Assembly: GCA_027493675.1 (NCBI GenBank)
Contig: JAOSKI010000012.1
Location: forward strand, 1 to 64,000
DNA: 64,000 nucleotides
Source: Microthrixaceae bacterium
Lineage (GTDB): Bacteria; Actinomycetota; Acidimicrobiia; Acidimicrobiales; Microtrichaceae
Direction: 5' to 3'
Shown here piece by piece: positions 1 to 64,000 of this stretch. Under the pieces are notes generated by a model, which had not been told where the DNA came from, searched no databases, and saw only the letters and a list, made by a program, of their open reading frames with translations. The position numbers and the translations under genes were made by a program. Every line of letters starts with the position of its first letter. Positions within the stretch are counted from its first letter, which is position 1.

Positions 1-766
1 TAGGTGGGGCGGGTCACCGCCGAGGCGATCCTCGCAGCGGTGCGTGACGGCCTGCGACTGGCCACGCTCATCGTGGTGCGTGGGGGCAGCGAACGTGCTT
101 TGAACCCGAAGAGGCTGCTCGCGTCGATGCCCTCGGCCTGCACGAGATGGCCGTGGCAGTGACCGTGGCGCTCTCGGTGGCGCCACAGCTGGTCGAGAGG
201 CTTAAGCATCCACCAGGGCGACGTCTGCGCAGGCGATGTGGGCAGGCGCATGCACCTGATAGCGACATGGTGGTTCCCGTCGCCACCGATGCGTTGACCG
301 CTACCACTGCTCGCTGCGGCCATGGACTCCACGTGGCCTCGGCCGCAGCGCCGCGGTGACGCCGGGGCCGGAGCGCCACGGCGGCTCTCCGCTGGAGCGC
401 TGATGGCGTTGTGTGTCGGCGCGCATACGCGTGGTGGACGCGCCTCGGTGCCGCCGGATGCTCGGAGGCCCCCGTTGGCACTGGGTGTGCTGTTCGCAGG
501 GCTCGCTGCGATCTTGGCGGGCCGGCGTGTCAGCCCCACCCGCTACCGAACGATCCATGGTCGACCCAGGAGTGGGTCGTTGGCGCTTGTGGGGTGCTGG
601 CCGCGGTGGGGATACTCTGGGCGGCGTCGCTGGACCCGGGTGCGCCTCAACCCGTCGACCACCAGCCTCACCTGGCCGCAGCTTGTCGCCGGTGGCGACC
701 CTGGCGGTGCTGGTGGGGGCCTTGCCGGCCGTGCTGGCCCCACCGGTGGCGGTGTCGGAGCCATGA
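1..766 (+). CDS. ecfT: ECF transporter T component (EcfT/CbiQ), 5' partial, frameshifted
   Basis: Integral membrane scaffold of an energy-coupling factor vitamin transporter, linking the S component to the ATPases. The signature is spread over three frames. The start of the window reads [20 protein letters not shown]; around 90-200 comes a stretch matching [20 protein letters not shown]; near 318 the MDSRG-like segment typical of CbiQ C-termini; and at 480-760 the hydrophobic tail [17 protein letters not shown]. The coding sequence ends at TGA 764-766, which overlaps the ATG of the ATPase gene (ATGA). The 5' end lies outside the window. The frame changes are most likely sequencing indels, because the protein remains recognisable on both sides. 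Substrate cannot be told from this subunit. Confidence 0.72.
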
Positions 767-2550
767 CGCCCGCGATCGTCTTCGAGCGTGTGTCCGGTCA
801 CCCTACGCGGGTGCGTCTCAGTCCGACCATCATCGATGTCGACCTGGAGGTTCCCGAAGGCGAGCTGTGTGTGGTGGTGGGGCCCACCGGGTCGGGAAAG
901 TCGACGCTGCTGGGCGCGATCAACGGCCTGGTACCGCACTTCACCGGAGGCACCCTGAGGGCTCGGTGGTCGTGGAGGGACGCCTGACCTCAGAGCACCA
1001 GCCAAGGGACCTGGCGGACGTGGTGGGTGTGGTGGGTCAGGATCCGCTGGCCGGGTTCCGTGACCGACGTGGTGGAGGACGAGCTCGCCTACGCGATGGA
1101 GCAGCTAGCGGTGCCGGCTGACGTGATGCGAAAGCGCCGTGGAGGAGACCCTCGACCTGCTCGGCATCGCGGAGCTGCGCCGTCGGGCGTTGGTGGACCT
1201 GTCGGGTGGTCAGCAACAGCGTGTGGCCATCGGCGCTGCGATCACAGCCCAACCACGGATCCTGGTGCTCGACGAGCCGACCTCGGCGCTGGATCCCACA
1301 GCAGCAGAGGAGGTGCTGACCGCGATCACCACGCCTGGTCCACGACCTCGGGGTGACCGTGGTGATGGCGGAGCACCGCCTGGAACGAGTCGTGCGGTAC
1401 GCGGACCGGGCGCTGGTCCTGAACAGCGACGGCACCGTCGAGTCGGGGCCGGTGGCGGAGATGCTGCGTGACAACCCGCTCGCCCCACCGGTGGTGCGCC
1501 TCAAGGCGCTTCTCGGGTGGTCACCCCTGCCGTTGTCGGTGCGCGATGCACGGCGGTCCCTCCCCCCCCTGCGGGACCTTGCAGCGTTGCCGACGCCCAC
1601 GGTCCCGGATGCACCCCAGGCGAGCCCGGGGATCAAGCTGAGCGGTCGCTCGCGGCAAGGGGGATCGTCGTGCGCCACGGATCGGCGGGGCAGGTCGTGG
1701 CTGTGCGTGATGTGGATGTGGACCTGCCTGCTGGAGAGGTGACCGCCCTCATGGGTCGCAACGGCTCGGGCAAGTCGTCGTTGCTGTGGGCATTGCAGGG
1801 CACGGGTCCCCGCCAAGCCGGCACCGTGGACGTGGGGGGCGGCGACCCTGGATCGTTGAGCCCGGGTGATGCCCGCCGGCTCGTGACCCTGGTCCCCCAG
1901 AGCCCGACCGACCTGCTGCCACCTCACCACCGTCGAGGGGGAGTGCGAGCGGGCCGATGCCGAGTCCGCAGCGCAGCGGGCACCTGCAGGTCGTGGCTGG
2001 AGCGGCTCGTGGAGGGTGTGGAGGGCGAGGCCAACCCTCGTGATCTGTCGAAGGGCAGCGCCTGGCACTCGCGTTGGCGGTCCAGCTCACGGGGAGCCCG
2101 CCGGTGGTCCTGCTCGACGAGCCGACCGGAAGCTCGACCACATGGCCAAGGAGCGCCTTGGCGCCGCGCTGCAGGAGTTGACCGGCAGGTCATGCCGTGG
2201 CGGTGGCCACCACGACGTGGAGTTCGTGGCGAGCTGGGCGGATCGGGTGCTGGTGATGGCACAGGGTGAGGTGGTGGCTCAGGGACCGACCGGTGGCGGT
2301 GGTGGTGGCGTCCGCCGCGTTCGCACCCCAGGTGGCGAAGGTGCTCTTCCCCGAGCCCTGGCTGACCGTCGAGCAGGTGGCCGACGCCATCGCCGGCCCC
2401 CATCCACCCCACCCCCAACCCCGCCCCCACCCCCCCCCCCCCCCCCCCCCCACCCCCACCCCACGATCTGTCCGGTGTGGGAACCGAGCTCGCGCCCCAC
2501 ACCGGACAGATCGGCGTGGTTCGCAGCAAGGTGAGGGCGGAGGAACGTGA
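763..2550 (+). CDS. ECF transporter double ATP-binding protein (two NBDs), frameshifted
   Basis: Cytoplasmic ATPase of the ECF transporter with two ABC domains in one chain, as is common in actinobacterial ECF systems. NBD1: Walker [13 protein letters not shown] near 885-920, signature [14 protein letters not shown] near 1198-1240, Walker [13 protein letters not shown] near 1258-1295, and the H-loop [11 protein letters not shown] near 1357. NBD2: Walker [12 protein letters not shown] near 1757, Q-loop VPQSPTDLL near 1892, a damaged signature near 2040, and [19 protein letters not shown] near 2211-2265. At least six frameshifts interrupt it. The 3' end is uncertain because a poly-C tract and a hairpin fall before the nominal TGA (2548-2550), which overlaps the next gene's GTG. 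A stop nearer 2400 is equally possible. Confidence 0.75.
2403..2462 (+). repeat. C-homopolymer-rich tract
   Basis: Sixty bases that are almost entirely C, with a few A, including one run of more than ten C. It sits between the last recognisable codons of the ECF ATPase and the long hairpin. Its length is unlikely to be called correctly, so any reading frame crossing it is unreliable. Confidence 0.8.
2464..2513. terminator. Long perfect intergenic hairpin
   Basis: An 18-bp perfect inverted repeat (2464-2481 with 2496-2513; arm CGATCTGTCCGGTGTGGG) around a 14-base loop. No T-run follows. It lies between the ECF ATPase and the S component, so in this operon it may act as a processing or stability element rather than a terminator. 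Comparable long hairpins occur at 55672 and 60653. Confidence 0.5.
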
Positions 2551-3369
2551 AGACGGCTGGTGACGGCTCAGTCGTGAGGCTCAGGTGGGCTTCGGTGGTG
2601 TCGCTCCGGTCTCGCCGGCGCGCTGGGGTTGGTCATGTTCCTGTGGCCCCTGGTGCTCACCCCGGGTGCCGACCAGACCTCCCGCACGGACGCCCCGTGG
2701 CTGTTCGTGGTGATCCTCCCCCGGTTGCCCTGGGGGTCGTCCTGGCCGAGATCACCGCGGTGGCATCGACACCAAGGCGATCGCAATGCTCGGCGTGTTG
2801 ACCGCGATGGGAGCAGCGCTGCGCCCGGTGGGGCCGGTGTGCCGGTCTCGAGACGGTCTCTTCCTGCTCGTGCTCGCCGGCCGGGTCTACGGCGTGGGGT
2901 TCGGGTTCGTGCTCGGGGTACGACCATGTTCACCTCGGCGATCCTGACCGGTGGGGTGGGTCCGTGGTTGCCGTTCCAGATGCTCGCTGCGGGATGGTCG
3001 GGCCTGGGTGCGGGTCTGTTGCCCGGTCGGGCATCGGGGAGGCCCGCCGGCCGCGCCGAGATCGCGATGCTGGCCGCCTACGGGGCGTTCTGCGCCTATG
3101 CGTACGGCTTCTTGTTGAACCTGTGGTTCTGGCCGTGGGCCATCGGTGCCGAACACCGAGTTGAGCTTCAGTGGCCGGTGCGTCGGTGATCGGAGAACCT
3201 CCACCGGTTCCTGCTGTTCACCGTGGCCAGCTCGACGCTCGGTTGGGACACGGGCCGTGCGATCACCAACGTGGTGGCGATCGTGGTGCTGGGCCCCGCG
3301 GTGTTGACGGTGTTGCGCAGGGCCCATCGCCGTGGCGCCTTCGGCGCTGCGGTCGAGTTCGTCGCCTGA
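2547..3369 (+). CDS. ECF transporter S component (vitamin-binding membrane protein), frameshifted
   Basis: Substrate-specific membrane subunit of the ECF transporter. Start GTG 2547 is supported by a strong ribosome-binding site (GGAGGAA, 2539-2545). Recognisable segments across frames are GLVMFLWPLVLTPG (about 2630), VLAEIT (about 2739), AMLGVLTAMGAALRPVGP (about 2783), FTSAILTGGVGPWLPFQMLA (about 2930), LAAYGAFCAYAYGFLLNLWF (about 3070) and a C-terminal membrane segment ending at TGA 3367-3369. The TGGVGPWLPFQM region is typical of the actinobacterial S components that sit beside a double ATPase. A cobalamin-type substrate has been predicted for some relatives, but specificity here is inference. 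Confidence 0.7.
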
Positions 3370-3433
3370 GCAGGTCTCCTCGGCGGATTCGGCCTCGCCG
3401 TGCCATTGGTACCCCGATCGGGCGCCGTGGGGC

Positions 3434-3439
3434 ATACAA
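3434..3439 (+). promoter_or_regulatory. Candidate -10 box upstream of leader ORF
   Basis: TACAAT lies 10 bases before the leader ATG at 3449, giving an almost leaderless transcript start. No convincing -35 box is visible at 16-18 bp spacing. Confidence 0.35.
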
Positions 3440-3448
3440 TCAGGAACC

Positions 3449-3502
3449 ATGTCGTTGATGCCCCGGGTGCCCGTCGCCCCACCCCGGCCCAAGCAGTGGT
3501 GA
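3449..3502 (+). CDS. Putative 17-residue leader peptide upstream of leuB
   Basis: A short ORF reading MSLMPRVPVAPPRPKQW and ending in TGA, preceded by AGGAA (3442-3446). Directly downstream are a GC hairpin (3511-3532) and an intrinsic terminator (3539-3565), and then leuB. The arrangement of leader ORF, hairpin, terminator and amino acid biosynthesis gene resembles transcription attenuation. The peptide is rich in Pro, Val and Arg rather than a run of Leu, so a classical leucine-codon mechanism is not obvious. It could be a chance ORF in the trailer of the ECF operon. Confidence 0.35.
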   Translation: MSLMPRVPVAPPRPKQW

Positions 3503-3510
3503 TTCCCTAG

Positions 3511-3532
3511 CGCACGCCGTTGGTGGCGTGCG
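3511..3532 (+). promoter_or_regulatory. Hairpin between leader ORF and terminator
   Basis: CGCACGCC (3511-3518) pairs perfectly with GGCGTGCG (3525-3532) around a 6-base loop. It begins eight bases after the leader stop codon, where a pause or anti-terminator hairpin would be expected in an attenuator. Confidence 0.45.
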
Positions 3533-3538
3533 CTGATG

Positions 3539-3565
3539 ACCGTCCCTCGGGGACGGTTTTCTTTT
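3539..3565 (+). terminator. Rho-independent terminator
   Basis: ACCGTCCC (3539-3546) pairs with GGGACGGT (3550-3557), followed immediately by a T-rich tail (TTTCTTTT). It is the most canonical intrinsic terminator in the window. It either ends the ECF operon or is the attenuator of leuB. Confidence 0.7.
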
Positions 3566-3571
3566 GCCTCG

Positions 3572-4649
3572 GTGCAACTCCACTCCACCGGGTGTGACGA
3601 GGCAGAATCGATCGACCCAACAGACAGGACGAACCAGGACACGACCCATCGGATCGGTGTGATCGGCGGAGACGGGATCGGCCCCGAGGTGACCGAGCAG
3701 GCGCTGCGTGCTGGAGGCCACCGGTGTCGATCACCAGCTCACCCACTACGACCTGGGCGCCCACCGGTTCCTCGAGGACGGTACCGTGCTGCCCGACGAG
3801 GTCATGGAGCAGTGGCGTGGCCTCGACGCGATCCTTCTCGGCGGTCGGCGACCCGGCTCCAGGGTGGCGGCGGCCCGCCGGGCTGGTCGGAGCGGGATCC
3901 TGCTGCGGATGCGATTCGAGTTGGACCAGTACATCAACCTGCGCCCGTTCCGCCTCACCGGCCGGGTCGACCTCGAAGTGGTCCGAGAGAACACCGAGGG
4001 GACCCTACGCCGGCGAGGGCGGGTTCCTGCGCAAGGGCACCCCGCACGAGATCGCCACGCAGGGTTCGGTCAACACCCGCATGGGGGTCGAGCGGTGCGT
4101 GCGTTTCGCCTTCGAGCGGGCGTCGCGCACCGAACGCCGCCAACTCCATCTGGTTCACAAGAAGAACGTGCTCACATTCGCAGGCGACCTGTGGCAGCGG
4201 GTCTTCGACGAGGTGGCCGCCGAGTATCCGCAGGTCTCCACCGGTTATGACCACATCGATGCGGCGTGCATCCACTTCGTGGAGCGCCCCGAGCGCTACG
4301 ACGTGATCGTCACCGACAACCTCTTCGGGGACATCCTCACCGACCTGGGCGGCGCGGTGTCGGGGGTGTGGGGTTCGCGGCATCGGCGAACCTGAACCCC
4401 GACCGCACCGGTCCGTCGATGTTCGAGCCGGTGCACGGCACCCCCCCCGACATCGTGGGACAGGACAAGGCCAACCCGGTGGCCGCGATCGTCTCGCTGG
4501 GACTCATGCTCGAAGCGCTCGGCGAGGCCGAGGAGGCGGCTGCGGTGGCAGCGGCATGCGACAGGCCCGAGCGCTACGAAGGTTCGACCACCGAGATCGG
4601 ATCAGCGGTGGCCGAAGCGGTGGCTACCGCGATGGTGAACACCCACTGA
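3572..4649 (+). CDS. leuB: 3-isopropylmalate dehydrogenase, frameshifted
   Basis: Catalyses NAD-dependent oxidative decarboxylation of 3-isopropylmalate in leucine synthesis (cytoplasm). The N-terminus reads [20 protein letters not shown] (from about 3650). Further signatures are [38 protein letters not shown], the active-site region [35 protein letters not shown] and [20 protein letters not shown]. Frameshifts fall near 3710, 3845, 4005 and 4370. GTG 3572 is the nearest in-frame start; alternatively the ACG at 3641 is a miscalled ATG. The stop is TGA 4647-4649. It is followed by ilvE and cimA in the same direction, consistent with a branched-chain amino acid operon. Confidence 0.85.
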
Positions 4650-4754
4650 GGACACGAACAACATGAGAACAGCCGTGGTGGGGCGCCAGGCCCCGGCGCC
4701 ACGGCAGAGGCGGAGACACCACACAGCAGCCGGGTGCCCGCCGGGAAGGAAGAG

Positions 4755-5665
4755 ATGCCCATCACACCCACAGCGAACATCTGGATGAACGGCGAGCTCG
4801 TGCCGTGGGAGCAGGCGACCACGCACGTGCTCACCCACACGCTGCACTACGGCACCGGGGTGTTCGAAGGCATCCGTGCCTATGAGACGGCGGACGGTCC
4901 CGGGGTGTTCCGCCTGACCGAGCACATGGAGCGACTGCACGCCTCGGCGAAGATCATGATGATGGACCTGCCGTACTCGGTCGCCGAGCTGGTCGCAGCG
5001 ACCAAGGAGGTCGTGGCCGACTCGGGGCTGCCGAGCTGCTACATCCGCCCGATCGCCTACTACGGCTACGGCGAGATGGGCCTCAACACCCTGTCGTGCT
5101 CGGTGGACGTCGCGATCGCGTGCTGGCCCTGGGGCGCCTACCTGGGCGACGGCGCGCTCCAAGGGTTCGGATGAAGACGAGCTCCTGGAAGCGCCACGAG
5201 CACAACACCATGCCGCCGTCGTCGAAGACCACCGGCAACTACGTCAACTCGTCGCTCGCGAAGGTCGAGGCGCTCAAGGCGGGCTACGACGAGGCGATCA
5301 TGTTGAACCAGGCCGGTCTGGTTTCGGGTGCACCGGTGAGAACATCTTCGTGGCCCGTCACGGACGCCTCGTGACGCCGCCGCCGGCGGCCAGGGCGCTC
5401 GAGGGCATCACCCAGAGCACGGTCACCGCGATCGCGGCCGACCACGGCATCGAGGTCGTCGTGGGCGACCTGGCGCGCTCGGACGTGTACGTCGCGGACG
5501 AGATGTTCGTGTGGCACTGCGGCGGAGGTGAGCGCGGTCAACTCCGTCGACGACCGTGACCTGCCGTGCCCCGGCGCGATGACCGCCACCATCGCCGCCG
5601 ACTACGCCCGCTGTGTGCGCGGCGAGCTGCCCAGGTACTCCGAGTGGGTGGAGCTGGTCTCGTGA
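4755..5665 (+). CDS. ilvE: Branched-chain amino acid aminotransferase, frameshifted
   Basis: PLP-dependent class IV aminotransferase that interconverts Val, Leu and Ile with their 2-keto acids. ATG 4755 follows an AAGGAAGAG ribosome-binding site. Signatures: WMNGELVPWEQATTHVLTHT, LHYGTGVFEGIRAYE, the PLP lysine region TTGNYVNSSLAKVEA, DEAIMLNQAGLVS, GENIFVARHGRLVTPP and EGITQSTVTAIAADHG. Frameshifts lie near 5165, 5330 and 5515. The end (SEWVELVS) overlaps the GTG of cimA by four bases (GTGA), which indicates translational coupling. Confidence 0.87.
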
Positions 5666-7280
5666 CCGTCTCGGGCCTGCCCGAGGTGGAAGCGGTGCCG
5701 GGTGCCCCCGACTCGGTGGAGGTCTTCGACACCACGCTGCGTGACGGTTCGCAGTTCGAGGGGATCTCGCTGACCGTCGAGGACAAGTTGCGGGTGGCCG
5801 AGCAGCTCGACTGGTTGGGTGTCGACTGGATCGAGGGCGGCTACCCGCAGGCGAACCCGAAGGACGCCGAGTTCTTCAGGCGTGCCGCCGCCGGTGAGCT
5901 GGAGCTCTCCACCTCCACGCTGGTGGCCTTCGGCTCCACACGCCGCACCAAGGGCAGGGTCGACGACGACCCGACGCTGCGGGCACTCGTCGAGGCAGGC
6001 ACCTCCGTGGTGTGCATCGTCGGCAAGAGCTCAGAGTTCCACGTCACCGAGGCGCTGCGGACCACCCTCGAAGAGGTGTGGCGATGATGCGCGAGTCCGT
6101 GGAGTTCCTGGCGGCATCAGGGCTTCGGGTGCTCTTCGACGCCGAGCACTTCTTCGACGGCTACAAGGTGGACCCGGCCTATTCGTTGTCGGTGCTCGAA
6201 GCGGGGGCCATGGCGCTTGCCGGAACTGGTGCTATGGCGACACCAACGGCGGCAGCCTGCCGCACGAGGTGCAGCGCATCACCACCGGAGTTCGTGTCGT
6301 ACTTCGAGAGTTTCGAATCGGCATCACGCCAGAACGACACCCGGATGTACGGTATCCACTTGCCGTAATACGCCAGTTGTCGGGGGCGTCACATTGCGCG
6401 GGGCAGCGTCAGCGGCTCGGCGAACGCACGAGGAAACGCCAGCCTGATAGCCAGTCATCCGGACCTCACCACTTTCAAGATGAGTGTGGCGACCCTGCCC
6501 GAGGACGTGGAGCGCCTCTGGCAGTGAGCCGCCACGTGGCGGAGCTCGTGAACCTACCGCCACCCTGCGGACCCCTATAGTGGGACTCGAGTTCGCTGAG
6601 GGCCTGCCACCTCGGCGCTGGCCGAACTGGGCGGTGCGACCTGACGACGTCGACCCCTGCGGTGGGTAGGCAACCACACCGGGTGGTCGTGTGGACCTGG
6701 GTGAGCGCGCGAGCATCGGAATGAGCCACAAAGGTTCGGTGTCGAGCATCGACGAGCGTGACGCAGCCGGAGCATCCCGAACGCTGTGGCGGGCTCGAGG
6801 AGCGCAGGGTACGTCTTCCGGGAAGCGGCGATGCGTCATTGGAGCTGCTGATGCGAGGCGATCGGCTGGCGCTGATACTTCCGACTTGGGGCTACCGGGT
6901 ATCAACTACCACGCGAGGGCGACGTGTCGCCCACCTCAGGCTCTATCGATCTGGCGACCGAGGCCACGATCAGGTGTAGGTGGGAGGCAGGCGCATAGGC
7001 GCGGTGAGGGCAACGGCCCGGTCGCGCGCTCGACGAGGCTCTGCGAGGCGCTCGGCAGGGCGGTGGCCGGCACTGGAGCATCACGCCTGACCGATTTCAG
7101 GGTCGGGTCTCGTCATTGGTTACCGGGCCCGGTGCCGCCATTACCGCGGCGGTTGTGAGGTGCTCGCGGAACCACCAACGGTTCGCACATGGACCACGAT
7201 CAAGGTGTCGCCGGGTGTGATCGAGGTACGTGGGAGGCGCTGGTGAATGGCATCGTCTACGGACTGCTGCACGACGAGCT
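5662..7280 (+). CDS. cimA: Citramalate synthase (CimA family), heavily frameshifted
   Basis: Condenses acetyl-CoA with pyruvate to (R)-citramalate, a threonine-independent entry to isoleucine synthesis. The HMGL-like catalytic half is clear: VEVFDTTLRDGSQFEGISLT, DWLGVDWIEGGYPQANPKD, VVCIVGKSSEFHVTEALRTT and FLAASGLRVLFDAEHFFDGY, followed by CDTNGG near 6235. After about 6340 the frame breaks repeatedly and includes stops. Fragments still match the family: KMSVATLPEDVERL, SRHVAELVNLP, ASIGM, LELLMR, EGNGPVA, TDFRV and finally a tail ending WEALVNGIVYGLLH near 7278. Whether the 3' half is truly decayed or only poorly sequenced cannot be decided here. The order after leuB and ilvE supports the isoleucine role. 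Confidence 0.78.
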
Positions 7281-7859
7281 GTACTTGAGTAGGTTGAACG
7301 CCGATGGAGTTTTCCTCAAAGCGTTCGAAGGTCCCGCCACCAAAGGTCGTTCCTATTCGTCGCCGCCGAGGGCGTCCAAGCGTCGTAGCGGGCGGACCGG
7401 CCGCCGAGCTGTCAGGTATTAACCCGGGGACGATCGCCTCGGTGTCCACGGGGCCCGGTCGGGTGCGCGGTGACCCTGGCCGCTTCGCGCTCGTTGCAGC
7501 TGCACGAAGGCGAATCGACCTCCACGTGGCTGGGCTGGAGCGGCCAAGTATCGCCATGAAGCGCGCAGCGTTGTTAAATGGGCGCCGGTGGCAAAGGACG
7601 TTGAGATCGGCCTGACCCCTGTGGGGCTCCTCGACGCAGGCGCACCCGAGAACTGGTAAAGTCGGTGAGGAGAGGGGTGGTTCGAGGAGATCCAGACCAG
7701 GCACTTTTACGATGGATCGCAGGGTCGCCGACGTGGTGTCCCACGAACTGCCTGTAAAGTCGAGCCCGGGGAGATCAGGCCGCCCACACGGCTGACTGGG
7801 GCAGGGGGCTGTCTGACCTCACCGTCGTGCGGCGCCGTGCAGCCTGAGGGGCCAGCATC
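7281..7859. other. Intergenic or unreadable stretch
   Basis: About 580 bases between the cimA tail and the end of the minus-strand transpeptidase gene. Several mid-size ORFs exist in both directions, but none carries a motif that I recognise. Base quality appears poor in this neighbourhood, so a damaged gene cannot be excluded. Confidence 0.4.
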
Positions 7860-8900
7860 TGAGGTGCGCCGGTGGCTCTGTGGCGCAGACTCCACCTGGG
7901 TGCCGAGCGGCAGCTCGTCGTTGAGCTGCGTGATCACCCCGTTGGGCATCCGATGGCACCCGTTGGAAGCCGCCCGGACAAGCAGATCCGGACGGCTGGT
8001 GCCGTGTATCGCTATCACCGCACACCGCCGTCGGAAGGAGTCGGCTTGCCTGGCTGTAAGTTGCCCAACGGGGGAGGAGAAGGGGCCGTAGTAGCCGCTG
8101 GGGACGTCGTCGGACTTGTCGGCATATGAAGCGTCCGGTCGGGAGTGCGGCGGAGTCACGGCCCACGACCACCGGTGTCGACGATCTCCTGGTTCCCGAG
8201 CCACCAGGTGGCGGTCAGAGACGTCGAGCCTCCATCCTGAAGTTGTGCCTCGAGCAATTAGCAGTTCAGGTCCACGTACCGGGCGCCGTTGGTCGAATCA
8301 GATCAGCACCGGCCCAGTTGCCGTTGCTCCGAACACCAACACGGTGAAGGGCCCATCGAAGGGGGTGGTTGGTGAAGGTCCACCCGGTCGGGGTCTTGTA
8401 GCGGGCCCCCGAAGGGGTAGTCTCCTGAGGTCGGGGTTTGTCGAACTCGGCCTGCGAAGCGGGCATCCGGGCATCCCAGGTGACCACCGGCTTGGCCGAC
8501 TCCCATTCGGGTGGTGGCTTCTCCCAGACGGCCACCTCGGTGACCTGGCTATGTCGCCACCGATTGATGACGCCGGGCGCGCCCTGGGCGCGGTAGGTGG
8601 TGGTGACTTCTCGGTCGTGGGTGGTCGGTGTCGTGGGGGAGGCTCCCGAACCCCTGAAGACCGCCCATCCCAGACCGCCCAGCAACACGACTGCCGCGAC
8701 GGCCGCGATCACCCGTTGGCAGGTAGGCCGAAGCGACGCTCCTCATCAGGTGCGTCAGGGTCCCGTCCTCGCTGTCGGGCGCTGTGTCAGTTCATCGGTG
8801 GATTTTCCTCGCGGTGGGCCCGTCGGCGTCGGGAGGCCTGCGGCGCCGGGAGACCTGTCGTCAGGGGTGTTGTCGGGGCGGAGTTGTCGTCGTCAGTCAT
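7860..8900 (-). CDS. L,D-transpeptidase (YkuD family), frameshifted
   Basis: Periplasmic or wall-bound enzyme that makes 3-3 cross-links in peptidoglycan. Reading right to left: a possible start MTDDDNSAPTT at 8900, a membrane anchor IAAVAAVVLLGGLGWAVF (8710-8655), then GAPGVINRWRHSQVTEVAVW and KPRPQETTPSG. The catalytic domain follows, with PSGYYGPF near 8095, IAIHGTSRPDLL near 8005 and the SxGCxRM box, seen as SNGC-HRMPN, near 7960-7930, then NDELPLGTQVE. The residue after the catalytic Cys is His where Ile is usual. Several frameshifts occur. The stop is uncertain and the 7860 end is approximate. Confidence 0.62.
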
Positions 8901-9028
8901 GGGGGAGGTCTCAGGGGTCGGCTCCGATGATGGGAACCGAGGATCGCGGCGGCAATGTGCCTGCTCGTCGGGCCGCAGCGGCATCGAGCAGTTCTGCTCC
9001 ACGGTGTGGGCCCTGTAGCCCGCGTCGC

Positions 9029-10430
9029 GTGTCCGGAACCCGCACGTGTCCGCTGCGCCCCGCACCCACCGGGTACCTGCACCCCGGCAGCGCCTCTGCA
9101 CGGCCCTTGTTCAACTGATGGCAGCGAAGTCGATGGCGCGGTGGCGAGTTCCTGTTGCGCATCGAGGACACCGACGTAGAACGGTCCCGCCAGAGATGAT
9201 CGACGTGATCCTGGTGGTGCTGAGCTGGCTGGGCTCGACTGGGTTTTAGCCCGGCGGGTGCGCCAGTCCGACTTAGCGACGCCCACTGCGCCGCGGGTCG
9301 AGCAACTGGTCGTTGCCGGTACGCCTACTGGTCCACCCCGGTGCTGCCCGGAGGAGCGCGCGAAAGAACGGGTGGAGCGCTCACGACCCGGCGACTGACC
9401 TGCACCCGGGAACCAGAAGGGAGCGCGCTCTTGGCTCAGGTGGCCCCACGAGGGCACCACGTCGTTCACCGACCTGATACGCGGCGAGGTGAGCTTCGAC
9501 AACGAGACCCTCGAGGACTTCGTGATAGCGAGGGCCGACGGCAGCCCCACGTTCTTCCTAGCCAACTGCGTGGACGATGAGCAGATGGGTGTCACCCACG
9601 TGATCCGTGGCGAGGACCTCCTGAACGTGACGCCCAAGCAGCTGCTGTTGCGTGCTGCGCTGGGGTTCACCACCGAGCAGACGCAGGCCCACCTGCCGCT
9701 CATCGTCAACGAGCAGCGCAAGAAGCTCTCCAAGCGCCGTGACGACGTGTCGCTGCTCGACTACCGGGACCGTGGGTTACCTGCCGGACGCGATGTTCAA
9801 CTACCTGGCCCTGCTGGGCTGGGGCCCACCGAGGGCGACGAGGTCCGCACCGATGCCCGTGAGGCGTTCCCGGCGATGTTCGACGTGTCCCACATCAACG
9901 CGGCGCCCGCGGGTTCGACCCGGCGAAGCTGCGCCACGTCAACGCCGAGCACCTGCTTGCGTTGTCGGTGCCTGAGCTGACCGAACTCGCCAGGCCCCTA
10001 CATAGCCGAACAGCCGTGGGCTGCCCGGTTCGACGCGGACCGATTCGCGGGGATCGCAACGGACGTGCAGGCCGCGTCGAGACGCTCTCGGAGGTGCCCG
10101 GGTGCGTCGAGTTCCTGTTCCTGGCAGAGCCCCGGATCGTGGAGGGCCGACTGGGACAAGGCCATGACCGCCGATGCCCCGGCGTGGCTCGACGCGGTCG
10201 TCGCCGGGTTGGGCGAGTGGGACTTCGACGCCGAGGTCCTCCACGAGCGCACGTTCGCTCTGGCCGAGGAGCTCGGGGCCAACCGCCGCAAGTTCCAGGC
10301 CCCCATCGCGGCGCTCACCGGCAGCCGGGTCGGCCTGCCGCTGTTCGAGTCGATGGTGGCGCTGGGGAGCGACGAGGGCCTGGCGCGCCTTGCCGGCGCG
10401 CGGCGGCGTCTGGAGCGGACCGACGTCTGA
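9029..10430 (+). CDS. gltX: Glutamyl-tRNA synthetase, frameshifted
   Basis: Charges tRNA-Glu (and, in most actinobacteria, tRNA-Gln before amidation). The start is probably GTG 9029 (VSGT then RVRFAP-like). Signatures: the class I HIGH-equivalent region in damaged form near 9065, [15 protein letters not shown] near 9148-9190, [60 protein letters not shown] (KLSKR is the KMSKS-equivalent loop), [16 protein letters not shown], and the C-terminal anticodon-binding part ending RLERTDV. Frameshifts fall near 9110, 9200-9430, 9775, 9910, 10010 and 10150. This is normally an essential gene, so the breaks are best read as sequence errors. tRNA-Gln and tRNA-Glu lie 0.7 kb downstream. Confidence 0.85.
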
Positions 10431-10458
10431 GCGCTGCGACTCCAGGGAGGAGGACCCG

Positions 10459-11054
10459 GTGCGCACCCGGCGCCCGCGGCTGAGCCGGATAGCGGCGCTG
10501 GTTGCGGCCGTGGTCGTGGCATACGGGGCGTGGGCGGTCACCGAGGTGATCCGCAACAGCGGCTCGGACGACCGCGCGGCCACCGATGCGATCGTCGTGC
10601 TGGGTGCCGCCCAGTACGACGGGACACCCTCGCCAGTGCTGCAGCGGCGCCTCGACCACGCCTTGGAGCTGTACCGCGACGGTGTGGCCCCCCAGATCGT
10701 GCTGACCGGCTCAAGCAGGCCTCGGACCGCTTCACCGGGGCCTACGCAGGGTTCACCCTACCTGCTCGCCAGGGTGTGCCCGAGGAGGCGATGTCGGTGG
10801 TCCGACGGCGACTCCACCTACGAGTCCCTGGCGGCGACCGCGGGTGCTCGACGATCGGGGCTTCGGAGCGTGTGACCCTGGTGTCGGACGGCTACCACAA
10901 CCGCCGGCTGCTGGGGATCGCCTCGGAGCTCGACATGGCGGCCACGGTGTCGCCGAGCACCAGCAGGGTGGATGCGGCGCAACTGGGGAGCGAGTCGTTG
11001 GCGGTGGCGGTGGGGGAGGTGGTGGGCTTCCGGCGCCTGGACTCGATGCTCTGA
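10459..11054 (+). CDS. YdcF/DUF218 family protein, frameshifted
   Basis: An envelope-associated DUF218 protein (the family includes E. coli YdcF and SanA); the reaction is unknown. GTG 10459 follows AGGGAGGAGG (10444-10453). An N-terminal membrane segment (IAALVAAVVVAYGAWAV) precedes the domain core: ATDAIVVLGAAQYDGTPSPV, LQRRLDHALELYRDGVAP, IVLTGS, the DSTYESLAAT motif near 10810, TLVSDGYHNRRLLGIASELD and the tail FRRLDSML. Frameshifts lie near 10715, 10755 and 10850. It follows gltX by 28 bases and may be cotranscribed with it. Confidence 0.72.
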
Positions 11055-11150
11055 GCCCCCGTGCGGGTGGCTGCCGGCGTGTGGCCTGCGAGTTCAGCCC
11101 GCGTCGGCGCATCGGGTATCGTGAACGACGCCCTTGGGCAGCATCACCTT

Positions 11151-11221
11151 TCGGGGGTGGTGTAATTGGCAACACAACTGGTTCTGGTCCAGTCATTGGG
11201 GGTTCGAGTCCTCCCCCCGAG
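11151..11221 (+). tRNA. tRNA-Gln(CTG)
   Basis: Cloverleaf read by eye: acceptor TCGGGGG (11151-11157) pairs with CCCCCGA (11214-11220). The anticodon stem ACTGG/CCAGT encloses the loop TTCTGGT, giving anticodon CTG. The T-arm contains GGTTCGAGTCC. The CCA end is not encoded. Confidence 0.88.
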
Positions 11222-11264
11222 CGCAACACAAGATCGCCGCCGCTCCATTGGCGGGCGTGACCAA

Positions 11265-11339
11265 GCCCCCATCGTCTAGCGGCCTAGGACACCACCCTCT
11301 CAAGGTGGCGGCACGGGTTCGAATCCCGTTGGGGTGCCA
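11265..11339 (+). tRNA. tRNA-Glu(CTC), host copy and left attachment site of the element array
   Basis: Acceptor GCCCCCA (11265-11271), anticodon stem CCACC/GGTGG around CTCTCAA giving anticodon CTC, T-loop GGGTTCGAATCCC, and encoded CCA (11337-11339). The 3' acceptor reads TGGGGT, one G short of the seven pairs expected. The att copies further right have the extra G, so this is probably a base-calling deletion. From the anticodon loop to the 3' end, the sequence is repeated at five downstream sites plus a decayed one, marking it as the integration target. Confidence 0.88.
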
Positions 11340-11345
11340 GAGGAA

Positions 11346-11361
11346 CCCTGCAACTGCAGGG
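11346..11361. terminator. Hairpin just inside element A
   Basis: CCCTGCA-AC-TGCAGGG follows the tRNA-Glu end by 7 bases. The same hairpin recurs just right of the att copies at 21743-21760 and, as a longer form, at 28061-28084. It would terminate tRNA transcription after integration. Confidence 0.5.
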
Positions 11362-11389
11362 GATTCTTCGGTTCCGGGGCCAGGTTGAT

Positions 11390-12549
11390 GCTGACGTGAC
11401 AACCATGCGCCCTGGCGAAACACCCGCGGCGCCCGCGGGGCGGTCGGCCGGATCGGGCCCGCTGTCGTCGGCGTTCGCCGAGGTCCGCAGCCCGTCGACC
11501 AGCTCATCGAGCCGCTCGGCCAAGGCTCGGTCGCGGTCGGCTGCGGCCTTCTGGTAGCGGATCGCCGCCGACGTCGTGGAGTGACCGAGGCGGGCCATGA
11601 CCTCTCGCATCGTCGCCCCCTGCTGGGTCGCGATCGTGCCGGCGGCGTGGCGCAGATCGTGGAAGTGCACCTCGTCCAGCTCCAGCGTCGCCCGCGCTGC
11701 ATGCCACTCGCGCTGGAACCAGCCGTCGCTGATGATGCCGCCGGCCTCGCCGGGGAACAGCGGATCGTCGGGGTCGCCGCTGACGAAGGTGGTGAGGTGG
11801 GCGTCGATGGCGTCGAGCACGAAGCGGGGGGAGCGTGACCGTGCGCTGGCTCGGAATCGGTCTTGGTGGTCTTGCGGCGAGAGCGCTTGTCGATCGACTC
11901 CCGCACGGTGAGGGTGCCGTGCAGGCGGTCGTAGCTGCGCAGTCGGAGGGCCCGCAGCTCGCCGTAGCGAAGGCCGGCGAAGCCGGCGACGAGGATCATC
12001 GGGCGGATCCGGGCGTGTGCGATGTCGGCAAGCGCCAGGACGACCTCGGCGGGCACGAACGGGCGCTCGCCGTGCGGGTCCGATCCGGCGCCCTTGATGC
12101 GGCACGGGTTGCGGGGATCAGGTCGTCCTCGACGGCGGTGGCGAGGATGGCGTGCATGATCCGGTAGGCCCGTGAGGCGGTCGATGGGATGCGTTCGCGC
12201 AGGGGCGGTGCCAACGTCGGACCTCGTCGGGGGTGAGCCGGCCGATCGGTGTGGTGCCGAAGGTGGGGTAGACGTGGCGTTCGAGCGTCTCGGCGTAGTT
12301 GTCCCGGGTCGTGGCGGCGAGCGATCGACCCTCGAGCCACTGCTCGGCGTAGCGGCGGAACGGGATGCGCCCTCCGGTCGGGTCGTGCGCGATGCCGCGG
12401 CTCTGGGCGGCCTCGGTCTGCGACTTGAACGCCTTCGCCCGCTCCAGCGAGTCGAAGCGCCGGGAGCGTTCGGTTTGGCCCGGTACGGGTCGCCACCGCA
12501 CTTCGTAGCGAACACCTCGGGCGGTGTTGAGTCGACGGATCGACGCCAT
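11390..12549 (-). CDS. Tyrosine integrase of element A, frameshifted
   Basis: Site-specific recombinase for insertion into tRNA-Glu. It starts at ATG 12549 (MASIRRLNTARGVRYEVRWR). An arm-binding/SAM-like part runs to about 12150 and includes FDSLERAKAFKSQTEAAQSR and NYAETLERHVYPTFGTTPIG. The catalytic part has the first Arg in FAGLRYGELRALRLRSYDR, the HxxR box in VHFHDLRHAAGTIA, GHSTTSAAIRYQKA with the third His, and the Tyr nucleophile. Frameshifts lie near 12205, 12110 and 11860. The 3' end is uncertain because open frames continue through the att site; 11390 is a conservative end. A near-identical copy is at 21785-22944. Confidence 0.83.
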
Positions 12550-12558
12550 GTCCGGACG

Positions 12559-12778
12559 CTACCGGCTGACGCCGACACCGTCGCCGGCCCGTCGCCGCCC
12601 GACGAATGTGTGCACTGCGTCGAGCGGCACGCGGGCAGCGCGGTTGATGTGCACCACCTCGAGGCTCGCCGGCAGCGATGAGCTCGTACGCCAACGTTCG
12701 CCCGATCGTCAACATCCGCGCCGCTTCCGGGATCGTCAGGAGGAGGGGTTCGGTGTCGAAGAGCGACGGCTGTTCCAT
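12559..12778 (-). CDS. Excisionase/HTH protein of element A, frameshifted
   Basis: A small DNA-binding protein of about 72 residues that starts MEQPSLFDTEPLLLTIPEAA. It contains a MerR/excisionase-type helix-turn-helix (IPEAARMLTIGRTLAYELIA) and an EVVHINRAARVPLDAVHTFV tail characteristic of excisionase-family recognition. A one-base shift near 12668 breaks the frame. It ends 10 bases upstream of the integrase start, so the two form an operon. It likely directs excision or regulates the integrase. The homologue in block C is at 22954-23174. Confidence 0.72.
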
Positions 12779-12877
12779 GCCCTACTAAGCGCGCGTCAAC
12801 GGGTTGTCGGTCGCGACCACAGTGCCGACGAAGCAAGTCGGGGGACATCGCACGGGGGTACTCCTACGCTTGCCCGG

Positions 12878-13485
12878 ATGTGGGAGGAACGGGAAGCAGC
12901 ATGCATCCGTGCCATCGAGCACGGCGTGCTCGACGATCGAGCTCCCAGCCGGCGACAGCGCCACAAGGTCCTCGCCGTCGATCGTGACGGCGACATCGCA
13001 GCCGTGCTGGAGGCAACGCGGGGTAAGCGACGTGGCAGCTCGGTCGTCGCACATGCGTTTCGGAGTGACCATGAAACCTGGGTCTCGATGGGCTCTGCTG
13101 GTACGGGCAGCGACGACCCCGGATGGAGGACCGTTCGATCGTGAGTACCAGGTCGATCACCATCGAGGCGACAGGCTCGATCGGAGGCCGCCAACGTCGC
13201 GCCATCCACGACGCCGTCATCCGAGTTGGGCCCGATATCGAGACGCTCCGCTGGCGAGGAACGGATCGGCCGGTCTCGCCCACCGGCTTCGCAATCGTCG
13301 TGTGGCGGGGAAGGCGGAGTCCGACGGTGGAGGCGATCGATGCCGCCGGGCGCCTGGTCGACCGCCGCAACCTCGAGCGTGCCCGGGCGTCGCGTCGGCG
13401 CATCCCGTGGCGTGTGCGGCTCCGCATGATGCTCACCCGTCGCCGTTCGGACGGCGACTGGTTCAACTACGCGCCCCGTCGCTGA
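12878..13485 (+). CDS. Conserved element protein of unknown function (copy 1), frameshifted
   Basis: Unrecognised protein of about 200 residues, read divergently from the excisionase. It begins MWEEREAACIRAIEHGVLDD (ATG 12878), continues through VLAVDRDGDIAAVLEATRG, and after a shift near 13110 reads SITIEATGSIGGRQRRAIHD, AVIRVGPDIETLRWRGTDRP, TGFAIVVWRGRRSPTVEAID and DGDWFNYAPRR. It is basic and has no membrane segment or signal peptide. A second copy lies in the same place in block C (23273-23883), so it belongs to the int-xis module rather than to the cargo. A role in transfer, regulation or maintenance is only a guess. Confidence 0.5.
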
Positions 13486-13793
13486 GAGGGGGTCGACCTC
13501 GGTCGTGTCGGACGTGGTCGGAATTGCAGGGTCGGAACTGGCCCGGCAGTCGGCGCACGAGCGGCTGCATCGGGAGGTCGTCACGATTCCCGCGTACCCT
13601 CGTCTGCAGGACGGCCGGCGCCAGAGCCGCCGAGAAGAGGGAGCAAGAGGTGATCCGCAGCAAGGTCTCGGAAGTTGGCCGCAATCCGGGCAGGGTGGTG
13701 GACGACCACTGTGACCGGCGCATCCCGGAGTCTGGTCGCCGACCGGGTCGGGGTACCGTCGCTCTTTCCGTGGCCGACTGAGGCGGTTCTTTC
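13486..13793. other. Stretch without a recognised gene
   Basis: About 310 bases between the conserved element protein and the GIY-YIG gene. Sequence identity with block C stops near 13521 (counterpart 23915). A short + ORF (13505-13714) has no recognisable motif. Confidence 0.4.
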
Positions 13794-14733
13794 GTGACCG
13801 CCGGAAAGTCGATCCGCCTGTTTCTCGTCGATGGCACGCCTGGCGGCCTGTTGACGGCGGAGATCATGAACTGGACTGGCCACGTGATCGCTGCCCGCGA
13901 TCCCAACTCGGCACCTTGCTCCGACGCGACGAGGCGACGCGCGCAGGCGTCTACTTGCTGATCGGCGATGACCCCGAGAATCCGACAGAGCAGATGGTCT
14001 ACGTCGGGGAGGGCGACGATGTATCCAAGCGCCTCCGCCACCACGCGCTTCCGGAGTCCTCCGGCGGCAAAGACTTCTGGACGGAAGCGGTGGTGTTGAC
14101 CAGCAAGGACGCCAATCTGACGAAGGCGCATGCGCGCTACCTGGAGGCTCGGTTCATCGGGTCGGCGAGGATGCCGCTCGGGTCCGTCTGGCCAACGGAA
14201 CGACTCCCCCTCCCGTGCAACTACCGGAGGCCGATGTCTCGGACATGGAGTACTTCATCTCACAGGCCAGGATCGTTCTCCCTGTGCTGGGGGTGAACAT
14301 GCTGCGGTCAACTGCGGCCCGAACTGTCGAGTCTGGCGGAGGTTCGTCGGTGGACTCGCCGATCTTCGTGCTTACTCAGCCGCGTGACGGCGTCGAGGGC
14401 TTCGCGCAGGAGGTGGACGGGGAGTTCACGGTCCGCGCGGGCTCGAGAGCCCGATTGACCTGGTCTGGAGTGGAGACGAGCACCACTGCGATTCGTGGGC
14501 AACTCGAGGCAGATGGGACGCTGGCGGTGTCCGCTGATGGCAAGACCCGGGAGTTCTCCCGGGACCACGTGTTCACGAGCCCGAGTGCAGCAGCGGCCGT
14601 GCTGCTGGGGCGGTCGTCGAACGGCCGGCTCGAGTGGAGGGTCCAGGGCTCCGGTGCGTCCTACGGTGACTGGCAGGCCAACCAGATCGCCACGCTGGCA
14701 CCGTCCCTCGAGGAAGAGCCCGACGAACCATGA
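13794..14733 (+). CDS. GIY-YIG nuclease-like protein with C-terminal DUF4357-type domain, frameshifted
   Basis: Probable nucleic-acid endonuclease. GTG 13794 begins VTAGKSIRLFLVDGTPGGLL. The GIY-YIG core is seen as AGVYLLIGDD (G-V-Y) and MVYVGEGDDVSKRL (V-Y-V-G-E), with ARYLEARFIGSA supplying the family's Glu-containing helix. The C-terminal third (ARLTWSGVETSTTAIRGQLE, FTSPSAAAAVLLGRSSNGRL) resembles DUF4357, which is commonly appended to this nuclease type. Frameshifts are near 13905 and 14205. It sits head-on to the AbiE pair in the same block, so a defence role is plausible but is inference. Confidence 0.72.
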
Positions 14734-14842
14734 TCCCAGCCGAGGTGTAGTCAGCTCGTCGGATGGGCAAGCCGGCCTGCACGGCCAGCCGATTCGGAGC
14801 GGGGTAGGTCGGACCCTGTGTCGGGCAGGAGTGGGCCCATCG

Positions 14843-15723
14843 TCAGGCGCCAGTGAACGGGGCCATTCCGGTGCTGTCGACCTCGTAGCGGTGGCCGGGA
14901 TTGCAGGCAGCCCACTGCTGCTCGTCGGCGTCGAGGTGTCGGAGGAAGTCGAATCGTCCGCGGACCGTGGTGAGCCAGCCTGGGATGTCGACCGGTTGGG
15001 TGAGGTAGCCGATGTCCTCGGGGACGAACTCGCTGGGGGCGCGCTCGCGCAGCACCTCGTCGGCCACGAGGGGGCGGTCGCCACGACCGTCGTCCACCAC
15101 GTCGAAGTACACCTTGATCACCCACAGGCGCCGGACCAGCGCCTCGCCGAACGGGTGCCGAGCAAACCACGCCAGGTCGTACAGGTCGCGGGCGAGGGAG
15201 ACGCGTCGGAACCGGGCGAGCTTCTCGGCGATGGCCTCCTCGAGCGCGATCACCGGGGTGATGGGGGCCGCGACGTCGTAGCGGTCATGGACCGGCTGCG
15301 GAACGAGTGGCAGATGTTCCGGAGGCAGGAGGAGGCGCGCTGCGAAACCTTGATGCGTGCGGCCACGTCGGGCTGGCCGAACGGCGTGTCCACCTCGAGA
15401 TCGGCCCGGCGCCCGTCTCCGCCAAGGTCCGGGATGCGGAACCGGAAGCCGTCGACCTCGACGTCGGCCAAGGCCGACATCAGCGCGACCGTGACGTCGT
15501 CGTCGGGTGAGTGGAAGTCCAGGTCGGTGGAGAACCGCCCCGCGCCACCGACCCGGAACTTGCGCAGAGAGGTCCCGCCCTTGAACACGAGTCCGGCGGC
15601 GAATACGCCCTGGTCGTGCAGGTGCGCCAGCGCGTGGTCCTGGGCGATGTCGAGCAGAGCCGGTCCGCGGCCACCGTGGCGACCCTGGTAGTGCCGGGCG
15701 AGATGTCCTTCGGTGATCCTCAC
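14843..15723 (-). CDS. AbiEii-type nucleotidyltransferase toxin (element A), frameshifted
   Basis: Toxin half of a type IV toxin-antitoxin / abortive-infection pair; characterised AbiEii proteins are GTP-binding nucleotidyltransferases. GTG 15723 overlaps the antitoxin stop (GTGA). The NTase core is intact: GLVFKGGTSLRKFRVGGAGR then FSTDLDFHSPDDD, giving the GG(T)S and DxD motifs near residues 45-65. The C-terminal part, after a shift near 15270, includes ALEEAIAEKLARFRRVSLAR, DLYDLAWFARHPF and a tail ending MAPFTGA. The usual AbiEii length is about 290 residues, which matches. Confidence 0.8.
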
Positions 15724-16532
15724 GGCTGGACGGACTCGAAGCTGGGCGCGAGGACCGAGTCGATGACCTCGAACCGCTTGTCGAAGCGCCCGTCGAGGTG
15801 GCGGGGGCCGAGGTAGACGGGGCCGTGCCCGGGCGGAGTGCCCGCCTTCAGCTTCTCGCCGGCGTTCTGGTTGTGGCCCGTGGCCAGGAGGTAGCCGGCG
15901 CGGAGCCACGCTGCCCGTGGAGCTCCCGACAGGCAACGGTCAACGCGATCAGGATCGGCTGTGGCGACGGCACGGGGGAGCCACTCGGCGACGTTGGGCC
16001 AGTCCTCAAACGCGTCAGGCCGGCACGCCATGCCGGCGAGCAGCGTCTCAACCCGCCAGGTGGGTAGCCCGTCGATCCGCGTCAGAGCGTCCGGGCCGAC
16101 CGCCAGTGTCACCAGCCGCCATCCGTCCAGCGCCTTCGGTCGACGCCGGCCCGGCGGAAGGGAGAGCACCTCGTGAGCCGGAACCCGACCGGCCAGGCCC
16201 AGCGCGACCGCTGCGGACTCCATGGCCAGTGCACCTGGGAAGTCCGGGTCCACGGCGAGCGTGGCGCGCAGTTCGATGTGTCGGTCGCCAGCGCCCAAAC
16301 GTCCCGCTCGCGCTGCTGGCACGAACTCCCAGGCTCCCCGGGTGCGGAGGGGGAGCAGCCAGCCGAGTCGGCGCAGGTCGTATGCGAGTTGCGTCCCGTC
16401 TTTCGTGACGCCGTTCGTCCCGGCTAGTTCGCCGAGGCCCGATGCGGTGACGACCCGCGGCTGGTCCAGCTCAAGTGCCTGGATGATCGGTGCCAACCTC
16501 GCAGGAATCGGTCGAGCCTCGTCCACTGACAT
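15720..16532 (-). CDS. AbiEi-family antitoxin (element A)
   Basis: Antitoxin and transcriptional repressor of the AbiE pair, 270 residues and intact. It starts MSVDEARPIPARLAPIIQAL. An N-terminal winged-helix region (VVTASGLGELAGTNGVTKDG, LAYDLRRLGWLLPL) is followed by the AbiEi C-terminal domain (HIELRATLAVDPDFPGALAM, VAEWLPRAVATADPDRVDRC, LRAGYLLATGHN). It overlaps the toxin gene by four bases. A 10-bp inverted repeat directly upstream (16540-16568) is a good candidate for its own operator, in line with known AbiEi autorepression. Confidence 0.82.
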   Translation of the reverse strand: MSVDEARPIPARLAPIIQALELDQPRVVTASGLGELAGTNGVTKDGTQLAYDLRRLGWLLPLRTRGAWEFVPAARAGRLGAGDRHIELRATLAVDPDFPGALAMESAAVALGLAGRVPAHEVLSLPPGRRRPKALDGWRLVTLAVGPDALTRIDGLPTWRVETLLAGMACRPDAFEDWPNVAEWLPRAVATADPDRVDRCLSGAPRAAWLRAGYLLATGHNQNAGEKLKAGTPPGHGPVYLGPRHLDGRFDKRFEVIDSVLAPSFESVQP

Positions 16533-16539
16533 CGATACT

Positions 16540-16568
16540 CCTTTCTGGCGTCATAGTAGCCAGAAAGG
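16540..16568 (-). promoter_or_regulatory. Operator/promoter of the element A AbiE operon
   Basis: Perfect 10-bp inverted repeat CCTTTCTGGC (16540-16549) / GCCAGAAAGG (16559-16568). The spacer read on the minus strand contains TACTAT, a good -10 box, about 20 bases from the AbiEi start. Repressor binding there would block transcription. Confidence 0.6.
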
Positions 16569-16610
16569 CGTGTAAATGACAGTGCGTGTCGAGTGGGGCA
16601 GTTCCACAGC

Positions 16611-16734
16611 GCCCCGCGAAATCCCGCGGCCGCCCCGATTCGCAGGGCTTCGCCGCTGCTCGGTCGATCGCGAGAACCCCGGAATTGCAGTCGCCTGCGT
16701 CCGTCACCATTCATAGAAGTCGGCCCAGGGGTCG
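16611..16734. repeat. Conserved right-end motif, copy R1
   Basis: About 124 bases running up to the att core. Landmarks are CGCGGCCGCCCCGATTCG, GGTCGATCGCGAGAACCCCG, GGAATTGCAGTCG and AGAAGTCGGCCCAGGGGTCG. Closely related copies precede the att cores at 28012, 29341 and (diverged) 35651. This is the likely attP arm or right terminus of the family. Confidence 0.75.
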
Positions 16735-16777
16735 CTCTCAAGGTGGCGGCACGGGTTCCAATCCCGTTGGGGGCGCC
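16735..16777 (+). repeat. att site 2 (tRNA-Glu 3' half)
   Basis: Repeats the tRNA-Glu segment from CTCTCAAGGTGG to GGGGGCGCC with two substitutions relative to the other copies. It is the A/B junction. Confidence 0.85.
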
Positions 16778-17358
16778 AGCGACGAAGCCCCTGGTGAGCA
16801 GCCGAGAACGCTGCGACGCCAGCGGTTTCGGCGCTTCCCCGGGCCGATCGGCCGTGTTGGGCTGTGTGACCTGGTCCCGGCCTCTACCGCCGTGTACCAC
16901 CGCGATCTGTGCACAGTTGTGCCCAGATTGTGCTCACCGGATCGGTGGCACCGGAGCGCGTCGTCGGCCTCGCGTTTCGAGTTGGTGGCCACGACCTCCG
17001 GTCCGCATCCCGGCCGACCGTCGACTCCCGCGCGACCTCCCGTGTGGTGTCGCGTGTTCCGCTGGACCTACCGCGCGACATCCCGTTTGGGCCTGGGCGT
17101 GCTGGTCACGGTTACGGTCGTGCGGATCCTCTCCCGGCCGCTGGCGGAGTGTTCCGAGTGGGCCAAGCGGTCCGAGCCAGAGGTGCTGTGGAGGGTGATC
17201 CCGCGAGTTTGTGCCCATTTGTGGCCGGATTGTGCCCACCTGTGGCCGTCGGCTCTGCGTCGCCGCCGGTCGCGGATAGGTCTACGAAGTCCACCAAGGC
17301 GAAGCCCACCACCTCGGCCGGCGAGCGCCGGGTAGCCTTGAGAGGCGAGGTTCTGATC
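16778..17358. other. Left end of element B with putative integrase arm sites
   Basis: No gene is recognised in about 580 bases. An imperfect hairpin (GAAGCCCCTGG ...) follows the att core and resembles the left end of block F (31012 onward). TTGTGCCCA occurs at 16917, 17209 and 17230, and TTGTGCTCA at 16928. The 16917/16928 doublet is repeated exactly at the right end of the same block (21562/21573), as expected of arm-type integrase sites. Confidence 0.5.
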
Positions 17359-17529
17359 ATGAGTGACGCCGCACAACACCGTGAGCCCACCGGTCTGGCC
17401 GGGTTGCCCCGCGACCTGACCGACGAGGAGCTCGAGCAGGCGCCGGTCTTGGAGTCGGTCGATGACCTACTGATCGAGGACCTCATGGACGAGGAGGCTT
17501 ACGCCTTCTTCGCAGCGCTCGACTCGTGA
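17359..17529 (+). CDS. VapB-like antitoxin (element B)
   Basis: Small acidic protein of 56 residues (MSDAAQHREPTGLAGLPRDL through FAALDS), starting at ATG 17359 with AGGCGAGG upstream. No DNA-binding fold is evident by eye. The call rests on size, acidity and a four-base GTGA overlap with a PIN-domain gene, the standard vapBC arrangement. Confidence 0.62.
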   Translation: MSDAAQHREPTGLAGLPRDLTDEELEQAPVLESVDDLLIEDLMDEEAYAFFAALDS

Positions 17530-17936
17530 CCCGGGTCGTCGTCGACACCGGGGTGTTCAGCGCGTCACTCTCACGCCGGCGACGCCCACGTTTCGACAGA
17601 CACGTCCGGGAGATGACCGGCCGAAGCATCTTCCTTGCGGCGCAGACCGTGGCTGAGTGGCGCTACGGCGCCCTCGTCGCTGGCTGGGGAGACCCTCGGC
17701 GGCTGCGACTCGAAACCGCTCTCGGATCCACGACGGTTGTTCCCGTCACCGACACGCTGATCACCTAGGTCGCCGAGCTCCACCATGAGTGCAGGCGCGC
17801 AGGTCACCCACTGGCCGCCGACTCTCACGCGGCGGACCTATGGATCGCCGCCAGCGCTTGCCACATCGGCGTGCCGCTGCTGACCGCCGACTCGATCTTC
17901 GACGACGCACCAGGCGTGGTCGTGGTTGAGCCATAG
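17526..17936 (+). pseudogene. VapC-type PIN-domain ribonuclease with an in-frame amber codon (element B)
   Basis: PIN-domain toxin of 136 codons. VTRVVVDTGVFSASL holds the first catalytic Asp, FLAAQTVAEWRYGAL the conserved Glu, and the C-terminal part has DLWIAASACHIGVPLLTAD with the remaining Asp residues. The frame is unbroken from GTG 17526 to TAG 17934, except for TAG at codon 81 (17766-17768), where relatives have a coding residue. This is either a point mutation inactivating the toxin or a single-base error. It overlaps its antitoxin by four bases. Confidence 0.72.
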
Positions 17937-17937
17937 T

Positions 17938-18243
17938 CGCGCGCCGCTTCGAGTTGTCGGTCGGTGAGCCCACTCACGACGCGGAGCGCGTGGTCGTCTT
18001 GTGCGTGTCGAACGCGACGAGGTGGCTCCAGGCGGTGCGCAGGCCCCGCGGGAGGACGAGGTCAGCCCTCGCCTCGCAGAGCAGCACGCCATCGACGACC
18101 TGCTCGATATCAGCCGGCGCCCCCTCGCGGAGAACGATCTCGTCGGCACGAAGTTGGTCCTCTCGCGCCGCTCAGTTGTTGTCACGAGCGATTCAGGTGG
18201 GCGGCTCGACGGCCCGCCGGCGTACTCGACCGGGTCGCGGTGT
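17938..18243 (-). pseudogene. Remnant of an XRE/nucleotidyltransferase toxin-antitoxin pair (element B)
   Basis: Read right to left, about 18160-17974 encodes ADEIVLREGAPADIEQVVDG, VLLCEARADLVLPRGLRTAW and a stop. This parallels the C-terminus of the XRE protein at 28636-29166. The stop overlaps a GTG that begins VSGLTDRQLEAARD, which parallels the start (VNRLTALQRDAAR) of the nucleotidyltransferase at 28639. That second frame is cut off after about 13 codons by the end of VapC. Both genes are truncated. Confidence 0.6.
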
Positions 18244-18276
18244 GAGGGTCCGGTTCCTTCGTCGCCACTGAGAGCC

Positions 18277-18776
18277 ATGTACAGATCCACGCCACTCAGA
18301 AGCTCCGCGACCGGGTGAAGCCGTCGCTGGCCGAGCCGATCGACGATCCGTCCACCATGCTGGGCAACTGGTACGCCACGGCGCTGTTCTGGAAGCCGCA
18401 GGTCGCGCTGTTCGTGAACGAGGCGACCCTGGTGCCGGTGCTCCTGCCGTTGGCGCCCGCCAAGTCGCTCGCCGATCGGTTTCCAGCGCATCTCGAGACC
18501 GTGCTCAACGCGCTCGGCACCGACCCTCGCTTCGTCGCGGCAGAGATCGCCGCGACCACCAACGCGCAGTGGGCCAAGACTGCGAACCGCAGCGTCGTGG
18601 GGATGATGAACGAGTTCAGCTTCCTCGCAGAGGTCGACCGTGCCCACGAGCGCAGCGAGGACCTGGTGTCGATGTCGGTCCGGCTCGCCGGGACTCCGTG
18701 CAGTCCGCTCTACAAGCGGCACAGCTTTCCCGACCGCGAGTTGGCCGCCCTCGTTGCCTCGCGTCTTCCCGACTGA
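18277..18776 (+). CDS. DUF6933-like protein, frameshifted near the start
   Basis: A protein of about 166 residues, read as IHATQKLRDRVKPSLAEPID, NWYATALFWKPQVALFVNEA, LPLAPAKSLADRFPAHLETV, MMNEFSFLAEVDRAHERSED and CSPLYKRHSFPDRELAALVA. One missing base after the ATG (18277) puts the first two codons out of frame. It matches what I know of the DUF6933 family, a protein of unknown function frequently found singly on bacterial chromosomes and islands. It lies between toxin-antitoxin genes and has no evident partner. Confidence 0.6.
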
Positions 18777-18792
18777 GTTCGGCACGCATGTC

Positions 18793-18838
18793 TTTGGCAT
18801 TTCTTATGGTGAACAGAAGAATAGCCAAATAGTTGACA
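18793..18838 (+). promoter_or_regulatory. Operator and -35 region of the element B AbiE operon
   Basis: TTTGGC (18793-18798) and GCCAAA (18824-18829) form an inverted repeat extended by TTTCTT/AGAAGA, immediately before a consensus -35 TTGACA (18833-18838). The position upstream of abiEi mirrors the inverted repeat at 16540. Confidence 0.5.
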
Positions 18839-18866
18839 TCGACTGCCTCGCGGCGATGCTGACGAG

Positions 18867-19651
18867 GTGGCTCAAACCATGCTGCGCGACCTGCCCGACC
18901 ATCTGCTCTCCGAGGGGACGAGCTGGTTCACCGCACGCGAGGCCGCCGATGCCGCCGGGGTGCCGCTTGCCCACGTCTACCCGGGCTTGAAGCGACTGGC
19001 GGATCGTGGCCAGATCTTCTCGCCGGCGCGGGGCTTCTACGTGCCGATCCCGCCAGAGTTCCGGATGTGGGGCTCGGTCCCGGCGACGCACTTCGTCGAC
19101 GCGATGATGCGCCACCTCGACCGTCGCTACTACGTCGGTCTGCTGTCGGCTGCCGAGCTGCATGGCGCGGCGCACCAACGGCCCCAGGTGTTCCAGGTGA
19201 TGGTCGAACGGCCGCTCGCGGACCGGCGCAACGGGCGGACGCGGCTGAGCTTCCACGTACGGTCACGGCTCGCCGAGGTACCAACCGAGCAGCTGACCAC
19301 CCCGACGGGCTACCTGGTCGTGTCCACGCCGGAGGCGACGGTGCTCGACCTGGCGTCACGGCCCGCGGAGGGGGCGGGCTCGACAACGTGGCCACCGTGG
19401 TCGTGGAGCTGGCCGAGGAAGGCGCGCTCGACATCGCCGCCCTCGTGGCCGCTACAGACTCGTCGACGGTCTCGGCGCTGCGTCGGGTCGGGTGGATGCT
19501 GGAGCGGTTCACCGCCCTCGACGTGAGCGGACTCCATGGGCTGGCCACCGCTTCGGCGCCGACCATGCTCGACCCTCACGGCGGCCGTCGAGGCTCGATC
19601 GATGCCGACTGGGGACTGATCATCAACTCATCCGTGGAGCCTGAAGCGTGA
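18867..19651 (+). CDS. AbiEi-family antitoxin (element B), one frameshift
   Basis: Antitoxin/repressor of a second AbiE pair, not closely similar to that of element A. GTG 18867 (or ATG 18879) begins MLRDLPDHLLSEGTSWFTAR. The N-terminal winged helix (FTAREAADAAGVPLAHVYPG, LKRLADRGQIFSPARGFYVP) precedes the AbiEi domain (YYVGLLSAAELHGAAHQRPQ, LTTPTGYLVVSTPEATVLDL). After a shift near 19375 comes NVATVVVELAEEGALDIAAL, ending SSVEPEA. It overlaps the toxin by four bases. Confidence 0.8.
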
Positions 19652-20419
19652 TCCCCGCAGGCCACATCACCCGATGGGCGAAGAACGCACCTTGGCCGAC
19701 TCGCGAGCAGGTCGAGCAAGACCTCGTGCTGTCGCGGCTGATCGTGGAGATCGCCAACCATCCGCTGCTCGGCGGCGAGCTGGTGTTCCGGGGAGGCACC
19801 TGCCTTCACAAGCTCCACCTGCCGACCCCGCGCCGCTACAGCGAGGATCTCGACTACGTGCGGGTGACCAGCAGCCCGATCGGCCCCTTGCTCGACGCGC
19901 TGCGCGAGGTCGGCGACCTACTCGACCTCGAGGCGCGCACCCAGGTCTCCCAACACCCCAAAGGTCCAGTTCCGTAGCACGTTCGGCTCGGGTGCTCCGA
20001 TGCGCATGAAGGTCGAGATCAACACCTACGAGACCAGCCCGGCCCGACCCCTCATCCGACTCCAGTACACGGTCGAATCGCCTTGGTGGAGCGGCCAGGC
20101 CGACGTGCAGACCTTCACGTCGCCGGAGCTGGTGGCGACCAAGCTGCGAGCGCTCCACCAACGCCGCAAGGGGCGCGACCTGTTCGACCTGTGGCTGGCG
20201 TTGACGGAGATGCGCCTCGACCCCGCCGAGATCGTCGCCTGCTTCGCGCCCTACCGGCCTGAGGGCTACGACCGCGTGGCTGCCGAGGCGACTCTGGCCG
20301 AGCACGTGGCGCACCCCGGCTTTCGTGGTGACCTCGCCGTGCTCACCGAGCTGCCCGCCGACTACGACATCGACACCGCGGCCGCGCTCATCACGACCGA
20401 ACTGCTCGCTCGCCTCTGA
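19648..20419 (+). CDS. AbiEii-type nucleotidyltransferase toxin (element B), one frameshift
   Basis: Toxin partner with GTG 19648 in a GTGA overlap. The NTase core is ELVFRGGTCLHKLHLPTPRR then YSEDLDYVRV (GGT and DxD motifs). After a shift near 19965 it continues MRMKVEINTYETSPARPLIR, VQTFTSPELVATKLRALHQR, RKGRDLFDLWLALTEMRLDP and a tail ending ITTELLARL. The K-ALHQRRKGRDLFDLW stretch is a hallmark of AbiEii proteins. Total length is about 256 residues, a normal size. Confidence 0.82.
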
Positions 20420-20589
20420 AGACCGACGGGTTCATCTACGCGTGAGAGGACGAAAGCCCCGGCTCCCGACCTAGGCGATCCGTGGATCCTCGGTCTGGCC
20501 CTCCGGGACCCCCTTCCCGACGGAGCAGTACCGTCAGGCGTGCGAGCAGTATCGACCCAACGGAGCAGGACTTCAACATGCCGACGTGC

Positions 20590-21473
20590 TTACCAGTCCT
20601 CTGTCGCTGAGGTGACGACGGCGCCGAGGTCGCCGCGGACGCCGACGTAGCGGCTGAGGGTGAACGTGGCGTTGGCGTGGCCGAGCAACGTGGCGACGAC
20701 TGCCGGGTCGAGACCGACGTCGAAGAGCATCCAGCACGCGGCGACGTGACGGAGGTCGTGGGGATGCCACATCGCGGCGGTCGGGCGCTTCATCGGCCAG
20801 CCGGTATCGCGGGCGGCACGCGCCCAGACTCGCTGGAACCAACGTCGGCTCGCGAAGCCGCCGTCCGTGCTGGAGAACAGCAACCCTTCGGCACCGCGCT
20901 CGAGCTCGGCCCGAAGCCGACTGTCTGGCCTTGGACCTCGGCGCTCGGGCTATTGCGCACGAGCCACATCGGGTCGGCGTCGCGGGCCAGCCATCGGTTC
21001 TTGTGGGCGAACGTCACCATGACCCTCATTGACGAGCCGACGTTCTGCACCGTCGACGGCGTAGGCCGCTTGCGGGCCCGGTCGAGCACGGCCTCCGAGT
21101 CGGCGGGCGACCACGTCGTGAGCGCCAGCTCGCCGAGCACCGGCCGCACCCACATGCGCAGCAGGTACTCCTGGCGTTCGGCGTAGCGGGTCGAGCGCGA
21201 CTCCGAGGCTGGCGAGGTAGCGGTCGATCAGGCCGCCGACGTTCGACGGCGCGGGCAGGCGACCGGGCGTCATCGAGGACGAGGACTGGAGCTTCTCGAG
21301 CTCGCTCGCCCTGGAAGCGCGGCGTCCTCGGTCGTGAACTTCTGGCTCACCCGGACACCGTCGACGCCGGGGGCGACCACCCGGTAGCGCGGCTCGGCCG
21401 CTGTCGGCGCGTAGATGCGGGTACCGAACTCGAACGACACGAGGGGCTTGCGGTAGCGGCGGCTGCCGGCCAT
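20590..21473 (-). CDS. Second-type tyrosine integrase (element B), frameshifted
   Basis: A recombinase unrelated in detail to that of A and C. ATG 21473 begins MAGSRRYRKPLVSFEFGTRI. The core-binding region is MWVRPVLGELALTTWSPADS and SSMRVMVTFAHKNRWLARDA. The catalytic C-terminus shows FQRVWARAARDTGWPMKRPT, AMWHPHDLRHVAACWMLFDV (HxxR), VVATLLGHANATFTLSRYVG (GH and Tyr nucleophile) and ends TSATEDW. Frameshifts lie near 21260, 21180 and 20885. It lies about 220 bases left of the right att site of its own block. A remnant of a relative lies at 33672-34110. Confidence 0.75.
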
Positions 21474-21561
21474 GTCGGAACTTCCTCCTTCAGGCACGAA
21501 CGCCCAGAGACAGAAGGAAGCTCGACGACACCAGATCACACACCCGGGAGCTTCGACGGGT

Positions 21562-21581
21562 TTGTGCCCAGATTGTGCTCA
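21562..21581. promoter_or_regulatory. Putative integrase arm sites, right end of element B
   Basis: TTGTGCCCA (21562-21570) and TTGTGCTCA (21573-21581) repeat, with the same spacing, the doublet at 16917-16936 at the other end of the block. Each doublet is 110-140 bases from its att core. Confidence 0.5.
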
Positions 21582-21691
21582 CCTCGGGCGGGCGAGGTCA
21601 ACGGCTCGGGCGCGAGAACCCAGGTGGCGCAACGGTATTCGCGTCATCGAGCGACCAGCTCGCCGCTGCCGAGGACGCTGTTGCCGATCCC

Positions 21692-21733
21692 CTCTCAAGG
21701 TGGCGGCACGGGTTCGAATCCCGTTGGGGGTGC
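21692..21733 (+). repeat. att site 3 (tRNA-Glu 3' half)
   Basis: An exact copy of the segment from CTCTCAAGGTGG to TTGGGGGTGC. It is the B/C junction, followed by the CCCCTGCA/TGCAGGGG hairpin at 21743-21760. Confidence 0.88.
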
Positions 21734-21784
21734 TCCGAATCCCCCCTGCAACTGCAGGGGATTCTTCGGTTCCGGGCCAGGTTG

Positions 21785-22944
21785 ACGCTGACGTGACAAC
21801 CGTGCGCCCGCGAAACCCGCGGGCACCCGCGGGGCGGTCGGCCGGATCGGGTCCGCTGTCGTCGGCGTTCGCCGAGGTCCGCAGCCCGTCGACCAGCTCA
21901 TCGAGCCGCTCTGCCAAGGCTCGGTCGCGGTCGGCTGCGGCCTTCTGGTAGCGGATTGCCGCCGACGTGGTGGAGTGGCCGAGGCGGGCCATCACCTCTC
22001 GCATCGTCGCCCCCTGCTGGGTCGCAATCGTGCCGGCGGCGTGGCGCAGATCGTGGAAGTGCACCTCGTCCAGCCCGAGCGCCGACCGCGCGGCACGCCA
22101 CTCCCGCTGGAACCAGCCGTCGCTGATGATGCCGCCCGCTTCGCCGGGGAACAGCGGATCGTCGGGGTCGCCGCTGACGAAGTTGGTCAGGTGGGCGTCG
22201 ATGGCGTCGAGCACGAAGCGGGGGAGCGTGACCGTGCGCTGACTCGAATCGGTCTTGGTGGTCTTGCGGCGAGAGCGCTTGTCGATCGACTCGCGGACGG
22301 TCAGGGTGCCGTGCAGACGGTCGTAGCTGCGCAGGCGGAGGGCCCGCAGCTCGCCGTAGCGCAGGCCGGCGAAGCCGGCGACGAGGATCATCGGGCGGAT
22401 CCGGGCGTGGGCGATGTCGGCGAGCGCCAGGACGACCTCAGCGGGCACGAAGGGCCGCTCGGTGTGCGGGTCGGATCCGGCGCCCTTGATGCGACACGGG
22501 TTGCGGGGGATCAGGTCGTCCTCGACGGCGGTGGCGAGGATGGCGTGCATGATCCGGTACGCCCGTGAGGCGGTCGAGGGGATGCGTTCGCGCAGTGGAC
22601 GGTGCCAACGCCGCACCTCGTCGGGGGTGAGCCGGCCGATCGGGGTGGCGCCGAAGGTGGGGTACACGTGGCGTTCGAGCGTCTCGGCGTAGTTGTCCCG
22701 GGTCGTGGCGGCGAGCGACCGGCCCTCGAGCCACTGCTCGGCGTAGCGGCGGAACGGGATGCGCCCTCCGGTCGGGTCGTACGCGATGCCGCGGCTCTGG
22801 GCGGCCCTCGGTCTGCGACTTGAACGCCTTCGCACGCTCCAGCGAGTCGAAGCGCCGGGAGCGCTCGGTCTGGCCCGGTGCGGGTCGCCACCGCACCTCG
22901 TAGCGGACACCCTGGGCGGTGTTGAGCCGACGGATCGACGCCAT
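21785..22944 (-). CDS. Tyrosine integrase of element C
   Basis: A near-identical copy of the integrase at 11390-12549. It starts ATG 22944 (MASIRRLNTAQGVRYEVRWR) with one frameshift near 22808, after which a long unbroken frame runs through the catalytic domain. It retains FAGLRYGELRALRLRSYDR, SQRTVTLPRFVLDAIDAHLT, EVHFHDLRHAAGTIATQQGA and GHSTTSAAIRYQKA, so all active-site residues (Arg, HxxR, His, Tyr) are present. It is the better-preserved copy and the best candidate for a functional recombinase. The 3' end is uncertain because frames stay open across the att site. Confidence 0.85.
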
Positions 22945-22953
22945 GGCCGGACG

Positions 22954-23174
22954 CTACCGGCTGACGCCGACACCGTCGCCGGCCCGTCGCCGCTCGACGA
23001 ATGCATGCACTGCGTCGAGCGGCATGCGCAGCTGGCGCGATTGATGTGCACCACCTCGAGCTCGCCGGCGGCGATGGCTCGTACGGCGAGCGTTCGCCCG
23101 ATCGCCAGCATGTGCGCCGCTTCCGGGATCGTCAGGAGGAGGGGTTCGGTGTCGAAGAGCGACGGCTGTTCCAT
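22954..23174 (-). CDS. Excisionase/HTH protein of element C
   Basis: Homologue of 12559-12778. It begins MEQPSLFDTEPLLLTIPEAA, then HMLAIGRTLAVRAIAAGELE and VVHINRA, with a frame slip near 23035. It ends 10 bases before the integrase start. The helix-turn-helix is conserved, but RTLAVRAIA replaces RTLAYELIA in the recognition-helix region. Confidence 0.72.
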
Positions 23175-23272
23175 GCCCTGCTAAGGCGCGTCAACGGGTT
23201 GTTGGTCGCGACCACAGTGCCGACGAAGGAAGTCGGGGGACATCGCGCGGGGGTGCTCGTACGCTCGCCCAG

Positions 23273-23883
23273 ATGTGGGAGGAACGGGGAAGCGGCATGC
23301 ATCCGCGCCATCGAGCACGGCGTGCTCGATGATCAGCTCCCAGTCGGCGGCAGCGCCACGAGGTCCTCGCCGTCGATCGTGACGGCGACGTCGCTGCCGT
23401 CCTGGAGGGCGGACGCGTGGCAAGCGACGTGGCAGCTCGGTCGTCGCACATGCGTTCCGGCGTGACGGTGGGACCTGGGTCTCGATGGGCTCCGCCGGTT
23501 TCGGGCAGCGACGACCCCGGATGGAGGACCGTTCGACCGTGAACTCTGGGTCGATCACCATCGAGATGGCGGGCTCGATCGGGGGCCGCCAACGTCGCGC
23601 CATCCACGACGCCGTCATCCGAGTCGGACCCGAGGTCGAGACGCTCCGCTGGCGAGGAACGGATCGGCCGGTCTCGCCCACCGGCTTCGCAATCGTCGTG
23701 TGGCGGGGAAGGCGGAGTCCGACGGTGGAGGCGTTCGATGCCGCCGGGCGCCTGGTCGACCGTCGCAACCTCGATCGTGCGCGTGCGTCGCGTCGGCGCA
23801 TCCGTGGCGTGAGCGGCTTCGCATGGTGCACGCCCGTCGCCGTTCCGGACGGCGACTGGTTCAGCTGCGCGCCCCCTCGCTGA
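23273..23883 (+). CDS. Conserved element protein of unknown function (copy 2), frameshifted
   Basis: Counterpart of 12878-13485 with the same divergent position next to the excisionase. After a broken N-terminus (MWEER, then ACIRAIEHGVLDD in another frame) the second half is clear: SITIEMAGSIGGRQRRAIHD, AVIRVGPEVETLRWRGTDRP, TGFAIVVWRGRRSPTVEAFD and RRNLDRARASRRRIR. A shift near 23810 spoils the C-terminus. No family is recognised. Confidence 0.48.
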
Positions 23884-23912
23884 GAGCGGTCGACCTCGGT
23901 CGTGTCAGACGT

Positions 23913-23938
23913 GGTCAGGGAGTGGCACAGACTGGCAA
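23913..23938. repeat. Left 26-bp inverted repeat of the XRE-GNAT cassette
   Basis: Begins GGTCAGGGAGTGGCAC and ends GACTGGCAA. It matches the reverse complement of 24860-24885 at 25 of 26 positions. It begins within a few bases of the point where identity with block A ends. Confidence 0.7.
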
Positions 23939-23959
23939 GTTGCGCAATGCGCAACTTGC
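23935..23959. promoter_or_regulatory. Perfect 12-bp palindrome, possible operator
   Basis: GCAAGTTGCGCA, one central A, TGCGCAACTTGC. It overlaps the inner edge of the left inverted repeat and lies about 75 bases upstream of the XRE-GNAT gene. Confidence 0.5.
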
Positions 23960-24006
23960 GGACGTCAGCGGACGAGGTTGGATGACGTCCGATACCGCGT
24001 GACGAG

Positions 24007-24027
24007 ATGTGGAATCCCACATACACT
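24007..24027 (+). promoter_or_regulatory. Operator and -10 box of the XRE-GNAT gene
   Basis: ATGTGG-AATC-CCACAT (24007-24022) is an inverted repeat abutting TACACT (24022-24027), a -10 box 6 bases before ATG 24034. Self-repression by the XRE domain would be typical; this is inference. Confidence 0.45.
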
Positions 24028-24033
24028 GTGCGC

Positions 24034-24819
24034 ATGCTCGCTTGGGACGAACTCGCACAGCTCGACGGACTCGGCGGGTCCATCCGCGCCCGCCGGATCG
24101 AGCTCGGCTGGACCCAGTCGGAGCTCGCCGAGCGTTCCGGCGTTCCCCAGGCCGACATCTCACGGATCGAGAACGACCGCCTCGACGCCCGCTGGTCGAC
24201 CGTGCAGCGGCTCCTGACGGCGCTCGCCGAGGGTGCCGAGCCCGCCGGAGCCTCGCCAACGGGCGACGGGTGCGGCCACCCCGACGCCGTCCAAGAAGTG
24301 GACGCCGAGCAGGCCGGCGGCGCGCATCCAACGCTCCTCGACGTGATCCTGGCGACGCCGCTCCGGGCGACGACGCCGCACTGGCCTCGCTCGACCCGGG
24401 ATCCGACACATCGTGGCTCGACGAAGTCGCCGAGATCGTCGGTGGCCTCATCGCGTGGAGCGACGACCCGGCTGAGCACGCCTTCGATCGTCGGGTCGTC
24501 GTTGCGGAGGACGGTGGCCAGATCGTCGCCGTGGCCGCCCACGAGCGAGTCGAGCACGAACGGGCCGGGTGCTCGCTGGGCATCGGTACCTGATGGTCGT
24601 GGCCGTCCGCCAGGATTCGTCAGCGAACCGGACTCGCCCGCCTCCTCGCCGAGGCGGTGATCGCAGAGATGCAGTCCGACGGCGTGCAGTCCGTCAGCTG
24701 GCTCATCCACCCGGCGAACGCTGCGTCGCTGCGCGTTCAGCCGGAGCGTCTTCCCTGACGCGGACGAGTCGTCACCGCCAGAGGATGATCCCTACGTTCG
24801 GTTCGTCCTCGGCCTCTGA
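24034..24819 (+). CDS. XRE helix-turn-helix / GNAT acetyltransferase fusion, frameshifted
   Basis: A DNA-binding domain (residues ~12-65: SIRARRIELGWTQSELAERS, GVPQADISRIENDRLDARWS, TVQRLLTALAEG) is followed, after shifts near 24275 and 24590, by a GNAT-like domain: TSWLDEVAEIVGGLIAWSDD, RVVVAEDGGQIVAVAAHERV, LMVVAVRQDSQRTGLARLLA-like and WLIHPANAASLRVSRS. The end is FVLGL. The R/Q-x-x-G-x-A-type acetyl-CoA loop is recognisable. Such fusions act as autoregulated acetyltransferases or toxin-like regulators. The gene is flanked by 26-bp inverted repeats and may be a mobile cassette. Confidence 0.62.
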
Positions 24820-24859
24820 GGTGATCTCACGAGAGATTCGCAACTCCGCTTTGCGGACG

Positions 24860-24885
24860 TTGCCAGTCTGTGCCACACCCTGACC
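24860..24885. repeat. Right 26-bp inverted repeat of the XRE-GNAT cassette
   Basis: TTGCCAGTCTGTGCCAC followed by ACCCTGACC, the reverse complement of 23913-23938 with one mismatch. No direct target duplication is visible outside the pair (GACGT on the left, AAGGC on the right). Confidence 0.7.
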
Positions 24886-25116
24886 AAGGCGCATGGAAGG
24901 TCGGGTTCGCAGAGCCGCCGACTCCGCTCGACCTGGCCACGACCTCCGGCGAACTTCCTGATCGCGGCGGTCAGACCGGATCGAGGCGATGGCCGCCGGA
25001 CGGCAGACCCATCGCCTGGCGTGTCCGACGCTGTCCCCCTGCACCAGGGTTCCAGGGCGGTGCTCCCGTTGACCTACGCTTCTTCCCGTCCGCCCAAACG
25101 AGGGAGCGTCCCGACA

Positions 25117-25748
<632 letters not shown>

Positions 25749-25808
25749 ACCCCAATGCGGGGTTGAGTGCCACCTCCGGCTGAGCGCGGTTACGTAGGAT
25801 CTGCCGCC

Positions 25809-26770
25809 ATGTATCGAACTGCGATGCGATCAACCCGACTCGTGAGCCTTGCCGCCGTTGCGGTCGCTGGTTTGGTGGTGGCCGGCTGCGGCGACTCCGA
25901 GTCGGTCGAACCCACCCCGACGTCCGTGGTGGAGTATGAGGAGATCCGCTCCGAGGGACATGGCGAGGGTGACGACCACGAGGGCCACGACCTCGCCGTC
26001 GGTGCCAACACACCCAAGGACCCGAAGGGCCGCTTCTACCTGCACCACGGTGACCGTGGCCCGGACGTGACCACCCTGCAGGAGCGGCTGAACGAACTCG
26101 GTGCCGACCTCGGCGCCGCCGACGGAGTGTTCGGCGACAGGACCCTGCAGGCGGTGATGATCTTCCAGCGGGCCGAGTCGATCCAGGCGGACGGGGTGGT
26201 CGGCACCGCGACCTGGGCAGCGTTGGACGACCCGAGCACGACCGACATCGACTGGACGGCGGCCGACCTACCGACTGAGCACTCCACCGAGCCCGTGGCC
26301 GAGACCACCAGCGCCACGACCCCGCCCCCACCACGGGTCCTGCCGGCAATGGCGACGCGACGAACGTCGGGTCGCATCCGGCACCGGGCAACGACCCCGC
26401 GGCGGGCAAGTGGGCCAAGGGCGTCGTCACCCTGTCGAACCAGCAGGCCACGTTCCTACGACTCCGCCGGCAACATCGTGTTCCAGGCGCCGATCTCCTC
26501 CGGCAAGAACGGCCTCACGCCGACCGGCACCTTCCACGTCCAGTCCAAGAGCGAGCGTGCGTACGCCGGGCAACGGCGTCTACATGGACTGGATGACCCG
26601 CTTCAACGGTGGCATCGGCTTCCACTCCATCCCCAAGAAGTCCAGCGGAGAGGACATCCCCACGCCGCTCGGGCAGGCACCGGTGAGCCACGGCTGCATC
26701 CGCATGGCCGACGCCAACGAAGGTCGTCTTCCAGAACCTCCCGATCGGAGCTGTGGTAGAAGTCCACTGA
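25809..26770 (+). CDS. Lipoprotein L,D-transpeptidase with peptidoglycan-binding domain, frameshifted
   Basis: Peptidoglycan cross-linking enzyme. ATG 25809 gives MYRTAMRSTRLVSLAAVAVA then a lipobox LVVAGC. An acidic linker leads to a PG_binding_1 domain (YLHHGDRGPDVTTLQERLNE, DRTLQAVMIFQRAESIQADG, VGTATWAAL). After shifts near 26330 and 26455 comes the YkuD catalytic domain: NIVFQAPISSGKNGLTPTGT, FHVQSKSERAY, YMDWMTRFNGGIGFHSIPKK and the active-site box VSHGCIRMADAN. The end is GAVVEVH, TGA 26768. It differs from the backbone copy at 7860-8900 in having an N-terminal binding domain. Confidence 0.82.
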
Positions 26771-26788
26771 GCGCAGCGCCAGGAGCCG

Positions 26789-27720
26789 TCAGATCGTCGG
26801 GGTGAGCCGGTGAATCCTGCTCAGGACGCTGCCGGCTGTGTGGGTGACGTGCGGAACGTAACGCCTGCACCGGCGAGCCGTAGCCCATCGCCTCGCGGGC
26901 GACAGGCCATCGGAGGTGGGGGTGCGCAGGTGCCATGCTGCCTGCCTGATCCCGAGAGCGAGCATCGTGACCGCGGCCAGCCATCCGAACTCGCCGAGCA
27001 GCGCATCGGAGCCGGTGAACACCTGGTTCTCGACCTCGCCATCGAGCGAGAAGCTGGTCGCCACGAACGCGTTCCATGACCCGTGGGCGATCACGCTGGG
27101 CCAGATGGAGCGTGATCGCTCGGTGAGCACCCCCGACGAACAACACGAATCCGAGGATCGCCACGGAGAAGCGCAGAGCCCGCCGACCGTGCCGTAGAGC
27201 CCGCGAAGGTCAGGGGCGCGTGGTACACCCACCACACGGCCCACATGATCGCCGTGCTGGCAAGGAACGAGCTCCGCCGGCGCAGCGGCAGCCAGAGGAA
27301 CCCTCGCCATCCGATCTCCTCGCCGAGAGCGCTCAGGCTCGACCCGACACTCAGCGGGACCATCAGTACCAGGACCGAGCCGAGCTCGCCGCTGTGGAAG
27401 TCGACCATGCCCACGGTCGAGGCGGCGAACGTCACGACCAACGTCGCGAGCGCGGGAGGAACCCCGCGGCGATCCACCATGTGAGCTTTCCGAACCGGAT
27501 GACACCCGGCCCGAACACCGTCGCCAGCACCGCTCCGACGGTCGGAGCGAGCATCAGTCCCAAGGCGATCCTGGTCAGTTCGTCCTCGCCGCCGCCCCAA
27601 TCCGGCTGAGCCACGACGATCACCGCCGCGTAGAACGCGACGAGGCCACCGAAGTACAGGACCAGCCGCCGCGTGTCGTGGGCTGGATCGATGCGCTTGT
27701 TGATCGCCGATTGCTCAGGC
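26789..27720 (-). CDS. CPBP-family intramembrane glutamic protease, frameshifted
   Basis: Multi-pass membrane protein of the CPBP/ABI (Rce1-like) family; members process peptides or protect from bacteriocins, but many are uncharacterised. ATG 27720 begins MPEQSAINKRIDPAHDTRRL. Membrane segments are LVLYFGGLVAFYAAVIVVAQ, LATLVVTFAASTVGMVDF and VLVLMVPLSVGSSLSALG. The catalytic motif EEIGWRGFLW is followed by STAIMWAVWWVYHAPLTF (second motif) and, after a shift near 27180, SVIAHGSWNAFVATS (third motif). A frameshift also lies near 27455. Confidence 0.75.
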
Positions 27721-27885
27721 ATCCGACCTCCTCCGGCCAGCAGACCGTCGGGGGTCTGACATCCGCCGGCTACGATACGGCACGAGCGAGCGCGAACAGC
27801 GGCTCGTCGAAGCCCGCCGTGCACGTTGCGCAGACAGTCCCAGCAGCCGGTACAGGCGTCGGTGGGGTAGGGGCGGCGCCTGCGC

Positions 27886-28011
27886 GCCCGGCGAAAAACC
27901 CGCGGCCGCCCCGATTCGGGAGGCGTTCGCCGCTGTTCGGTCGATCGCGAGAACCCCGGAATTGCAGTCGTCTGCGTCCGTCACCATCCGTAGAAGTCGG
28001 CCCAGGGGTCG
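27886..28011. repeat. Conserved right-end motif, copy R2
   Basis: Same landmarks as R1 (CGCGGCCGCCCCGATTCGG, GTCGATCGCGAGAACCCCGG, GAAGTCGGCCCAGGGGTCG), ending at the att core of the C/D junction. Confidence 0.75.
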
Positions 28012-28053
28012 CTCTCAAGGTGGCGGCACGGGTTCGAATCCCGTTGGGGGTGC
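28012..28053 (+). repeat. att site 4 (tRNA-Glu 3' half)
   Basis: Exact copy of the att core, followed by the hairpin AATCCCCTGC-AATC-GCAGGGGATT at 28061-28084. Confidence 0.88.
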
Positions 28054-28060
28054 TCCAGAG

Positions 28061-28240
28061 AATCCCCTGCAATCGCAGGGGATTCGTGGGTTTTCGGGCC
28101 AGACCGATGCGGGTGGGACAAGCCTGCGCCCGCGGAAATCCCGCGGGTGGCGCGGGTGTGGAAGGCTCACCGCCGCCGTTCGCAGCCTTCCGGAAGCGGA
28201 TGGCGGCCGACGTGGTCGAGTGGCGGAATTGGCAATGACC
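28061..28240 (-). pseudogene. Left-end fragment of element D with integrase tail
   Basis: The hairpin and following bases resemble the left ends of A and C. About 28180-28235 encodes, on the minus strand, RHSTTSAAIRFRKAANG, the counterpart of GHSTTSAAIRYQKAA in the intact integrases but with Phe where the catalytic Tyr should be. The rest of the integrase and the excisionase are missing, so D is an internal-deletion derivative. Confidence 0.6.
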
Positions 28241-28324
28241 CCCTTCATCGTCGCCCCTAGCGAGGGTTCCGGAGGAGGTCCGTTGACCACTCGGCGAACC
28301 ACTGGCGCACGTCGGATTGTTCTC

Positions 28325-28639
28325 TCCGCTGGCATGGAAGCTCATCGTCTCGCCGTCGAGCGTCGCGACGAGCCGGGCGAACGTGGCGTGTCGGCGGATG
28401 ACCTCGACCGACCAACCGTGAGTGGCCAATGCAGCCTCGTACGCACCGACGAGTGGGCGGACGTCACCGGGTGGATCGCCGTGCTGCGCCGCCATGAGCG
28501 CGTCCAGGTCGCGGGTCGGCCGATCGATCACGCCGAGTGCCACGAGGGCCGAACCGCCGGCGAGTGCGAAGCCGGTTGACTCGGGGAGCCCGAACAGGAG
28601 ACGGGCGGCATCGCGTTGCAGCGCGGTGAGCCTGTTCAC
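28325..28639 (-). pseudogene. Nucleotidyltransferase toxin, 3' truncated (element D)
   Basis: GTG 28639 overlaps the XRE stop (GTGA). The protein reads VNRLTALQRDAARLLFGLPE, GFALAGGSALVALGVIDRPT, RDLDALMAAQHGDPPGDVRP and ATHGWSVEVIRRHATFARLV. GGS-A-L and RDLD are the NTase GS and DxD motifs. After LVATLDGETM the similarity stops and the frame runs into unrelated sequence, then the integrase remnant. Roughly the C-terminal half expected of AbiEii-like NTases is missing. Confidence 0.65.
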
Positions 28640-29166
28640 GATGCTGTCGGGAGTGCGGCTGGGTCGTGTGCGGAGCTCACCAGGGGCGCCCATGCCGACC
28701 GCAACGAGCGGGGCAGTACGAGGTCGGGCCAGGCCTCGCAGAGTGGCACCTCGTCGACGATCTCTTCGATGTCGGCCGGGGTGCCTTCCCGGAGGACGAT
28801 CTCGTAGGCACGGAGGCGGTCGTCGCGTCGGGAGAGGTCGAACGTGCGTGGAGGGCCACTCCACCACAGGTGAGGTGCCGCGTCGATCGAGCGGAGCGCC
28901 TCGCCCGGCGACAGCCGCCAGAGGCGCGACGGAACGGCGTACGGGCGCCGGTCAGCAGTCCAGGACCACACCACGGGAGGCTCGATGGCGACCTTGGCGC
29001 CGGCCACCCCGAGGAGCGCGACCGCGCTGTGGAAGAGCGGCTCGCGTCGACCGTGCTCGTAGGCGGCGATGTTGGGGCGCGCCACCCCCGAGCGCTGGGC
29101 GAGCACGGTCTGGGTCATGCCGGCCGCCCGGCGGGTGGCGCGCAGCACGCTGGCGAAGTCAGGCAT
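28636..29166 (-). CDS. XRE-family antitoxin/regulator (element D)
   Basis: 176 residues. The N-terminal helix-turn-helix is MPDFASVLRATRRAAGMTQT, VLAQRSGVARPNIAAYEHGR (residues 1-40). It is followed by a domain with LLGVAGAKVAIEPPVVWSWT, RSIDAAPHLWWSGPPRTFDL and YEIVLREGTPADIEEIVDEV. It overlaps a nucleotidyltransferase gene by four bases, the standard layout of XRE/NTase toxin-antitoxin pairs. A remnant of the same pair is found in block B (17938-18243). An inverted repeat sits 4 bases upstream of its start codon. Confidence 0.75.
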   Translation of the reverse strand: MPDFASVLRATRRAAGMTQTVLAQRSGVARPNIAAYEHGRREPLFHSAVALLGVAGAKVAIEPPVVWSWTADRRPYAVPSRLWRLSPGEALRSIDAAPHLWWSGPPRTFDLSRRDDRLRAYEIVLREGTPADIEEIVDEVPLCEAWPDLVLPRSLRSAWAPLVSSAHDPAALPTAS

Positions 29167-29169
29167 GTA

Positions 29170-29187
29170 TGTATCGTACTCGATACA
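29170..29187 (-). promoter_or_regulatory. Operator of the element D XRE gene
   Basis: TGTATCG (29170-29176) and CGATACA (29181-29187) form a 7-bp inverted repeat with a 4-base spacer, immediately upstream of the start codon at 29166. Its position suits autorepression. Confidence 0.5.
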
Positions 29188-29215
29188 CCCTGAGATTGAT
29201 CCGCCAGACTAGAGA

Positions 29216-29340
29216 GCCCCGCGAAAGATCCGCGGCCGCTGCGAATCGGGCTCGTACGCATGCATCCAGCCGATCGCGAGATCCCCGGAATTGCAGTCGT
29301 CTGCGTTCGTCACCATCCGCAGAAGTCGGCCCAGGGGTCG
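29216..29340. repeat. Conserved right-end motif, copy R3
   Basis: Shares CGCGGCCGCTGCGAATCGG, GAGATCCCCGGAATTGCAG, TCGTCTGCGTTCGTCACCAT and GAAGTCGGCCCAGGGGTCG with R1 and R2. It is more diverged in its first third. Confidence 0.72.
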
Positions 29341-29382
29341 CTCTCAAGGTGGCGGCACGGGTTCGAATCCCGTTGGGGGTGC
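29341..29382 (+). repeat. att site 5 (tRNA-Glu 3' half)
   Basis: Exact copy of the core from CTCTCAAGGTGG to TTGGGGGTGC. It is the D/E junction. Confidence 0.88.
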
Positions 29383-29385
29383 TCA

Positions 29386-29415
29386 GCGAAAGCCCCGGAA
29401 TTCCGGGGCTTTCGT
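29386..29415. terminator. Hairpin after att site 5
   Basis: GAAAGCCCCGGAA (29388-29400) pairs perfectly with TTCCGGGGCTTTC (29401-29413). It is unrelated in sequence to the hairpins after att 1, 3 and 4. Confidence 0.6.
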
Positions 29416-29469
29416 CGCTCTCTGGCTCCTTGGCTTGGTAGCGGTGACCTCTGGCGCCCGCGTCGCCAG

Positions 29470-29936
29470 TCAGTCGACGGCCTCCTCCGCGATCTTCGGA
29501 TCCTTCAACGCCCCGTCCAACGGACCGCCGATCACATCGCCAAAATCCTGGAACTCGGAGAAGCCGTAGGGCTCCATCGCGTCGCGGCTCCCCTCCGTCA
29601 GGAGCTCCGAGAGGTGCCACTTGCCCTTGTAGACCGTGTGGTAGCCGAGATCGCGCAGCATGTGGCCGATGGTGGGCAAGGCATCCGGATCGGCCGTCAT
29701 GTCGTCGATCCAGGCGAAGTTGGTGTTGTCGAACATCCGGGTGTGCGGCGTGTGCTGCCCGGTGTACATCACCGAGGGCGATGGCGTGCACACGGTGGTG
29801 GTGCAGTGGTGGTGGTTGAACGAGACTCCCCGGGCACGAATGCGGTCCCTCCCGGGCAGGGCGAGATCCTCCGGCATGGCCCGATGCGCATACTCCTGGT
29901 CGGTGACGATCATCAGGATGTTGGGTTGCCTGGTCA
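29470..29936 (-). pseudogene. Sulfatase, N-terminal fragment (element E)
   Basis: Starts ATG 29936 (MTRQPNILMIVTDQEYAHRA), the classic metal-binding N-terminus of type I sulfatases. The active-site region reads TTTVCTPSPSVMYTGQHTPH; the formylglycine Cys is present, but the CxPSR motif has Pro in place of Arg. Further matches are LPTIGHMLRDLGYHTVYKGK and WHLSELLTEGSRDAMEPYGF. The frame stops at TGA 29470 (after EEAVD, where relatives continue with Trp) and the similarity ends at the hairpin beside att 5. Only the first third of a sulfatase is present, so it is non-functional. Confidence 0.72.
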
Positions 29937-30175
29937 TGATGCCGTTCTCTGCTGTGGATGAGTACCCCGGGACCTGTTGACCTACAAGCACGCGTGAATC
30001 GCCTGGCAGCCAGCTCCACCTGATGCGGCCAGTGGAGAGCTGTACCTACAGGGACTTCGGAGCTGAATCGACGTCTGGCATCGATCAGGGTCCGAACTCC
30101 CGACCGGTCGTCGCAAGGAGTGCAGGGGTCGCCAACTACCGGCTCCGCGTCACTGTTCGACCTGCGCCGGTCCGC

Positions 30176-30571
30176 TTACGGATGGATCGTGGCGGCGCGG
30201 AGGGTTGGCGCGTTCGAAAGGTTGATGTCTGTGGTGACCAGCGTTGCGTCCAGGTGCTCGGCCAACACGATCTACAGGGCATCGGCAATGGTCAGGTTCG
30301 CTCGCTTCGACCACGCATCTGCCAGCAACGGGCGAACCTGCACCCGTCGCAGCGGTGCAGTGGACAGCGACGTCATCGCTTGGGCGGCCGGTGCACTCAG
30401 GACCCCACCGCGGAGTTCGGCCCGACGCAACGCCCCGGCGACCTCGGCGAAGAAGTGCTCGGGCACCCACCAGTGGGCGCCGGTCGGGAGCATTGGTTGA
30501 AGCCTGCGGCCGGTGGCTGTGTCGGGCAGGAGATCGACGCTCGCCGGCGCGTCCAGGACGAGGTCGGTCAC
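30176..30571 (-). pseudogene. VapC-type PIN-domain toxin with in-frame amber codon (element E)
   Basis: GTG 30571 overlaps the antitoxin stop. It reads VTDLVLDAPASVDLLPDTAT (first Asp), WWVPEHFFAEVAGALRRAEL (Glu) and RPLLADAWSKRANLTIADAL, then TAG at 30274-30272. After that the same frame continues IVLAEHLDATLVTTDINLSN (the last acidic cluster) to TAA 30178-30176. Relatives have Tyr at the amber position (DALYV). Without read-through the toxin lacks its C-terminal catalytic part. Confidence 0.7.
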
Positions 30572-30741
30572 CCTGCTTCGTCGCGGGCTTCGGCGACGAG
30601 TTCGGCGCCGGTCACGTCGAGCTCAACGGGTTCGGCGTCTCGCCGCAGCGAGTGCAGCCACTCGTCCGCATCTCCCTGGACGTCGTCCGGGATGGGAACG
30701 ACTGCGGGATCGAGTTCGAAGTCGACGACCGGACGAGGCAT
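30568..30741 (-). CDS. VapB-like antitoxin (element E)
   Basis: 57 residues from ATG 30741: MPRPVVDFELDPAVVPIPDD through LVAEARDEAG. It is strongly acidic and has a GTGA overlap with the PIN gene. TACCAT on the minus strand a few bases upstream could be a -10 box, giving a nearly leaderless message. Confidence 0.62.
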   Translation of the reverse strand: MPRPVVDFELDPAVVPIPDDVQGDADEWLHSLRRDAEPVELDVTGAELVAEARDEAG

Positions 30742-30962
30742 GGGTTCATGGTATCTGGGCGATGCGACACCAGCCCTGCGCCAATGCCTACTCCTGCCCT
30801 CGACGCCTCGGCACGGACCGGTCGTCGTCGGGCGACTTGGTAATCCGTTTGGTAATCCACCGGGCGTGACGGGGCCGATCTCGGCGGACGGCCCGGACGG
30901 GAAACCCTGACAGGACGGGCCTTCCGGCACCCGGCCGCACCGGCCGGACCGACCTGCTCGAA

Positions 30963-31004
30963 CTCGCAAGGTGGCGGCACGGGTTCGAATCCCTTTGGGG
31001 GTGC
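30963..31004 (+). repeat. att site 6 (tRNA-Glu 3' half, slightly diverged)
   Basis: CTCGCAAGGTGGCGGCACGG continuing to CTTTGGGGGTGC, with two changes from the consensus core. It is the E/F junction. No copy of the conserved right-end motif precedes it. The following hairpin (GAAGCCCCTGG with CCAGGGGTTTC) resembles that after att 2. Confidence 0.82.
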
Positions 31005-31269
31005 ACAGGGCGAAGCCCCTGGTGAACAGCAAAGGCCGCTGCAATGCCAGGGGTTTCGTTGTTCCAGGAGCCTCGGGAGGCTTGCCATCGGGTCCCAGCC
31101 CGTGCTGTCCCGAACCCCCGGATCCCAGCTCGATTGTGCCCGCCCTGTACGGCCGGACAGCCCGCGTCGAGCGGGCCCGAGTGCTCCACTGCGCCCGTGT
31201 CGTCAACTAGATGAATCACACTTGGCGTGAACGCCCGATCTCCGACGGCGGAATCGACGGGGATATCGA

Positions 31270-31430
31270 GATCGTTGAGCCGGCCACGGCGGTACGACCT
31301 CGAGCCGGTCACCTCGAATCGAACGGTGGTGACGCTCACCTACGACTGGTCTGGGGTCGGTGCCGAGGTGCGCGCCTACATCGAGTTCCCTCCATTCGCG
31401 CCCGGCCATCTCGCCAACTCGTTGCAGTAG
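31270..31430 (+). pseudogene. SRPBCC-family protein, C-terminal fragment
   Basis: Encodes RRYDLEPVTSNRTVVTLTYD and WSGVGAEVRAYIEFPPFAPG, HLANSLQ then TAG. This matches the last beta-strand and the long C-terminal helix of SRPBCC/polyketide-cyclase-like proteins. After the TAG the frame would continue IARLVAR, which still fits the family. The N-terminal part is missing. Confidence 0.55.
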
Positions 31431-31556
31431 ATCGCCCGTCTGGTCGCACGACGAGCGTCGGACGGCTGGGCATAACGCGGATTGGCGGTGTGCTCGGCCT
31501 GCTGAGGCGGCGGTGACAGGGCGAGCTGTCCCGCTGCGGTCGTAGCTCCCTCTCGC

Positions 31557-31931
31557 TCAGAGGTACGGCCGAGTGATCAGTTCAAGGTAGTGCCCTGACG
31601 GGTCGAGCAGGTAGACGCCGCGCCCGTCGTGGTCGTGGTTGATCTCGCCCGGTCGCGTGCGCTGAGGGTCGGCCCAGTGAGGCCGATAGCCTGCCGTGAT
31701 CTTGGCATAGGCACGGTCGAAGTGCTCGTCGTCGAGAAGGTAGGCGTAGTGCTGCGGTGGGAACCCGATCGGTGGGGCCGCGAACTGCAGCATCATCCCG
31801 TCTTCGAGGCCGAGGTTGGCGAACGGCCCCCATGACGGCAACTCGGTGGCGTCGAGGAGGTCGAGGTAGAAGGCCCCCATCTCCGACAGGTCGGTCGAGG
31901 CGATGATCGTGTGGTTGAAGCGCGCGGTCAT
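31557..31931 (-). CDS. VOC-family protein (glyoxalase/dioxygenase fold), element F
   Basis: 124 residues, intact. MTARFNHTIIASTDLSEMGA, FYLDLLDATELPSWGPFANL and HDGRGVYLLDPSGHYLELIT show the paired beta-alpha-beta-beta-beta modules, with His near the start and the Glu of LELIT as likely metal ligands. Specific function is unknown. Confidence 0.8.
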   Translation of the reverse strand: MTARFNHTIIASTDLSEMGAFYLDLLDATELPSWGPFANLGLEDGMMLQFAAPPIGFPPQHYAYLLDDEHFDRAYAKITAGYRPHWADPQRTRPGEINHDHDGRGVYLLDPSGHYLELITRPYL

Positions 31932-32662
31932 GCTGCTCCTTTGGTCTGCGCTGGTGAAGGGGTGAGGTCACGCAGACACTCGGAGGGGAGCGGATCAGGA
32001 GCCGACCAGGTCGCCGTCCCGGGAACGGCCGCGTGGGCCTGACTGGTCATCATCGCGGCCAGCCTACCGATCACCAGGTCCCCCTCACGGGTGCTGCTGC
32101 TCCGAACTTCTCCCGAAGGGCAGATCCAGCGCGCGCATTGACAGGTTTGCCTCCCGGTCAACCTGTTCGGCCTCCTACCGCGCCTCCCGCGCGGCCTGGC
32201 GACCGCAATGCGGGCCCACTCCAGGATGCGCCTGGACCCCCGCCTGAGGTCGAAAGGCACTCGTTCGCTCACGTTATCCGCGATGCGGAAGATTTGTGCG
32301 CGCCGGATCTGCTGTTCGGCTCCAAGTGACCTGGCGGACTACGCGGTTCTTCAGGTGGGGCGCAGGTCCTCCCTTGGCGCTGCTCGTGAGCGAAGCGAAC
32401 ACGCAGCAGCGGCACGGTCTCGCGGGCCCTACGAAGAGGGGATCGTCCATCCGGGCGGTCCCCCTGGCGCGTCTTGCGACAGTGAGGGCATGGCCGCAGC
32501 GAGGACCGCCTTGTGCCTCGGGGTTGGGACGACGGACTCTCTACCGAAAGCGGTAGCGTTTTCGTCCAGCGATCGAAGCGATGATCGAAGGATCCAAGTT
32601 CGCAACGGCCTGGCCGGGACCGGCTCAACTTCAAGCCTGGTGGTCACTGCACAGGCCGCTGG
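31932..32662. other. Stretch with only a broken small gene
   Basis: About 730 bases. On the minus strand from 32272 a damaged reading VSERVPFDLRRGSRRILEWA continues after a shift and a TAG as EAEQVDREANLSMRALDLPF, stopping near 32085. It looks like a small decayed element gene of about 60 residues, function unknown. Nothing else is recognised. Confidence 0.4.
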
Positions 32663-33290
32663 TCAGGTGCTTTCTGGCCCTGAGCTTCGCGTCGCAGAGC
32701 ACACAGATCCTCTGCCGCGTATGAGCACGCTCGGTTGGTCGAGGTCCGCGGCGACCGGAGGCGTCTCATGCGCGTCCGCGAATCGTGCCGTCACGTGGGG
32801 ATGGCGCCGGCCGAGCATGGCGTGGACCTCGGCGCCGGTTCTCGATGGGTTCTTCGCGACCTCGGCTTGGGTGCGCAGGCCTTCCCTGTATGCATGCTCG
32901 CTGAACCGGAGCGCCATGAACGTAGTCTGGGTTCACCGCACTCAACTCATGCGGCCGGAGGTCTTCCAAGGCGAAATCGGCCACGTCGGTGGTGATGAGG
33001 AACCGCGCACCGGCCAACACGGCGTCCGGCGAGTACCTGTCGATCCTCGGCGCTGGCCGTCAGCAGGCCCTCGGTCGTGGGAGCGGACTCGGACAGCTCC
33101 ATACGGAGGATGTCCCGTCGAATGACCGACGTCCGCGACGAAACACCCCGGGCGTGGCGGTCGGCTTCAGCCTCGAGGTGCGCGGACCAAGTCAGCAGCA
33201 GGCCATCGAAGCGTCCCCCAGCGATGACCAGCGTGGCGTGACGGGAGATGCCAGCACGTTGGCATCGAGGAAGGCGACGGTGTCAGCCAC
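32663..33290 (-). CDS. PIN-domain toxin-like protein (element F), frameshifted
   Basis: GTG 33290 overlaps the HTH gene by 8 bases. The N-terminus VADTVAFLDANVLASPVTPR carries the first catalytic Asp. The core reads GGRFDGLLLTWSAHLEAEAD and, after shifts near 33030 and 32925, AGARFLITTDVADFALEDLR (Asp cluster) and MALRFSEHAYREGLRTQAEV. The C-terminal extension (AEVHAMLGRRHPHVTARFAD) is characteristic of a PIN subfamily paired with excisionase-like HTH antitoxins. Predicted RNase. Confidence 0.68.
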
Positions 33291-33498
33291 CGAAGAGATC
33301 GGCCTCGATGTCCTCCGCACTGGCTTCGGCCATCCGACGCATGAGCTCGTGGCTGTACCGCTCGAACTCGACGAGCGGGATCCGGTGGTGAGTGCCGACC
33401 TTCGTTGCCTTCAGGTCGCCGTTTGCGATCCGGCGTAGGACCGTCGACCGTGACATGCCGAGCCGCTTGGCCACCTCTGCTGGCGTGAGCAGCTCCAC
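33283..33498 (-). CDS. Excisionase-type HTH antitoxin (element F)
   Basis: 71 residues, intact: MELLTPAEVAKRLGMSRSTV, LRRIANGDLKATKVGTHHRI, PLVEFERYSHELMRRM and an acidic tail EASAEDIEADLFGG. The N-terminal winged helix binds DNA; the acidic tail probably contacts the PIN toxin encoded by the overlapping downstream gene. Confidence 0.78.
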   Translation of the reverse strand: MELLTPAEVAKRLGMSRSTVLRRIANGDLKATKVGTHHRIPLVEFERYSHELMRRMAEASAEDIEADLFGG

Positions 33499-33520
33499 CC
33501 GGGATGAGAACTCGACGACC

Positions 33521-33616
33521 TCACCTCTGTCTCTCGCCGCGCTTCAGGAAGGCGCGGATGGTCTCCCAATCGCCATCCGACAGGTGGGCCGGGTTGATCG
33601 TCAGCGGGCTGCTCAT
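33521..33616 (-). CDS. Small ORF upstream of the PIN operon
   Basis: 31 codons, MSSPLTINPAHLSDGDWETI through FLKRGERQR. It lies 22 bases upstream of the antitoxin in the same direction. It is too short for a family call and may be a remnant. Confidence 0.3.
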   Translation of the reverse strand: MSSPLTINPAHLSDGDWETIRAFLKRGERQR

Positions 33617-33671
33617 GGAGCCATCATACCCCGTCGTGGTCACTTGTTGATGGCTAAATGACCATCATGGG

Positions 33672-34110
33672 GTCACCAGTCCTCGGTTGCGGCGGTGACG
33701 GTGGCGCTCAGGTCACCTCAGACGCCGACGTAGCGGGAGAGTGTGAAGGTGGCGTTGGCGTGTCCGAGCAGGCTGGCGGTCACCCCAGGGTCGAAGCCGA
33801 CGTCGAAGAGGATCCAGCACGCCGCCATGTGGCGGAGATCGTGGGGATGCCACATCGCGGCGGTCGGGCGCTTCATCGGCCAGTCGGCCTTCCGAGCCCA
33901 GATCCGTTGGAAGCAACGTCGGTTGCCGAAGCCATCACCGCTGCCGGAGGGCGATCAGCTCACCTCAACGCAGCCCGCAACGGTGCTGCAGCCGCATCGA
34001 CGAGCCGACGTCTTGTACCGTCGACGCTCGGAACAACCACCCGGTAGCGTGGCTCGGCCGCGGTGTGTGCGCAGCTGCGGGTGCCGAACTCCGAACAACG
34101 CGAGGGGCTT
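33672..34110 (-). pseudogene. Remnant of a second-type tyrosine integrase (element F)
   Basis: Minus-strand pieces match the integrase of block B: FGTRSCAHTAAEPRYRVVVP (N-terminus, near 34090), QRIWARKADWPMKRPTAAMW, HPHDLRHMAACWILFDVGFD and LLGHANATFTLSRYVGV, then a TGA where block B continues. The middle third is missing. The HxxR and Tyr motifs survive, but the gene is dead. Confidence 0.68.
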
Positions 34111-34227
34111 GGGGTAGCGGCGGCTGCCGACACCCGATTGTCCGGTCGTCCCAAGCGTGCCAGACTGGATCGTCCCGGCGTGGCTCCCACGGTGCCGCGC
34201 AAGGCCGTTGCTACGGAGGGCGACACG

Positions 34228-35632
34228 TTGGCGGATGGCCAGGTCCAGGGGGGGAGCGGAGCGCAGCCGTCACGCCGACCCGGCCTTCGCGACCGCCTCG
34301 AGCTGTCACGCGGTGGCGCCGACCGCCTGGCATCGATGGAGGGGTTGCGGGGCCTCGCTGTGCTGCTCGTGTTCATGGTGCACTACACCGACCGCGCCCT
34401 GCCCTGGATCGAGGGTACATGGGTGGAGGGGTTCGCCTCTCAGGTGGGCGATGCCGGCAACTCGGGGGTGGACCTCTTCTTCGTGCTCTCGGGGTTCCTG
34501 ATCTACGGCAACCTCATGCGCCGCGAGCAGGCCTACCGGCCCTTCGTGCGCCGGCGGCTGCGGCGGATCTATCCGACGTTCCTGGTGGTCCTCGCCGCCT
34601 ACGTGGTGGTGTCCTTCGCGATCCCCTCGGAGTCCAAGCTGCCCGGCAGCCTGGCGGAGATCCCGCCGTACCTCCTCTTCAACGCCCTGCTGCTGCCGGG
34701 CATCATCCCGGTCCCGGCGTTCATCACGGTGGCGTGGTCGCTCAGCTACGAGGTGTTCTTCTACCTGACCGTGCCGATCCTGATCACTCGGCTGAACCTG
34801 CGAGAGCGCACCGAGCAATGGCGTTGGCGCTTCTTCGTCCGCCTGGCCCTCGGTCTGGTCCTGCTCGGCGGGGTCATCTCGGGGGCCCACCCCCGGATGT
34901 CGATGTTCGTCGGCGGCATGTTGTTGTGGGAGTGGTTGACCTACCGCTGGCCCCGACAGGCCGACGACCCCGAAGCCGTCAGGAAGGTCGATCGGTGGTC
35001 CACGGTGGCGCTGGTGGTCGGCGTGCTGTCGTTGTTCGTGCTGCCGGGCGACTTCGCGTTCAACCTACCCCGCGTCGTCGTGCTGCTCGTGGCCTGGCCA
35101 GTGCTGTGTGCGGGGTGCTTCGCTGTGGACCGACGCTGTCGGCGGTGGTTCTCCTGGACGCCGCTGCGGCTCCTCGGCAACGTCAGCTACTCGTTCTACC
35201 TGGTCCACTCACTCGTGCTGCAGGCCTTCGCCTTCGGTCTGAAGCAGGTGTGGCCACCCCCCGTCGGGCGGCGCGGGTTGGTTGTGGTTCGTCGCGCTGG
35301 TGCCCGCCTTCGCCGCCTCGGTGGCGGCATCGATCATGCTGTTCCTGGCCGTCGAGAAGCCGTTGTCGCTCTCGAAGACGGAGAGACGCCTCGTGAAGGG
35401 GCCCGGCCGTCCTGAGAGGCACCGATCCGCTGCATGGCGCGGGGCGGCGCCGGAGCCGACGACGACGCGGAAGCCATCGATCAAGGCGCTCCGGCGCATC
35501 GCGAGCGGGTCGGCCGCCAAGCGCGCACCGCGAAAGACCCGCTGCCGCACCGATGGGCGGCGTGTCCGCCGCTGTAGGGTCAATCGCGAGAACCCAGCAA
35601 GTGCAGTCGTCTGCGTTCGTCATCGTCGGTAG
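34228..35632 (+). CDS. Acyltransferase 3 family membrane protein, one frameshift
   Basis: Multi-pass O-acyltransferase (OafA/YrhL type) that transfers acyl groups to surface carbohydrates. TTG 34228 is chosen because GGAGGG lies 8 bases upstream. The family N-terminus is RLASMEGLRGLAVLLVFMVH with the conserved His. It continues NSGVDLFFVLSGFLIYGNLM, RRRLRRIYPTFLVVLAAYVV, TVAWSLSYEVFFYLTVPILI and LRLLGNVSYSFYLVHSLVLQ. After a shift near 35265 comes VPAFAASVAASIMLFLAVEK. The C-terminal tail runs into the R4 terminal motif, so the last ~40 residues are probably not native. Confidence 0.75.
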
Positions 35633-35650
35633 AAGTCGGCTCAAGGGTTG
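35524..35650. repeat. Conserved right-end motif, copy R4 (diverged)
   Basis: Retains GCGAAAGACCCGC, AATCGCGAGAACCCAGC, GTGCAGTCGTCTGCGTTCGT and GTAGAAGTCGGCTCAAGGG in the order seen in R1-R3, with many substitutions. It marks the right end of the array. Confidence 0.65.
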
Positions 35651-35690
35651 CCTTCTGGGCGGCGGCACGGTTTCGACACGTTGGTGATGC
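35651..35690 (+). repeat. att site 7, decayed
   Basis: CCTTCTGGGCGGCGGCACGG continuing TTTCGACACGTTGGTGATGC aligns with the tRNA-Glu core with substitutions and deletions. A hairpin (AAGGCCCC/GGGGCCTT, 35697-35720) follows, as at the other att sites. Confidence 0.55.
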
Positions 35691-35745
35691 TGAGCAAAGG
35701 CCCCACGCTTCCGGGGCCTTCGTCGTTCGTGGGACGCCGGACCAG

Positions 35746-35922
35746 TCAGTTGTTGCGCCTCACCACGGCGCCGGCAGCGACGCCGAGAAGGGCCCCGATC
35801 CCGACTCCAATCGCCAGGCCGGGCCCGCCGCCGACGAGAACGCCGACCGTCGCCCCAAGACCCGAGCCGACCGAGATGAACAGCGCGAGCCGTTCCGAGT
35901 CCCGCCGGTTGTCGTCGGTCAT
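35746..35922 (-). CDS. Small glycine-zipper membrane protein
   Basis: 58 residues from ATG 35922: MTDDNRRDSERLALFISVGS, then GLGATVGVLVGGGPGLAIGV, GIGALLGVAAGAVVRRNN. The Gly-x3-Gly spacing over about 35 hydrophobic residues predicts one or two packed membrane helices. Function unknown. It is the first gene outside the element array. Confidence 0.55.
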   Translation of the reverse strand: MTDDNRRDSERLALFISVGSGLGATVGVLVGGGPGLAIGVGIGALLGVAAGAVVRRNN

Positions 35923-36232
35923 CGCTCACCTCCTGGCCGTGAGTGCACCGAGGTTACGACGATCGGTGCGTGTCAGCGAGCGCGCGGTGGTGATGTCGTT
36001 GGTCAGGTTCCCCGAACACGCCCTGTTGACGCAAGCAGCTCCGTCCCTGGCTCGTCGGCCGATCGCCGTATTCCGGCCGTTCGTGGTCGGACCACCTCAG
36101 AGAGGCCTCCATCTGGAACTCGTTCAGGTAGCCACCGTTGCCGTCCGGGGCCGGCGTGATAGTGATGCGGGCTGACCGGCCGTCGATCGTCTGGATACCT
36201 GTTGGGAGCTCTCGACCGAGCTCGGGTTCGGA
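35923..36232. other. Intergenic, nothing recognised
   Basis: About 310 bases. A minus-strand stretch (about 36180-36070) encodes ITITPAPDGNGGYLNEFQME, which could be the end of a damaged gene, but no family is evident. Confidence 0.35.
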
Positions 36233-36625
36233 TCAGCCGTCAGGGCCGCAGTTCGTCTCGACGTAGTCAGCCAGGCGTGCGCCGGCAGGATCCGCCTGAT
36301 CTGACGGCGCCGCCTTCATAGAGGGTTCTGCGTGGCTCGGGTAGTTGTTGACGATGAGCGTGTCGGCGAGCAGTTCCACGTCCTCGCGGATCGCCGACGG
36401 CGCTGACTCGCGGAGCTCATCGATGGCGGAGACCGCTACCGATGCATCGGTAGTACCGTCGTGGGCGTCCATCACAGCGACTGCGTCACAGAACGACTCC
36501 AGGTCCGATTCCGTTCGCGGACTCGCGGCGTCATCGGCTGTGTCGGTCGAGACCTCGTCTCGTCCAGTCTGCTGGCCGCAGCCGGTGATGGCGACGGCCA
36601 CGAGAAGAAGGGCGGTGAGCGCCAT
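36233..36625 (-). CDS. Small lipoprotein of unknown function
   Basis: About 130 residues. MALTALLLVAVAITGCGQQT has a lipobox (AITGC). An in-frame start ten or more codons upstream (MSTVVTVPSKP, 36655) is also possible. The mature part is acidic and mostly helical (TESDLESFCDAVAVMDAHDG, SAIREDVELLADTLIVN) with two Cys. No family is recognised. The start overlaps head-to-head with the next gene's ATG. Confidence 0.6.
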   Translation of the reverse strand: MALTALLLVAVAITGCGQQTGRDEVSTDTADDAASPRTESDLESFCDAVAVMDAHDGTTDASVAVSAIDELRESAPSAIREDVELLADTLIVNNYPSHAEPSMKAAPSDQADPAGARLADYVETNCGPDG

Positions 36626-37068
36626 GGGCTTTGACGGCACCGTGACAACCGTACTCATCCCCGAAGCCCGTGCGGTCGTCGAATCGGGCCGACTCGCGCA
36701 CTTCACCACGATCAACGCCGACGGGCGGCCTCACACGACCATCGTGTGGGTCGGCCTGGACGGCGACGAGATCGTCATCGGCAAGCTCATGCCCGACCAG
36801 AAGGTCGCCAACATCAGGCGCGATCCGAGGGTGTCGCTGTCCATCGAAGCCGACGGTGACCAGCACGGCATGCAGAACCACCTCGTGGTCGAGGGCACCG
36901 CCCACATCACCGAAGGCGGCGCCCCCGAGCTCCTCGGCGAACTCGCGCAACGCTACGTCGGGCCCGGCACCAAGTTCCCTCCGATGCCGGATCCTCCGCA
37001 GGGCTTCGTCATCCATGTCACCCCGACCCGTGTGCGCGGCATGGGCCCTTGGGGAACCCAGCTCTGAG
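36624..37068 (+). CDS. Pyridoxamine-phosphate-oxidase-like flavin/F420-binding protein
   Basis: About 147 residues with the split-barrel fold: ARAVVESGRLAHFTTINADG, RPHTTIVWVGLDGDEIVIGK, PDQKVANIRRDPRVSLSIEA and NHLVVEGTAHITEGGAPELL. It matches the actinobacterial PPOX-class F420-dependent family (about 130-150 residues), in which members reduce diverse substrates or simply bind the cofactor. The ATG at 36624 overlaps the divergent lipoprotein start; GTG 36640 is an alternative. Confidence 0.78.
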
Positions 37069-37163
37069 CATCCACGGAGGGCCCCACCGGCGACTGCGGC
37101 GACCGCTCGTGGGACCGCACGAGTCGCTCGTGTGCTCTGTGCAGAGGGAGCCGTCCTCGGCGC

Positions 37164-37559
37164 CTATGCAGCGTCGGGGTCCGGCTGATGGATCCCGATC
37201 GTGTTGCCCTCGGTGTCCAGGTAGTAGCCCTGCCAGGCCATGCCGGTGAGCGCCATCTTCGGGAGCGCCACCGTGCCGCCTGCCTCGAGGATCCGCTGTT
37301 CGGTTGCGTCGTAGTCCTCGACCTGCATCGTGCAGACGAACGCGTTGGTTCCCTGCTCGGGGGCCGCTGCAGCGACAGGTCGCTGCAGCAAACCGCCGTT
37401 GATCCCCGGTTCGCTGTCGGGTCCGGTGATCACACCCCAGTACGGCATCCCCGTGCCCGATCCGTAGTCCTCGAACGACCACCCGAAAGCGGCGGCGTAG
37501 AAGGCCTTGGCGCGCTCGACGTCGTCGGCCTGGATCTCGAAGTGCACGACTCTGGCCAT
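37164..37559 (-). CDS. VOC-family protein
   Basis: 131 residues, intact. MARVVHFEIQADDVERAKAF, YAAAFGWSFEDYGSGTGMPY and MAWQGYYLDTEGNTIGIHQP are typical of the actinobacterial 'VOC family' proteins related to glyoxalase/bleomycin resistance. His in VVHFEI and the acidic residues near the C-terminus are possible metal ligands. Substrate unknown. Confidence 0.82.
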   Translation of the reverse strand: MARVVHFEIQADDVERAKAFYAAAFGWSFEDYGSGTGMPYWGVITGPDSEPGINGGLLQRPVAAAAPEQGTNAFVCTMQVEDYDATEQRILEAGGTVALPKMALTGMAWQGYYLDTEGNTIGIHQPDPDAA

Positions 37560-37620
37560 TGGTGCTCCTAACGGGGACTCCCGGTGAACCGCGGGTCAGT
37601 CTGGCACGCCGGGGCGTGAT

Positions 37621-38028
37621 TCAGCCGCCAGGCCGCAACACCGCACCCACCACCAGCGGAGACAGCAGGTAGGTGAGCAGCACGTAGGGCCACATGAATC
37701 CGTCCTCGATGTGCCAGCCCACCAGGATCTCCTTCACCGGCCGGCGGATGAGCAGGCTGCCGACCCATTCGAAGGCCAGGACCATCAGCGTCCAGTACAA
37801 CCCGGCGAGCAGGAGCTCACCCACCTGGTCGAGGTGAGCGGAACGGTCGAGCACCCAGGCGAACCCGAAGATGTAGACGATGCGCGTGGTCATCCCGATG
37901 CGGTGCGCGCGCAGTTCGCCCTAACGTGGTTCGTACACTCGCCGCATCGCCACGAAGTAGTTGAGCCCGGAGACCGCGATCTCGGCGAGGAAGACCCGCC
38001 AGACGTATCTCAGGATGTCGGCATCCAT
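37621..38028 (-). pseudogene. Small membrane protein with in-frame amber codon
   Basis: From ATG 38028 the frame reads MDADILRYVWRVFLAEIAVS, GLNYFVAMRRVYEPR, then TAG (37923-37921), then GELRAHRIGMTTRIVYIFGF, AWVLDRSAHLDQVGELLLAG and IEDGFMWPYVLLTYLLSPLV to the stop at 37621. The frame is continuous on both sides, so this is one protein with TAG replacing a residue (Trp is likely). Alternatively, translation restarts at ATG 37893 to give 90 residues. Two to three membrane segments; function unknown. Confidence 0.55.
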
Positions 38029-38040
38029 GGGCGGACGACC

Positions 38041-38595
38041 TCACGAAGGCTCCCGGGAGCCTCCTGCGATGATGGCGAGAGCGTCGGTGGCGAATTGCTC
38101 CACGGCGTCCCAGTCGGTGAACTCGTAGTCGGTGGAGGTGTCGGTCGGGTCGCCCTGTTCGGCCGCGATGCGGCGCATCATGTGTCGCTTCACCCAGCCG
38201 TAGCGTGTGTAGGCGATGGCGCCCGCGAAGAGCCCGACGATGTCGGGGTCCAGTCCGGTCTCCTCGAGTAGGCCCTGGAGGAGTCGGTGGGCCTCATCTG
38301 CGTGCTCGGGGTCGTCGTGGGCAGAGGTGAGGCTGACCTGGAACAACGCGGTGGGTGTCTGCTCGAGGGCGCCGGCGTGGTGCATCAGCCAGCGCCGAAG
38401 GGACCGGCTGTGGCGACCGAGATGGATCGAGTCACCGACGATCACACCGTCGTAGTCGGCGGGGGAGGGGCCGGTGTCGGTGGTGACGGTGTCGACGGCT
38501 GCGCCCTCGCGGGCGAGCACCGATGCGATCCGTTCGCCGATCTTGGCGGTCTGGCCTTCCTCGCTGTGGTAGGCGAGCAGAATCCGAGGGCCCAT
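38041..38595 (-). CDS. Flavodoxin-like protein (HemG-type)
   Basis: 184 residues, intact from ATG 38595. MGPRILLAYHSEEGQTAKIG has the FMN phosphate-binding loop (SEEGQTAKI). ADYDGVIVGDSIHLGRHSRS and VSLTSAHDDPEHADEAHRLL follow, with LFAGAIAYTRYGWVKRHMMR, a motif typical of menaquinone-dependent protoporphyrinogen IX dehydrogenase-like flavodoxins. A heme-synthesis role is possible, but many actinobacterial paralogues are uncharacterised. Confidence 0.75.
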   Translation of the reverse strand: MGPRILLAYHSEEGQTAKIGERIASVLAREGAAVDTVTTDTGPSPADYDGVIVGDSIHLGRHSRSLRRWLMHHAGALEQTPTALFQVSLTSAHDDPEHADEAHRLLQGLLEETGLDPDIVGLFAGAIAYTRYGWVKRHMMRRIAAEQGDPTDTSTDYEFTDWDAVEQFATDALAIIAGGSREPS

Positions 38596-38630
38596 CCCGG
38601 CATTATTGCCGGAATCGACGTGACCGCGGC

Positions 38631-39515
38631 TCATGTTGAGTCGGACGCGAGGGACACCCGTCGCTCGAACAGCACGGCGTTGAGAACCGGTGCTGCAACG
38701 CACAGGCGACCGAGCAGGTACAGCCACAGCAGGCCGGTCGTTGCCATGCCCAGCGCCCCGTAGGCCTCGCGTGCCGCATCGACCTTGTGTTGCAGGTACA
38801 ACACGTTGAACAGGTACAGGCCCTGGGTTCCGACCGCCACGAGCACGGCGCCGGGGAGTAGGTCGAACCACGTTGCCTGTGGGTCGCGGGGTAGGCGGAG
38901 GGACGCGACGAGCCAAAGCCCCGTGAACAACGCGATCGCGAACCCGGCGGCCACCAACACGAGCCCCTGGGACCTTACGTAGCGTGTGACCCCCGCTACT
39001 GCGGTGCACATCAGCGTGAAGATGGCGAACCCGAGCGATGCGTAGGTCCTTGTCGGCTTCGTCGGACATCGCCATGCGCTCGAATGCGCCAGCGCGATCA
39101 CCCGAGCAGCCGAGCGGCCGGCCACCACCAGAGCCCAGATCGTGGCCGGCACCAGGATCCACATGCTCTTGCGCGACGTCTCGGTTGCGTTCGCCAACGT
39201 CGAGACGACGTAGCCCGACAGCCCTGCCATCGACCCGACGCGCTCCGAAGTGCTCGGGTCGATCGAGAAGGCTGCCGCGGCAACGACCAGCACCAACAGG
39301 AACATGGGCAACAGGTACACGAACAGCCGGAACGCGATCGCTCCGGCCAACACGAAGCCACCGATCTCGTTGTCACGTCTGAAGGCGTGCAGCCCGCTGT
39401 CGACGAACCAGAAGCGGCTGCGCAACACCTCGAATCGCTGTTCCAGATCCTCCTTGAGCGCGACGGCTCGCTCCTTGAGGGACTCCAATCGCCCTGTGGC
39501 TGAGTTCTCCTGCAC
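38631..39515 (-). CDS. YihY/BrkB-family membrane protein
   Basis: About 294 residues. GTG 39515 (VQENSATGRLESLKERAVAL) follows a GGACGGAG ribosome-binding site; TTG 39557 is an alternative. A cytoplasmic coiled-coil-like start is followed by about six membrane segments: VLAGAIAFRLFVYLLPMFLL, ILVPATIWALVVAGRSAARV, GLVLVAAGFAIALFTGLWLV and GALGMATTGLLWLYLLGRLC. GAIAFRLF/YLLP is the family's signature. Once annotated as RNase BN, the family has no established function. Confidence 0.8.
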   Translation of the reverse strand: MQENSATGRLESLKERAVALKEDLEQRFEVLRSRFWFVDSGLHAFRRDNEIGGFVLAGAIAFRLFVYLLPMFLLVLVVAAAAFSIDPSTSERVGSMAGLSGYVVSTLANATETSRKSMWILVPATIWALVVAGRSAARVIALAHSSAWRCPTKPTRTYASLGFAIFTLMCTAVAGVTRYVRSQGLVLVAAGFAIALFTGLWLVASLRLPRDPQATWFDLLPGAVLVAVGTQGLYLFNVLYLQHKVDAAREAYGALGMATTGLLWLYLLGRLCVAAPVLNAVLFERRVSLASDST

Positions 39516-39804
39516 TGCTCCGTCCTGGTCCACTCGACGGTCGGGTCGCGGGTCCAACGGTCCGGAGCCGCCACGCCCGAGTACCTGTGTCGTGAGCCGA
39601 CTCCAACGTCACCGGATCCGCCGCCGGCGAGTTGAAACCTAGCGTTCGCCGCGGTGCGATCGGGTACGGCCAGGGTCCCCGCTGGCCGGGAGGAACCTGC
39701 TTGCGCCCGTGCTCGGATGTCGCCTGTGGCGGATGCGATACTGACCCGCCGGGTCGCGTGGTCCGGGCGTGTTCTGTCAGTTCCGATCGAGAGTGGAGTC
39801 CGCC

Positions 39805-40923
39805 GTGCGCCGAGGTGCGAGCACCGTGTGGTTGTTGGCTGTGCTCGCCACGTCGGTGGTCGGCTGTGCTGATGGTGGCCACGATGACGGCGATCATGCT
39901 GAGGGGGACCGTGCCGGCGCGTCGGTGTCGTCAACCGGCGACCCGTCCGACACCACCGCAGGCACCGGGGCGACCGAGCCAGGGGGCACTGCTGCTCCGC
40001 ACGCTGAGGTCGTCAGTGCCGAGACGCTGTGCGCCGAGGCGGTTGCGGACAGCTCCGGGGCAGTCACCGTCCCGGAGCTAACCGAGATCTCGGGTGTGGT
40101 GGCCGGCAGCGGACCCTCCGAGGTGCTCTGGGTGCACAACGACTCAGGTGCAACGAACCTGATCTGGGCGCTGGGTCCCGACGGCGCGGTGTCGGGGCGT
40201 TTCATGGTGCAGGGCGCCGAGGCGATCGACTGGGAGGACATCGCAATCGATGCAAGCTCCTCCGGTGAGCCGGCATCGCTCTACCTGGCCGACACGGGTG
40301 ACAACTTCGCGGCCGCGCGTTCGGCGGACGACCCGCCCACCATCTACCGCATCCCCGAGCCCGACGTGTCCGCCACGCTGCAGGGCGCCGACGCCGCCGC
40401 CGGCGCGACAGAGCGCGGCGGTGAGGCGACGGAGGGCAGCGCCGAGGCGACAGAGCGCGCCGAGGCGTTCACCATCTCCTACGGCGACGGTGCCCACGAC
40501 GTCGAGGCCCTGATCTCCGATCCACTCACCGGCGACGTGTTCGTAATCACAAAGCAGTGGGATGGGACCGCCTCGGGTGTGTTTCGGTTGCCGGCGGGGA
40601 TCGTCCGTGCCCCGACCGCGCCGGAGGAGCCCACGCCCGTGGAGCGCGTGGCCGAGGTGGCCTCGACAGCCGGGATGCTCGTGACCGCGGCGGACATCTC
40701 ACGAGACGGCACCTTGATCGCGCTCCGCTCCTATGGCGATGTGCTGTTGTGGGACCGGGATCCTCAGCGCAGTGTCGCCGAGACGCTGGCGAACCCGCCG
40801 ACGTGCACCCGGCCGGTCGAAGAACACCAGGGCGAGGCGGTGGGGTTCGACCCCGACGGTAGGGGACTGGTGACCATCGGCGAGGGTGAGGACGCGCCCG
40901 TCAACCGGCTACGGCTGCCCTAG
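39805..40923 (+). CDS. Secreted lipoprotein, predicted beta-propeller-like
   Basis: About 372 residues from GTG 39805 (GTGGAG ribosome-binding site 6 bases upstream). A signal peptide with lipobox VWLLAVLATSVVGC is followed by an acidic, Thr-rich linker. The globular part has repeating strands (VTVPELTEISGVVAGSGPSE, VLWVHNDSGATNLIWALGPD, YGDGAHDVEALISDPLTGDV, FVITKQWDGTASGVFRLPAG, AADISRDGTLIALRSYGDVL). There is an ATERGGEATEGSAEATERAE insert. The E-I-S-G / W-V-H-N-D-S pattern is seen in secreted propellers of unknown function. Confidence 0.68.
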   Translation: MRRGASTVWLLAVLATSVVGCADGGHDDGDHAEGDRAGASVSSTGDPSDTTAGTGATEPGGTAAPHAEVVSAETLCAEAVADSSGAVTVPELTEISGVVAGSGPSEVLWVHNDSGATNLIWALGPDGAVSGRFMVQGAEAIDWEDIAIDASSSGEPASLYLADTGDNFAAARSADDPPTIYRIPEPDVSATLQGADAAAGATERGGEATEGSAEATERAEAFTISYGDGAHDVEALISDPLTGDVFVITKQWDGTASGVFRLPAGIVRAPTAPEEPTPVERVAEVASTAGMLVTAADISRDGTLIALRSYGDVLLWDRDPQRSVAETLANPPTCTRPVEEHQGEAVGFDPDGRGLVTIGEGEDAPVNRLRLP

Positions 40924-40931
40924 CACCGGGT

Positions 40932-43451
40932 TCACTCAGCGGACCCTGAACGTGTCGCAGTGCCCAACGCCCGTCGGATCTGCTCCACGAGGCCCGCGCC
41001 CGCGGCACTCCAGTTGGCGTTGAGCGCGTCGATGAGCACGTCGAGCTGCGCGAAGTCGACCATCCCGCCGCTCATTAGCACCATCGAACGGGCAGGAGCC
41101 TCACGGATCGAGGACCTGATCATCTCGATGGTCGCGTCGTCGGGGTCGGGGAACTCCTCGGCGGTGCGCTTCACGGCTTCACGAGTCACCGCGGAGGCCA
41201 ACATGCGACCCAGGCGTGTGTCCTGCATCTCCTCGAGGGTCGAGTTCCGGTCGAACGGACGGGTCGGTGCCGGAGTCGGTATCGGCCTGCCGAGCATCGC
41301 TGCGAACTCGTCGTCGGTGGCCACGAAGGCCGCCGGGCGGACCGTGGGACCGAGCACGTCGGTGGAGCCGACGGTGACCTCGGTGACTTCCACGGGGTCC
41401 ACCGACGACCGGGCGACGATCACTTCGAAGGTGCCCTCCTCCACGAGCCAGTCGTGAGCGGCGACGTCCCACACCGCGAACGAACGCCGGTCGAGACGGA
41501 TCACGACCACCTCGCTGCCACCGGGTTCGAGGTGCACCTTCGCGAAGCCCGCCAGCTCCTTGTCGGGTCGATGCACGCTCGATTCGACGTCTCGCACGTA
41601 CACCTGCACCACGTCCGAGCCTGAGCGCTCGCCGGTGTTCGTCACCGTCACCCGCACTTCGAAGTCGACCTCACCGTCCGCACCGGCTTTCTCCACGGAG
41701 GCCTCCGACCACTCGAAGGTCGTGTACGACAGCCCATGACCGAAGGCGAAGCGCGCCGGAACCCCGGCGGTGTCGTGGAACCTGTAGCCGACGTACAGGC
41801 TCTCGCGGTACTCGACCTGACGGGGATGACCGGGGAAGTTCCGGTGTGCGGGCAACTGGGCGACGTGCACCGGGATGCTCTCGGCGAGGCGTCCACCCGG
41901 TTCGGCGTCGCCGAGCAGCACGTCAACCACAGCGCTCCCGCCTGCCTGGCCACCGAGCCAGCATTCGAGCACCGCGTCTACCCGTTGAGCCCATTCCATG
42001 TGGACCGCACCGCCGTTGTTCAACACCACCACCACAGGAGTGGGCGTCGCCGCGAGTGCTTCGATGAGCTCGACCTGGCCGTCGGGGAGATCGAGCGTCG
42101 TTCGGTCGAATCCCTCTGATTCGGCTGCGGCGGGAAGGCCCGCGAACAGCACGACCACATCGGCCGCGTGTGCTGCCGACACTGCCTCTTCGAGCAGGCC
42201 CGAGGGGCAACTCCCGTCGCGTGCCTCGTAGCCCTGTGCGTAGGTGACCCGGCCCACCTCGCCCGGAGCACCTGCTGGTGCGACCCGGTCACGCAGCTCC
42301 TCGAGGGCACGGTCGAGCCTGGTGGGGTTCACCTGCGAGCTGCCGGCGCCCTGGTAGCGGGGGTCGCTCGCGAAGGCCCCGACGACAGCGATGTGCCGGT
42401 CCGCCGAAAGCGGCAGGGCGCCGTTGTTGGAAAGCAGCACCGTGCCTGCCGCAGCTGCCCGGCGCGCCACGTCGTGGTGTGCATCGCGGTCCGCCGAGCC
42501 GATCTCGGGAACGCCCGAGCAATCGGCGCGGCGAACGTCCTGGCCGCGCTGGAGGAGTTCGACCACACGGTGTGCGCAGCGGTCGACCGCCTCCTCGGTG
42601 AGCTTCCCGGCCCCTACCGCGTCGACGACCGCGTCATCGTTCGCCCCGCGGCTCCCGGGCATCTCCAGGTCGAGTCCCGCGGCTATGCCCTTTGCACGGT
42701 CGTTGACCGCACCCCAGTCGCTCATGACCAGCCCCTCAAAACCCCATTCATCGCGCAGGATCGTCGTGAGCAACTCGGGGTGCTCGGAGGTGTAGGTGCC
42801 GTTGAGCAGGTTGTAGGAGCACATGACCGTCCACGGCTGGGCCTCGGTGACCACCATCTCGAAGGCGCGCAGGTACAGCTCCCTCAGCGTGCGTTCGTCC
42901 ACCACCGCGTCGACGATCAGGCGGTGTGACTCCTGGTTGTTCACCGCGAAGTGCTTGAGGCTCGTGCCGACGCCGCGTGACTGGATGCCGCGCACCATGG
43001 CGGTGGCCAGGGTGCCGCTCAACAGCGGATCCTCCGAGAGGTACTCGAAGCAGCGTCCACCGGCCGGGTGGCGCTTCAGGTTGATCCCGGGCCCGAGGAC
43101 CACAGACACCCCGAGCGATACCGCCTCTTCGGCGATCGCGGTTCCCACCTCGGTGAGCATGGCTGCGTCCCAGCTCGATCCCAGGGTTACCGCAGGCGGG
43201 AAGCAGGTCGAAGGCAGCGCCGCGGCGAGACCGAGGTGGTCCGCGGAGGTGATCTGGCAGCGCAGGCCGTGAGGGCCGTCGGTGACCATGATCCCTTGGA
43301 TCCCGTGTTCAGGTACCGACTCGAGGATCCAGAACCCGCGGCCCGAGAGGAGCTTCACCTTCGTGGGCAGATCCAGGGAGGTGACGACTTGCGCCGGGGG
43401 AGCATAGGGAGTGGAGCGTCTTGCGGGGTCGGGTGCAACGGTTCCAGACAT
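40932..43451 (-). CDS. Glycoside hydrolase family 3 beta-glucosidase
   Basis: 839 residues and intact. The N-terminal TIM barrel runs from GIMVTDGPHGLRCQ through GVSVVLGPGINLKRHPAGGR, GTSLKHFAVNNQESHR and FEGLVMSDWGAVNDRAKGIA; the Asp of VMSDW (near residue 245) is the expected nucleophile. The alpha/beta sandwich domain includes HIAVVGAFASDPRYQGAGSS, and a fibronectin-III-like C-terminal domain (RFAFGHGLSYTTFEWSEASV, VQVYVRDVESSVHRPDKELA) follows. An extra ~100-residue helical tail (MIRSSIREAPARSMVLMSGG) is found in many actinobacterial GH3 enzymes. There is no signal peptide, so it is cytoplasmic and likely acts on imported oligosaccharides. Confidence 0.92.
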   Translation of the reverse strand: MSGTVAPDPARRSTPYAPPAQVVTSLDLPTKVKLLSGRGFWILESVPEHGIQGIMVTDGPHGLRCQITSADHLGLAAALPSTCFPPAVTLGSSWDAAMLTEVGTAIAEEAVSLGVSVVLGPGINLKRHPAGGRCFEYLSEDPLLSGTLATAMVRGIQSRGVGTSLKHFAVNNQESHRLIVDAVVDERTLRELYLRAFEMVVTEAQPWTVMCSYNLLNGTYTSEHPELLTTILRDEWGFEGLVMSDWGAVNDRAKGIAAGLDLEMPGSRGANDDAVVDAVGAGKLTEEAVDRCAHRVVELLQRGQDVRRADCSGVPEIGSADRDAHHDVARRAAAAGTVLLSNNGALPLSADRHIAVVGAFASDPRYQGAGSSQVNPTRLDRALEELRDRVAPAGAPGEVGRVTYAQGYEARDGSCPSGLLEEAVSAAHAADVVVLFAGLPAAAESEGFDRTTLDLPDGQVELIEALAATPTPVVVVLNNGGAVHMEWAQRVDAVLECWLGGQAGGSAVVDVLLGDAEPGGRLAESIPVHVAQLPAHRNFPGHPRQVEYRESLYVGYRFHDTAGVPARFAFGHGLSYTTFEWSEASVEKAGADGEVDFEVRVTVTNTGERSGSDVVQVYVRDVESSVHRPDKELAGFAKVHLEPGGSEVVVIRLDRRSFAVWDVAAHDWLVEEGTFEVIVARSSVDPVEVTEVTVGSTDVLGPTVRPAAFVATDDEFAAMLGRPIPTPAPTRPFDRNSTLEEMQDTRLGRMLASAVTREAVKRTAEEFPDPDDATIEMIRSSIREAPARSMVLMSGGMVDFAQLDVLIDALNANWSAAGAGLVEQIRRALGTATRSGSAE

Positions 43452-43536
43452 CGGAGCCGAAGCTACCCGAGGCGCGCAGGCCCGCGCCGTTGTCGCCTAC
43501 TGTGGGTGGTGACGTGGCGTCCGAGAGGAGTACGTG

Positions 43537-44386
43537 ATGACCTACGTGGAGGTGGGCGAACCGGTGCGGTCGGTGCGGATGCCCGACGGTGTGGCCGTAC
43601 AACCGCGGGAGTTCTCCTTCGCCGATCTCGACGCCATCCCCAGTACTGGGAGATGGGCAACCCGCTGCTCACGCACTTCGAGAACGCGTTCTCGATCATG
43701 ATCCCCCGGGCGAGCGGTTCTTCATCGACTCGGTACGCCACCACGAGCGTCGGGTCACCGACAGCGAGCAACGGGAGCTGATCCGGGCGTTCGTCCAACA
43801 AGAGGGCCTGCACGGTCGGGCACATGACCGGTTCAACGCCTCGTATGCGAAGTTCGGCATCGACGTGCGCAAGCAGCAGCGTTACGCCGACAAGGTGTTC
43901 CGTCGCCTGAGGCGCTGGTTGCCCTGGACGATCCAACTCGGCATCACCGCGTTCGCCGAGCACCTGACCGCGGTCGGGGCGCACACGCTGCTCGACGACG
44001 ACGAAGCCACCGAGAAGATCGATCCCCAGATGCTCGAGTTCTGGAGATGGCACGCGGCCGAGGAGCTGGAGCACAAGTCGGTTGCCTTCGATCTGTTCCA
44101 CAAGGTGGGTGGCGGCTACATGACCCGAATGCTGTCGGTCATGGTTGCGGTGCTGACGCTCGCGGTGCCGATGCTGCGGATCACCAAGGGGATGATGGAC
44201 GACGATCCCCATGTGCCCACGCGACGTGAGCGCAAGGAGGCCGCCGCGGTCCAACGGAGGATCCTGCGCCGTCAGGCTCCGCTGCTTCTCGCGTACCTGC
44301 GGCCGGGTTTCCACCCCTGGCAGATCGACGACACCGAACTGCTGGCCGGCTGGTACCCCAGCAGTGAGGTTGCCCACGCGATCTGA
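43537..44386 (+). CDS. Metal-dependent hydrolase (PF10118 type), one frameshift
   Basis: About 283 residues. ATG 43537 follows GAGAGGAG and begins MTYVEVGEPVRSVRMPDGVA. After a shift near 43635 it reads FFIDSVRHHERRVTDSEQRE, IRAFVQQEGLHGRAHDRFNA, GITAFAEHLTAVGAHTLLDD, MLEFWRWHAAEELEHKSVAF and ending EVAHAI. The repeated QQE-x2-H and EELEHK motifs are ferritin-like di-metal ligands. Predicted hydrolase with unknown substrate. Confidence 0.78.
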
Positions 44387-44480
44387 CCCACCGTGAGCTG
44401 CGCAAGTGCGCCGGTCAAGGGCGCGTTCGCTCCGGGCTGGACTGCTGCAGCAACCCACGGGTCACCTAACGTGGCCGGCC

Positions 44481-45402
44481 ATGGACCTGCGCACCGTGCC
44501 CACTCCCCAGGCGGGGATCTTCGCTCTGGGGACCCGTTACCAGCACCACCTCGAATTCGACCTGCGCGATGCGTCCGACGCCGCCGTCGTGGCTGCCGTC
44601 GGTGCGCTGCGTGAGCCGCAGGTGACCGCCGGTGCGACCAACCTCGTGGTCGGATTCGGTAAGCGACTCTGGCAACGGATCGGCACTGCCGACGGTGTGC
44701 CCGAAGACCTCGGTGACTTCGCAGAGGTGCGTGGACTCGACGGTCACGTCGCGCCCTCCACCCAGCACGACCTGTGGGTCTGGGTGCACGGCAGCGGCGT
44801 CGACGAGGTGCTCGACACCTCGCGGGCCCGTCGTGGCGGCATTCGCGGGCATCGCTTCGCTCGCGGTCGACTGCCCGTGCTTCGTGTACCACGACAGCCG
44901 TGACCTGACCGGTTTCGTCGACGGGACCGCCAATCCGGCTCCCAGCGATGCACCCGCGGTGGCGTGCATCGCCGCAGGTGAGCCGGGTGCCGGTGGATGC
45001 CATGTGATGACCCAGCGGTGGGTGCACGACCTGGCGTCCTTCGGCGAGCTCGGCGTGCCCGACCAGGAGCGGGTGATCGGGCGCACCAAGCTCGACAGCG
45101 TCGCGTTGCCTTCCGAGAGCCGCCCGGCCGACAGCCACATCACGCGCGCCGAGATCCACGACGCCGCGGGCGAGGAACGTCCGATCTACCGCCGCAGCAC
45201 GCCGTATGGGACCGCGGCCGAGCAGGGGCTCTTCTTCCTCGCGTTCAGCGCGGAGCGTGACCGCTTCGATGCGATGCTGGCTCAGATGTACGGCACCGAC
45301 GGCGGTGGCATCCGGGACCGGCTGCTCGACTTCAGCATGCCCGTGACCGGCTCGTACTACTTCGCCCCGAGCGCCGAGGCCCTGTCCGGACTGGGTGCGT
45401 AG
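44481..45402 (+). CDS. Dyp-type heme peroxidase, one frameshift
   Basis: About 307 residues from ATG 44481. MDLRTVPTPQAGIFALGTRY starts the first ferredoxin-like half. After a shift near 44825 the second half has DLTGFVDGTANPAPSDAPAV (the GxxDG motif), AGGCHVMTQRWVHDLASFGE, EIHDAAGEERPIYRRSTPYG (proximal His region and distal Arg) and GLFFLAFSAERDRFDAMLAQ. There is no signal peptide. Oxidises dyes and phenolics in vitro; the physiological substrate is unknown. Confidence 0.88.
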
Positions 45403-45456
45403 CGGCGCCGCGCACCGGGTCCGAGCCGACTGCGTAGTTCCGCCGGCGTCGGGCCC

Positions 45457-46721
45457 TCAGTTGCCGAAGTCCCAGGACTCACCCTTCGCGTAACGTCCGA
45501 GCACGTTCTTGGCGATGAGGATCTTGTGGACTTCGTCGGGGCCGTCGGCCAGCCGCAGGGTGCGTGCGCCCTGGTACATCGCGGCGAGCGGGAGGTCGTT
45601 GGAGACCCCCGCGGCGCCCCACACCTGGATGGCGCGGTCGACCACCCGTGAGTAGGCCGCGGGCACCATCACCTTGATCGCCGAGATCTCCGTGCGCGCA
45701 CCGGCGAGGCCACGGTCGATCATCTCGGCTGCGTGCAGGGTCATCAAACGGGCCGACTGGATGTCGATGTAGCTGTCGGCGATGAAGCCCTGGATGAACT
45801 GCTTGTCCTTCAGGGGGCCTCCGTGGACCTCCCTGGTCGAGGCCCGTTCGACCATCAGGTCGAACGCACGCCACATCTGCCCGACGGAGTTCATGCAGTG
45901 GTAGATCCGCCCGGCCCCGAGGCGGTCCTGGGCAGCCTGGTGGCCCTGGCCGACCGCGCCGAGGGCGTTGTCCACCGGCACGCGGACGTCGCGGTAGATC
46001 ACCTCGCAGTGGTCGGACTCCGAGCGACCCCAGATGCCTATGCCGCGCACGATGTCGACGCCCTCGGTCGCGGTGGGCACGATGATCTGCACCATCGGGC
46101 CCTCCTGGGGGAGGCCCCGGCCTCGGTCACGCGGCACATGACGATGAAGAAGTCGGCGTCGATGCCGTTCGAGGTGAACCACTTGTGGCCGTTGATGACC
46201 CAGTGGTCGCCGTCACGCACCGCGGTGGTGTCGAGCGAGCGGGGGTCCGATCCCGGGTTGTGGGGTTCGGTCATGGAGAAGCCCGACTCCATGGTGCCGT
46301 CGATGAGGGGTTGCAGCCAGCGCTGCTTCTGCTCCTCGGTTCCGTACTTGACCAGGATCGACTGGTTGCCGCTGTTGGGCGCCACCACGCCGAACAACGA
46401 AGCGGCACCGAGCCCGTACGCCAGCACCTCGTTCATGTATGCGTGCGCCAGGAAGTCGAGTCCCATCCCGCCGTACTCGGCGGGTAGGTGCGGTGCCCAC
46501 AGGCCCTCTGCGCGCACGCGCTCCTTGATCTGCGCACGCAGCTCCAGTCGTTGTGTGCGTCGGGTCCACGACTCGTCGTCGCTCGATTCGCCGCGCAGCT
46601 CCCGGCCCCACAGGAGGGCCTCGTTGGGCAGGATGTCCTCGTTGAGGATCCGTGCGGTGCGCATGCGGATGTCGTTGATGCGGTCGTCGAGGGTCGGGAT
46701 GGGTTGGCAGTTCATCGCCAC
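45457..46721 (-). CDS. Acyl-CoA dehydrogenase, one frameshift
   Basis: FAD-dependent alpha,beta-dehydrogenation of acyl-CoAs. It starts MAMNCQPIPTLDDRINDIRM. Signatures: LWAPHLPAEYGGMGLDFLAH, MESGFSMTEPHNPGSDPRSL and WVINGHKWFTSNGIDADFFI. After a shift near 46110 it continues GPMVQIIVPTATEGVDIVRG, HGGPLKDKQFIQGFIADSYI, VVDRAIQVWGAAGVSNDLPL and MYQGARTLRLADGPDEVHKI. About 420 residues in all. It belongs to the ACAD10/11-like clade by its DGPDEVH motif. Confidence 0.88.
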
Positions 46722-46824
46722 GGCGGCTGGCCTCCTGCGGAGACGGTCTGGTTCGTGGGCTGGACGCTATCCGGCCGGCCGCATGCCTGGCGGCGGCGAG
46801 CCGTTCGGCCGCTGTAGGTTCGCT

Positions 46825-47590
46825 GTGGTGGAGAAGCTCGTGTACCTCACCTGGGAGCGGCCCTCGGTCGACGGCGCCGAGCTCCGGCGGAGATTCCTGG
46901 TGGATGTGGCACCCGCGCTCACCGACGCCGGGCGGTGGGCCTCGAGATCCACCTGGACGACGACCGGGCTCAATCGACGGCCCGGCTCCGTGCCCGGGCA
47001 GCGAGCTGCCATACCGGGCCGTGGTCTCGTTGTGGCTCGCCGCTCACGACCAGCGGGGCGCTGTCGAGGAGGTGCTCTCCGGCATCGGTGTGCGCTCGTC
47101 GGGCTACCTGGTCACGGAGTCGGCCTTCACCACCACGGGCCCGGGTGGGGCCGTTGCCCATCCACACCGAAGCGGTCCGGGGGAGCGTGGTGGTACCGGC
47201 GAGGACGTCACCCGTTCACCCGGCATTTCCACAGTGGCCGTGGTCCGTCGCAATCCCACCTTCGACCCACGCAGCTTCCGTGAGTTCTGGTATGGCCACC
47301 AGTCGCCGATGTCGGGCGAGGTGCAGCCGCGCCTGCACTACACGCGCAACACCGTCGTGCATCCGGTGACCCCCGGTGCTCCGCCCTATGACGGGATCGT
47401 GGTGGAGTGCTGGCCCAGCGTGGAGGTCGTGGACGACCCGATCGCGTTCCACGGCGGGAGCGAGGTCGGCGAGGAGAACCTGGTGGTGATGCTCGACAGC
47501 GTCACACAGCTCTTCGAGATGGGCTCGTTGCGCTCGCTCGCGATGAGCGAGTACCTGTTCGGCTCCTGGGGAGATCGCTCGGCTACATAG
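46825..47590 (+). CDS. EthD-like dimeric alpha/beta-barrel protein, frameshifted
   Basis: About 255 residues (GTG 46825, VVEKLVYLTWERPSVDGAEL). Two ferredoxin-like repeats: the first covers RRFLVDVAPALTDAG and LWLAAHDQRGAVEEVLSGIG. The second, after shifts near 46935 and 47000, covers TVAVVRRNPTFDPRSFREFW, YGHQSPMSGEVQPRLHYTRN and VVECWPSVEVVDDPIAFHGG. FREFWYGHQSP is the EthD signature. Role unknown; it is divergent from the acyl-CoA dehydrogenase. Confidence 0.68.
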
Positions 47591-47765
47591 GCCGGCTGTC
47601 ATGGCCCAGGCCTAGGACCTACGCGGATAGGTCGGTGAGTTCCAACGGTCGGTGGTTCCGGAACCCTGGCGGCTACGCCACCGGAACCCTGCTCCCTCAT
47701 TGGTCGGTGCACCTATCGGCGCACCTCCTCCGCGCCGCGCGCCTTGGGGGTGACACGATGGTGGC

Positions 47766-48306
47766 GTGCCCACCCGATACGAGTTCGTGCCCGATGAGTC
47801 CCAGGTGTGGATCGAGGGAAGCTCCTCGGTGCATCCGATCCGGGCCGCCGCAACCGGTCTGAGCGGATGGGTGGAGATCACGCCGACCAGGTCCGGACTG
47901 CGAGCGGGCTCGGCGGTCTCGGGGGAGGTGCGGGTCGCGGTCGAGCGTCTCGAATCGGGCAACTCGCTGGTCGACCGTGAGACCCGGCGTCGCATAGACG
48001 CCGGAAGGTTCCCCGAGATCGTGGGAACGGCGGTTGGCTCGGAGCGCATCGCAGCCGATCGGGTGAGGATCGACGGAGACCTCGCGTTCAGGGGCGAGAC
48101 ACGCCGGGTGCAGGGAGAACTGGTCGTTTCGGTGCCCGGTGGCGGGGGTTCCTCGGAAGGCAGCGCTGGGCGGGTGGTGCTCGAGGGAACCCAGCGGTTC
48201 GACGTGCGGGACTGGAACCTGCAGCCACCCAGGCTGGGTCTGCTGAAGGTGCATCCTGGAGATCGAGGTGAGGGTACGCCTGGTCGGGCGAGCGGTACGC
48301 GAGTGA
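47766..48306 (+). CDS. YceI-family lipid-binding protein, one frameshift
   Basis: About 180 residues from 47766: MPTRYEFVPDESQVWIEGSS, SVHPIRAAATGLSGWVEITP, VAVERLESGNSLVDRETRRR, IDAGRFPEIVGTAVGSERIA and FDVRDWNLQPPRLGLLKVHP. After a shift near 48256 it ends VRVRLVGRAVRE. The S-V-H-P-I-x-A start and the R-x-I-D-A-x-x-F-P-E-I segment are YceI hallmarks (lipocalin-like isoprenoid-binding barrel). There is no signal peptide, so a cytoplasmic location is likely. Confidence 0.75.
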
Positions 48307-48412
48307 GGGCCGTGGCAACAAGGGTCCGGTCGATCGTTGACATCACGTTCAGGCATCTGCAAAGGTGTCAGGTGTCACCAGCGGGCGTTGGTGGTCACCC
48401 TGGAGGGGGATT

Positions 48413-50381
48413 ATGAGACTCCGTAGCACTTTCCTACCCGTGATCGGGTTCCTGTCTCTGGTTGCACTTGCGTGCACCCCACCCGGGGGGCGGTGGAACG
48501 ACTACCACCACGGGTGCGCCTGTCGCGGTGGCCAACGCGTCGCCGACCATCGGCGACGCACCCATGACGGTCAACTTCGACTCCAACGGCTCGAGTGTCG
48601 GCACCGGCACGGGCCTCACATACACCTGGGACTTCGGTGACGGCACCCCGAACGGCTCGGGTGCATCCACCTCCCACGTGTACGACACGGTGGGCACCTA
48701 CACGGCGAAGCTCACGATGACGAGCTCGGCGGGCTCCTCCACGTCACCCGGGATCTCGATCACGGTGAACCTGGATCCGAACCCCAAGTTCTACGTGAAG
48801 CCCACCGGCAGCACAGGCAGTGGCTGTGGTCCGTTGGCGGACCCCCTGCTCCACGATCGTCGAGGCGCAGTCGAACGCAGTTGCCAACGGCATCCATACG
48901 ATTCGCGTTGCCGGCGGAACCTACGGGCAACCGCTCACGCTCGCATCCGGCATGGACGTCACCGGCGGCTGGAAGCAGGACTTCAGCGACTTCGGTGTCG
49001 ACGAGGTCACCACGATCCTCGGCACCGGCACCGAGCCGGCTGTCACGATCAACGGCGTGAGCAACTCCTCCATCAGCGGCGTGAGCGCCCAGGGCGTGAC
49101 CCGCACATCGGGCAGTGCCACGGGCATCGTGGTCACCGGCGGATCCACGGGTGTCAAGATCGGCGACATCGACAGCCCGAAGACCGTCGTCGCAGGTGGT
49201 CAGGGTCCGAACGCCACCGGGATCCTCGTCGACGGCGGCTCGCTGGTGACCGTGGAGAACGCGACCGTCAACAGCGGCACGACCACCGGGGCCGGTTCGA
49301 GCGCCTACGGAATCCGTGCTCTCGGGCTGTCGGTCGTCAACGTCACGCTCTCGGAGGTCACCGGCCAGCCCGGCGTGGCGGGCGTCAGCGCTCCCGGTGG
49401 AACCCCGGCCCAGGCCGGATCCGGATCGAGTGGCGGAAGGGGAGGTGACTCCGCAGGCACTGATGGGCCAGGTGGTGGCGGCGCCTACGCCGGAGGCAAA
49501 GGAGGTCACGGCGGTGGCTTCTATGCCGCAGGTGGCAATGGCGGCAACGGTGCCGGGCCCGCCGGTGGTGCAGGCGGCGCTGGTGGATGTGGCTCGGCAT
49601 TCGGCTGCGGTGGCGACGGGGTGGCGGTAGGGCCGGTGGTGCCGGTGCTGCGGGTGCTGCGGGCCTTGCAGGGAGCAATGCTCCGGTCGCAGGTGACCTG
49701 TGGACCTCCACGAATGGCCAGCCTGGAACACCCGGCGCACCCGGCAGCGGTGGCGGTGGAGGTGGCGGCGGCAAGTCCGCCAGCGCGTACGGTGGCAGTG
49801 GTGGCGGTGGTGGCGGTGGTGGCTACGGTGGCGCAGCCGGCACGGTCGCAGGCACCTCCGGTGGCGGATCGTTCGGGGTGTACGCGAACAGCGCCAGCGT
49901 CAACCTGTCCTCGTCGACGGCGACCTCGTCCAACGGCGGAGTAGGCGGCAACGGAGCGAATGCCGGACGTGGCGGCAACGGTGGCAACGGTGGCGACGGT
50001 GGAAACAAGTCCTGCTGTGAGGCCGGTGGCGGCGGCGGTGGTGGTGCCGGTGCCGCAGGCGGTGGCGGTGGTGGTGCCGGTGGTGGTGCCGGTGGTCCGT
50101 CGATCGCGGTCTACCACATCGGCGTCGGTTCGCTGACGCTCACCGCCAGCTCCCAGTTCCGGCCCGTGTTCCCAGCGAGTGGTGGCACGGGCGGCGCCCT
50201 GGCCGCTCCGGCCACGGGCGGCGTCGGTGGGGCCCGTGGCAACTGCGCACTCATCGGAGGTTGCGCGGGTGGCGACCACGACGGCTATTCCGCAGGTGCG
50301 GGCAACTTGGGGCCCGCAGGCCAGAACGGTCCGGCGGGTCAGTTGTTCCGGGTCTGGAACAACGGCACCACAACCAGCTGA
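48413..50381 (+). CDS. PKD-domain lipoprotein with beta-helix and glycine-rich region, frameshifted
   Basis: About 650 residues, surface-exposed. ATG 48413 (TGGAGGGGG upstream) begins MRLRSTFLPVIGFLSLVALA with a lipobox ALAC. After a Thr/Gly linker comes a PKD domain (ANASPTIGDAPMTVNFDSNG, LTYTWDFGDGTPNGSGASTS). A right-handed beta-helix-like region follows (FYVKPTGSTGSGCG, STIVEAQSNAVANGIHTIRV, ITINGVSNSSISGVSAQGV-like). The next ~230 residues are up to about half Gly, with GGNGGNGGDGG-type runs, a CC pair (NKSCCEAGG) and a beta-rich end (IAVYHIGVGSLTLTASSQFR). Shifts lie near 48485, 48845 and 49620. A predicted structural or adhesive surface protein. Confidence 0.7.
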
Positions 50382-50395
50382 TCCCTACAACCTTG

Positions 50396-50432
50396 CCGAG
50401 CAGGCCCCTCCTGATCGGAGGGCCTGCTCGGC
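50396..50432. terminator. Hairpin after the PKD lipoprotein gene
   Basis: GCCGAGCAGGCCC pairs with GGGCCTGCTCGGC (13 bp) around an 11-base loop, 15 bases after the stop codon. No T-run. Confidence 0.6.
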
Positions 50433-50497
50433 AAAGTCCAACCGATGTTCCCCTGCACGCCGCAGGGGCATGAACCGAATCGACTCCCCGGGGGACC

Positions 50498-52519
50498 ATG
50501 CAGGATTTGTACAAGAGAAGAATCGGCCGCCGGACTTCCGCAGTGGCGCTGGCCTTCGCCTTGGTAGCCGGCGTAGCGGCTTCGTGTACCACGCCGCCGA
50601 CCAACCCGCCGGTGCCCAACCAGCAGTTCTGCGACTTCTTCGAAAAGGTCGAGGAGGCGCCTCCCACTCCCGACCAGGCCGTTCTGGTGAAGACGGACGT
50701 GGTCGCCCTCGCTGAGGACACCGATGTCACCGGTCAGAAGTGCACCGACGCCGGCGCGAAGGTGGACCTCGGCGGCGCGGTGCTGGCTGAGGGCGAAGAG
50801 GTTCCCGAGGAGCTGGACAACCCGGATTCCCCCGAGGTGGCGGCTGTCACCGGCGACGAGATCGCAGCCGAGGCTCCGGTCCTCGACAACCTGAAGCTCA
50901 AGTCGCTCTCCGCGACGATCGGCGCGAACGGCATCACCGTGCGCGGCAACGTGGCGATCACCCTCTCAGGGGTCACCTCCACCATCGGATTCACCGGCAC
51001 GCTCGCGAACCTCGACAACTGGTCCATCGGGCTGTCGAGCACCGGCTTCTCCATTCCGGGCGTCACGACATCGCCAGTGGTGTTCTCCGGTACCCTTCGC
51101 GTCGTCAACGGCGTGCCGTCACTCCAACTTTCGGCCAGTGCCACCCTCGTGAAGGTCGGTGACATAACCGTCAACGGTGCGTCGATCACGCTGTCGGCTT
51201 CGAAGGCAACGGGTGTGTCGGCATCCATAGCCGGGTCGATCAAGGTCGGGCCCAGCACCGCGAGCGGAACCGTTGCGGTCGAGTTCGACAAGGCCGGTGC
51301 GCTCGTGTCGGCACATGCTGACATCTCGGCGCACCTCGTCGGCCATCAGGCCGGCGGCAAGATGATCGACCTCCAGGGCACCGTCAAGCTGGACGGCAAC
51401 GCCAGCGAGACGGTGGTGTCGTTCAGCGGAAGCGGCATCGTGGGTGACCTTCAGGTCAACGCGGCCAATGGCACGCTCACGCTGGCCACCAACAAGGCGA
51501 CCTTCGTGGGCGTCCTGGACGTGGCACAGGGCAACAACTACCTGCGCTACAACGGCTCGATCGTCTGGGATGGCATCACCGCCTACACGCCTTTCCTGTA
51601 CCTGGAAGCAGGTGGTGAGTTCTCAGGCACGTTGACCGATGGTCAGACGGTCAAGGCATCCGGCGACTTGGAGACCACCATCATCGGTGGGCAGATGCGG
51701 ACAGTGCTCACCGGGGCGTTCCAGGTCGGAACGCTCAAGGCGTCCGGCACCGCGATCGTTGAGGTCAACGGCCCGACGACGGTCCTCTACGTCGACGGTG
51801 ATCTCGTCGACGCCGGCTTCGACGCCAGCCTCGAAGGCGCAATCGTCATCGACGGCGGCCTCGCCGAGCAGGTGAACCTCGACGCCACGGTCAACGGCAC
51901 GGTCGATCTTGGCGACGCTACGCTCGAGAACGCTACGCTCAGCGTGCGCAGCACCTACGGAAGCCCCCTGGATATCTCCTTCTCAGGTGGCCTGAAGGTC
52001 GGTACGAACGCCGACCTCTCCGGAACGGTTGATGCCAGCTTCGGTCCCAACGGAACGCTGCTCAGCCTCAACGGACAGCTGACCGGCTCGCTGCAACTCG
52101 ACTCCTGGGGCCTGATGAACTTCAACGGCTCGGTCGTAGCCGGTCCCGACCAGGTGACGCTGTCGGGCTCAGGTGCGGTGTCGCTCATCAACTTCCCGCT
52201 GGGGATCACCTTCGACGGGTCGTTCACCTCCTCGCTCAACCACCCGACCTGGTCCTTGAACGGTGCCGCCCGATTCCGCATCGCATCAATCGACGTCGCA
52301 TCGGCACGTGTGAGGCTGAGCCAGACCGAGGGTATGCGAGCCACGAGGGTCGGCTTCTACTTCAAGATCATCGGCATCCCCTTCTACTTCGAGGGCAACT
52401 TCTTCCCTCAGGCCCGGCGGTGGCTGCGACAAGGTGGACATCACTGGCGGAAGCTTCCTGATGCGACCTGCCTTGGCGCTCGCCATGCCGGGTGTAGTGG
52501 GGTGCCCGGTCAACATCTG
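50498..52519 (+). CDS. Large repetitive beta-strand lipoprotein, one frameshift near the end
   Basis: About 673 residues, function not recognised. ATG 50498: MQDLYKRRIGRRTSAVALAF with lipobox VAASC. After a Pro-rich linker and two spaced Cys come some twelve repeats of roughly 40-45 residues with alternating hydrophobic strands and Gly turns (LSATIGANGITVRGNVAITL, SGTLRVVNGVPSLQLSASAT, GTVDASFGPNGTLLSLNGQL, LSGSGAVSLINFPLGITFDG). This resembles repeated beta-sandwich or long beta-solenoid surface proteins. A frameshift near 52415 moves the last ~35 residues (GGGCDKVDITGGSFLMRPAL, ending GCPVNI), which restores two Cys. It lies 117 bases after the PKD lipoprotein. Confidence 0.65.
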
Positions 52520-52620
52520 AGCCGAGGGGACCTTCGGCCCGGTCGCCACGCCTCAAGCGCAGACGGCCAAGCCGCTGGGGGCATCGCCAATCGGCGAGGC
52601 CCCCAGTGTGCTGTGGCCAC

Positions 52621-53347
52621 CTACCCGGTGGGGTCTCGTCGGCCTTCGGCGTACCGGGTCGCGCGGTCATACAGGCTCGCGATCTTGTCCGCGTAGCCCG
52701 GGTCGGTGGCCCAGTTGCCGTTGCCCATGTTGCTCCACCTGGGTGCCTTCCCCTTCGGGGACACCAGGTGACAGCGCGGCGTGACCGTGGGGGTCTTGAA
52801 GTTGGAGCAGGTCACCGTCTTGTCTGCATACGCGCGGAGGTGTTGGATCTGCGCCCTCACCCCGATCCGGGCGCTCGGGAAGGCGGCCGATGAGCTGCCT
52901 GAGTCGACGGCTCCGATGCCTGAGAAGTTGTTGTTGGACGGAGGCATGCGCTTGGAGAAGCGGAACCATCCGGTCTCGAGGGATCGCCTGAGCGAACGCG
53001 ACGTCGCCGGCCACGCCTTCACGGGCGCCTTCCTCGATGAAGTAGCGTGCGATCTCCTCGACGGGCACCGGTGGCTTGGCGCCGCTCACCCCGACTGAGG
53101 TCACCCAGGCGGCGAGCTCAGCGGCGGACAGGCGTGAACGACCCATGATGGGACCGGGATCCCGGTGGATGCCTGACCTCTCGGTTGTCGTCGTCCGGGC
53201 CTTCGTCGTGGTCTTCGGAGGCCCGGTGGTCTTGGTCGTCTTGATGATCCCCGTGTTGGCGACCGGTCTGTGGGCGGGCAGGCACGCTGCGGTCAGCGTC
53301 GTGATCGCGATGGTTGCCGTGATGATCCGTAGCGTCCTGGTTCGCAT
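52621..53347 (-). CDS. Secreted glucosaminidase (peptidoglycan hydrolase), one frameshift
   Basis: About 240 residues from ATG 53347 (GGGAGC upstream). A lipoprotein-type signal (MRTRTLRIITATIAITTLTA, then AC) leads into a basic, Thr-rich linker (IIKTTKTTGPPKTTTKARTT). The catalytic region reads PVPVEEIARYFIEEGAREGV, AGDVAFAQAI. After a shift near 52985 it continues ETGWFRFSKRMPPSNNNFSG, IGAVDSGSSSAAFPSARIGV and RAQIQHLRAYADKTVTC. The Glu of ETGWF is the expected acid of GH73-like N-acetylglucosaminidases. It cleaves wall glycan. Confidence 0.8.
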
Positions 53348-53522
53348 GTGCTCCCATCCGGGTTCGGCCGACGTGTCCTCATCGACCTTCTTCCAGGCTC
53401 CTTGAGCAAACCTGCTCGCCGGTGACCGGAGCTCTTCCGCAGTTCGGCAGCGTACGGAGTTCTTCCGCGGTGCCGCAGGTGGCAGCATCGGTCGGAGCAG
53501 CAGCACCTGACGAGGAGGACGC

Positions 53523-54135
53523 GTGGTCGAACAGAGTCTGTGGGTCGACATCACCAACCAGAACCCGGGTCACTCGAGGTGGTACATCGAGCGATTCCGC
53601 ACGATGGCAGCCGAGGGCGCCGACCTCGCTGGCGAAGCACGGATGATCGATGCCATGGTGCCCAGGGGTGCCCGGATTCTCGACGCAGGATGCGGCCCGG
53701 GTCGTGTCGGCTGGCTACTGCACGAGCTCGGCCATGAGGTCGTGGGCGTGGACGTCGACCCCGGTCCTGATCGACGCTGCGGAGGCCGACTACCCGGGAC
53801 CCACCTGGCTGGTGGGTGATCTGGCCGAGATGGATCTGCCCGAGCAGGGGATCGCCGAGGGGTTCGACGCGATCGTGTGCGGAGGCAACGTCATGACGTT
53901 CTGCGCGCCGAGCACCCGTGGGCTCATCATCGAGCGGATGGGCGCGCACCTGCGATCCGACGGCAGGTTGGTCGTCGGCTTCGGCGCTGGACGCGGCTAT
54001 GAGTTCAGCGACTTCTTCGCCGACGTAGAGCAGGCCGGGCTGACACCCGACCTCCTGCTGTCGACGTGGGACCTCCGCCCCTTCACCGAGAACTCTGACT
54101 TCCTGGTGGCGGTGCTGTCCCGCGCCACGTCCTGA
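53523..54135 (+). CDS. Class I SAM-dependent methyltransferase, one frameshift
   Basis: About 204 residues starting GTG 53523 (VVEQSLWVDITNQNPGHSRW). Motif I is ARILDAGCGPGRVGWLLHEL. After a shift near 53762 it reads VLIDAAEADYPGPTWLVGDL, EGFDAIVCGGNVMTFCAPST, IERMGAHLRSDGRLVVGFGA and ends VLSRATS. The residue pattern fits small-molecule methyltransferases. Substrate unknown. Confidence 0.82.
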
Positions 54136-54220
54136 AGGTTGCCGCCGTGCACGACGGCAACCGGGATTCCTTGGCGGAGGCCTTTCGGGTCACCTCTCCC
54201 ATCTGTCAGGCTCTGTTCCC

Positions 54221-55609
54221 ATGAGCTACTACCCGTACGCAGACCGCTTCCCAGTCAACCGGACGCTCCCGGAACAGGGGCGTGACAGAGCCGAGGTCCT
54301 TGCCGAGCTCCGCACCATGGCTGCCGAGGAGGACCGGAGCTGGCAGTCCGGCAAGGTGTCGGGTTCCTACTACTGCGGAGACGTGGAGCACTACGGGTTC
54401 ATGACCGAGGCATTCGGCCTGTTCGCACACGTGAACGCTCTGCAGCGTGATGTGTGTCCGAGCGCCACCAGGTTCGAGGGCGAGGTGATCGCAATGACCC
54501 TCGACATGCTCGGAGGTGCGTCCATCACCGACACGACCCCCGGTGGAATCCTCACCAGCGGTGGCACCGGCAGCATCCTGCACGCTCTGCTCGCCTACCG
54601 GGACCATGCACGGGAGCAGCGGGGGATCACCCGGCCCAACGTCGTGAAGCCCGAGACCGGACACCCGGCGTTCGACAAGGCATGTCACCTGTTCGGCATC
54701 GAGATGCGTCGGGCTCCGGTCGACCCTGAGACCGCCACGGCGGACGTGGCAGCGGTCTCCGGACTGGTGGACGAGAACACGATCGCCATCATCGGCTCGG
54801 CCTGCAACTACGGCTACGGCACGGTCGATCCGATCACGGAGCTCGGCCGGGTCGCCATCGATGCCGGCACGGGGCTGCACGTGGACGGCTGCCTCGGCGG
54901 GTTCATCCTGCCGTGGGGGCGCGAGCTGGGCTACGACATCGAGGCCTTCGACTTCTCGGTGCCGGGTGTGACCAGCATGAGCGCGGACACCCACAAGTAC
55001 GGCTACGGGTTCAAGGGCACATCGGTTGTGCTGTTCCGTGACACGGCGGTGCGCAACTCGCAGTACTTCTACCTGACGGACTGGACTGGCGGGAAGTACT
55101 GCTCACCGGGAATGGACGGGTCCCGTTCCTCGGGCCTGCTGGCGGCGACGTGGTCGGCGATGCTCACCTACGGGCGCAGCGGCTACCGCGCCAAGGCGGC
55201 GGAGATCTTCGCAGTCGCCGCGCGGATGCAGGACGCTGTGCGCTCGCACGCCGAACTGCGGATCATCGGATCGCCGACGTTCTGCTTCAGCTTCACCTCC
55301 GACGAGTTCGACATCTACCACGTGAACGACTTCATGTCCCAACGTGGCTGGCGGTTCAACGGCCAGCAGTACCCCAACGCGATCCACATGGCGGTTACCG
55401 GGCCGCAGACCCAGGACGGGGTTGTCGGGTTGTTCGAGGCGGATCTCGCTGAGGCCGTCGGTTACGCGATCGCCAAGGGTGACGAACCGGCCGCCAGCGC
55501 GGCGATCTACGGCAGCGTACCGGGCGGCTTCACCGAGGAGGCCGACGAGTTCATCCGCCAGATCATGGCCGACATGATGGACCACCAACAGGGCGTTCCC
55601 GCTCCCTGA
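54221..55609 (+). CDS. PLP-dependent decarboxylase/lyase, sphingosine-1-phosphate lyase-like
   Basis: 462 residues and intact, from ATG 54221. Fold type I PLP enzyme of group II decarboxylase / S1P-lyase type: SGSYYCGDVEHYGFMTEAFG, GGILTSGGTGSILHALLAYR, GLHVDGCLGGFILPWGRELG and the Schiff-base Lys in SMSADTHKYGYGFKGTSVVL. GRSGYRAKAAEIFAVAARMQ and MSQRGWRFNGQQYPNAIHMA follow. It lacks the membrane anchor of eukaryotic S1P lyase. Bacterial relatives act on phosphorylated long-chain bases or amino acids; the substrate is unknown. Confidence 0.85.
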   Translation: MSYYPYADRFPVNRTLPEQGRDRAEVLAELRTMAAEEDRSWQSGKVSGSYYCGDVEHYGFMTEAFGLFAHVNALQRDVCPSATRFEGEVIAMTLDMLGGASITDTTPGGILTSGGTGSILHALLAYRDHAREQRGITRPNVVKPETGHPAFDKACHLFGIEMRRAPVDPETATADVAAVSGLVDENTIAIIGSACNYGYGTVDPITELGRVAIDAGTGLHVDGCLGGFILPWGRELGYDIEAFDFSVPGVTSMSADTHKYGYGFKGTSVVLFRDTAVRNSQYFYLTDWTGGKYCSPGMDGSRSSGLLAATWSAMLTYGRSGYRAKAAEIFAVAARMQDAVRSHAELRIIGSPTFCFSFTSDEFDIYHVNDFMSQRGWRFNGQQYPNAIHMAVTGPQTQDGVVGLFEADLAEAVGYAIAKGDEPAASAAIYGSVPGGFTEEADEFIRQIMADMMDHQQGVPAP

Positions 55610-55674
55610 CGACGCTGTCCTCCCTGACGACGCTGTCGTCCCTGACGAGGCTGTCGTCCTTGACGACGCTGCCG
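55603..55674. repeat. Four tandem 18-bp repeats
   Basis: Unit TCCCTGACGACGCTGTCG repeated four times with 1-3 differences (starts 55603, 55621, 55639 and 55657). The first unit contains the stop codon of the preceding gene and the last runs into the long hairpin at 55672. Confidence 0.85.
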
Positions 55675-55724
55675 TTCTGTGGGGCGTGCGTGGCGCTCAG
55701 CGCCACGCACGCCCCACAGAACGG
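55672..55724. terminator. Perfect 26-bp hairpin between convergent genes
   Basis: The arm beginning CCGTTCTGTGGGGCGTGCG (55672-55697) is perfectly complementary to 55699-55724 with a single-base loop. It lies between the convergent decarboxylase and patatin genes; bidirectional terminator is the simplest reading. Confidence 0.7.
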
Positions 55725-55772
55725 GGGATCTCCGGCGCTGGGATCTCCGGTGCAGGGATCGGTGGTGCGGCG

Positions 55773-56681
55773 TCAGCCGTAGCGGGGACTCGCCGCCGCG
55801 TCGGCGGGCATCGAGTCGCCGTCACGTTGGTAGAGCCCCGGGCCACTCACCGAGATGGTCTCGAGGAACGCCCTCGACTGTTCGTAGGCGTCGACCATGA
55901 GCGCCGAGGTGTGACGGAAGTCGAGCGGGTTGATCATCAGGGGTGACGCCCCTGGCAGGTACAGCACCGGCACTTCCTGGGCGGCTATCGGCATGTCGCG
56001 CAGCACCTGCTGACGTAGCTGAGTGGTGACGACCCACAGCGCAGTGTCGGCGAGCCTTCGGGGCACACCGAGGCGGTGGCCTGCGAACATGCAGTCGAGC
56101 ACCACCAGCGAACGAGCTCCCATCTCGAGCGCGTCGAGCACCGCGACGTTGGTGATGACGCCTCCGTCGTAGTGCAACCGGGTGTTGTGCTTCACCGCCG
56201 GGAACACCCCGGGGATGGCGGTGCTGGCCTGGATGGCGGTCACCAGGCGTCCGGATGACAACCGGGTGGTGACTCCGTCCGCCACGTCGACTGTGATGGC
56301 GCCGTAGGGAACCTGGAGGTCGGTGATGTCGACATCACCCACCACCTCGGTGACCAGTTCCGCGATTGCAGGGGCGTCGTAGATGCTGTTCGTACGGCGC
56401 AGCAGCGTGCGGACACGCCGCAGCAGCCCCTTGCCCAGGATCGTGCCCGGTTCGATCGTGTTCCACAGGTGCGAGAGCCTGCTGGCCGCACCCACGGGGT
56501 CGGCCGCCACCAACGCACCGTTCACCGAGCCGATCGATGTGCCCACCACCAGGTCGGCGTGTATCCCCACGTCGCTGAGTGCCTGCAGCATGCCGACCTG
56601 CTGGGCCCCGAGGCTTCCACCGCCTCCCAGGACGAAACCGATGGGCCTCGGCAGCGATTCGGCGAGGGTGCTGGTCTGCAT
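55773..56681 (-). CDS. Patatin-like phospholipase
   Basis: 302 residues, intact from ATG 56681. Oxyanion hole PIGFVLGGGGSLGAQQVGML, nucleophile elbow LVVGTSIGSVNGAL (G-x-S-x-G, Ser near residue 49) and the catalytic Asp in YDGGVITNVAVLDALEMGAR. A C-terminal region (LMVDAYEQSRAFLETISVSG) is common in actinobacterial patatins. There is no signal peptide. Hydrolyses acyl esters of lipids; the specific substrate is unknown. Confidence 0.9.
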   Translation of the reverse strand: MQTSTLAESLPRPIGFVLGGGGSLGAQQVGMLQALSDVGIHADLVVGTSIGSVNGALVAADPVGAASRLSHLWNTIEPGTILGKGLLRRVRTLLRRTNSIYDAPAIAELVTEVVGDVDITDLQVPYGAITVDVADGVTTRLSSGRLVTAIQASTAIPGVFPAVKHNTRLHYDGGVITNVAVLDALEMGARSLVVLDCMFAGHRLGVPRRLADTALWVVTTQLRQQVLRDMPIAAQEVPVLYLPGASPLMINPLDFRHTSALMVDAYEQSRAFLETISVSGPGLYQRDGDSMPADAAASPRYG

Positions 56682-56919
56682 GGGTCTCCATTCGGTGTGG
56701 TCGGACTCTCTGCGAGGCCGGCCCTCGCAACCACGACGTGGTGTGCTGCCATTGTGGTCGCTCGCGAGGGCGCTTGCAGGACACGACCTCGACGGCTGTC
56801 TTCGCCAAGTCACGATACTGGTTCGACTACCGAAGTATCGGTGCTGCATGATTGGGTGTTGTCCGCCGCGGCCTGTCCGCGTGACCGGTCTTCCGGGCAG
56901 ATCCATTGGAGAACCTTCG

Positions 56920-58651
56920 TTGTTGGTCAAGCTGCTGCGAACCCACCTGGCCGCCTTCAAGCCGTGGCTGATGGCAGTGGCGGTGCTCCAGGCAGGCCAG
57001 ACGGTGGCAACCCTGATGCTGCCGACGCTCAACGCGGACATCATCGACAAGGGCATCGTCACCGGCGATACCGCCTACATCTGGCGTGTGGGCGGGATCA
57101 TGCTCGCCATCACCGTGGTCCAGATGGCGCTGTCGATGGGCGCGGTGTACTACGGAGCGCTCACCTCGATGGGTTTCGGCCGAAACGTGCGCGGTGCGCT
57201 GTTCCACAGCGTGAGCAGGTTCTCGACCCGCGAGATGATGCAACTCGGCGCACCGTCGCTGATCACCAGGGTCACCAACGACGTCCAGCAGGTTCAGATG
57301 GTGGTCCTCATGGGTTGCCTGTTGATGGTCACCGCGCCCATCACCGCGATCGGTGGGATCGTCATGGCGCTGCGTCAGGACGTCGGGCTCTCGGCGGTCC
57401 TCCTTGTGAGCATCCCGGTGCTGGTGGGTGGGATGAGCCTCGTGTTGCGGCGAATGGTGCCGCAGTTCCGGCTCATGCAGGAACGGCTCGACGTGGTCAA
57501 CCAGGAGCTGCGCGAGCAGCTGATGGGAATCCGGGTGGTGCGGGCGTTCGTCCGCGAACCACACGAGACCGACCGCTTCGCAGCAGGCAACGACGACCTC
57601 ACCCAGACGTCCCTCACTGCGGGGCGTCTCATGGCCTTCATGTTCCCCATGGTCATGTTGGTACTCAACCTCTCGAGCGTCGCGGCCATCTGGCTGGGCG
57701 GGAACCGCATCGACGCGGGGGCGTTGCAGGTGGGTGAGCTGATCGCGTTCCTGAGCTACCTGATCCAGATCCTCATGGCGGTCATGATGGCGACGTTCAT
57801 GGCGGTGATCGCCCCACGTGCAGCGGTTTCGGGTGAGCGCATCCAGGAGGTGCTCGACACCGAACCCACGATCGCGGAGCCCGAGTCGCCGGTCCGCTCA
57901 CTGGGTGACCGCAACACGCTCGAGTTCCGCGACGTCGAGTTCGGCTACCCGGGCGCCGAGGAGCCCGTGCTGTGTCAAATCTCCTTCACCGCCGAGCCGG
58001 GGGAGACCGTTGCGCTGATCGGTAGTACGGGTTCGGGTAAGACCGCGCTCGTCAACCTGATACCGAGGCTCTTCGACGTGACCGCGGGTGCAGTCCTCGT
58101 CGACGGGGTCGACGTGCGCGACATCGACTCCGAGGCGTTGTGGAAGCGGATCGGACTCGTTCCACAGACGCCCTTCCTCTTCTCGGGAACGGTGGCGTCG
58201 AACCTGCGCTACGGCGATCCCGAGGCCACCGATGCCGAGCTGTGGGACGCTCTCGAAGTCGCCCAGGCGGCCGACTTCGTGGCACGCATGGACGGTGGTC
58301 TCGAAGCGAAGATCTCCCAGGGAGGAACCAACGTCTCGGGCGGCCAGCGCCAGCGGCTCTCCATCGCCCGGGCGTTGGTGCGCCGCCCGGGCATCTACTG
58401 CTTCGACGACTGCTTCTCCGCGCTCGACCTCGCCACCGAGGGCGGCTCTGCGCGCCGCGTTGGCGCCCCGTGTGGCCGATGCCGTGGTGCTCGTGGTGGC
58501 GCAACGCGTCAGCTCTATCGTCGACGCCGATCGAATCATCGTGCTCGAGGACGGCCGCATCGTGGGGATGGACGACCACGCGTCGCTGCTGGCGACCTGC
58601 GATACCTACCGCGAGATAGTCGCCTCCCAGCGGGTGGAGGAGGCGGCGTGA
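56920..58651 (+). CDS. ABC exporter subunit 1 (fused permease/ATPase), one frameshift
   Basis: About 578 residues. TTG 56920 follows GGAGA with 7-base spacing (GTG 56881 is an alternative). Six-helix exporter domain (LLRTHLAAFKPWLMAVAVLQ, YIWRVGGIMLAITVVQMALS, RLMAFMFPMVMLVLNLSSVA). NBD: Walker A ALIGSTGSGKTALVNLIPRL, Q-loop VPQTPFLFSGTVASNL, signature NVSGGQRQRLSIARALVRRP and Walker B IYCFDDCFSALD. After a shift near 58440 comes AVVLVVAQRVSSIVDADRII. DD in place of DE in Walker B and Gln for His in the H-loop (AQR) mark the degenerate site of a heterodimeric exporter. It overlaps subunit 2 by four bases. Confidence 0.88.
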
Positions 58652-60630
58652 GCAGCGACCGCGCGGGCAGAGACGGCGCGGCCGGTGACGGGGCGGCAGG
58701 TGACGGTCGGCTGGTCGACGGGCAGATGGGCGACGATCGGGCGGACACCACCAAGTCCGCTGAGGAGACAGCGAAGGTTGCTGCGGAGGCTCGCAGCACC
58801 GCTACCTCGGCAGCAGGTCGGATGATCGGTGCGGGCGTACCCGCTGAGAAGCCCAAGGATCTCTCGGGATCGGTGCGCCGCGTCGCTCGGCTCATGCGCC
58901 CCGAGCGTGGTGGTGGTGTGCTGGTGCTCCTGCTCGGCGTGGTGAGCGTCACGCTGATGGTGATCGGGCCCAAGGTGTTGGGGTCGGCCACCGACACGAT
59001 CGTGGCCGGGGCATTCGGTCCGACGGGGATCGACTTCACGAAGCTTCGCAACACGCTGCTGCTGGCCTTGGGCCTGTACCTGGTGGGTGGCGTCCTCGCG
59101 TTCGCACAGAACTACCTGTTGGCTGGCGTGGTGCAGCGCACAATGCTGCGCATGCGCGCAGAGGTGGAGGCCAAGATCAACCACCTTCCGCTGCGTTATG
59201 TCGACGGTCGAGCCCGCGGCGACCTGCTGAGTCGCGTGACCAACGACATCGACAACGTCGCGCAGAGCATGCAGCAGACACTCGGTCAGATGCTCACCTC
59301 ATCGCTGACCGTCGTGGGCGTGGTGGTGATGATGTTCAGCATCTCGCCGCTGCTCGCACTGGTGGCGCTCGTGACCGTTCCGGCGGCGCTGGTCCTAGTG
59401 CGGTTCGTGACCGCTCGCTCCAAACCCCGTTTCATGCAGCAGTGGTCCCACACAGGCACGCTGAACGCCCACGTGGAGGAGGCGTTCACCGGCCATGACC
59501 TGGTCAGGGTGTTCGGCCGTCGGGCTGATTCGCAGCGCGACTTCGACGAGGTGAACGAGGAGCTGTTCCAGGCGAGCTTCCGTGCCCAGTTCATCTCGGG
59601 GATCGTCCAGCCGCTCGTGATGTTCGTGGGCAACCTGAACTTCGTGGTGATCGCGGTGATCGGAGGATTGCGGGTCGCGCCGGGTGCGATGACCATCGGT
59701 GACGTGCAGGCCTTCATCCAGTACTCCCGGCAGTTCACCCAGCCTCTGACCCAGCTCGCTTCGATGGTGAACGTGATGCAGTCGGGCATCGCCTCGGTCG
59801 AGCGTGTCTTCGAGTTGCTGGACGCCCAGGAGGAGCCTCCCGACGCCGATCCATCCTCTGAGCTCGGCGCCGTGCGGGGCCGTGTGTGCTTCGAGGACGT
59901 GTCGTTCTCCTACGATCCGGCCACCGAGTTGATCAAGGGGCTGTCGCTGGTCGCCGAGCCGGGTGAGACGGTGGCGATCGTGGGCCCCACCGGTGCAGGC
60001 AAGACGACTTTGGTGAATCTGCTCATGCGCTTCTACGACCTCGACGGCGGCCGGATCAGCCTGGACGGGCTCGACATCGCGACCATCAGGCGGTCGGCGC
60101 TGCGTTCGGAGATGGGGATGGTCCTGCAGGACACATGGCTGTTCGGCGGCACGATTCGTGAGAACATCGCGTACGGGCGCCTGGACGCCACCGAGGAGCA
60201 GATCCGCGAAGCCGCTACCGCCACCTACGTGGACCGCTTCGTGCACTCCCTGCCGGACGGCTACGACACGGTGATCGACGACGAGGGCACCAACGTCTCG
60301 ACCGGTGAACGCCAGCTGATCACGATCGCCCGTGCGTTCCTGGCGGATCCCGCGATCCTGATCCTCGACGAGGCAACCAGCTCGGTGGATACGCGGACCG
60401 AGGTGCTCATCCAGGACGCGATGGCGGCGCTGCGTTCGGAGCGCACGAGCTTCGTGATAGCGCATCGCCTGTCGACCATCCGTGACGCGGACGTGATCCT
60501 GGTGATGGAGGACGGTCGGATCGTCGAGCAGGGCGACCACGACGACCTGCTCGCACGCGGCGGTGCCTACACGCGCCTCTACAACGCCCAGTTCGCCGGT
60601 GCAGTCGTGGAGCTGGACGCCCCAACCTGA
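58648..60630 (+). CDS. ABC exporter subunit 2 (fused permease/ATPase)
   Basis: 660 residues, intact from GTG 58648 (GTGA overlap with subunit 1). A long acidic and Ala-rich N-terminal extension (~80 residues) precedes the exporter domain (VLVLLLGVVSVTLMVIGPKV, GRARGDLLSRVTNDIDNVAQ, NFVVIAVIGGLRVAPGAMTI). NBD: VAIVGPTGAGKTTLVNLLMR, VLQDTWLFGGTIRENIAYGR, signature NVSTGERQLITIARAFLADP, Walker B ILILDEATSSVDTRTEVLIQ and H-loop FVIAHRLSTI. Consensus catalytic residues here complement the degenerate subunit 1. Such pairs export lipids, drugs or peptides. Confidence 0.92.
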   Translation: MSSDRAGRDGAAGDGAAGDGRLVDGQMGDDRADTTKSAEETAKVAAEARSTATSAAGRMIGAGVPAEKPKDLSGSVRRVARLMRPERGGGVLVLLLGVVSVTLMVIGPKVLGSATDTIVAGAFGPTGIDFTKLRNTLLLALGLYLVGGVLAFAQNYLLAGVVQRTMLRMRAEVEAKINHLPLRYVDGRARGDLLSRVTNDIDNVAQSMQQTLGQMLTSSLTVVGVVVMMFSISPLLALVALVTVPAALVLVRFVTARSKPRFMQQWSHTGTLNAHVEEAFTGHDLVRVFGRRADSQRDFDEVNEELFQASFRAQFISGIVQPLVMFVGNLNFVVIAVIGGLRVAPGAMTIGDVQAFIQYSRQFTQPLTQLASMVNVMQSGIASVERVFELLDAQEEPPDADPSSELGAVRGRVCFEDVSFSYDPATELIKGLSLVAEPGETVAIVGPTGAGKTTLVNLLMRFYDLDGGRISLDGLDIATIRRSALRSEMGMVLQDTWLFGGTIRENIAYGRLDATEEQIREAATATYVDRFVHSLPDGYDTVIDDEGTNVSTGERQLITIARAFLADPAILILDEATSSVDTRTEVLIQDAMAALRSERTSFVIAHRLSTIRDADVILVMEDGRIVEQGDHDDLLARGGAYTRLYNAQFAGAVVELDAPT

Positions 60631-60652
60631 CCCCCTCCTCGACCCCCTCCCT

Positions 60653-60706
60653 GCGAACTGAAGGGTGTGAGCCACCGGTACGGTGGCTCACACCCCTTCA
60701 GTTCGC
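60653..60706. terminator. Long hairpin between convergent genes
   Basis: Arms of about 25 bases (GCGAACTGAAGGGTGTGAGC ... and its complement) with one bulged G and a 3-base loop, followed by CTTTGG. It separates the exporter operon from the convergent PIG-L gene. Confidence 0.7.
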
Positions 60707-60719
60707 TTTGGGTGGAGGA

Positions 60720-61433
60720 TTAGAGGTAGACGAGCTCGAACGGCACGGCGTGCTCCACGCCGAGGCGGTGTCCGGTCTGCTTGGCGTTGCGGGTGAGGAA
60801 CGTGGGCGCATCGGCCATGTCCCCACCCAGGTGATCGAGGTAGACCCGGTGGGCTTCGAGTGATTCGATCCCCGCGTCGAGGAAGCCCGTCACATCCACT
60901 CCGTGGGCGGATTCAGGTGAGTTGCCGAAGGCGGCCCAGCGCACCCCGTCCCAGGGGTCCTCTACGAGATCGGTGAAGATCCACGGGTTCGCGGCGTCAC
61001 GCGAGGCGTCGAGCAGGGACCTGCCGACCACCCTGTGATCGATGTGGTTCCAGCTCTGGGGACCGAAGTCGTCGTGGTGGTTGATGCTCAAGAGCACTTC
61101 GGGACGGTGCCGACGGATGGCGGCTGCCAGCTCACGGCGCAGCGTCAGGCCTTCCTCCAGGAGCCCGTCCGGGAGGCCGAGGAACTCCAGTACCTCCCCC
61201 CCGACGATCTCACAGGAGCGTCGCTGCTCCTCGCGGCGCAGTGGGCCGACCGCGGAAGGCTCCATGTCGGTGATGCCCGCCTCGCCGTCGGTGACCAACA
61301 CGTAGGCGATGTGCTTGCCCTGTGACGTCCATCGGGCGACCGCGCTGGCGGCGCCATACTCCATGTCGTCGGGGTGGGCCACCACCGCCAGCGCGCGCTC
61401 CCATGTCTCCTCAAGTGCTTCGAGTTCTGCCAT
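60720..61433 (-). CDS. PIG-L family deacetylase
   Basis: 237 residues, intact from 61433 (MAELEALEETWERALAVVAH). Zn-binding motif AVVAHPDDMEYGAASAVARW (AHPDD) and second ligand region FGPQSWNHIDHRVVGRSLLD; VLVTDGEAGITDMEPSAVGP is typical of MshB/Mca-like proteins. It removes N-acyl groups from GlcNAc-type substrates. In actinobacteria relatives act in mycothiol synthesis or detoxification; which applies here is unknown. Confidence 0.9.
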   Translation of the reverse strand: MAELEALEETWERALAVVAHPDDMEYGAASAVARWTSQGKHIAYVLVTDGEAGITDMEPSAVGPLRREEQRRSCEIVGGEVLEFLGLPDGLLEEGLTLRRELAAAIRRHRPEVLLSINHHDDFGPQSWNHIDHRVVGRSLLDASRDAANPWIFTDLVEDPWDGVRWAAFGNSPESAHGVDVTGFLDAGIESLEAHRVYLDHLGGDMADAPTFLTRNAKQTGHRLGVEHAVPFELVYL

Positions 61434-61571
61434 GGCGGGATCATCGCACGCGGCGTGGCCGCAGCGCGGGCGGGTACCGAGGTTCCCGATCGTCGGTGTG
61501 CCGTGGTCGGTGATCGAAGGCCGTTCCACACGCGAGGCGGGAGCTCTCTCGGGGCGCCGGACGGCGGAGGC

Positions 61572-64000
61572 TCACCTACCGAGGTAGGCCTCCTGGAGGC
61601 GGTCGAGGTCCACCTCGTCGGCCGGGCCGCTCCATGTGATCCTCCCGAGATCCATGATCACCACCCGATCGGCCAGCTCCAGTGCACTGCCGGCCTGCTC
61701 CTCGACGAGGATCAGCGCCGTGCCACGGTCGTTCATCTCCGCGAGCGCCTCGAACACGCTGATCGTGGCCATCGGCGAGAGCCCCAGCGACGGCTCGTCC
61801 GCGAGGAAGAGACCCGGTGGGTCGGCAAGTGCCACTGCCATGGCCAACTGCTGCTGCTCGCCGCCCGAGAGCAGCTCCGCGGTCTGGTTGTGACGGTCGG
61901 CGAGGATCGGGAATCGTTGCTGGGCCTGTCTCCGAGCGGTTTCGGTCCGGAGCCTCACCGCAAGGTTGTCGTCGACGGACAACCCGGGGAAGATGCCTCT
62001 CGCCTCGGGTGCCAGCAGCATCCCTCGGCGCGCCCGTAGGTGGACCGCCATGTCGGTGACGTCGGTTCCCTCGAAGATCACCCGGCCCGAACGTGTCCCG
62101 ACCGTGCCGGCTATCACCCCGCACAACGTCGACTTGCCCGCGCCGTTGGCTCCGAGCACGGCGACCACCTCGCCCGCTGCGACCTGCAGCGACAGCCCGT
62201 GGAGCACCTCGACCTCGCCGTATCCGGCGCACACCTCACGAAGCTCGAGGATCGGGACCTCCCCGGGAGCCGCTGCCTTTCGGGCCGCTTCCTTCGGGAC
62301 GGAGGTCACCGGAGTCGCTCGCGCCTGCGGCGGTAGCGACTCCCTGTCTGGCGCCTCGTCGGAGGATTCCGGAGATCCACCGACCCGGTCACGCTCACGG
62401 GCTGCTCTGGCCAGCCTTCGGTCCCTGAGGCCCCTGGTGGTCTGTGTGAGCACGCCGTCGGGTTCCCGCGCGAGCGAGATGGCCCCGAGGCCGAAGAGCA
62501 ACGCCGCGATCTCGGCGCTCCCGATGATCTGTCGCAGCCCGTCGGGCAGGGCGTCCCAGGGCGAACCCCAGTCGCCTCCGATGCCGACCAGCACGACCGG
62601 CAGGACCGAGAACACGATGCCCCCAGCACCGCCCCCGGGGCGGCGTATCCCGAAGGTGACCGCGACTGCGAGCCAGATGAGCCCCAGCATCGGCGGGGCG
62701 CTGAAGTTGGTGATCGGGCTGTTGACCACCGCGAACCAGGCTCCGGCGAAGCCGGCGATGCCTGCGGAGACCGCGAACAGCACGAGCTTGGTGCGCGTCG
62801 GGTCCACACCCGATGCCGCAGCCGCCTCGGGCGACGACCTGCAACGCGAGCAGGGCGCGTCCGGTGGCGGAGCGCCCGAGGTTGCCCACGACCCAGATGC
62901 ACACGAGGACGATCAGGGCGAGCGCGACGAACATCGTGCGGTCCTCGGCAAGATCGAACGGGCCCAACCTCGGGGCGTTCAGCGACCACCCCCCTCGACC
63001 CGTTCCTCACCCCTTCGAGTTGGAACACCAGGCGGTCGCCGATGAACGCGAGCGCGAGCGTGGCGAGGGCCAGGTGAGGCCCCGAGGCGCATCGAGGGGA
63101 GGGCGACCAGGACGCCGACCGCACCGGTGGCGACGATCGCGATCACGGCCGCAACCCAGAACACGAACCGCCCGTTGTCCATGATCACCGGCATCGTCGT
63201 GGGCCACTGGTGGTTGACGAGCCACCCGGCGGTGAATCCTCCCACGGTCACGAAGGTCGCCTGGGCGAGGTTGATCATCCCTCCGATGCCGGTCACGATC
63301 ACCAGCGAGAGGAACACCAGGGCGAGGACGAGGCCGCGGTTGAGGATCCCGACCCAGTAGGCGTTGGCGACGAACAGCGCATATGCGACCAACAGCGTTC
63401 CGGCGACGATCCACGGCGCCCGCCTGCGCCACGGGTCCATGTCGGCCAGTGGATCGTCACCGGGAGCTTCCTCGGCGACCGACCCGGCAGCGCGGCCGTC
63501 CCTGCCCTGGACGAAGAACAACAGCACGAACAACAAGATGAAGGGGACCGAGTTGCGGAATCCCGAGACAGCGGTCAGGAAGTCGGGCGCGTATCCGTAC
63601 ACGAGGTTCTGGAGCACCCCGAGAGCCAGTCCGGCAGCGAACGCCAGCGGCACGGAGCGGAGCCGGGCGGCCACCGCGGCTGTGAACGACGTGAACACGA
63701 TCATGTGGAAGGTGATCGCAGAGAGGTCGAACAGGGGAGCGATCAGCACTCCTGCGCAGCCGGCGAGCATCGTGGACAGCGCCCAGATGATCCTTGACGA
63801 ACGGTCTGTGTCGATTCCCCGCAACCTCGCGAGCGCAGGTCGGTCGACGCCGGCGCGCGTCTCGAGCCCGGAGGCGGGTGTGGCGCATCAGGAACCACAG
63901 TCCGAGAGCGGACAGCGCCGCCGCCACCAGGACGGCGAGCTGGTCGGAGTTGATGGCTATCCCCTCGGAGATCGACCAGGTGGTGGCGGGTGTCGGACCG
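61572..64000 (-). CDS. Fused branched-chain amino acid ABC transporter, LivH-LivM-LivF, 5' partial, frameshifted
   Basis: A single reading direction from the window edge to 61572 with no start or stop between modules. LivH-like permease: LSALGLWFLMRHTRLRA, SSRIIWALSTMLAGCAGVLI and FHMIVFTSFTAAVAARLRSV. LivM-like permease: NRGLVLALVFLSLVIVTGIG, GMINLAQATFVTVGGFTAGW, LATLALAFIGDRLVFQLEGV and TRTKLVLFAVSAGIAGFAGA. A linker of about 70 charged residues leads to a LivF-like ATPase (VVAVLGANGAGKSTLCGVIA, LLSGGEQQQLAMAVALADPP, GLFLADEPSLGLSP, ALILVEEQAG) ending DLDRLQEAYLGR. Shifts lie near 63835, 63060 and 62815. The start lies beyond the window. Confidence 0.82.

What the first reader, a model, noticed from the sequence alone, without database searches (positions are those of the whole stretch)
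11265..35690. Six-block tandem array of integrative elements stacked in one tRNA-Glu gene
The ~42-bp tRNA-Glu 3' half recurs in direct orientation at 16735, 21692, 28012, 29341, 30963 and, decayed, 35651. Two unrelated integrase types are present, each associated with its own left-end sequence (A/C versus B/F). Nearly all cargo is toxin-antitoxin or defence-like. This is an accretion island showing intact, internally deleted and decayed stages side by side.
Basis: partly seen in the sequence, partly recalled or inferred. Interest (0 to 1): 0.8.

Follow-up and report, generated by a model that had tools for sequence, protein, structure and literature searches.

The report
Stacked mobile islands in tRNA-Glu gene
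In the draft genome of an uncultured actinobacterium, small mobile DNA elements of three different kinds, several of them carrying toxin-antitoxin or defence genes, have piled up one behind the other in a single transfer-RNA gene; piling up of this kind is known from other bacteria, but this pile was the longest found among the relatives searched.

Summary
The 3' part of tRNA-Glu(CTC), from the anticodon loop on, recurs in direct orientation at 16735, 21692, 28012, 29341 and 30963; a degraded copy at 35651 is recognised by the element end before it. It is a tandem accretion of tyrosine-integrase islands in a MAG related to Microthrixaceae. Corrections: (1) Three element lineages, not two: type 1 (A, C, D, right end of F), type 2 (B, left end and integrase remnant of F), type 3 (E, whose relative in G028 has its own integrase). 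D and E lack an integrase; F is a type 2/type 1 fusion, so at least seven insertions are recorded. (2) Frameshifts do not show decay: chromosomal genes outside the island are broken too. (3) Cargo is defence/TA-like in A, B and D; none was recognised in C or most of F. Relatives supply tests: a filled/empty pair (G029/G025), an insertion behind tRNA-Glu (G021 against G026/G011), and two species sharing 11.5 kb at 99.4% from tRNA-Glu on with 78% flanks. The kind is known (ICE/CIME accretion; Dehalococcoides ssrA islands). Six copies is the most among 298 order genomes searched, this one included.

The parts
11265..11338 (+). tRNA-Glu(CTC), the integration target; its 3' part from 11297 is the array's first att copy
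   Evidence: ARAGORN; Rfam; pattern
11339..16734 (.). Block A, type 1: integrase (about 11425-12550, -), HTH_17 excisionase-like ORF (about 12560-12778, -), DUF4357/PDC-S14 gene (about 13900-14730, +), AbiEii (about 14846-15726, -), AbiEi (15723-16550, -), type 1 right end 16615-16734
   Evidence: Pfam (the window's own HTH_17 piece is below cut-off); PADLOC; end profile
16735..16778 (+). att copy 2 (1 mismatch)
16779..21691 (.). Block B, type 2: PIN-like ORF below cut-off (17529-17768, +), DUF6933/PDC-S63 (18246-18773, +), AbiEi (18837-about 19640, +), AbiEii (19645-20416, +), integrase (20593-about 21476, -) beside the right end
   Evidence: Pfam; PADLOC; relative in G034 54-65% identical piece by piece
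16917..16938 (+). 22-bp arm-site-like repeat, left copy
   Evidence: exact second copy at 21562; 95th percentile of the longest match in 100 shuffles 10 bp
21562..21583 (+). 22-bp arm-site-like repeat, right copy
21692..21735 (+). att copy 3
21736..28011 (.). Block C, type 1: integrase (about 21807-22944, -), HTH_17-like start (about 22960-23173, -), HTH_3/HTH_31 gene (23986-24657, +), PG-binding + YkuD L,D-transpeptidase (25767-about 26770, +), Rce1/CAAX-like pieces (26903-27714, -), type 1 right end 27888-28011
   Evidence: Pfam; end profile
28012..28055 (+). att copy 4
28056..29340 (.). Block D, type 1 deletion derivative: left end, integrase 3' remnant (about 28162-28268), AbiEii-like ORF and HTH_31 gene (about 28340-29208, -), right end 29217-29340; no intact integrase
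   Evidence: similar cargo lies in a type 1 element with an open integrase frame in G006
29341..29384 (+). att copy 5
29385..30962 (.). Block E, type 3 without integrase: sulfatase fragment (29473-29949, -), short unassigned ORFs (about 30224-30742, similar DNA in G032), right end with TTTGGTAATCC-like boxes at 30836 and 30848
   Evidence: Pfam; ends match G028 (including the core; without it)
30963..31006 (+). att copy 6 (2 mismatches)
31007..35650 (.). Block F, fusion: type 2 left end, glyoxalase-like ORF below cut-off (31560-31967, -), HTH_17 ORF (33286-33543, -), type 2 integrase remnant (about 33675-34030, -), then acyltransferase (34048-35412, +) and type 1 right end (35528-35649)
35651..35692 (+). 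degraded att copy 7
   Evidence: type 1 right end directly before it; the core itself is beyond 8 mismatches
35693..43500 (.). stretch between the last att copy and the first downstream similarity to G001; possibly part of the same variable region
   Evidence: window-G001 similarity resumes at 43587

Best explanation
This is a tandem accretion array. Three lineages of small integrative elements, each with its own tyrosine integrase and ends but the same core (tRNA-Glu(CTC) from the anticodon loop to the 3' end), have inserted one after another into the same tRNA gene. Each insertion rebuilt the tRNA 3' end and pushed the old 3' part away, leaving a direct repeat. Deletion inside and between elements then produced integrase-less modules (D, E) and a fused block (F). 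Shown: repeats, matched ends, integrases, a filled/empty pair, and interspecies sharing whose left border falls in tRNA-Glu. Inferred: that the integrases cross at the anticodon loop, that the short repeats are arm sites, and that D and E could be moved by an integrase in trans or together with a neighbour.
For: Five further core copies in one orientation behind tRNA-Glu, none in shuffles. Type 1 right ends in A, C, D, F, G001, G002, G006 and left ends in A, C, D, G001, G002, G006. Type 2: B and F share left end and integrase; in G034 (one contig) tRNA-Glu and a second core lie 103 kb apart, F's left end is 81% similar over 107 bp there (core included), and a 54-65% identical integrase sits beside the far core, as in B. 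Type 3: E's ends without the core score 29.0 and 93.0 against G028 (shuffle maxima 13.0 and 26.5), and G028 has an integrase there. Right ends of different types compare at shuffle level (E-C 10.0, B-C 14.5, B-E 12.5 against maxima of 22.5, 18.5, 19.5). Arm-like direct repeats at both ends: 22 bp in B, 19 bp in G001, 11 bp in G028. HTH_17 gene beside the type 1 integrase, with an excisionase PHROG match in G006. G025 lacks one att-flanked unit of G029 (98.9% over 274 bp before, 92.0% over 2035 bp after). G021 has about 11.2 kb behind tRNA-Glu that G026 and G011 lack. G001 and G002 are 99.4% identical over 11,544 bp from the tRNA-Glu start, 78.2% in the flank, and 50-base bins jump from 74% to 100% there. 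Window against G001: 91.3-91.5% in the integrase module, 75.0% in the flank. 7 of 32 family relatives have two core copies on one contig.
Against: No excised circle, reads or same-species strains were available. The relatives named are MAGs, so contig chimaeras at the tRNA cannot be excluded. The right border of the G001/G002 stretch is not seen because the G002 contig ends. G021 shows no second core at its far junction. E's left end also resembles F's left end above shuffles (19.0 against 14.0), so left ends separate the types less well than right ends. The B repeat was not found in G034 by pattern (one search printed no hit). The loose type 1 box pattern also hits elsewhere and misses the right ends of G001 and G002.
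Confidence: 0.9

Rival explanations
1. One larger element entered once, and its blocks were later separated by duplication of the att core, for example through unequal recombination, rather than by separate insertions.
For: The copies share one core and one orientation; A and C share 2.1 kb of left module, as a duplication would give.
Against: Three end types with different integrases. A and C carry different cargo between matching ends and differ by 7% in the shared module. Relatives hold elements of single types at this tRNA: type 1 in G006, type 3 in G028, type 2 in G034.
Confidence: 0.05
2. Assembly artefact: reads from several strains or species with different elements at the same tRNA gene were strung together at the repeat.
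For: The genome has many indels, and four of the six core copies are identical.
Against: The stretches between copies are unique apart from the shared ends and modules. G001 and G002 contigs likewise carry two stacked type 1 right ends, one of them decayed. G034, one contig, has a filled site.
Confidence: 0.05
3. The array is dead: a graveyard of old insertions without present movement.
For: Broken frames in integrases A and B and one near the start of C, a fused block F, a degraded last att.
Against: Chromosomal genes are broken in the same way, so frames are not informative. Integrase C reads open through its catalytic domain. G001 and G002 share a type 1 island at 99.4%, which implies recent movement of this family in the genus.
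Confidence: 0.3

Closest known systems
Dehalococcoides ssrA genomic islands (PMC3146451; abstract and 12 passages seen)
   Same: Several small islands in tandem behind one RNA gene, each marked by a direct repeat of the gene's 3' end; conserved integration module plus variable cargo; 15 of 31 islands without integration module, which the authors say might be cis-mobilizable.
   Different: Serine recombinase, tmRNA target, reductive dehalogenase cargo; here three tyrosine-integrase lineages, tRNA-Glu, TA/defence and other cargo.
AICE/DAICE accretion at tRNA-Arg in Streptomyces (PMC9513070; 8 passages seen)
   Same: Actinobacterial accretion of one to three elements of three families with different integrases between identical direct repeats, plus a remnant.
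   Different: Those carry traB; no transfer gene was recognised here. Fewer elements per site.
ICESt1/CIME accretion in Streptococcus thermophilus (Pavlovic et al. 2004; seen only as a reference entry, content recalled)
   Same: Deletion derivatives that keep attL/attR and stack with intact elements.
   Different: Different host, target gene and integrase.
Islander tandem islands (PMC4383910; 4 passages seen)
   Same: Islands in tRNA genes delimited by 3' fragments; anticodon-centred crossover is one of its two large classes (2083 against 1836).
   Different: Its table gives 3919 islands, 125 tandems of two or more and 4 of three or more, each member with its own integrase; the window has six intervals, three with an integrase gene and remnants in D and F.

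Membership tests
Tandem accretion of tDNA genomic islands | target tRNA gene whole at one end, direct repeats of its 3' part at each boundary | tested here: met
   the seventh copy is degraded
Tandem accretion of tDNA genomic islands | site-specific recombinase gene in at least one member | tested here: met
   PF00589 in A, B, C; remnant in F
Tandem accretion of tDNA genomic islands | empty or differently filled site in relatives with the same flank | tested here: met
   in G005 the upstream genes lie inverted on the other side of the tRNA
Tandem accretion of tDNA genomic islands | excised circle or restored attB shown | not testable with these tools
   no reads or strains
Integrative and conjugative element / AICE | transfer genes (relaxase/T4SS or TraB/FtsK) inside an element | tested here: not met
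   none in Pfam for the 40 open pieces scanned (39 from blocks A-F); shorter or unscanned ORFs were not tested
CIME (cis-mobilizable element) | no recombinase gene, both att copies and both ends kept | tested here: met
   D: both type 1 ends and an integrase remnant; E: both type 3 ends, but the left box seen in G028 at 868 was not found in E
CIME (cis-mobilizable element) | mobilised with or by a neighbour | not testable with these tools
   needs an excision assay
Prophage / phage satellite | phage structural or packaging genes, or close relatives in phage records | tested here: not met
   none in Pfam for the 40 pieces; PHROGs run on 8 proteins, 4 of them from the window, gave integration, DNA-binding and unknown families only; integrase C has no IMG/VR relative and only matches under 60% identity, none covering 80%, in 764 phage records

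The most novel reading that the evidence does not exclude
The array works as a tRNA-anchored cassette store for toxin-antitoxin and defence genes. Because three integrase lineages use one core, each att copy is a substrate for several enzymes, so integrase-less modules as small as 1.3 kb (D, E, the G029 block) are gained, lost and reordered precisely, alone or as composites, within a bacterial family.
Probability: 0.25. Interest if true: 0.65.

Novelty: new member of a known kind. Interest (0 to 1): 0.42.

Why it matters
It gives an actinobacterial family outside the model genera a well-marked integration hot spot where elements with integrases, integrase-less modules, a filled/empty pair and recent exchange between species can be compared. 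It is a natural place to test whether integrase-less TA modules are moved by neighbouring integrases, and how three enzymes come to share one tRNA target.

Tried and rejected
Rfam scan of 8-40 kb found the two tRNAs only. A relative of integrase C in IMG/VR: none. Plasmids and phages: only distant integrase-family hits, none covering 80% of the query. Composition as a border mark: blocks A-F 66.1-69.4% GC against 67.3-68.6% in the flanks, uninformative. AbiEii density: 2 of the 5 loci found in the genome lie in the island (A, B); D was not detected by that search, so this is suggestive only. The type 1 integrase frame running through attL into the tRNA (seen in A and G006) was considered as an integration-dependent switch and dropped, because in G001 and G002 it stops before the core. 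The synthetase gene in the window as sole copy: not so; one search finds an open 577-aa family member on C42 and another, itself in two pieces, on C1. Copies of the pattern far apart in G236 and others (list cut) were not followed. A search for 'Microthrixaceae', 'genomic island' and 'integrase' together gave no paper (this library only).
Full report
What was checked. ARAGORN places tRNA-Gln at 11150-11222 and tRNA-Glu(CTC) at 11265-11338. The core that begins at the anticodon loop recurs at 16735, 21692, 28012, 29341 and 30963, in the tRNA's direction, with 0-2 mismatches; at up to 3 mismatches the genome holds these six copies and no other. No further window copy appears at up to 8 mismatches, and 20 shuffles gave none.

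Host and quality. Integrase C's close relatives in the named collection are on contigs titled Microthrixaceae MAGs, a family of Acidimicrobiia, Actinomycetota; their lengths match G001 (99608), G002 (15094) and G006 (26746). The window's genome is placed in the same family as these. It is 3.44 Mb in 45 contigs and scores 55.8% complete, whereas the two same-genus genomes of 3.5 and 3.3 Mb score 96 and 94%. Upstream chromosomal genes, named from Pfam on the G017 and G001 orthologues, are an isopropylmalate dehydrogenase-type gene, an aminotransferase class IV, a LeuA-type synthase and a Glu/Gln-tRNA synthetase. In the window the first falls into four pieces in changing frames over 1 kb against the 331-aa G016 protein, and the synthetase into two frames plus an in-frame stop. 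A further synthetase of the family is open on another contig, and a third is itself in two pieces. I read this as assembly indels; real loss of these genes is not excluded. Either way, broken frames in the island are not evidence of decay particular to it. Missing segments (D, E, F) are.

Three lineages. Type 1: A and C share a left module (92.8% over 2146 bp) with the integrase and an HTH_17 excisionase-like gene, and A, C, D and F share a right end. The same right ends occur in G001, G002 and G006. D keeps both ends and about 107 bp similar to the integrase 3' part (score 43.5 against a shuffle maximum of 21); its HTH/AbiEii cargo is 73.7% identical over 849 bp to cargo inside the G006 element that has an open integrase frame. 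Type 2: B has its integrase beside the right end and an exact 22-bp repeat near both ends. F has the type 2 left end and an integrase remnant (78% identical to B over 93 aa). In G034, a one-contig genome of another family of the order, tRNA-Glu and a second core are 103 kb apart, and an integrase 54-65% identical to B's pieces lies beside the far core. The left-end resemblance there is 81% over 107 bp with the core included; B's right end was not matched and B's 22-bp repeat was not found by pattern. Type 3: E matches the ends of a 10-kb element in G028 (90.7% over 86 bp on the left, 86% over 165 bp on the right, core included; both also above shuffles without the core). That element has its own integrase and a 2271-aa RHS/PA14 protein. 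Representatives of the three integrases share 25-27% identity. F thus joins a type 2 left part to a type 1 right part, so at least seven insertions are recorded. A caution: right ends of different types compare at shuffle level, but E's left end also resembles F's left end (19.0 against a maximum of 14.0).

Arm-site-like repeats. Left-right comparison gave 22 bp in B, 19 bp in G001 and 11 bp in G028 against 95% shuffle limits of 9-10 bp. In C it gave 11 and 10 bp (limit 10), in A only an inverted 9-mer, and in D, E, F and G006 nothing. A loose pattern, made by eye from type 1 ends, finds boxes at +116 to +120 after att at the left ends of A, C, D, G001, G002, G006 and at -121 or -122 at the right ends of A, C, D, F and G006. 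It did not return the right-end box of G001 and G002 and also hits other places, so it is descriptive only.

Relatives. At up to 3 mismatches 7 of 32 family relatives have two core copies on one contig, 15 of 32 one, 10 of 32 none. The upstream flank is similar in many of the 18 sites fetched; in G005 it lies inverted on the other side. G029 and G025 agree at 98.9% over 274 bp up to and just past the core and at 92.0% over 2035 bp after it, and G025 lacks the 1.38-kb unit between G029's two cores. That unit shows two short ORFs in the coding scan and a distant type 1 right end (E 1.4e-7), so a module without a recognised integrase has been gained or lost at the core. G011 and G026 run through the site at 81%, while G021 carries about 11.2 kb there, without a recognisable second core. 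G001 and G002 are 99.4% identical over 11,544 bp in a comparison started at tRNA-Glu and 78.2% before it; without a chosen start, 50-base bins read 56-78% up to tRNA-Glu, apart from 94% in tRNA-Gln and two poorly aligned first bins, and 100% from its start on. The window and G001 are 75.0% identical in the flank and 91.3-91.5% in the integrase module. G001 and G002 also hold a decayed internal type 1 right end besides the intact one. In G032 an E-like module precedes a D-like one, the reverse of the window.

Borders. Window and G001 are similar in pieces from 12 to the tRNAs and into the integrase on the left, and again at 43587-44360 and 48379-49272 on the right. The stretch 35.7-43.5 kb is therefore variable too, though no core copies mark it. 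The glycosidase gene at 40935-43496 has 63-71% relatives elsewhere in five family genomes (G003, G005, G006, G010, G013), so part of this stretch may be old chromosome.

Cargo. A: DUF4357 gene (PDC-S14), AbiEii, AbiEi. B: PIN-like ORF below cut-off, DUF6933 (PDC-S63), AbiEi, AbiEii. C: HTH, peptidoglycan-binding L,D-transpeptidase, CAAX-type protease pieces. D: HTH and an AbiEii-like ORF that is below cut-off in the window (E 0.003) but clear in G006 and G032. E: sulfatase fragment and unassigned short ORFs. F: glyoxalase-like ORF below cut-off, HTH_17, acyltransferase. PADLOC saw 10 ORFs only. The type 1 island of G001 carries a cytosine methylase/Vsr open frame.

How common. In 298 genomes drawn from the order, the window's own included, at up to 2 mismatches, the window's genome has the most copies (6). 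The next have 4 (G097, G236, G314), for G097 and G236 on more than one contig; G098 has three in 5.6 kb (its list of places is cut). Islander counts 4 tandems of three or more among 3919 islands, under a rule that each has its own integrase. Dehalococcoides has multi-island arrays at ssrA, Streptomyces one to three elements at tRNA-Arg.

Verdict. A real, well-marked and long mixed accretion array; its mechanism is of a known kind. Activity and movement of D and E are untested.

Noticed in passing
G001:C5 (L019) and G002:C43 (L020): Two species of the genus share at least 11.5 kb at 99.4% from tRNA-Glu on, while the flank is 78%; the shared stretch includes a decayed internal type 1 end and runs beyond the second att copy, as if a composite moved at once.
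   Followed up: partly
window 11265-11338: The tRNA-Glu acceptor stem reads four G where the relatives and the other intact att copies read five, and the bases after it differ; a sequencing indel or a real change.
   Followed up: no
window 3644-10430: Biosynthetic genes and a tRNA synthetase gene are split between frames, pointing to assembly indels in this MAG.
   Followed up: partly
L025 (G028:C131) 587-7399, minus strand: A 2271-aa open frame with RHS-repeat and PA14 matches is the main cargo of the type 3 element.
   Followed up: no
G098:C74 25017, 27858, 30609: Three core copies about 2.8 kb apart in another family of the order, possibly another small-module array.
   Followed up: no
G000:C1 357697-360924 (in L052): Further integrase pieces of the same family with tRNA-Gly(CCC) close by (L052 9655-9726), perhaps a second hot spot of this genome.
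   Followed up: partly
L021 (G006:C30) 5331-6599; window block A: The type 1 integrase frame runs through attL and stops inside the tRNA gene, so its C-terminus would change on excision; not so in G001/G002.
   Followed up: partly
G001, L019 10626-13310: An 895-aa open frame in the type 1 island without any Pfam or PHROG match.
   Followed up: no
G034:C1 3657337-3760554: A 103-kb interval between tRNA-Glu and a second core with a type 2 integrase beside the far core; its content was not examined and it may be a large relative of block B.
   Followed up: no
G001 reversed locus 13540-13568, G002 13097-13125: A partial core (its later two thirds) about 140 bp behind the second att copy (E 5e-6), perhaps another degraded insertion scar.
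   Followed up: no
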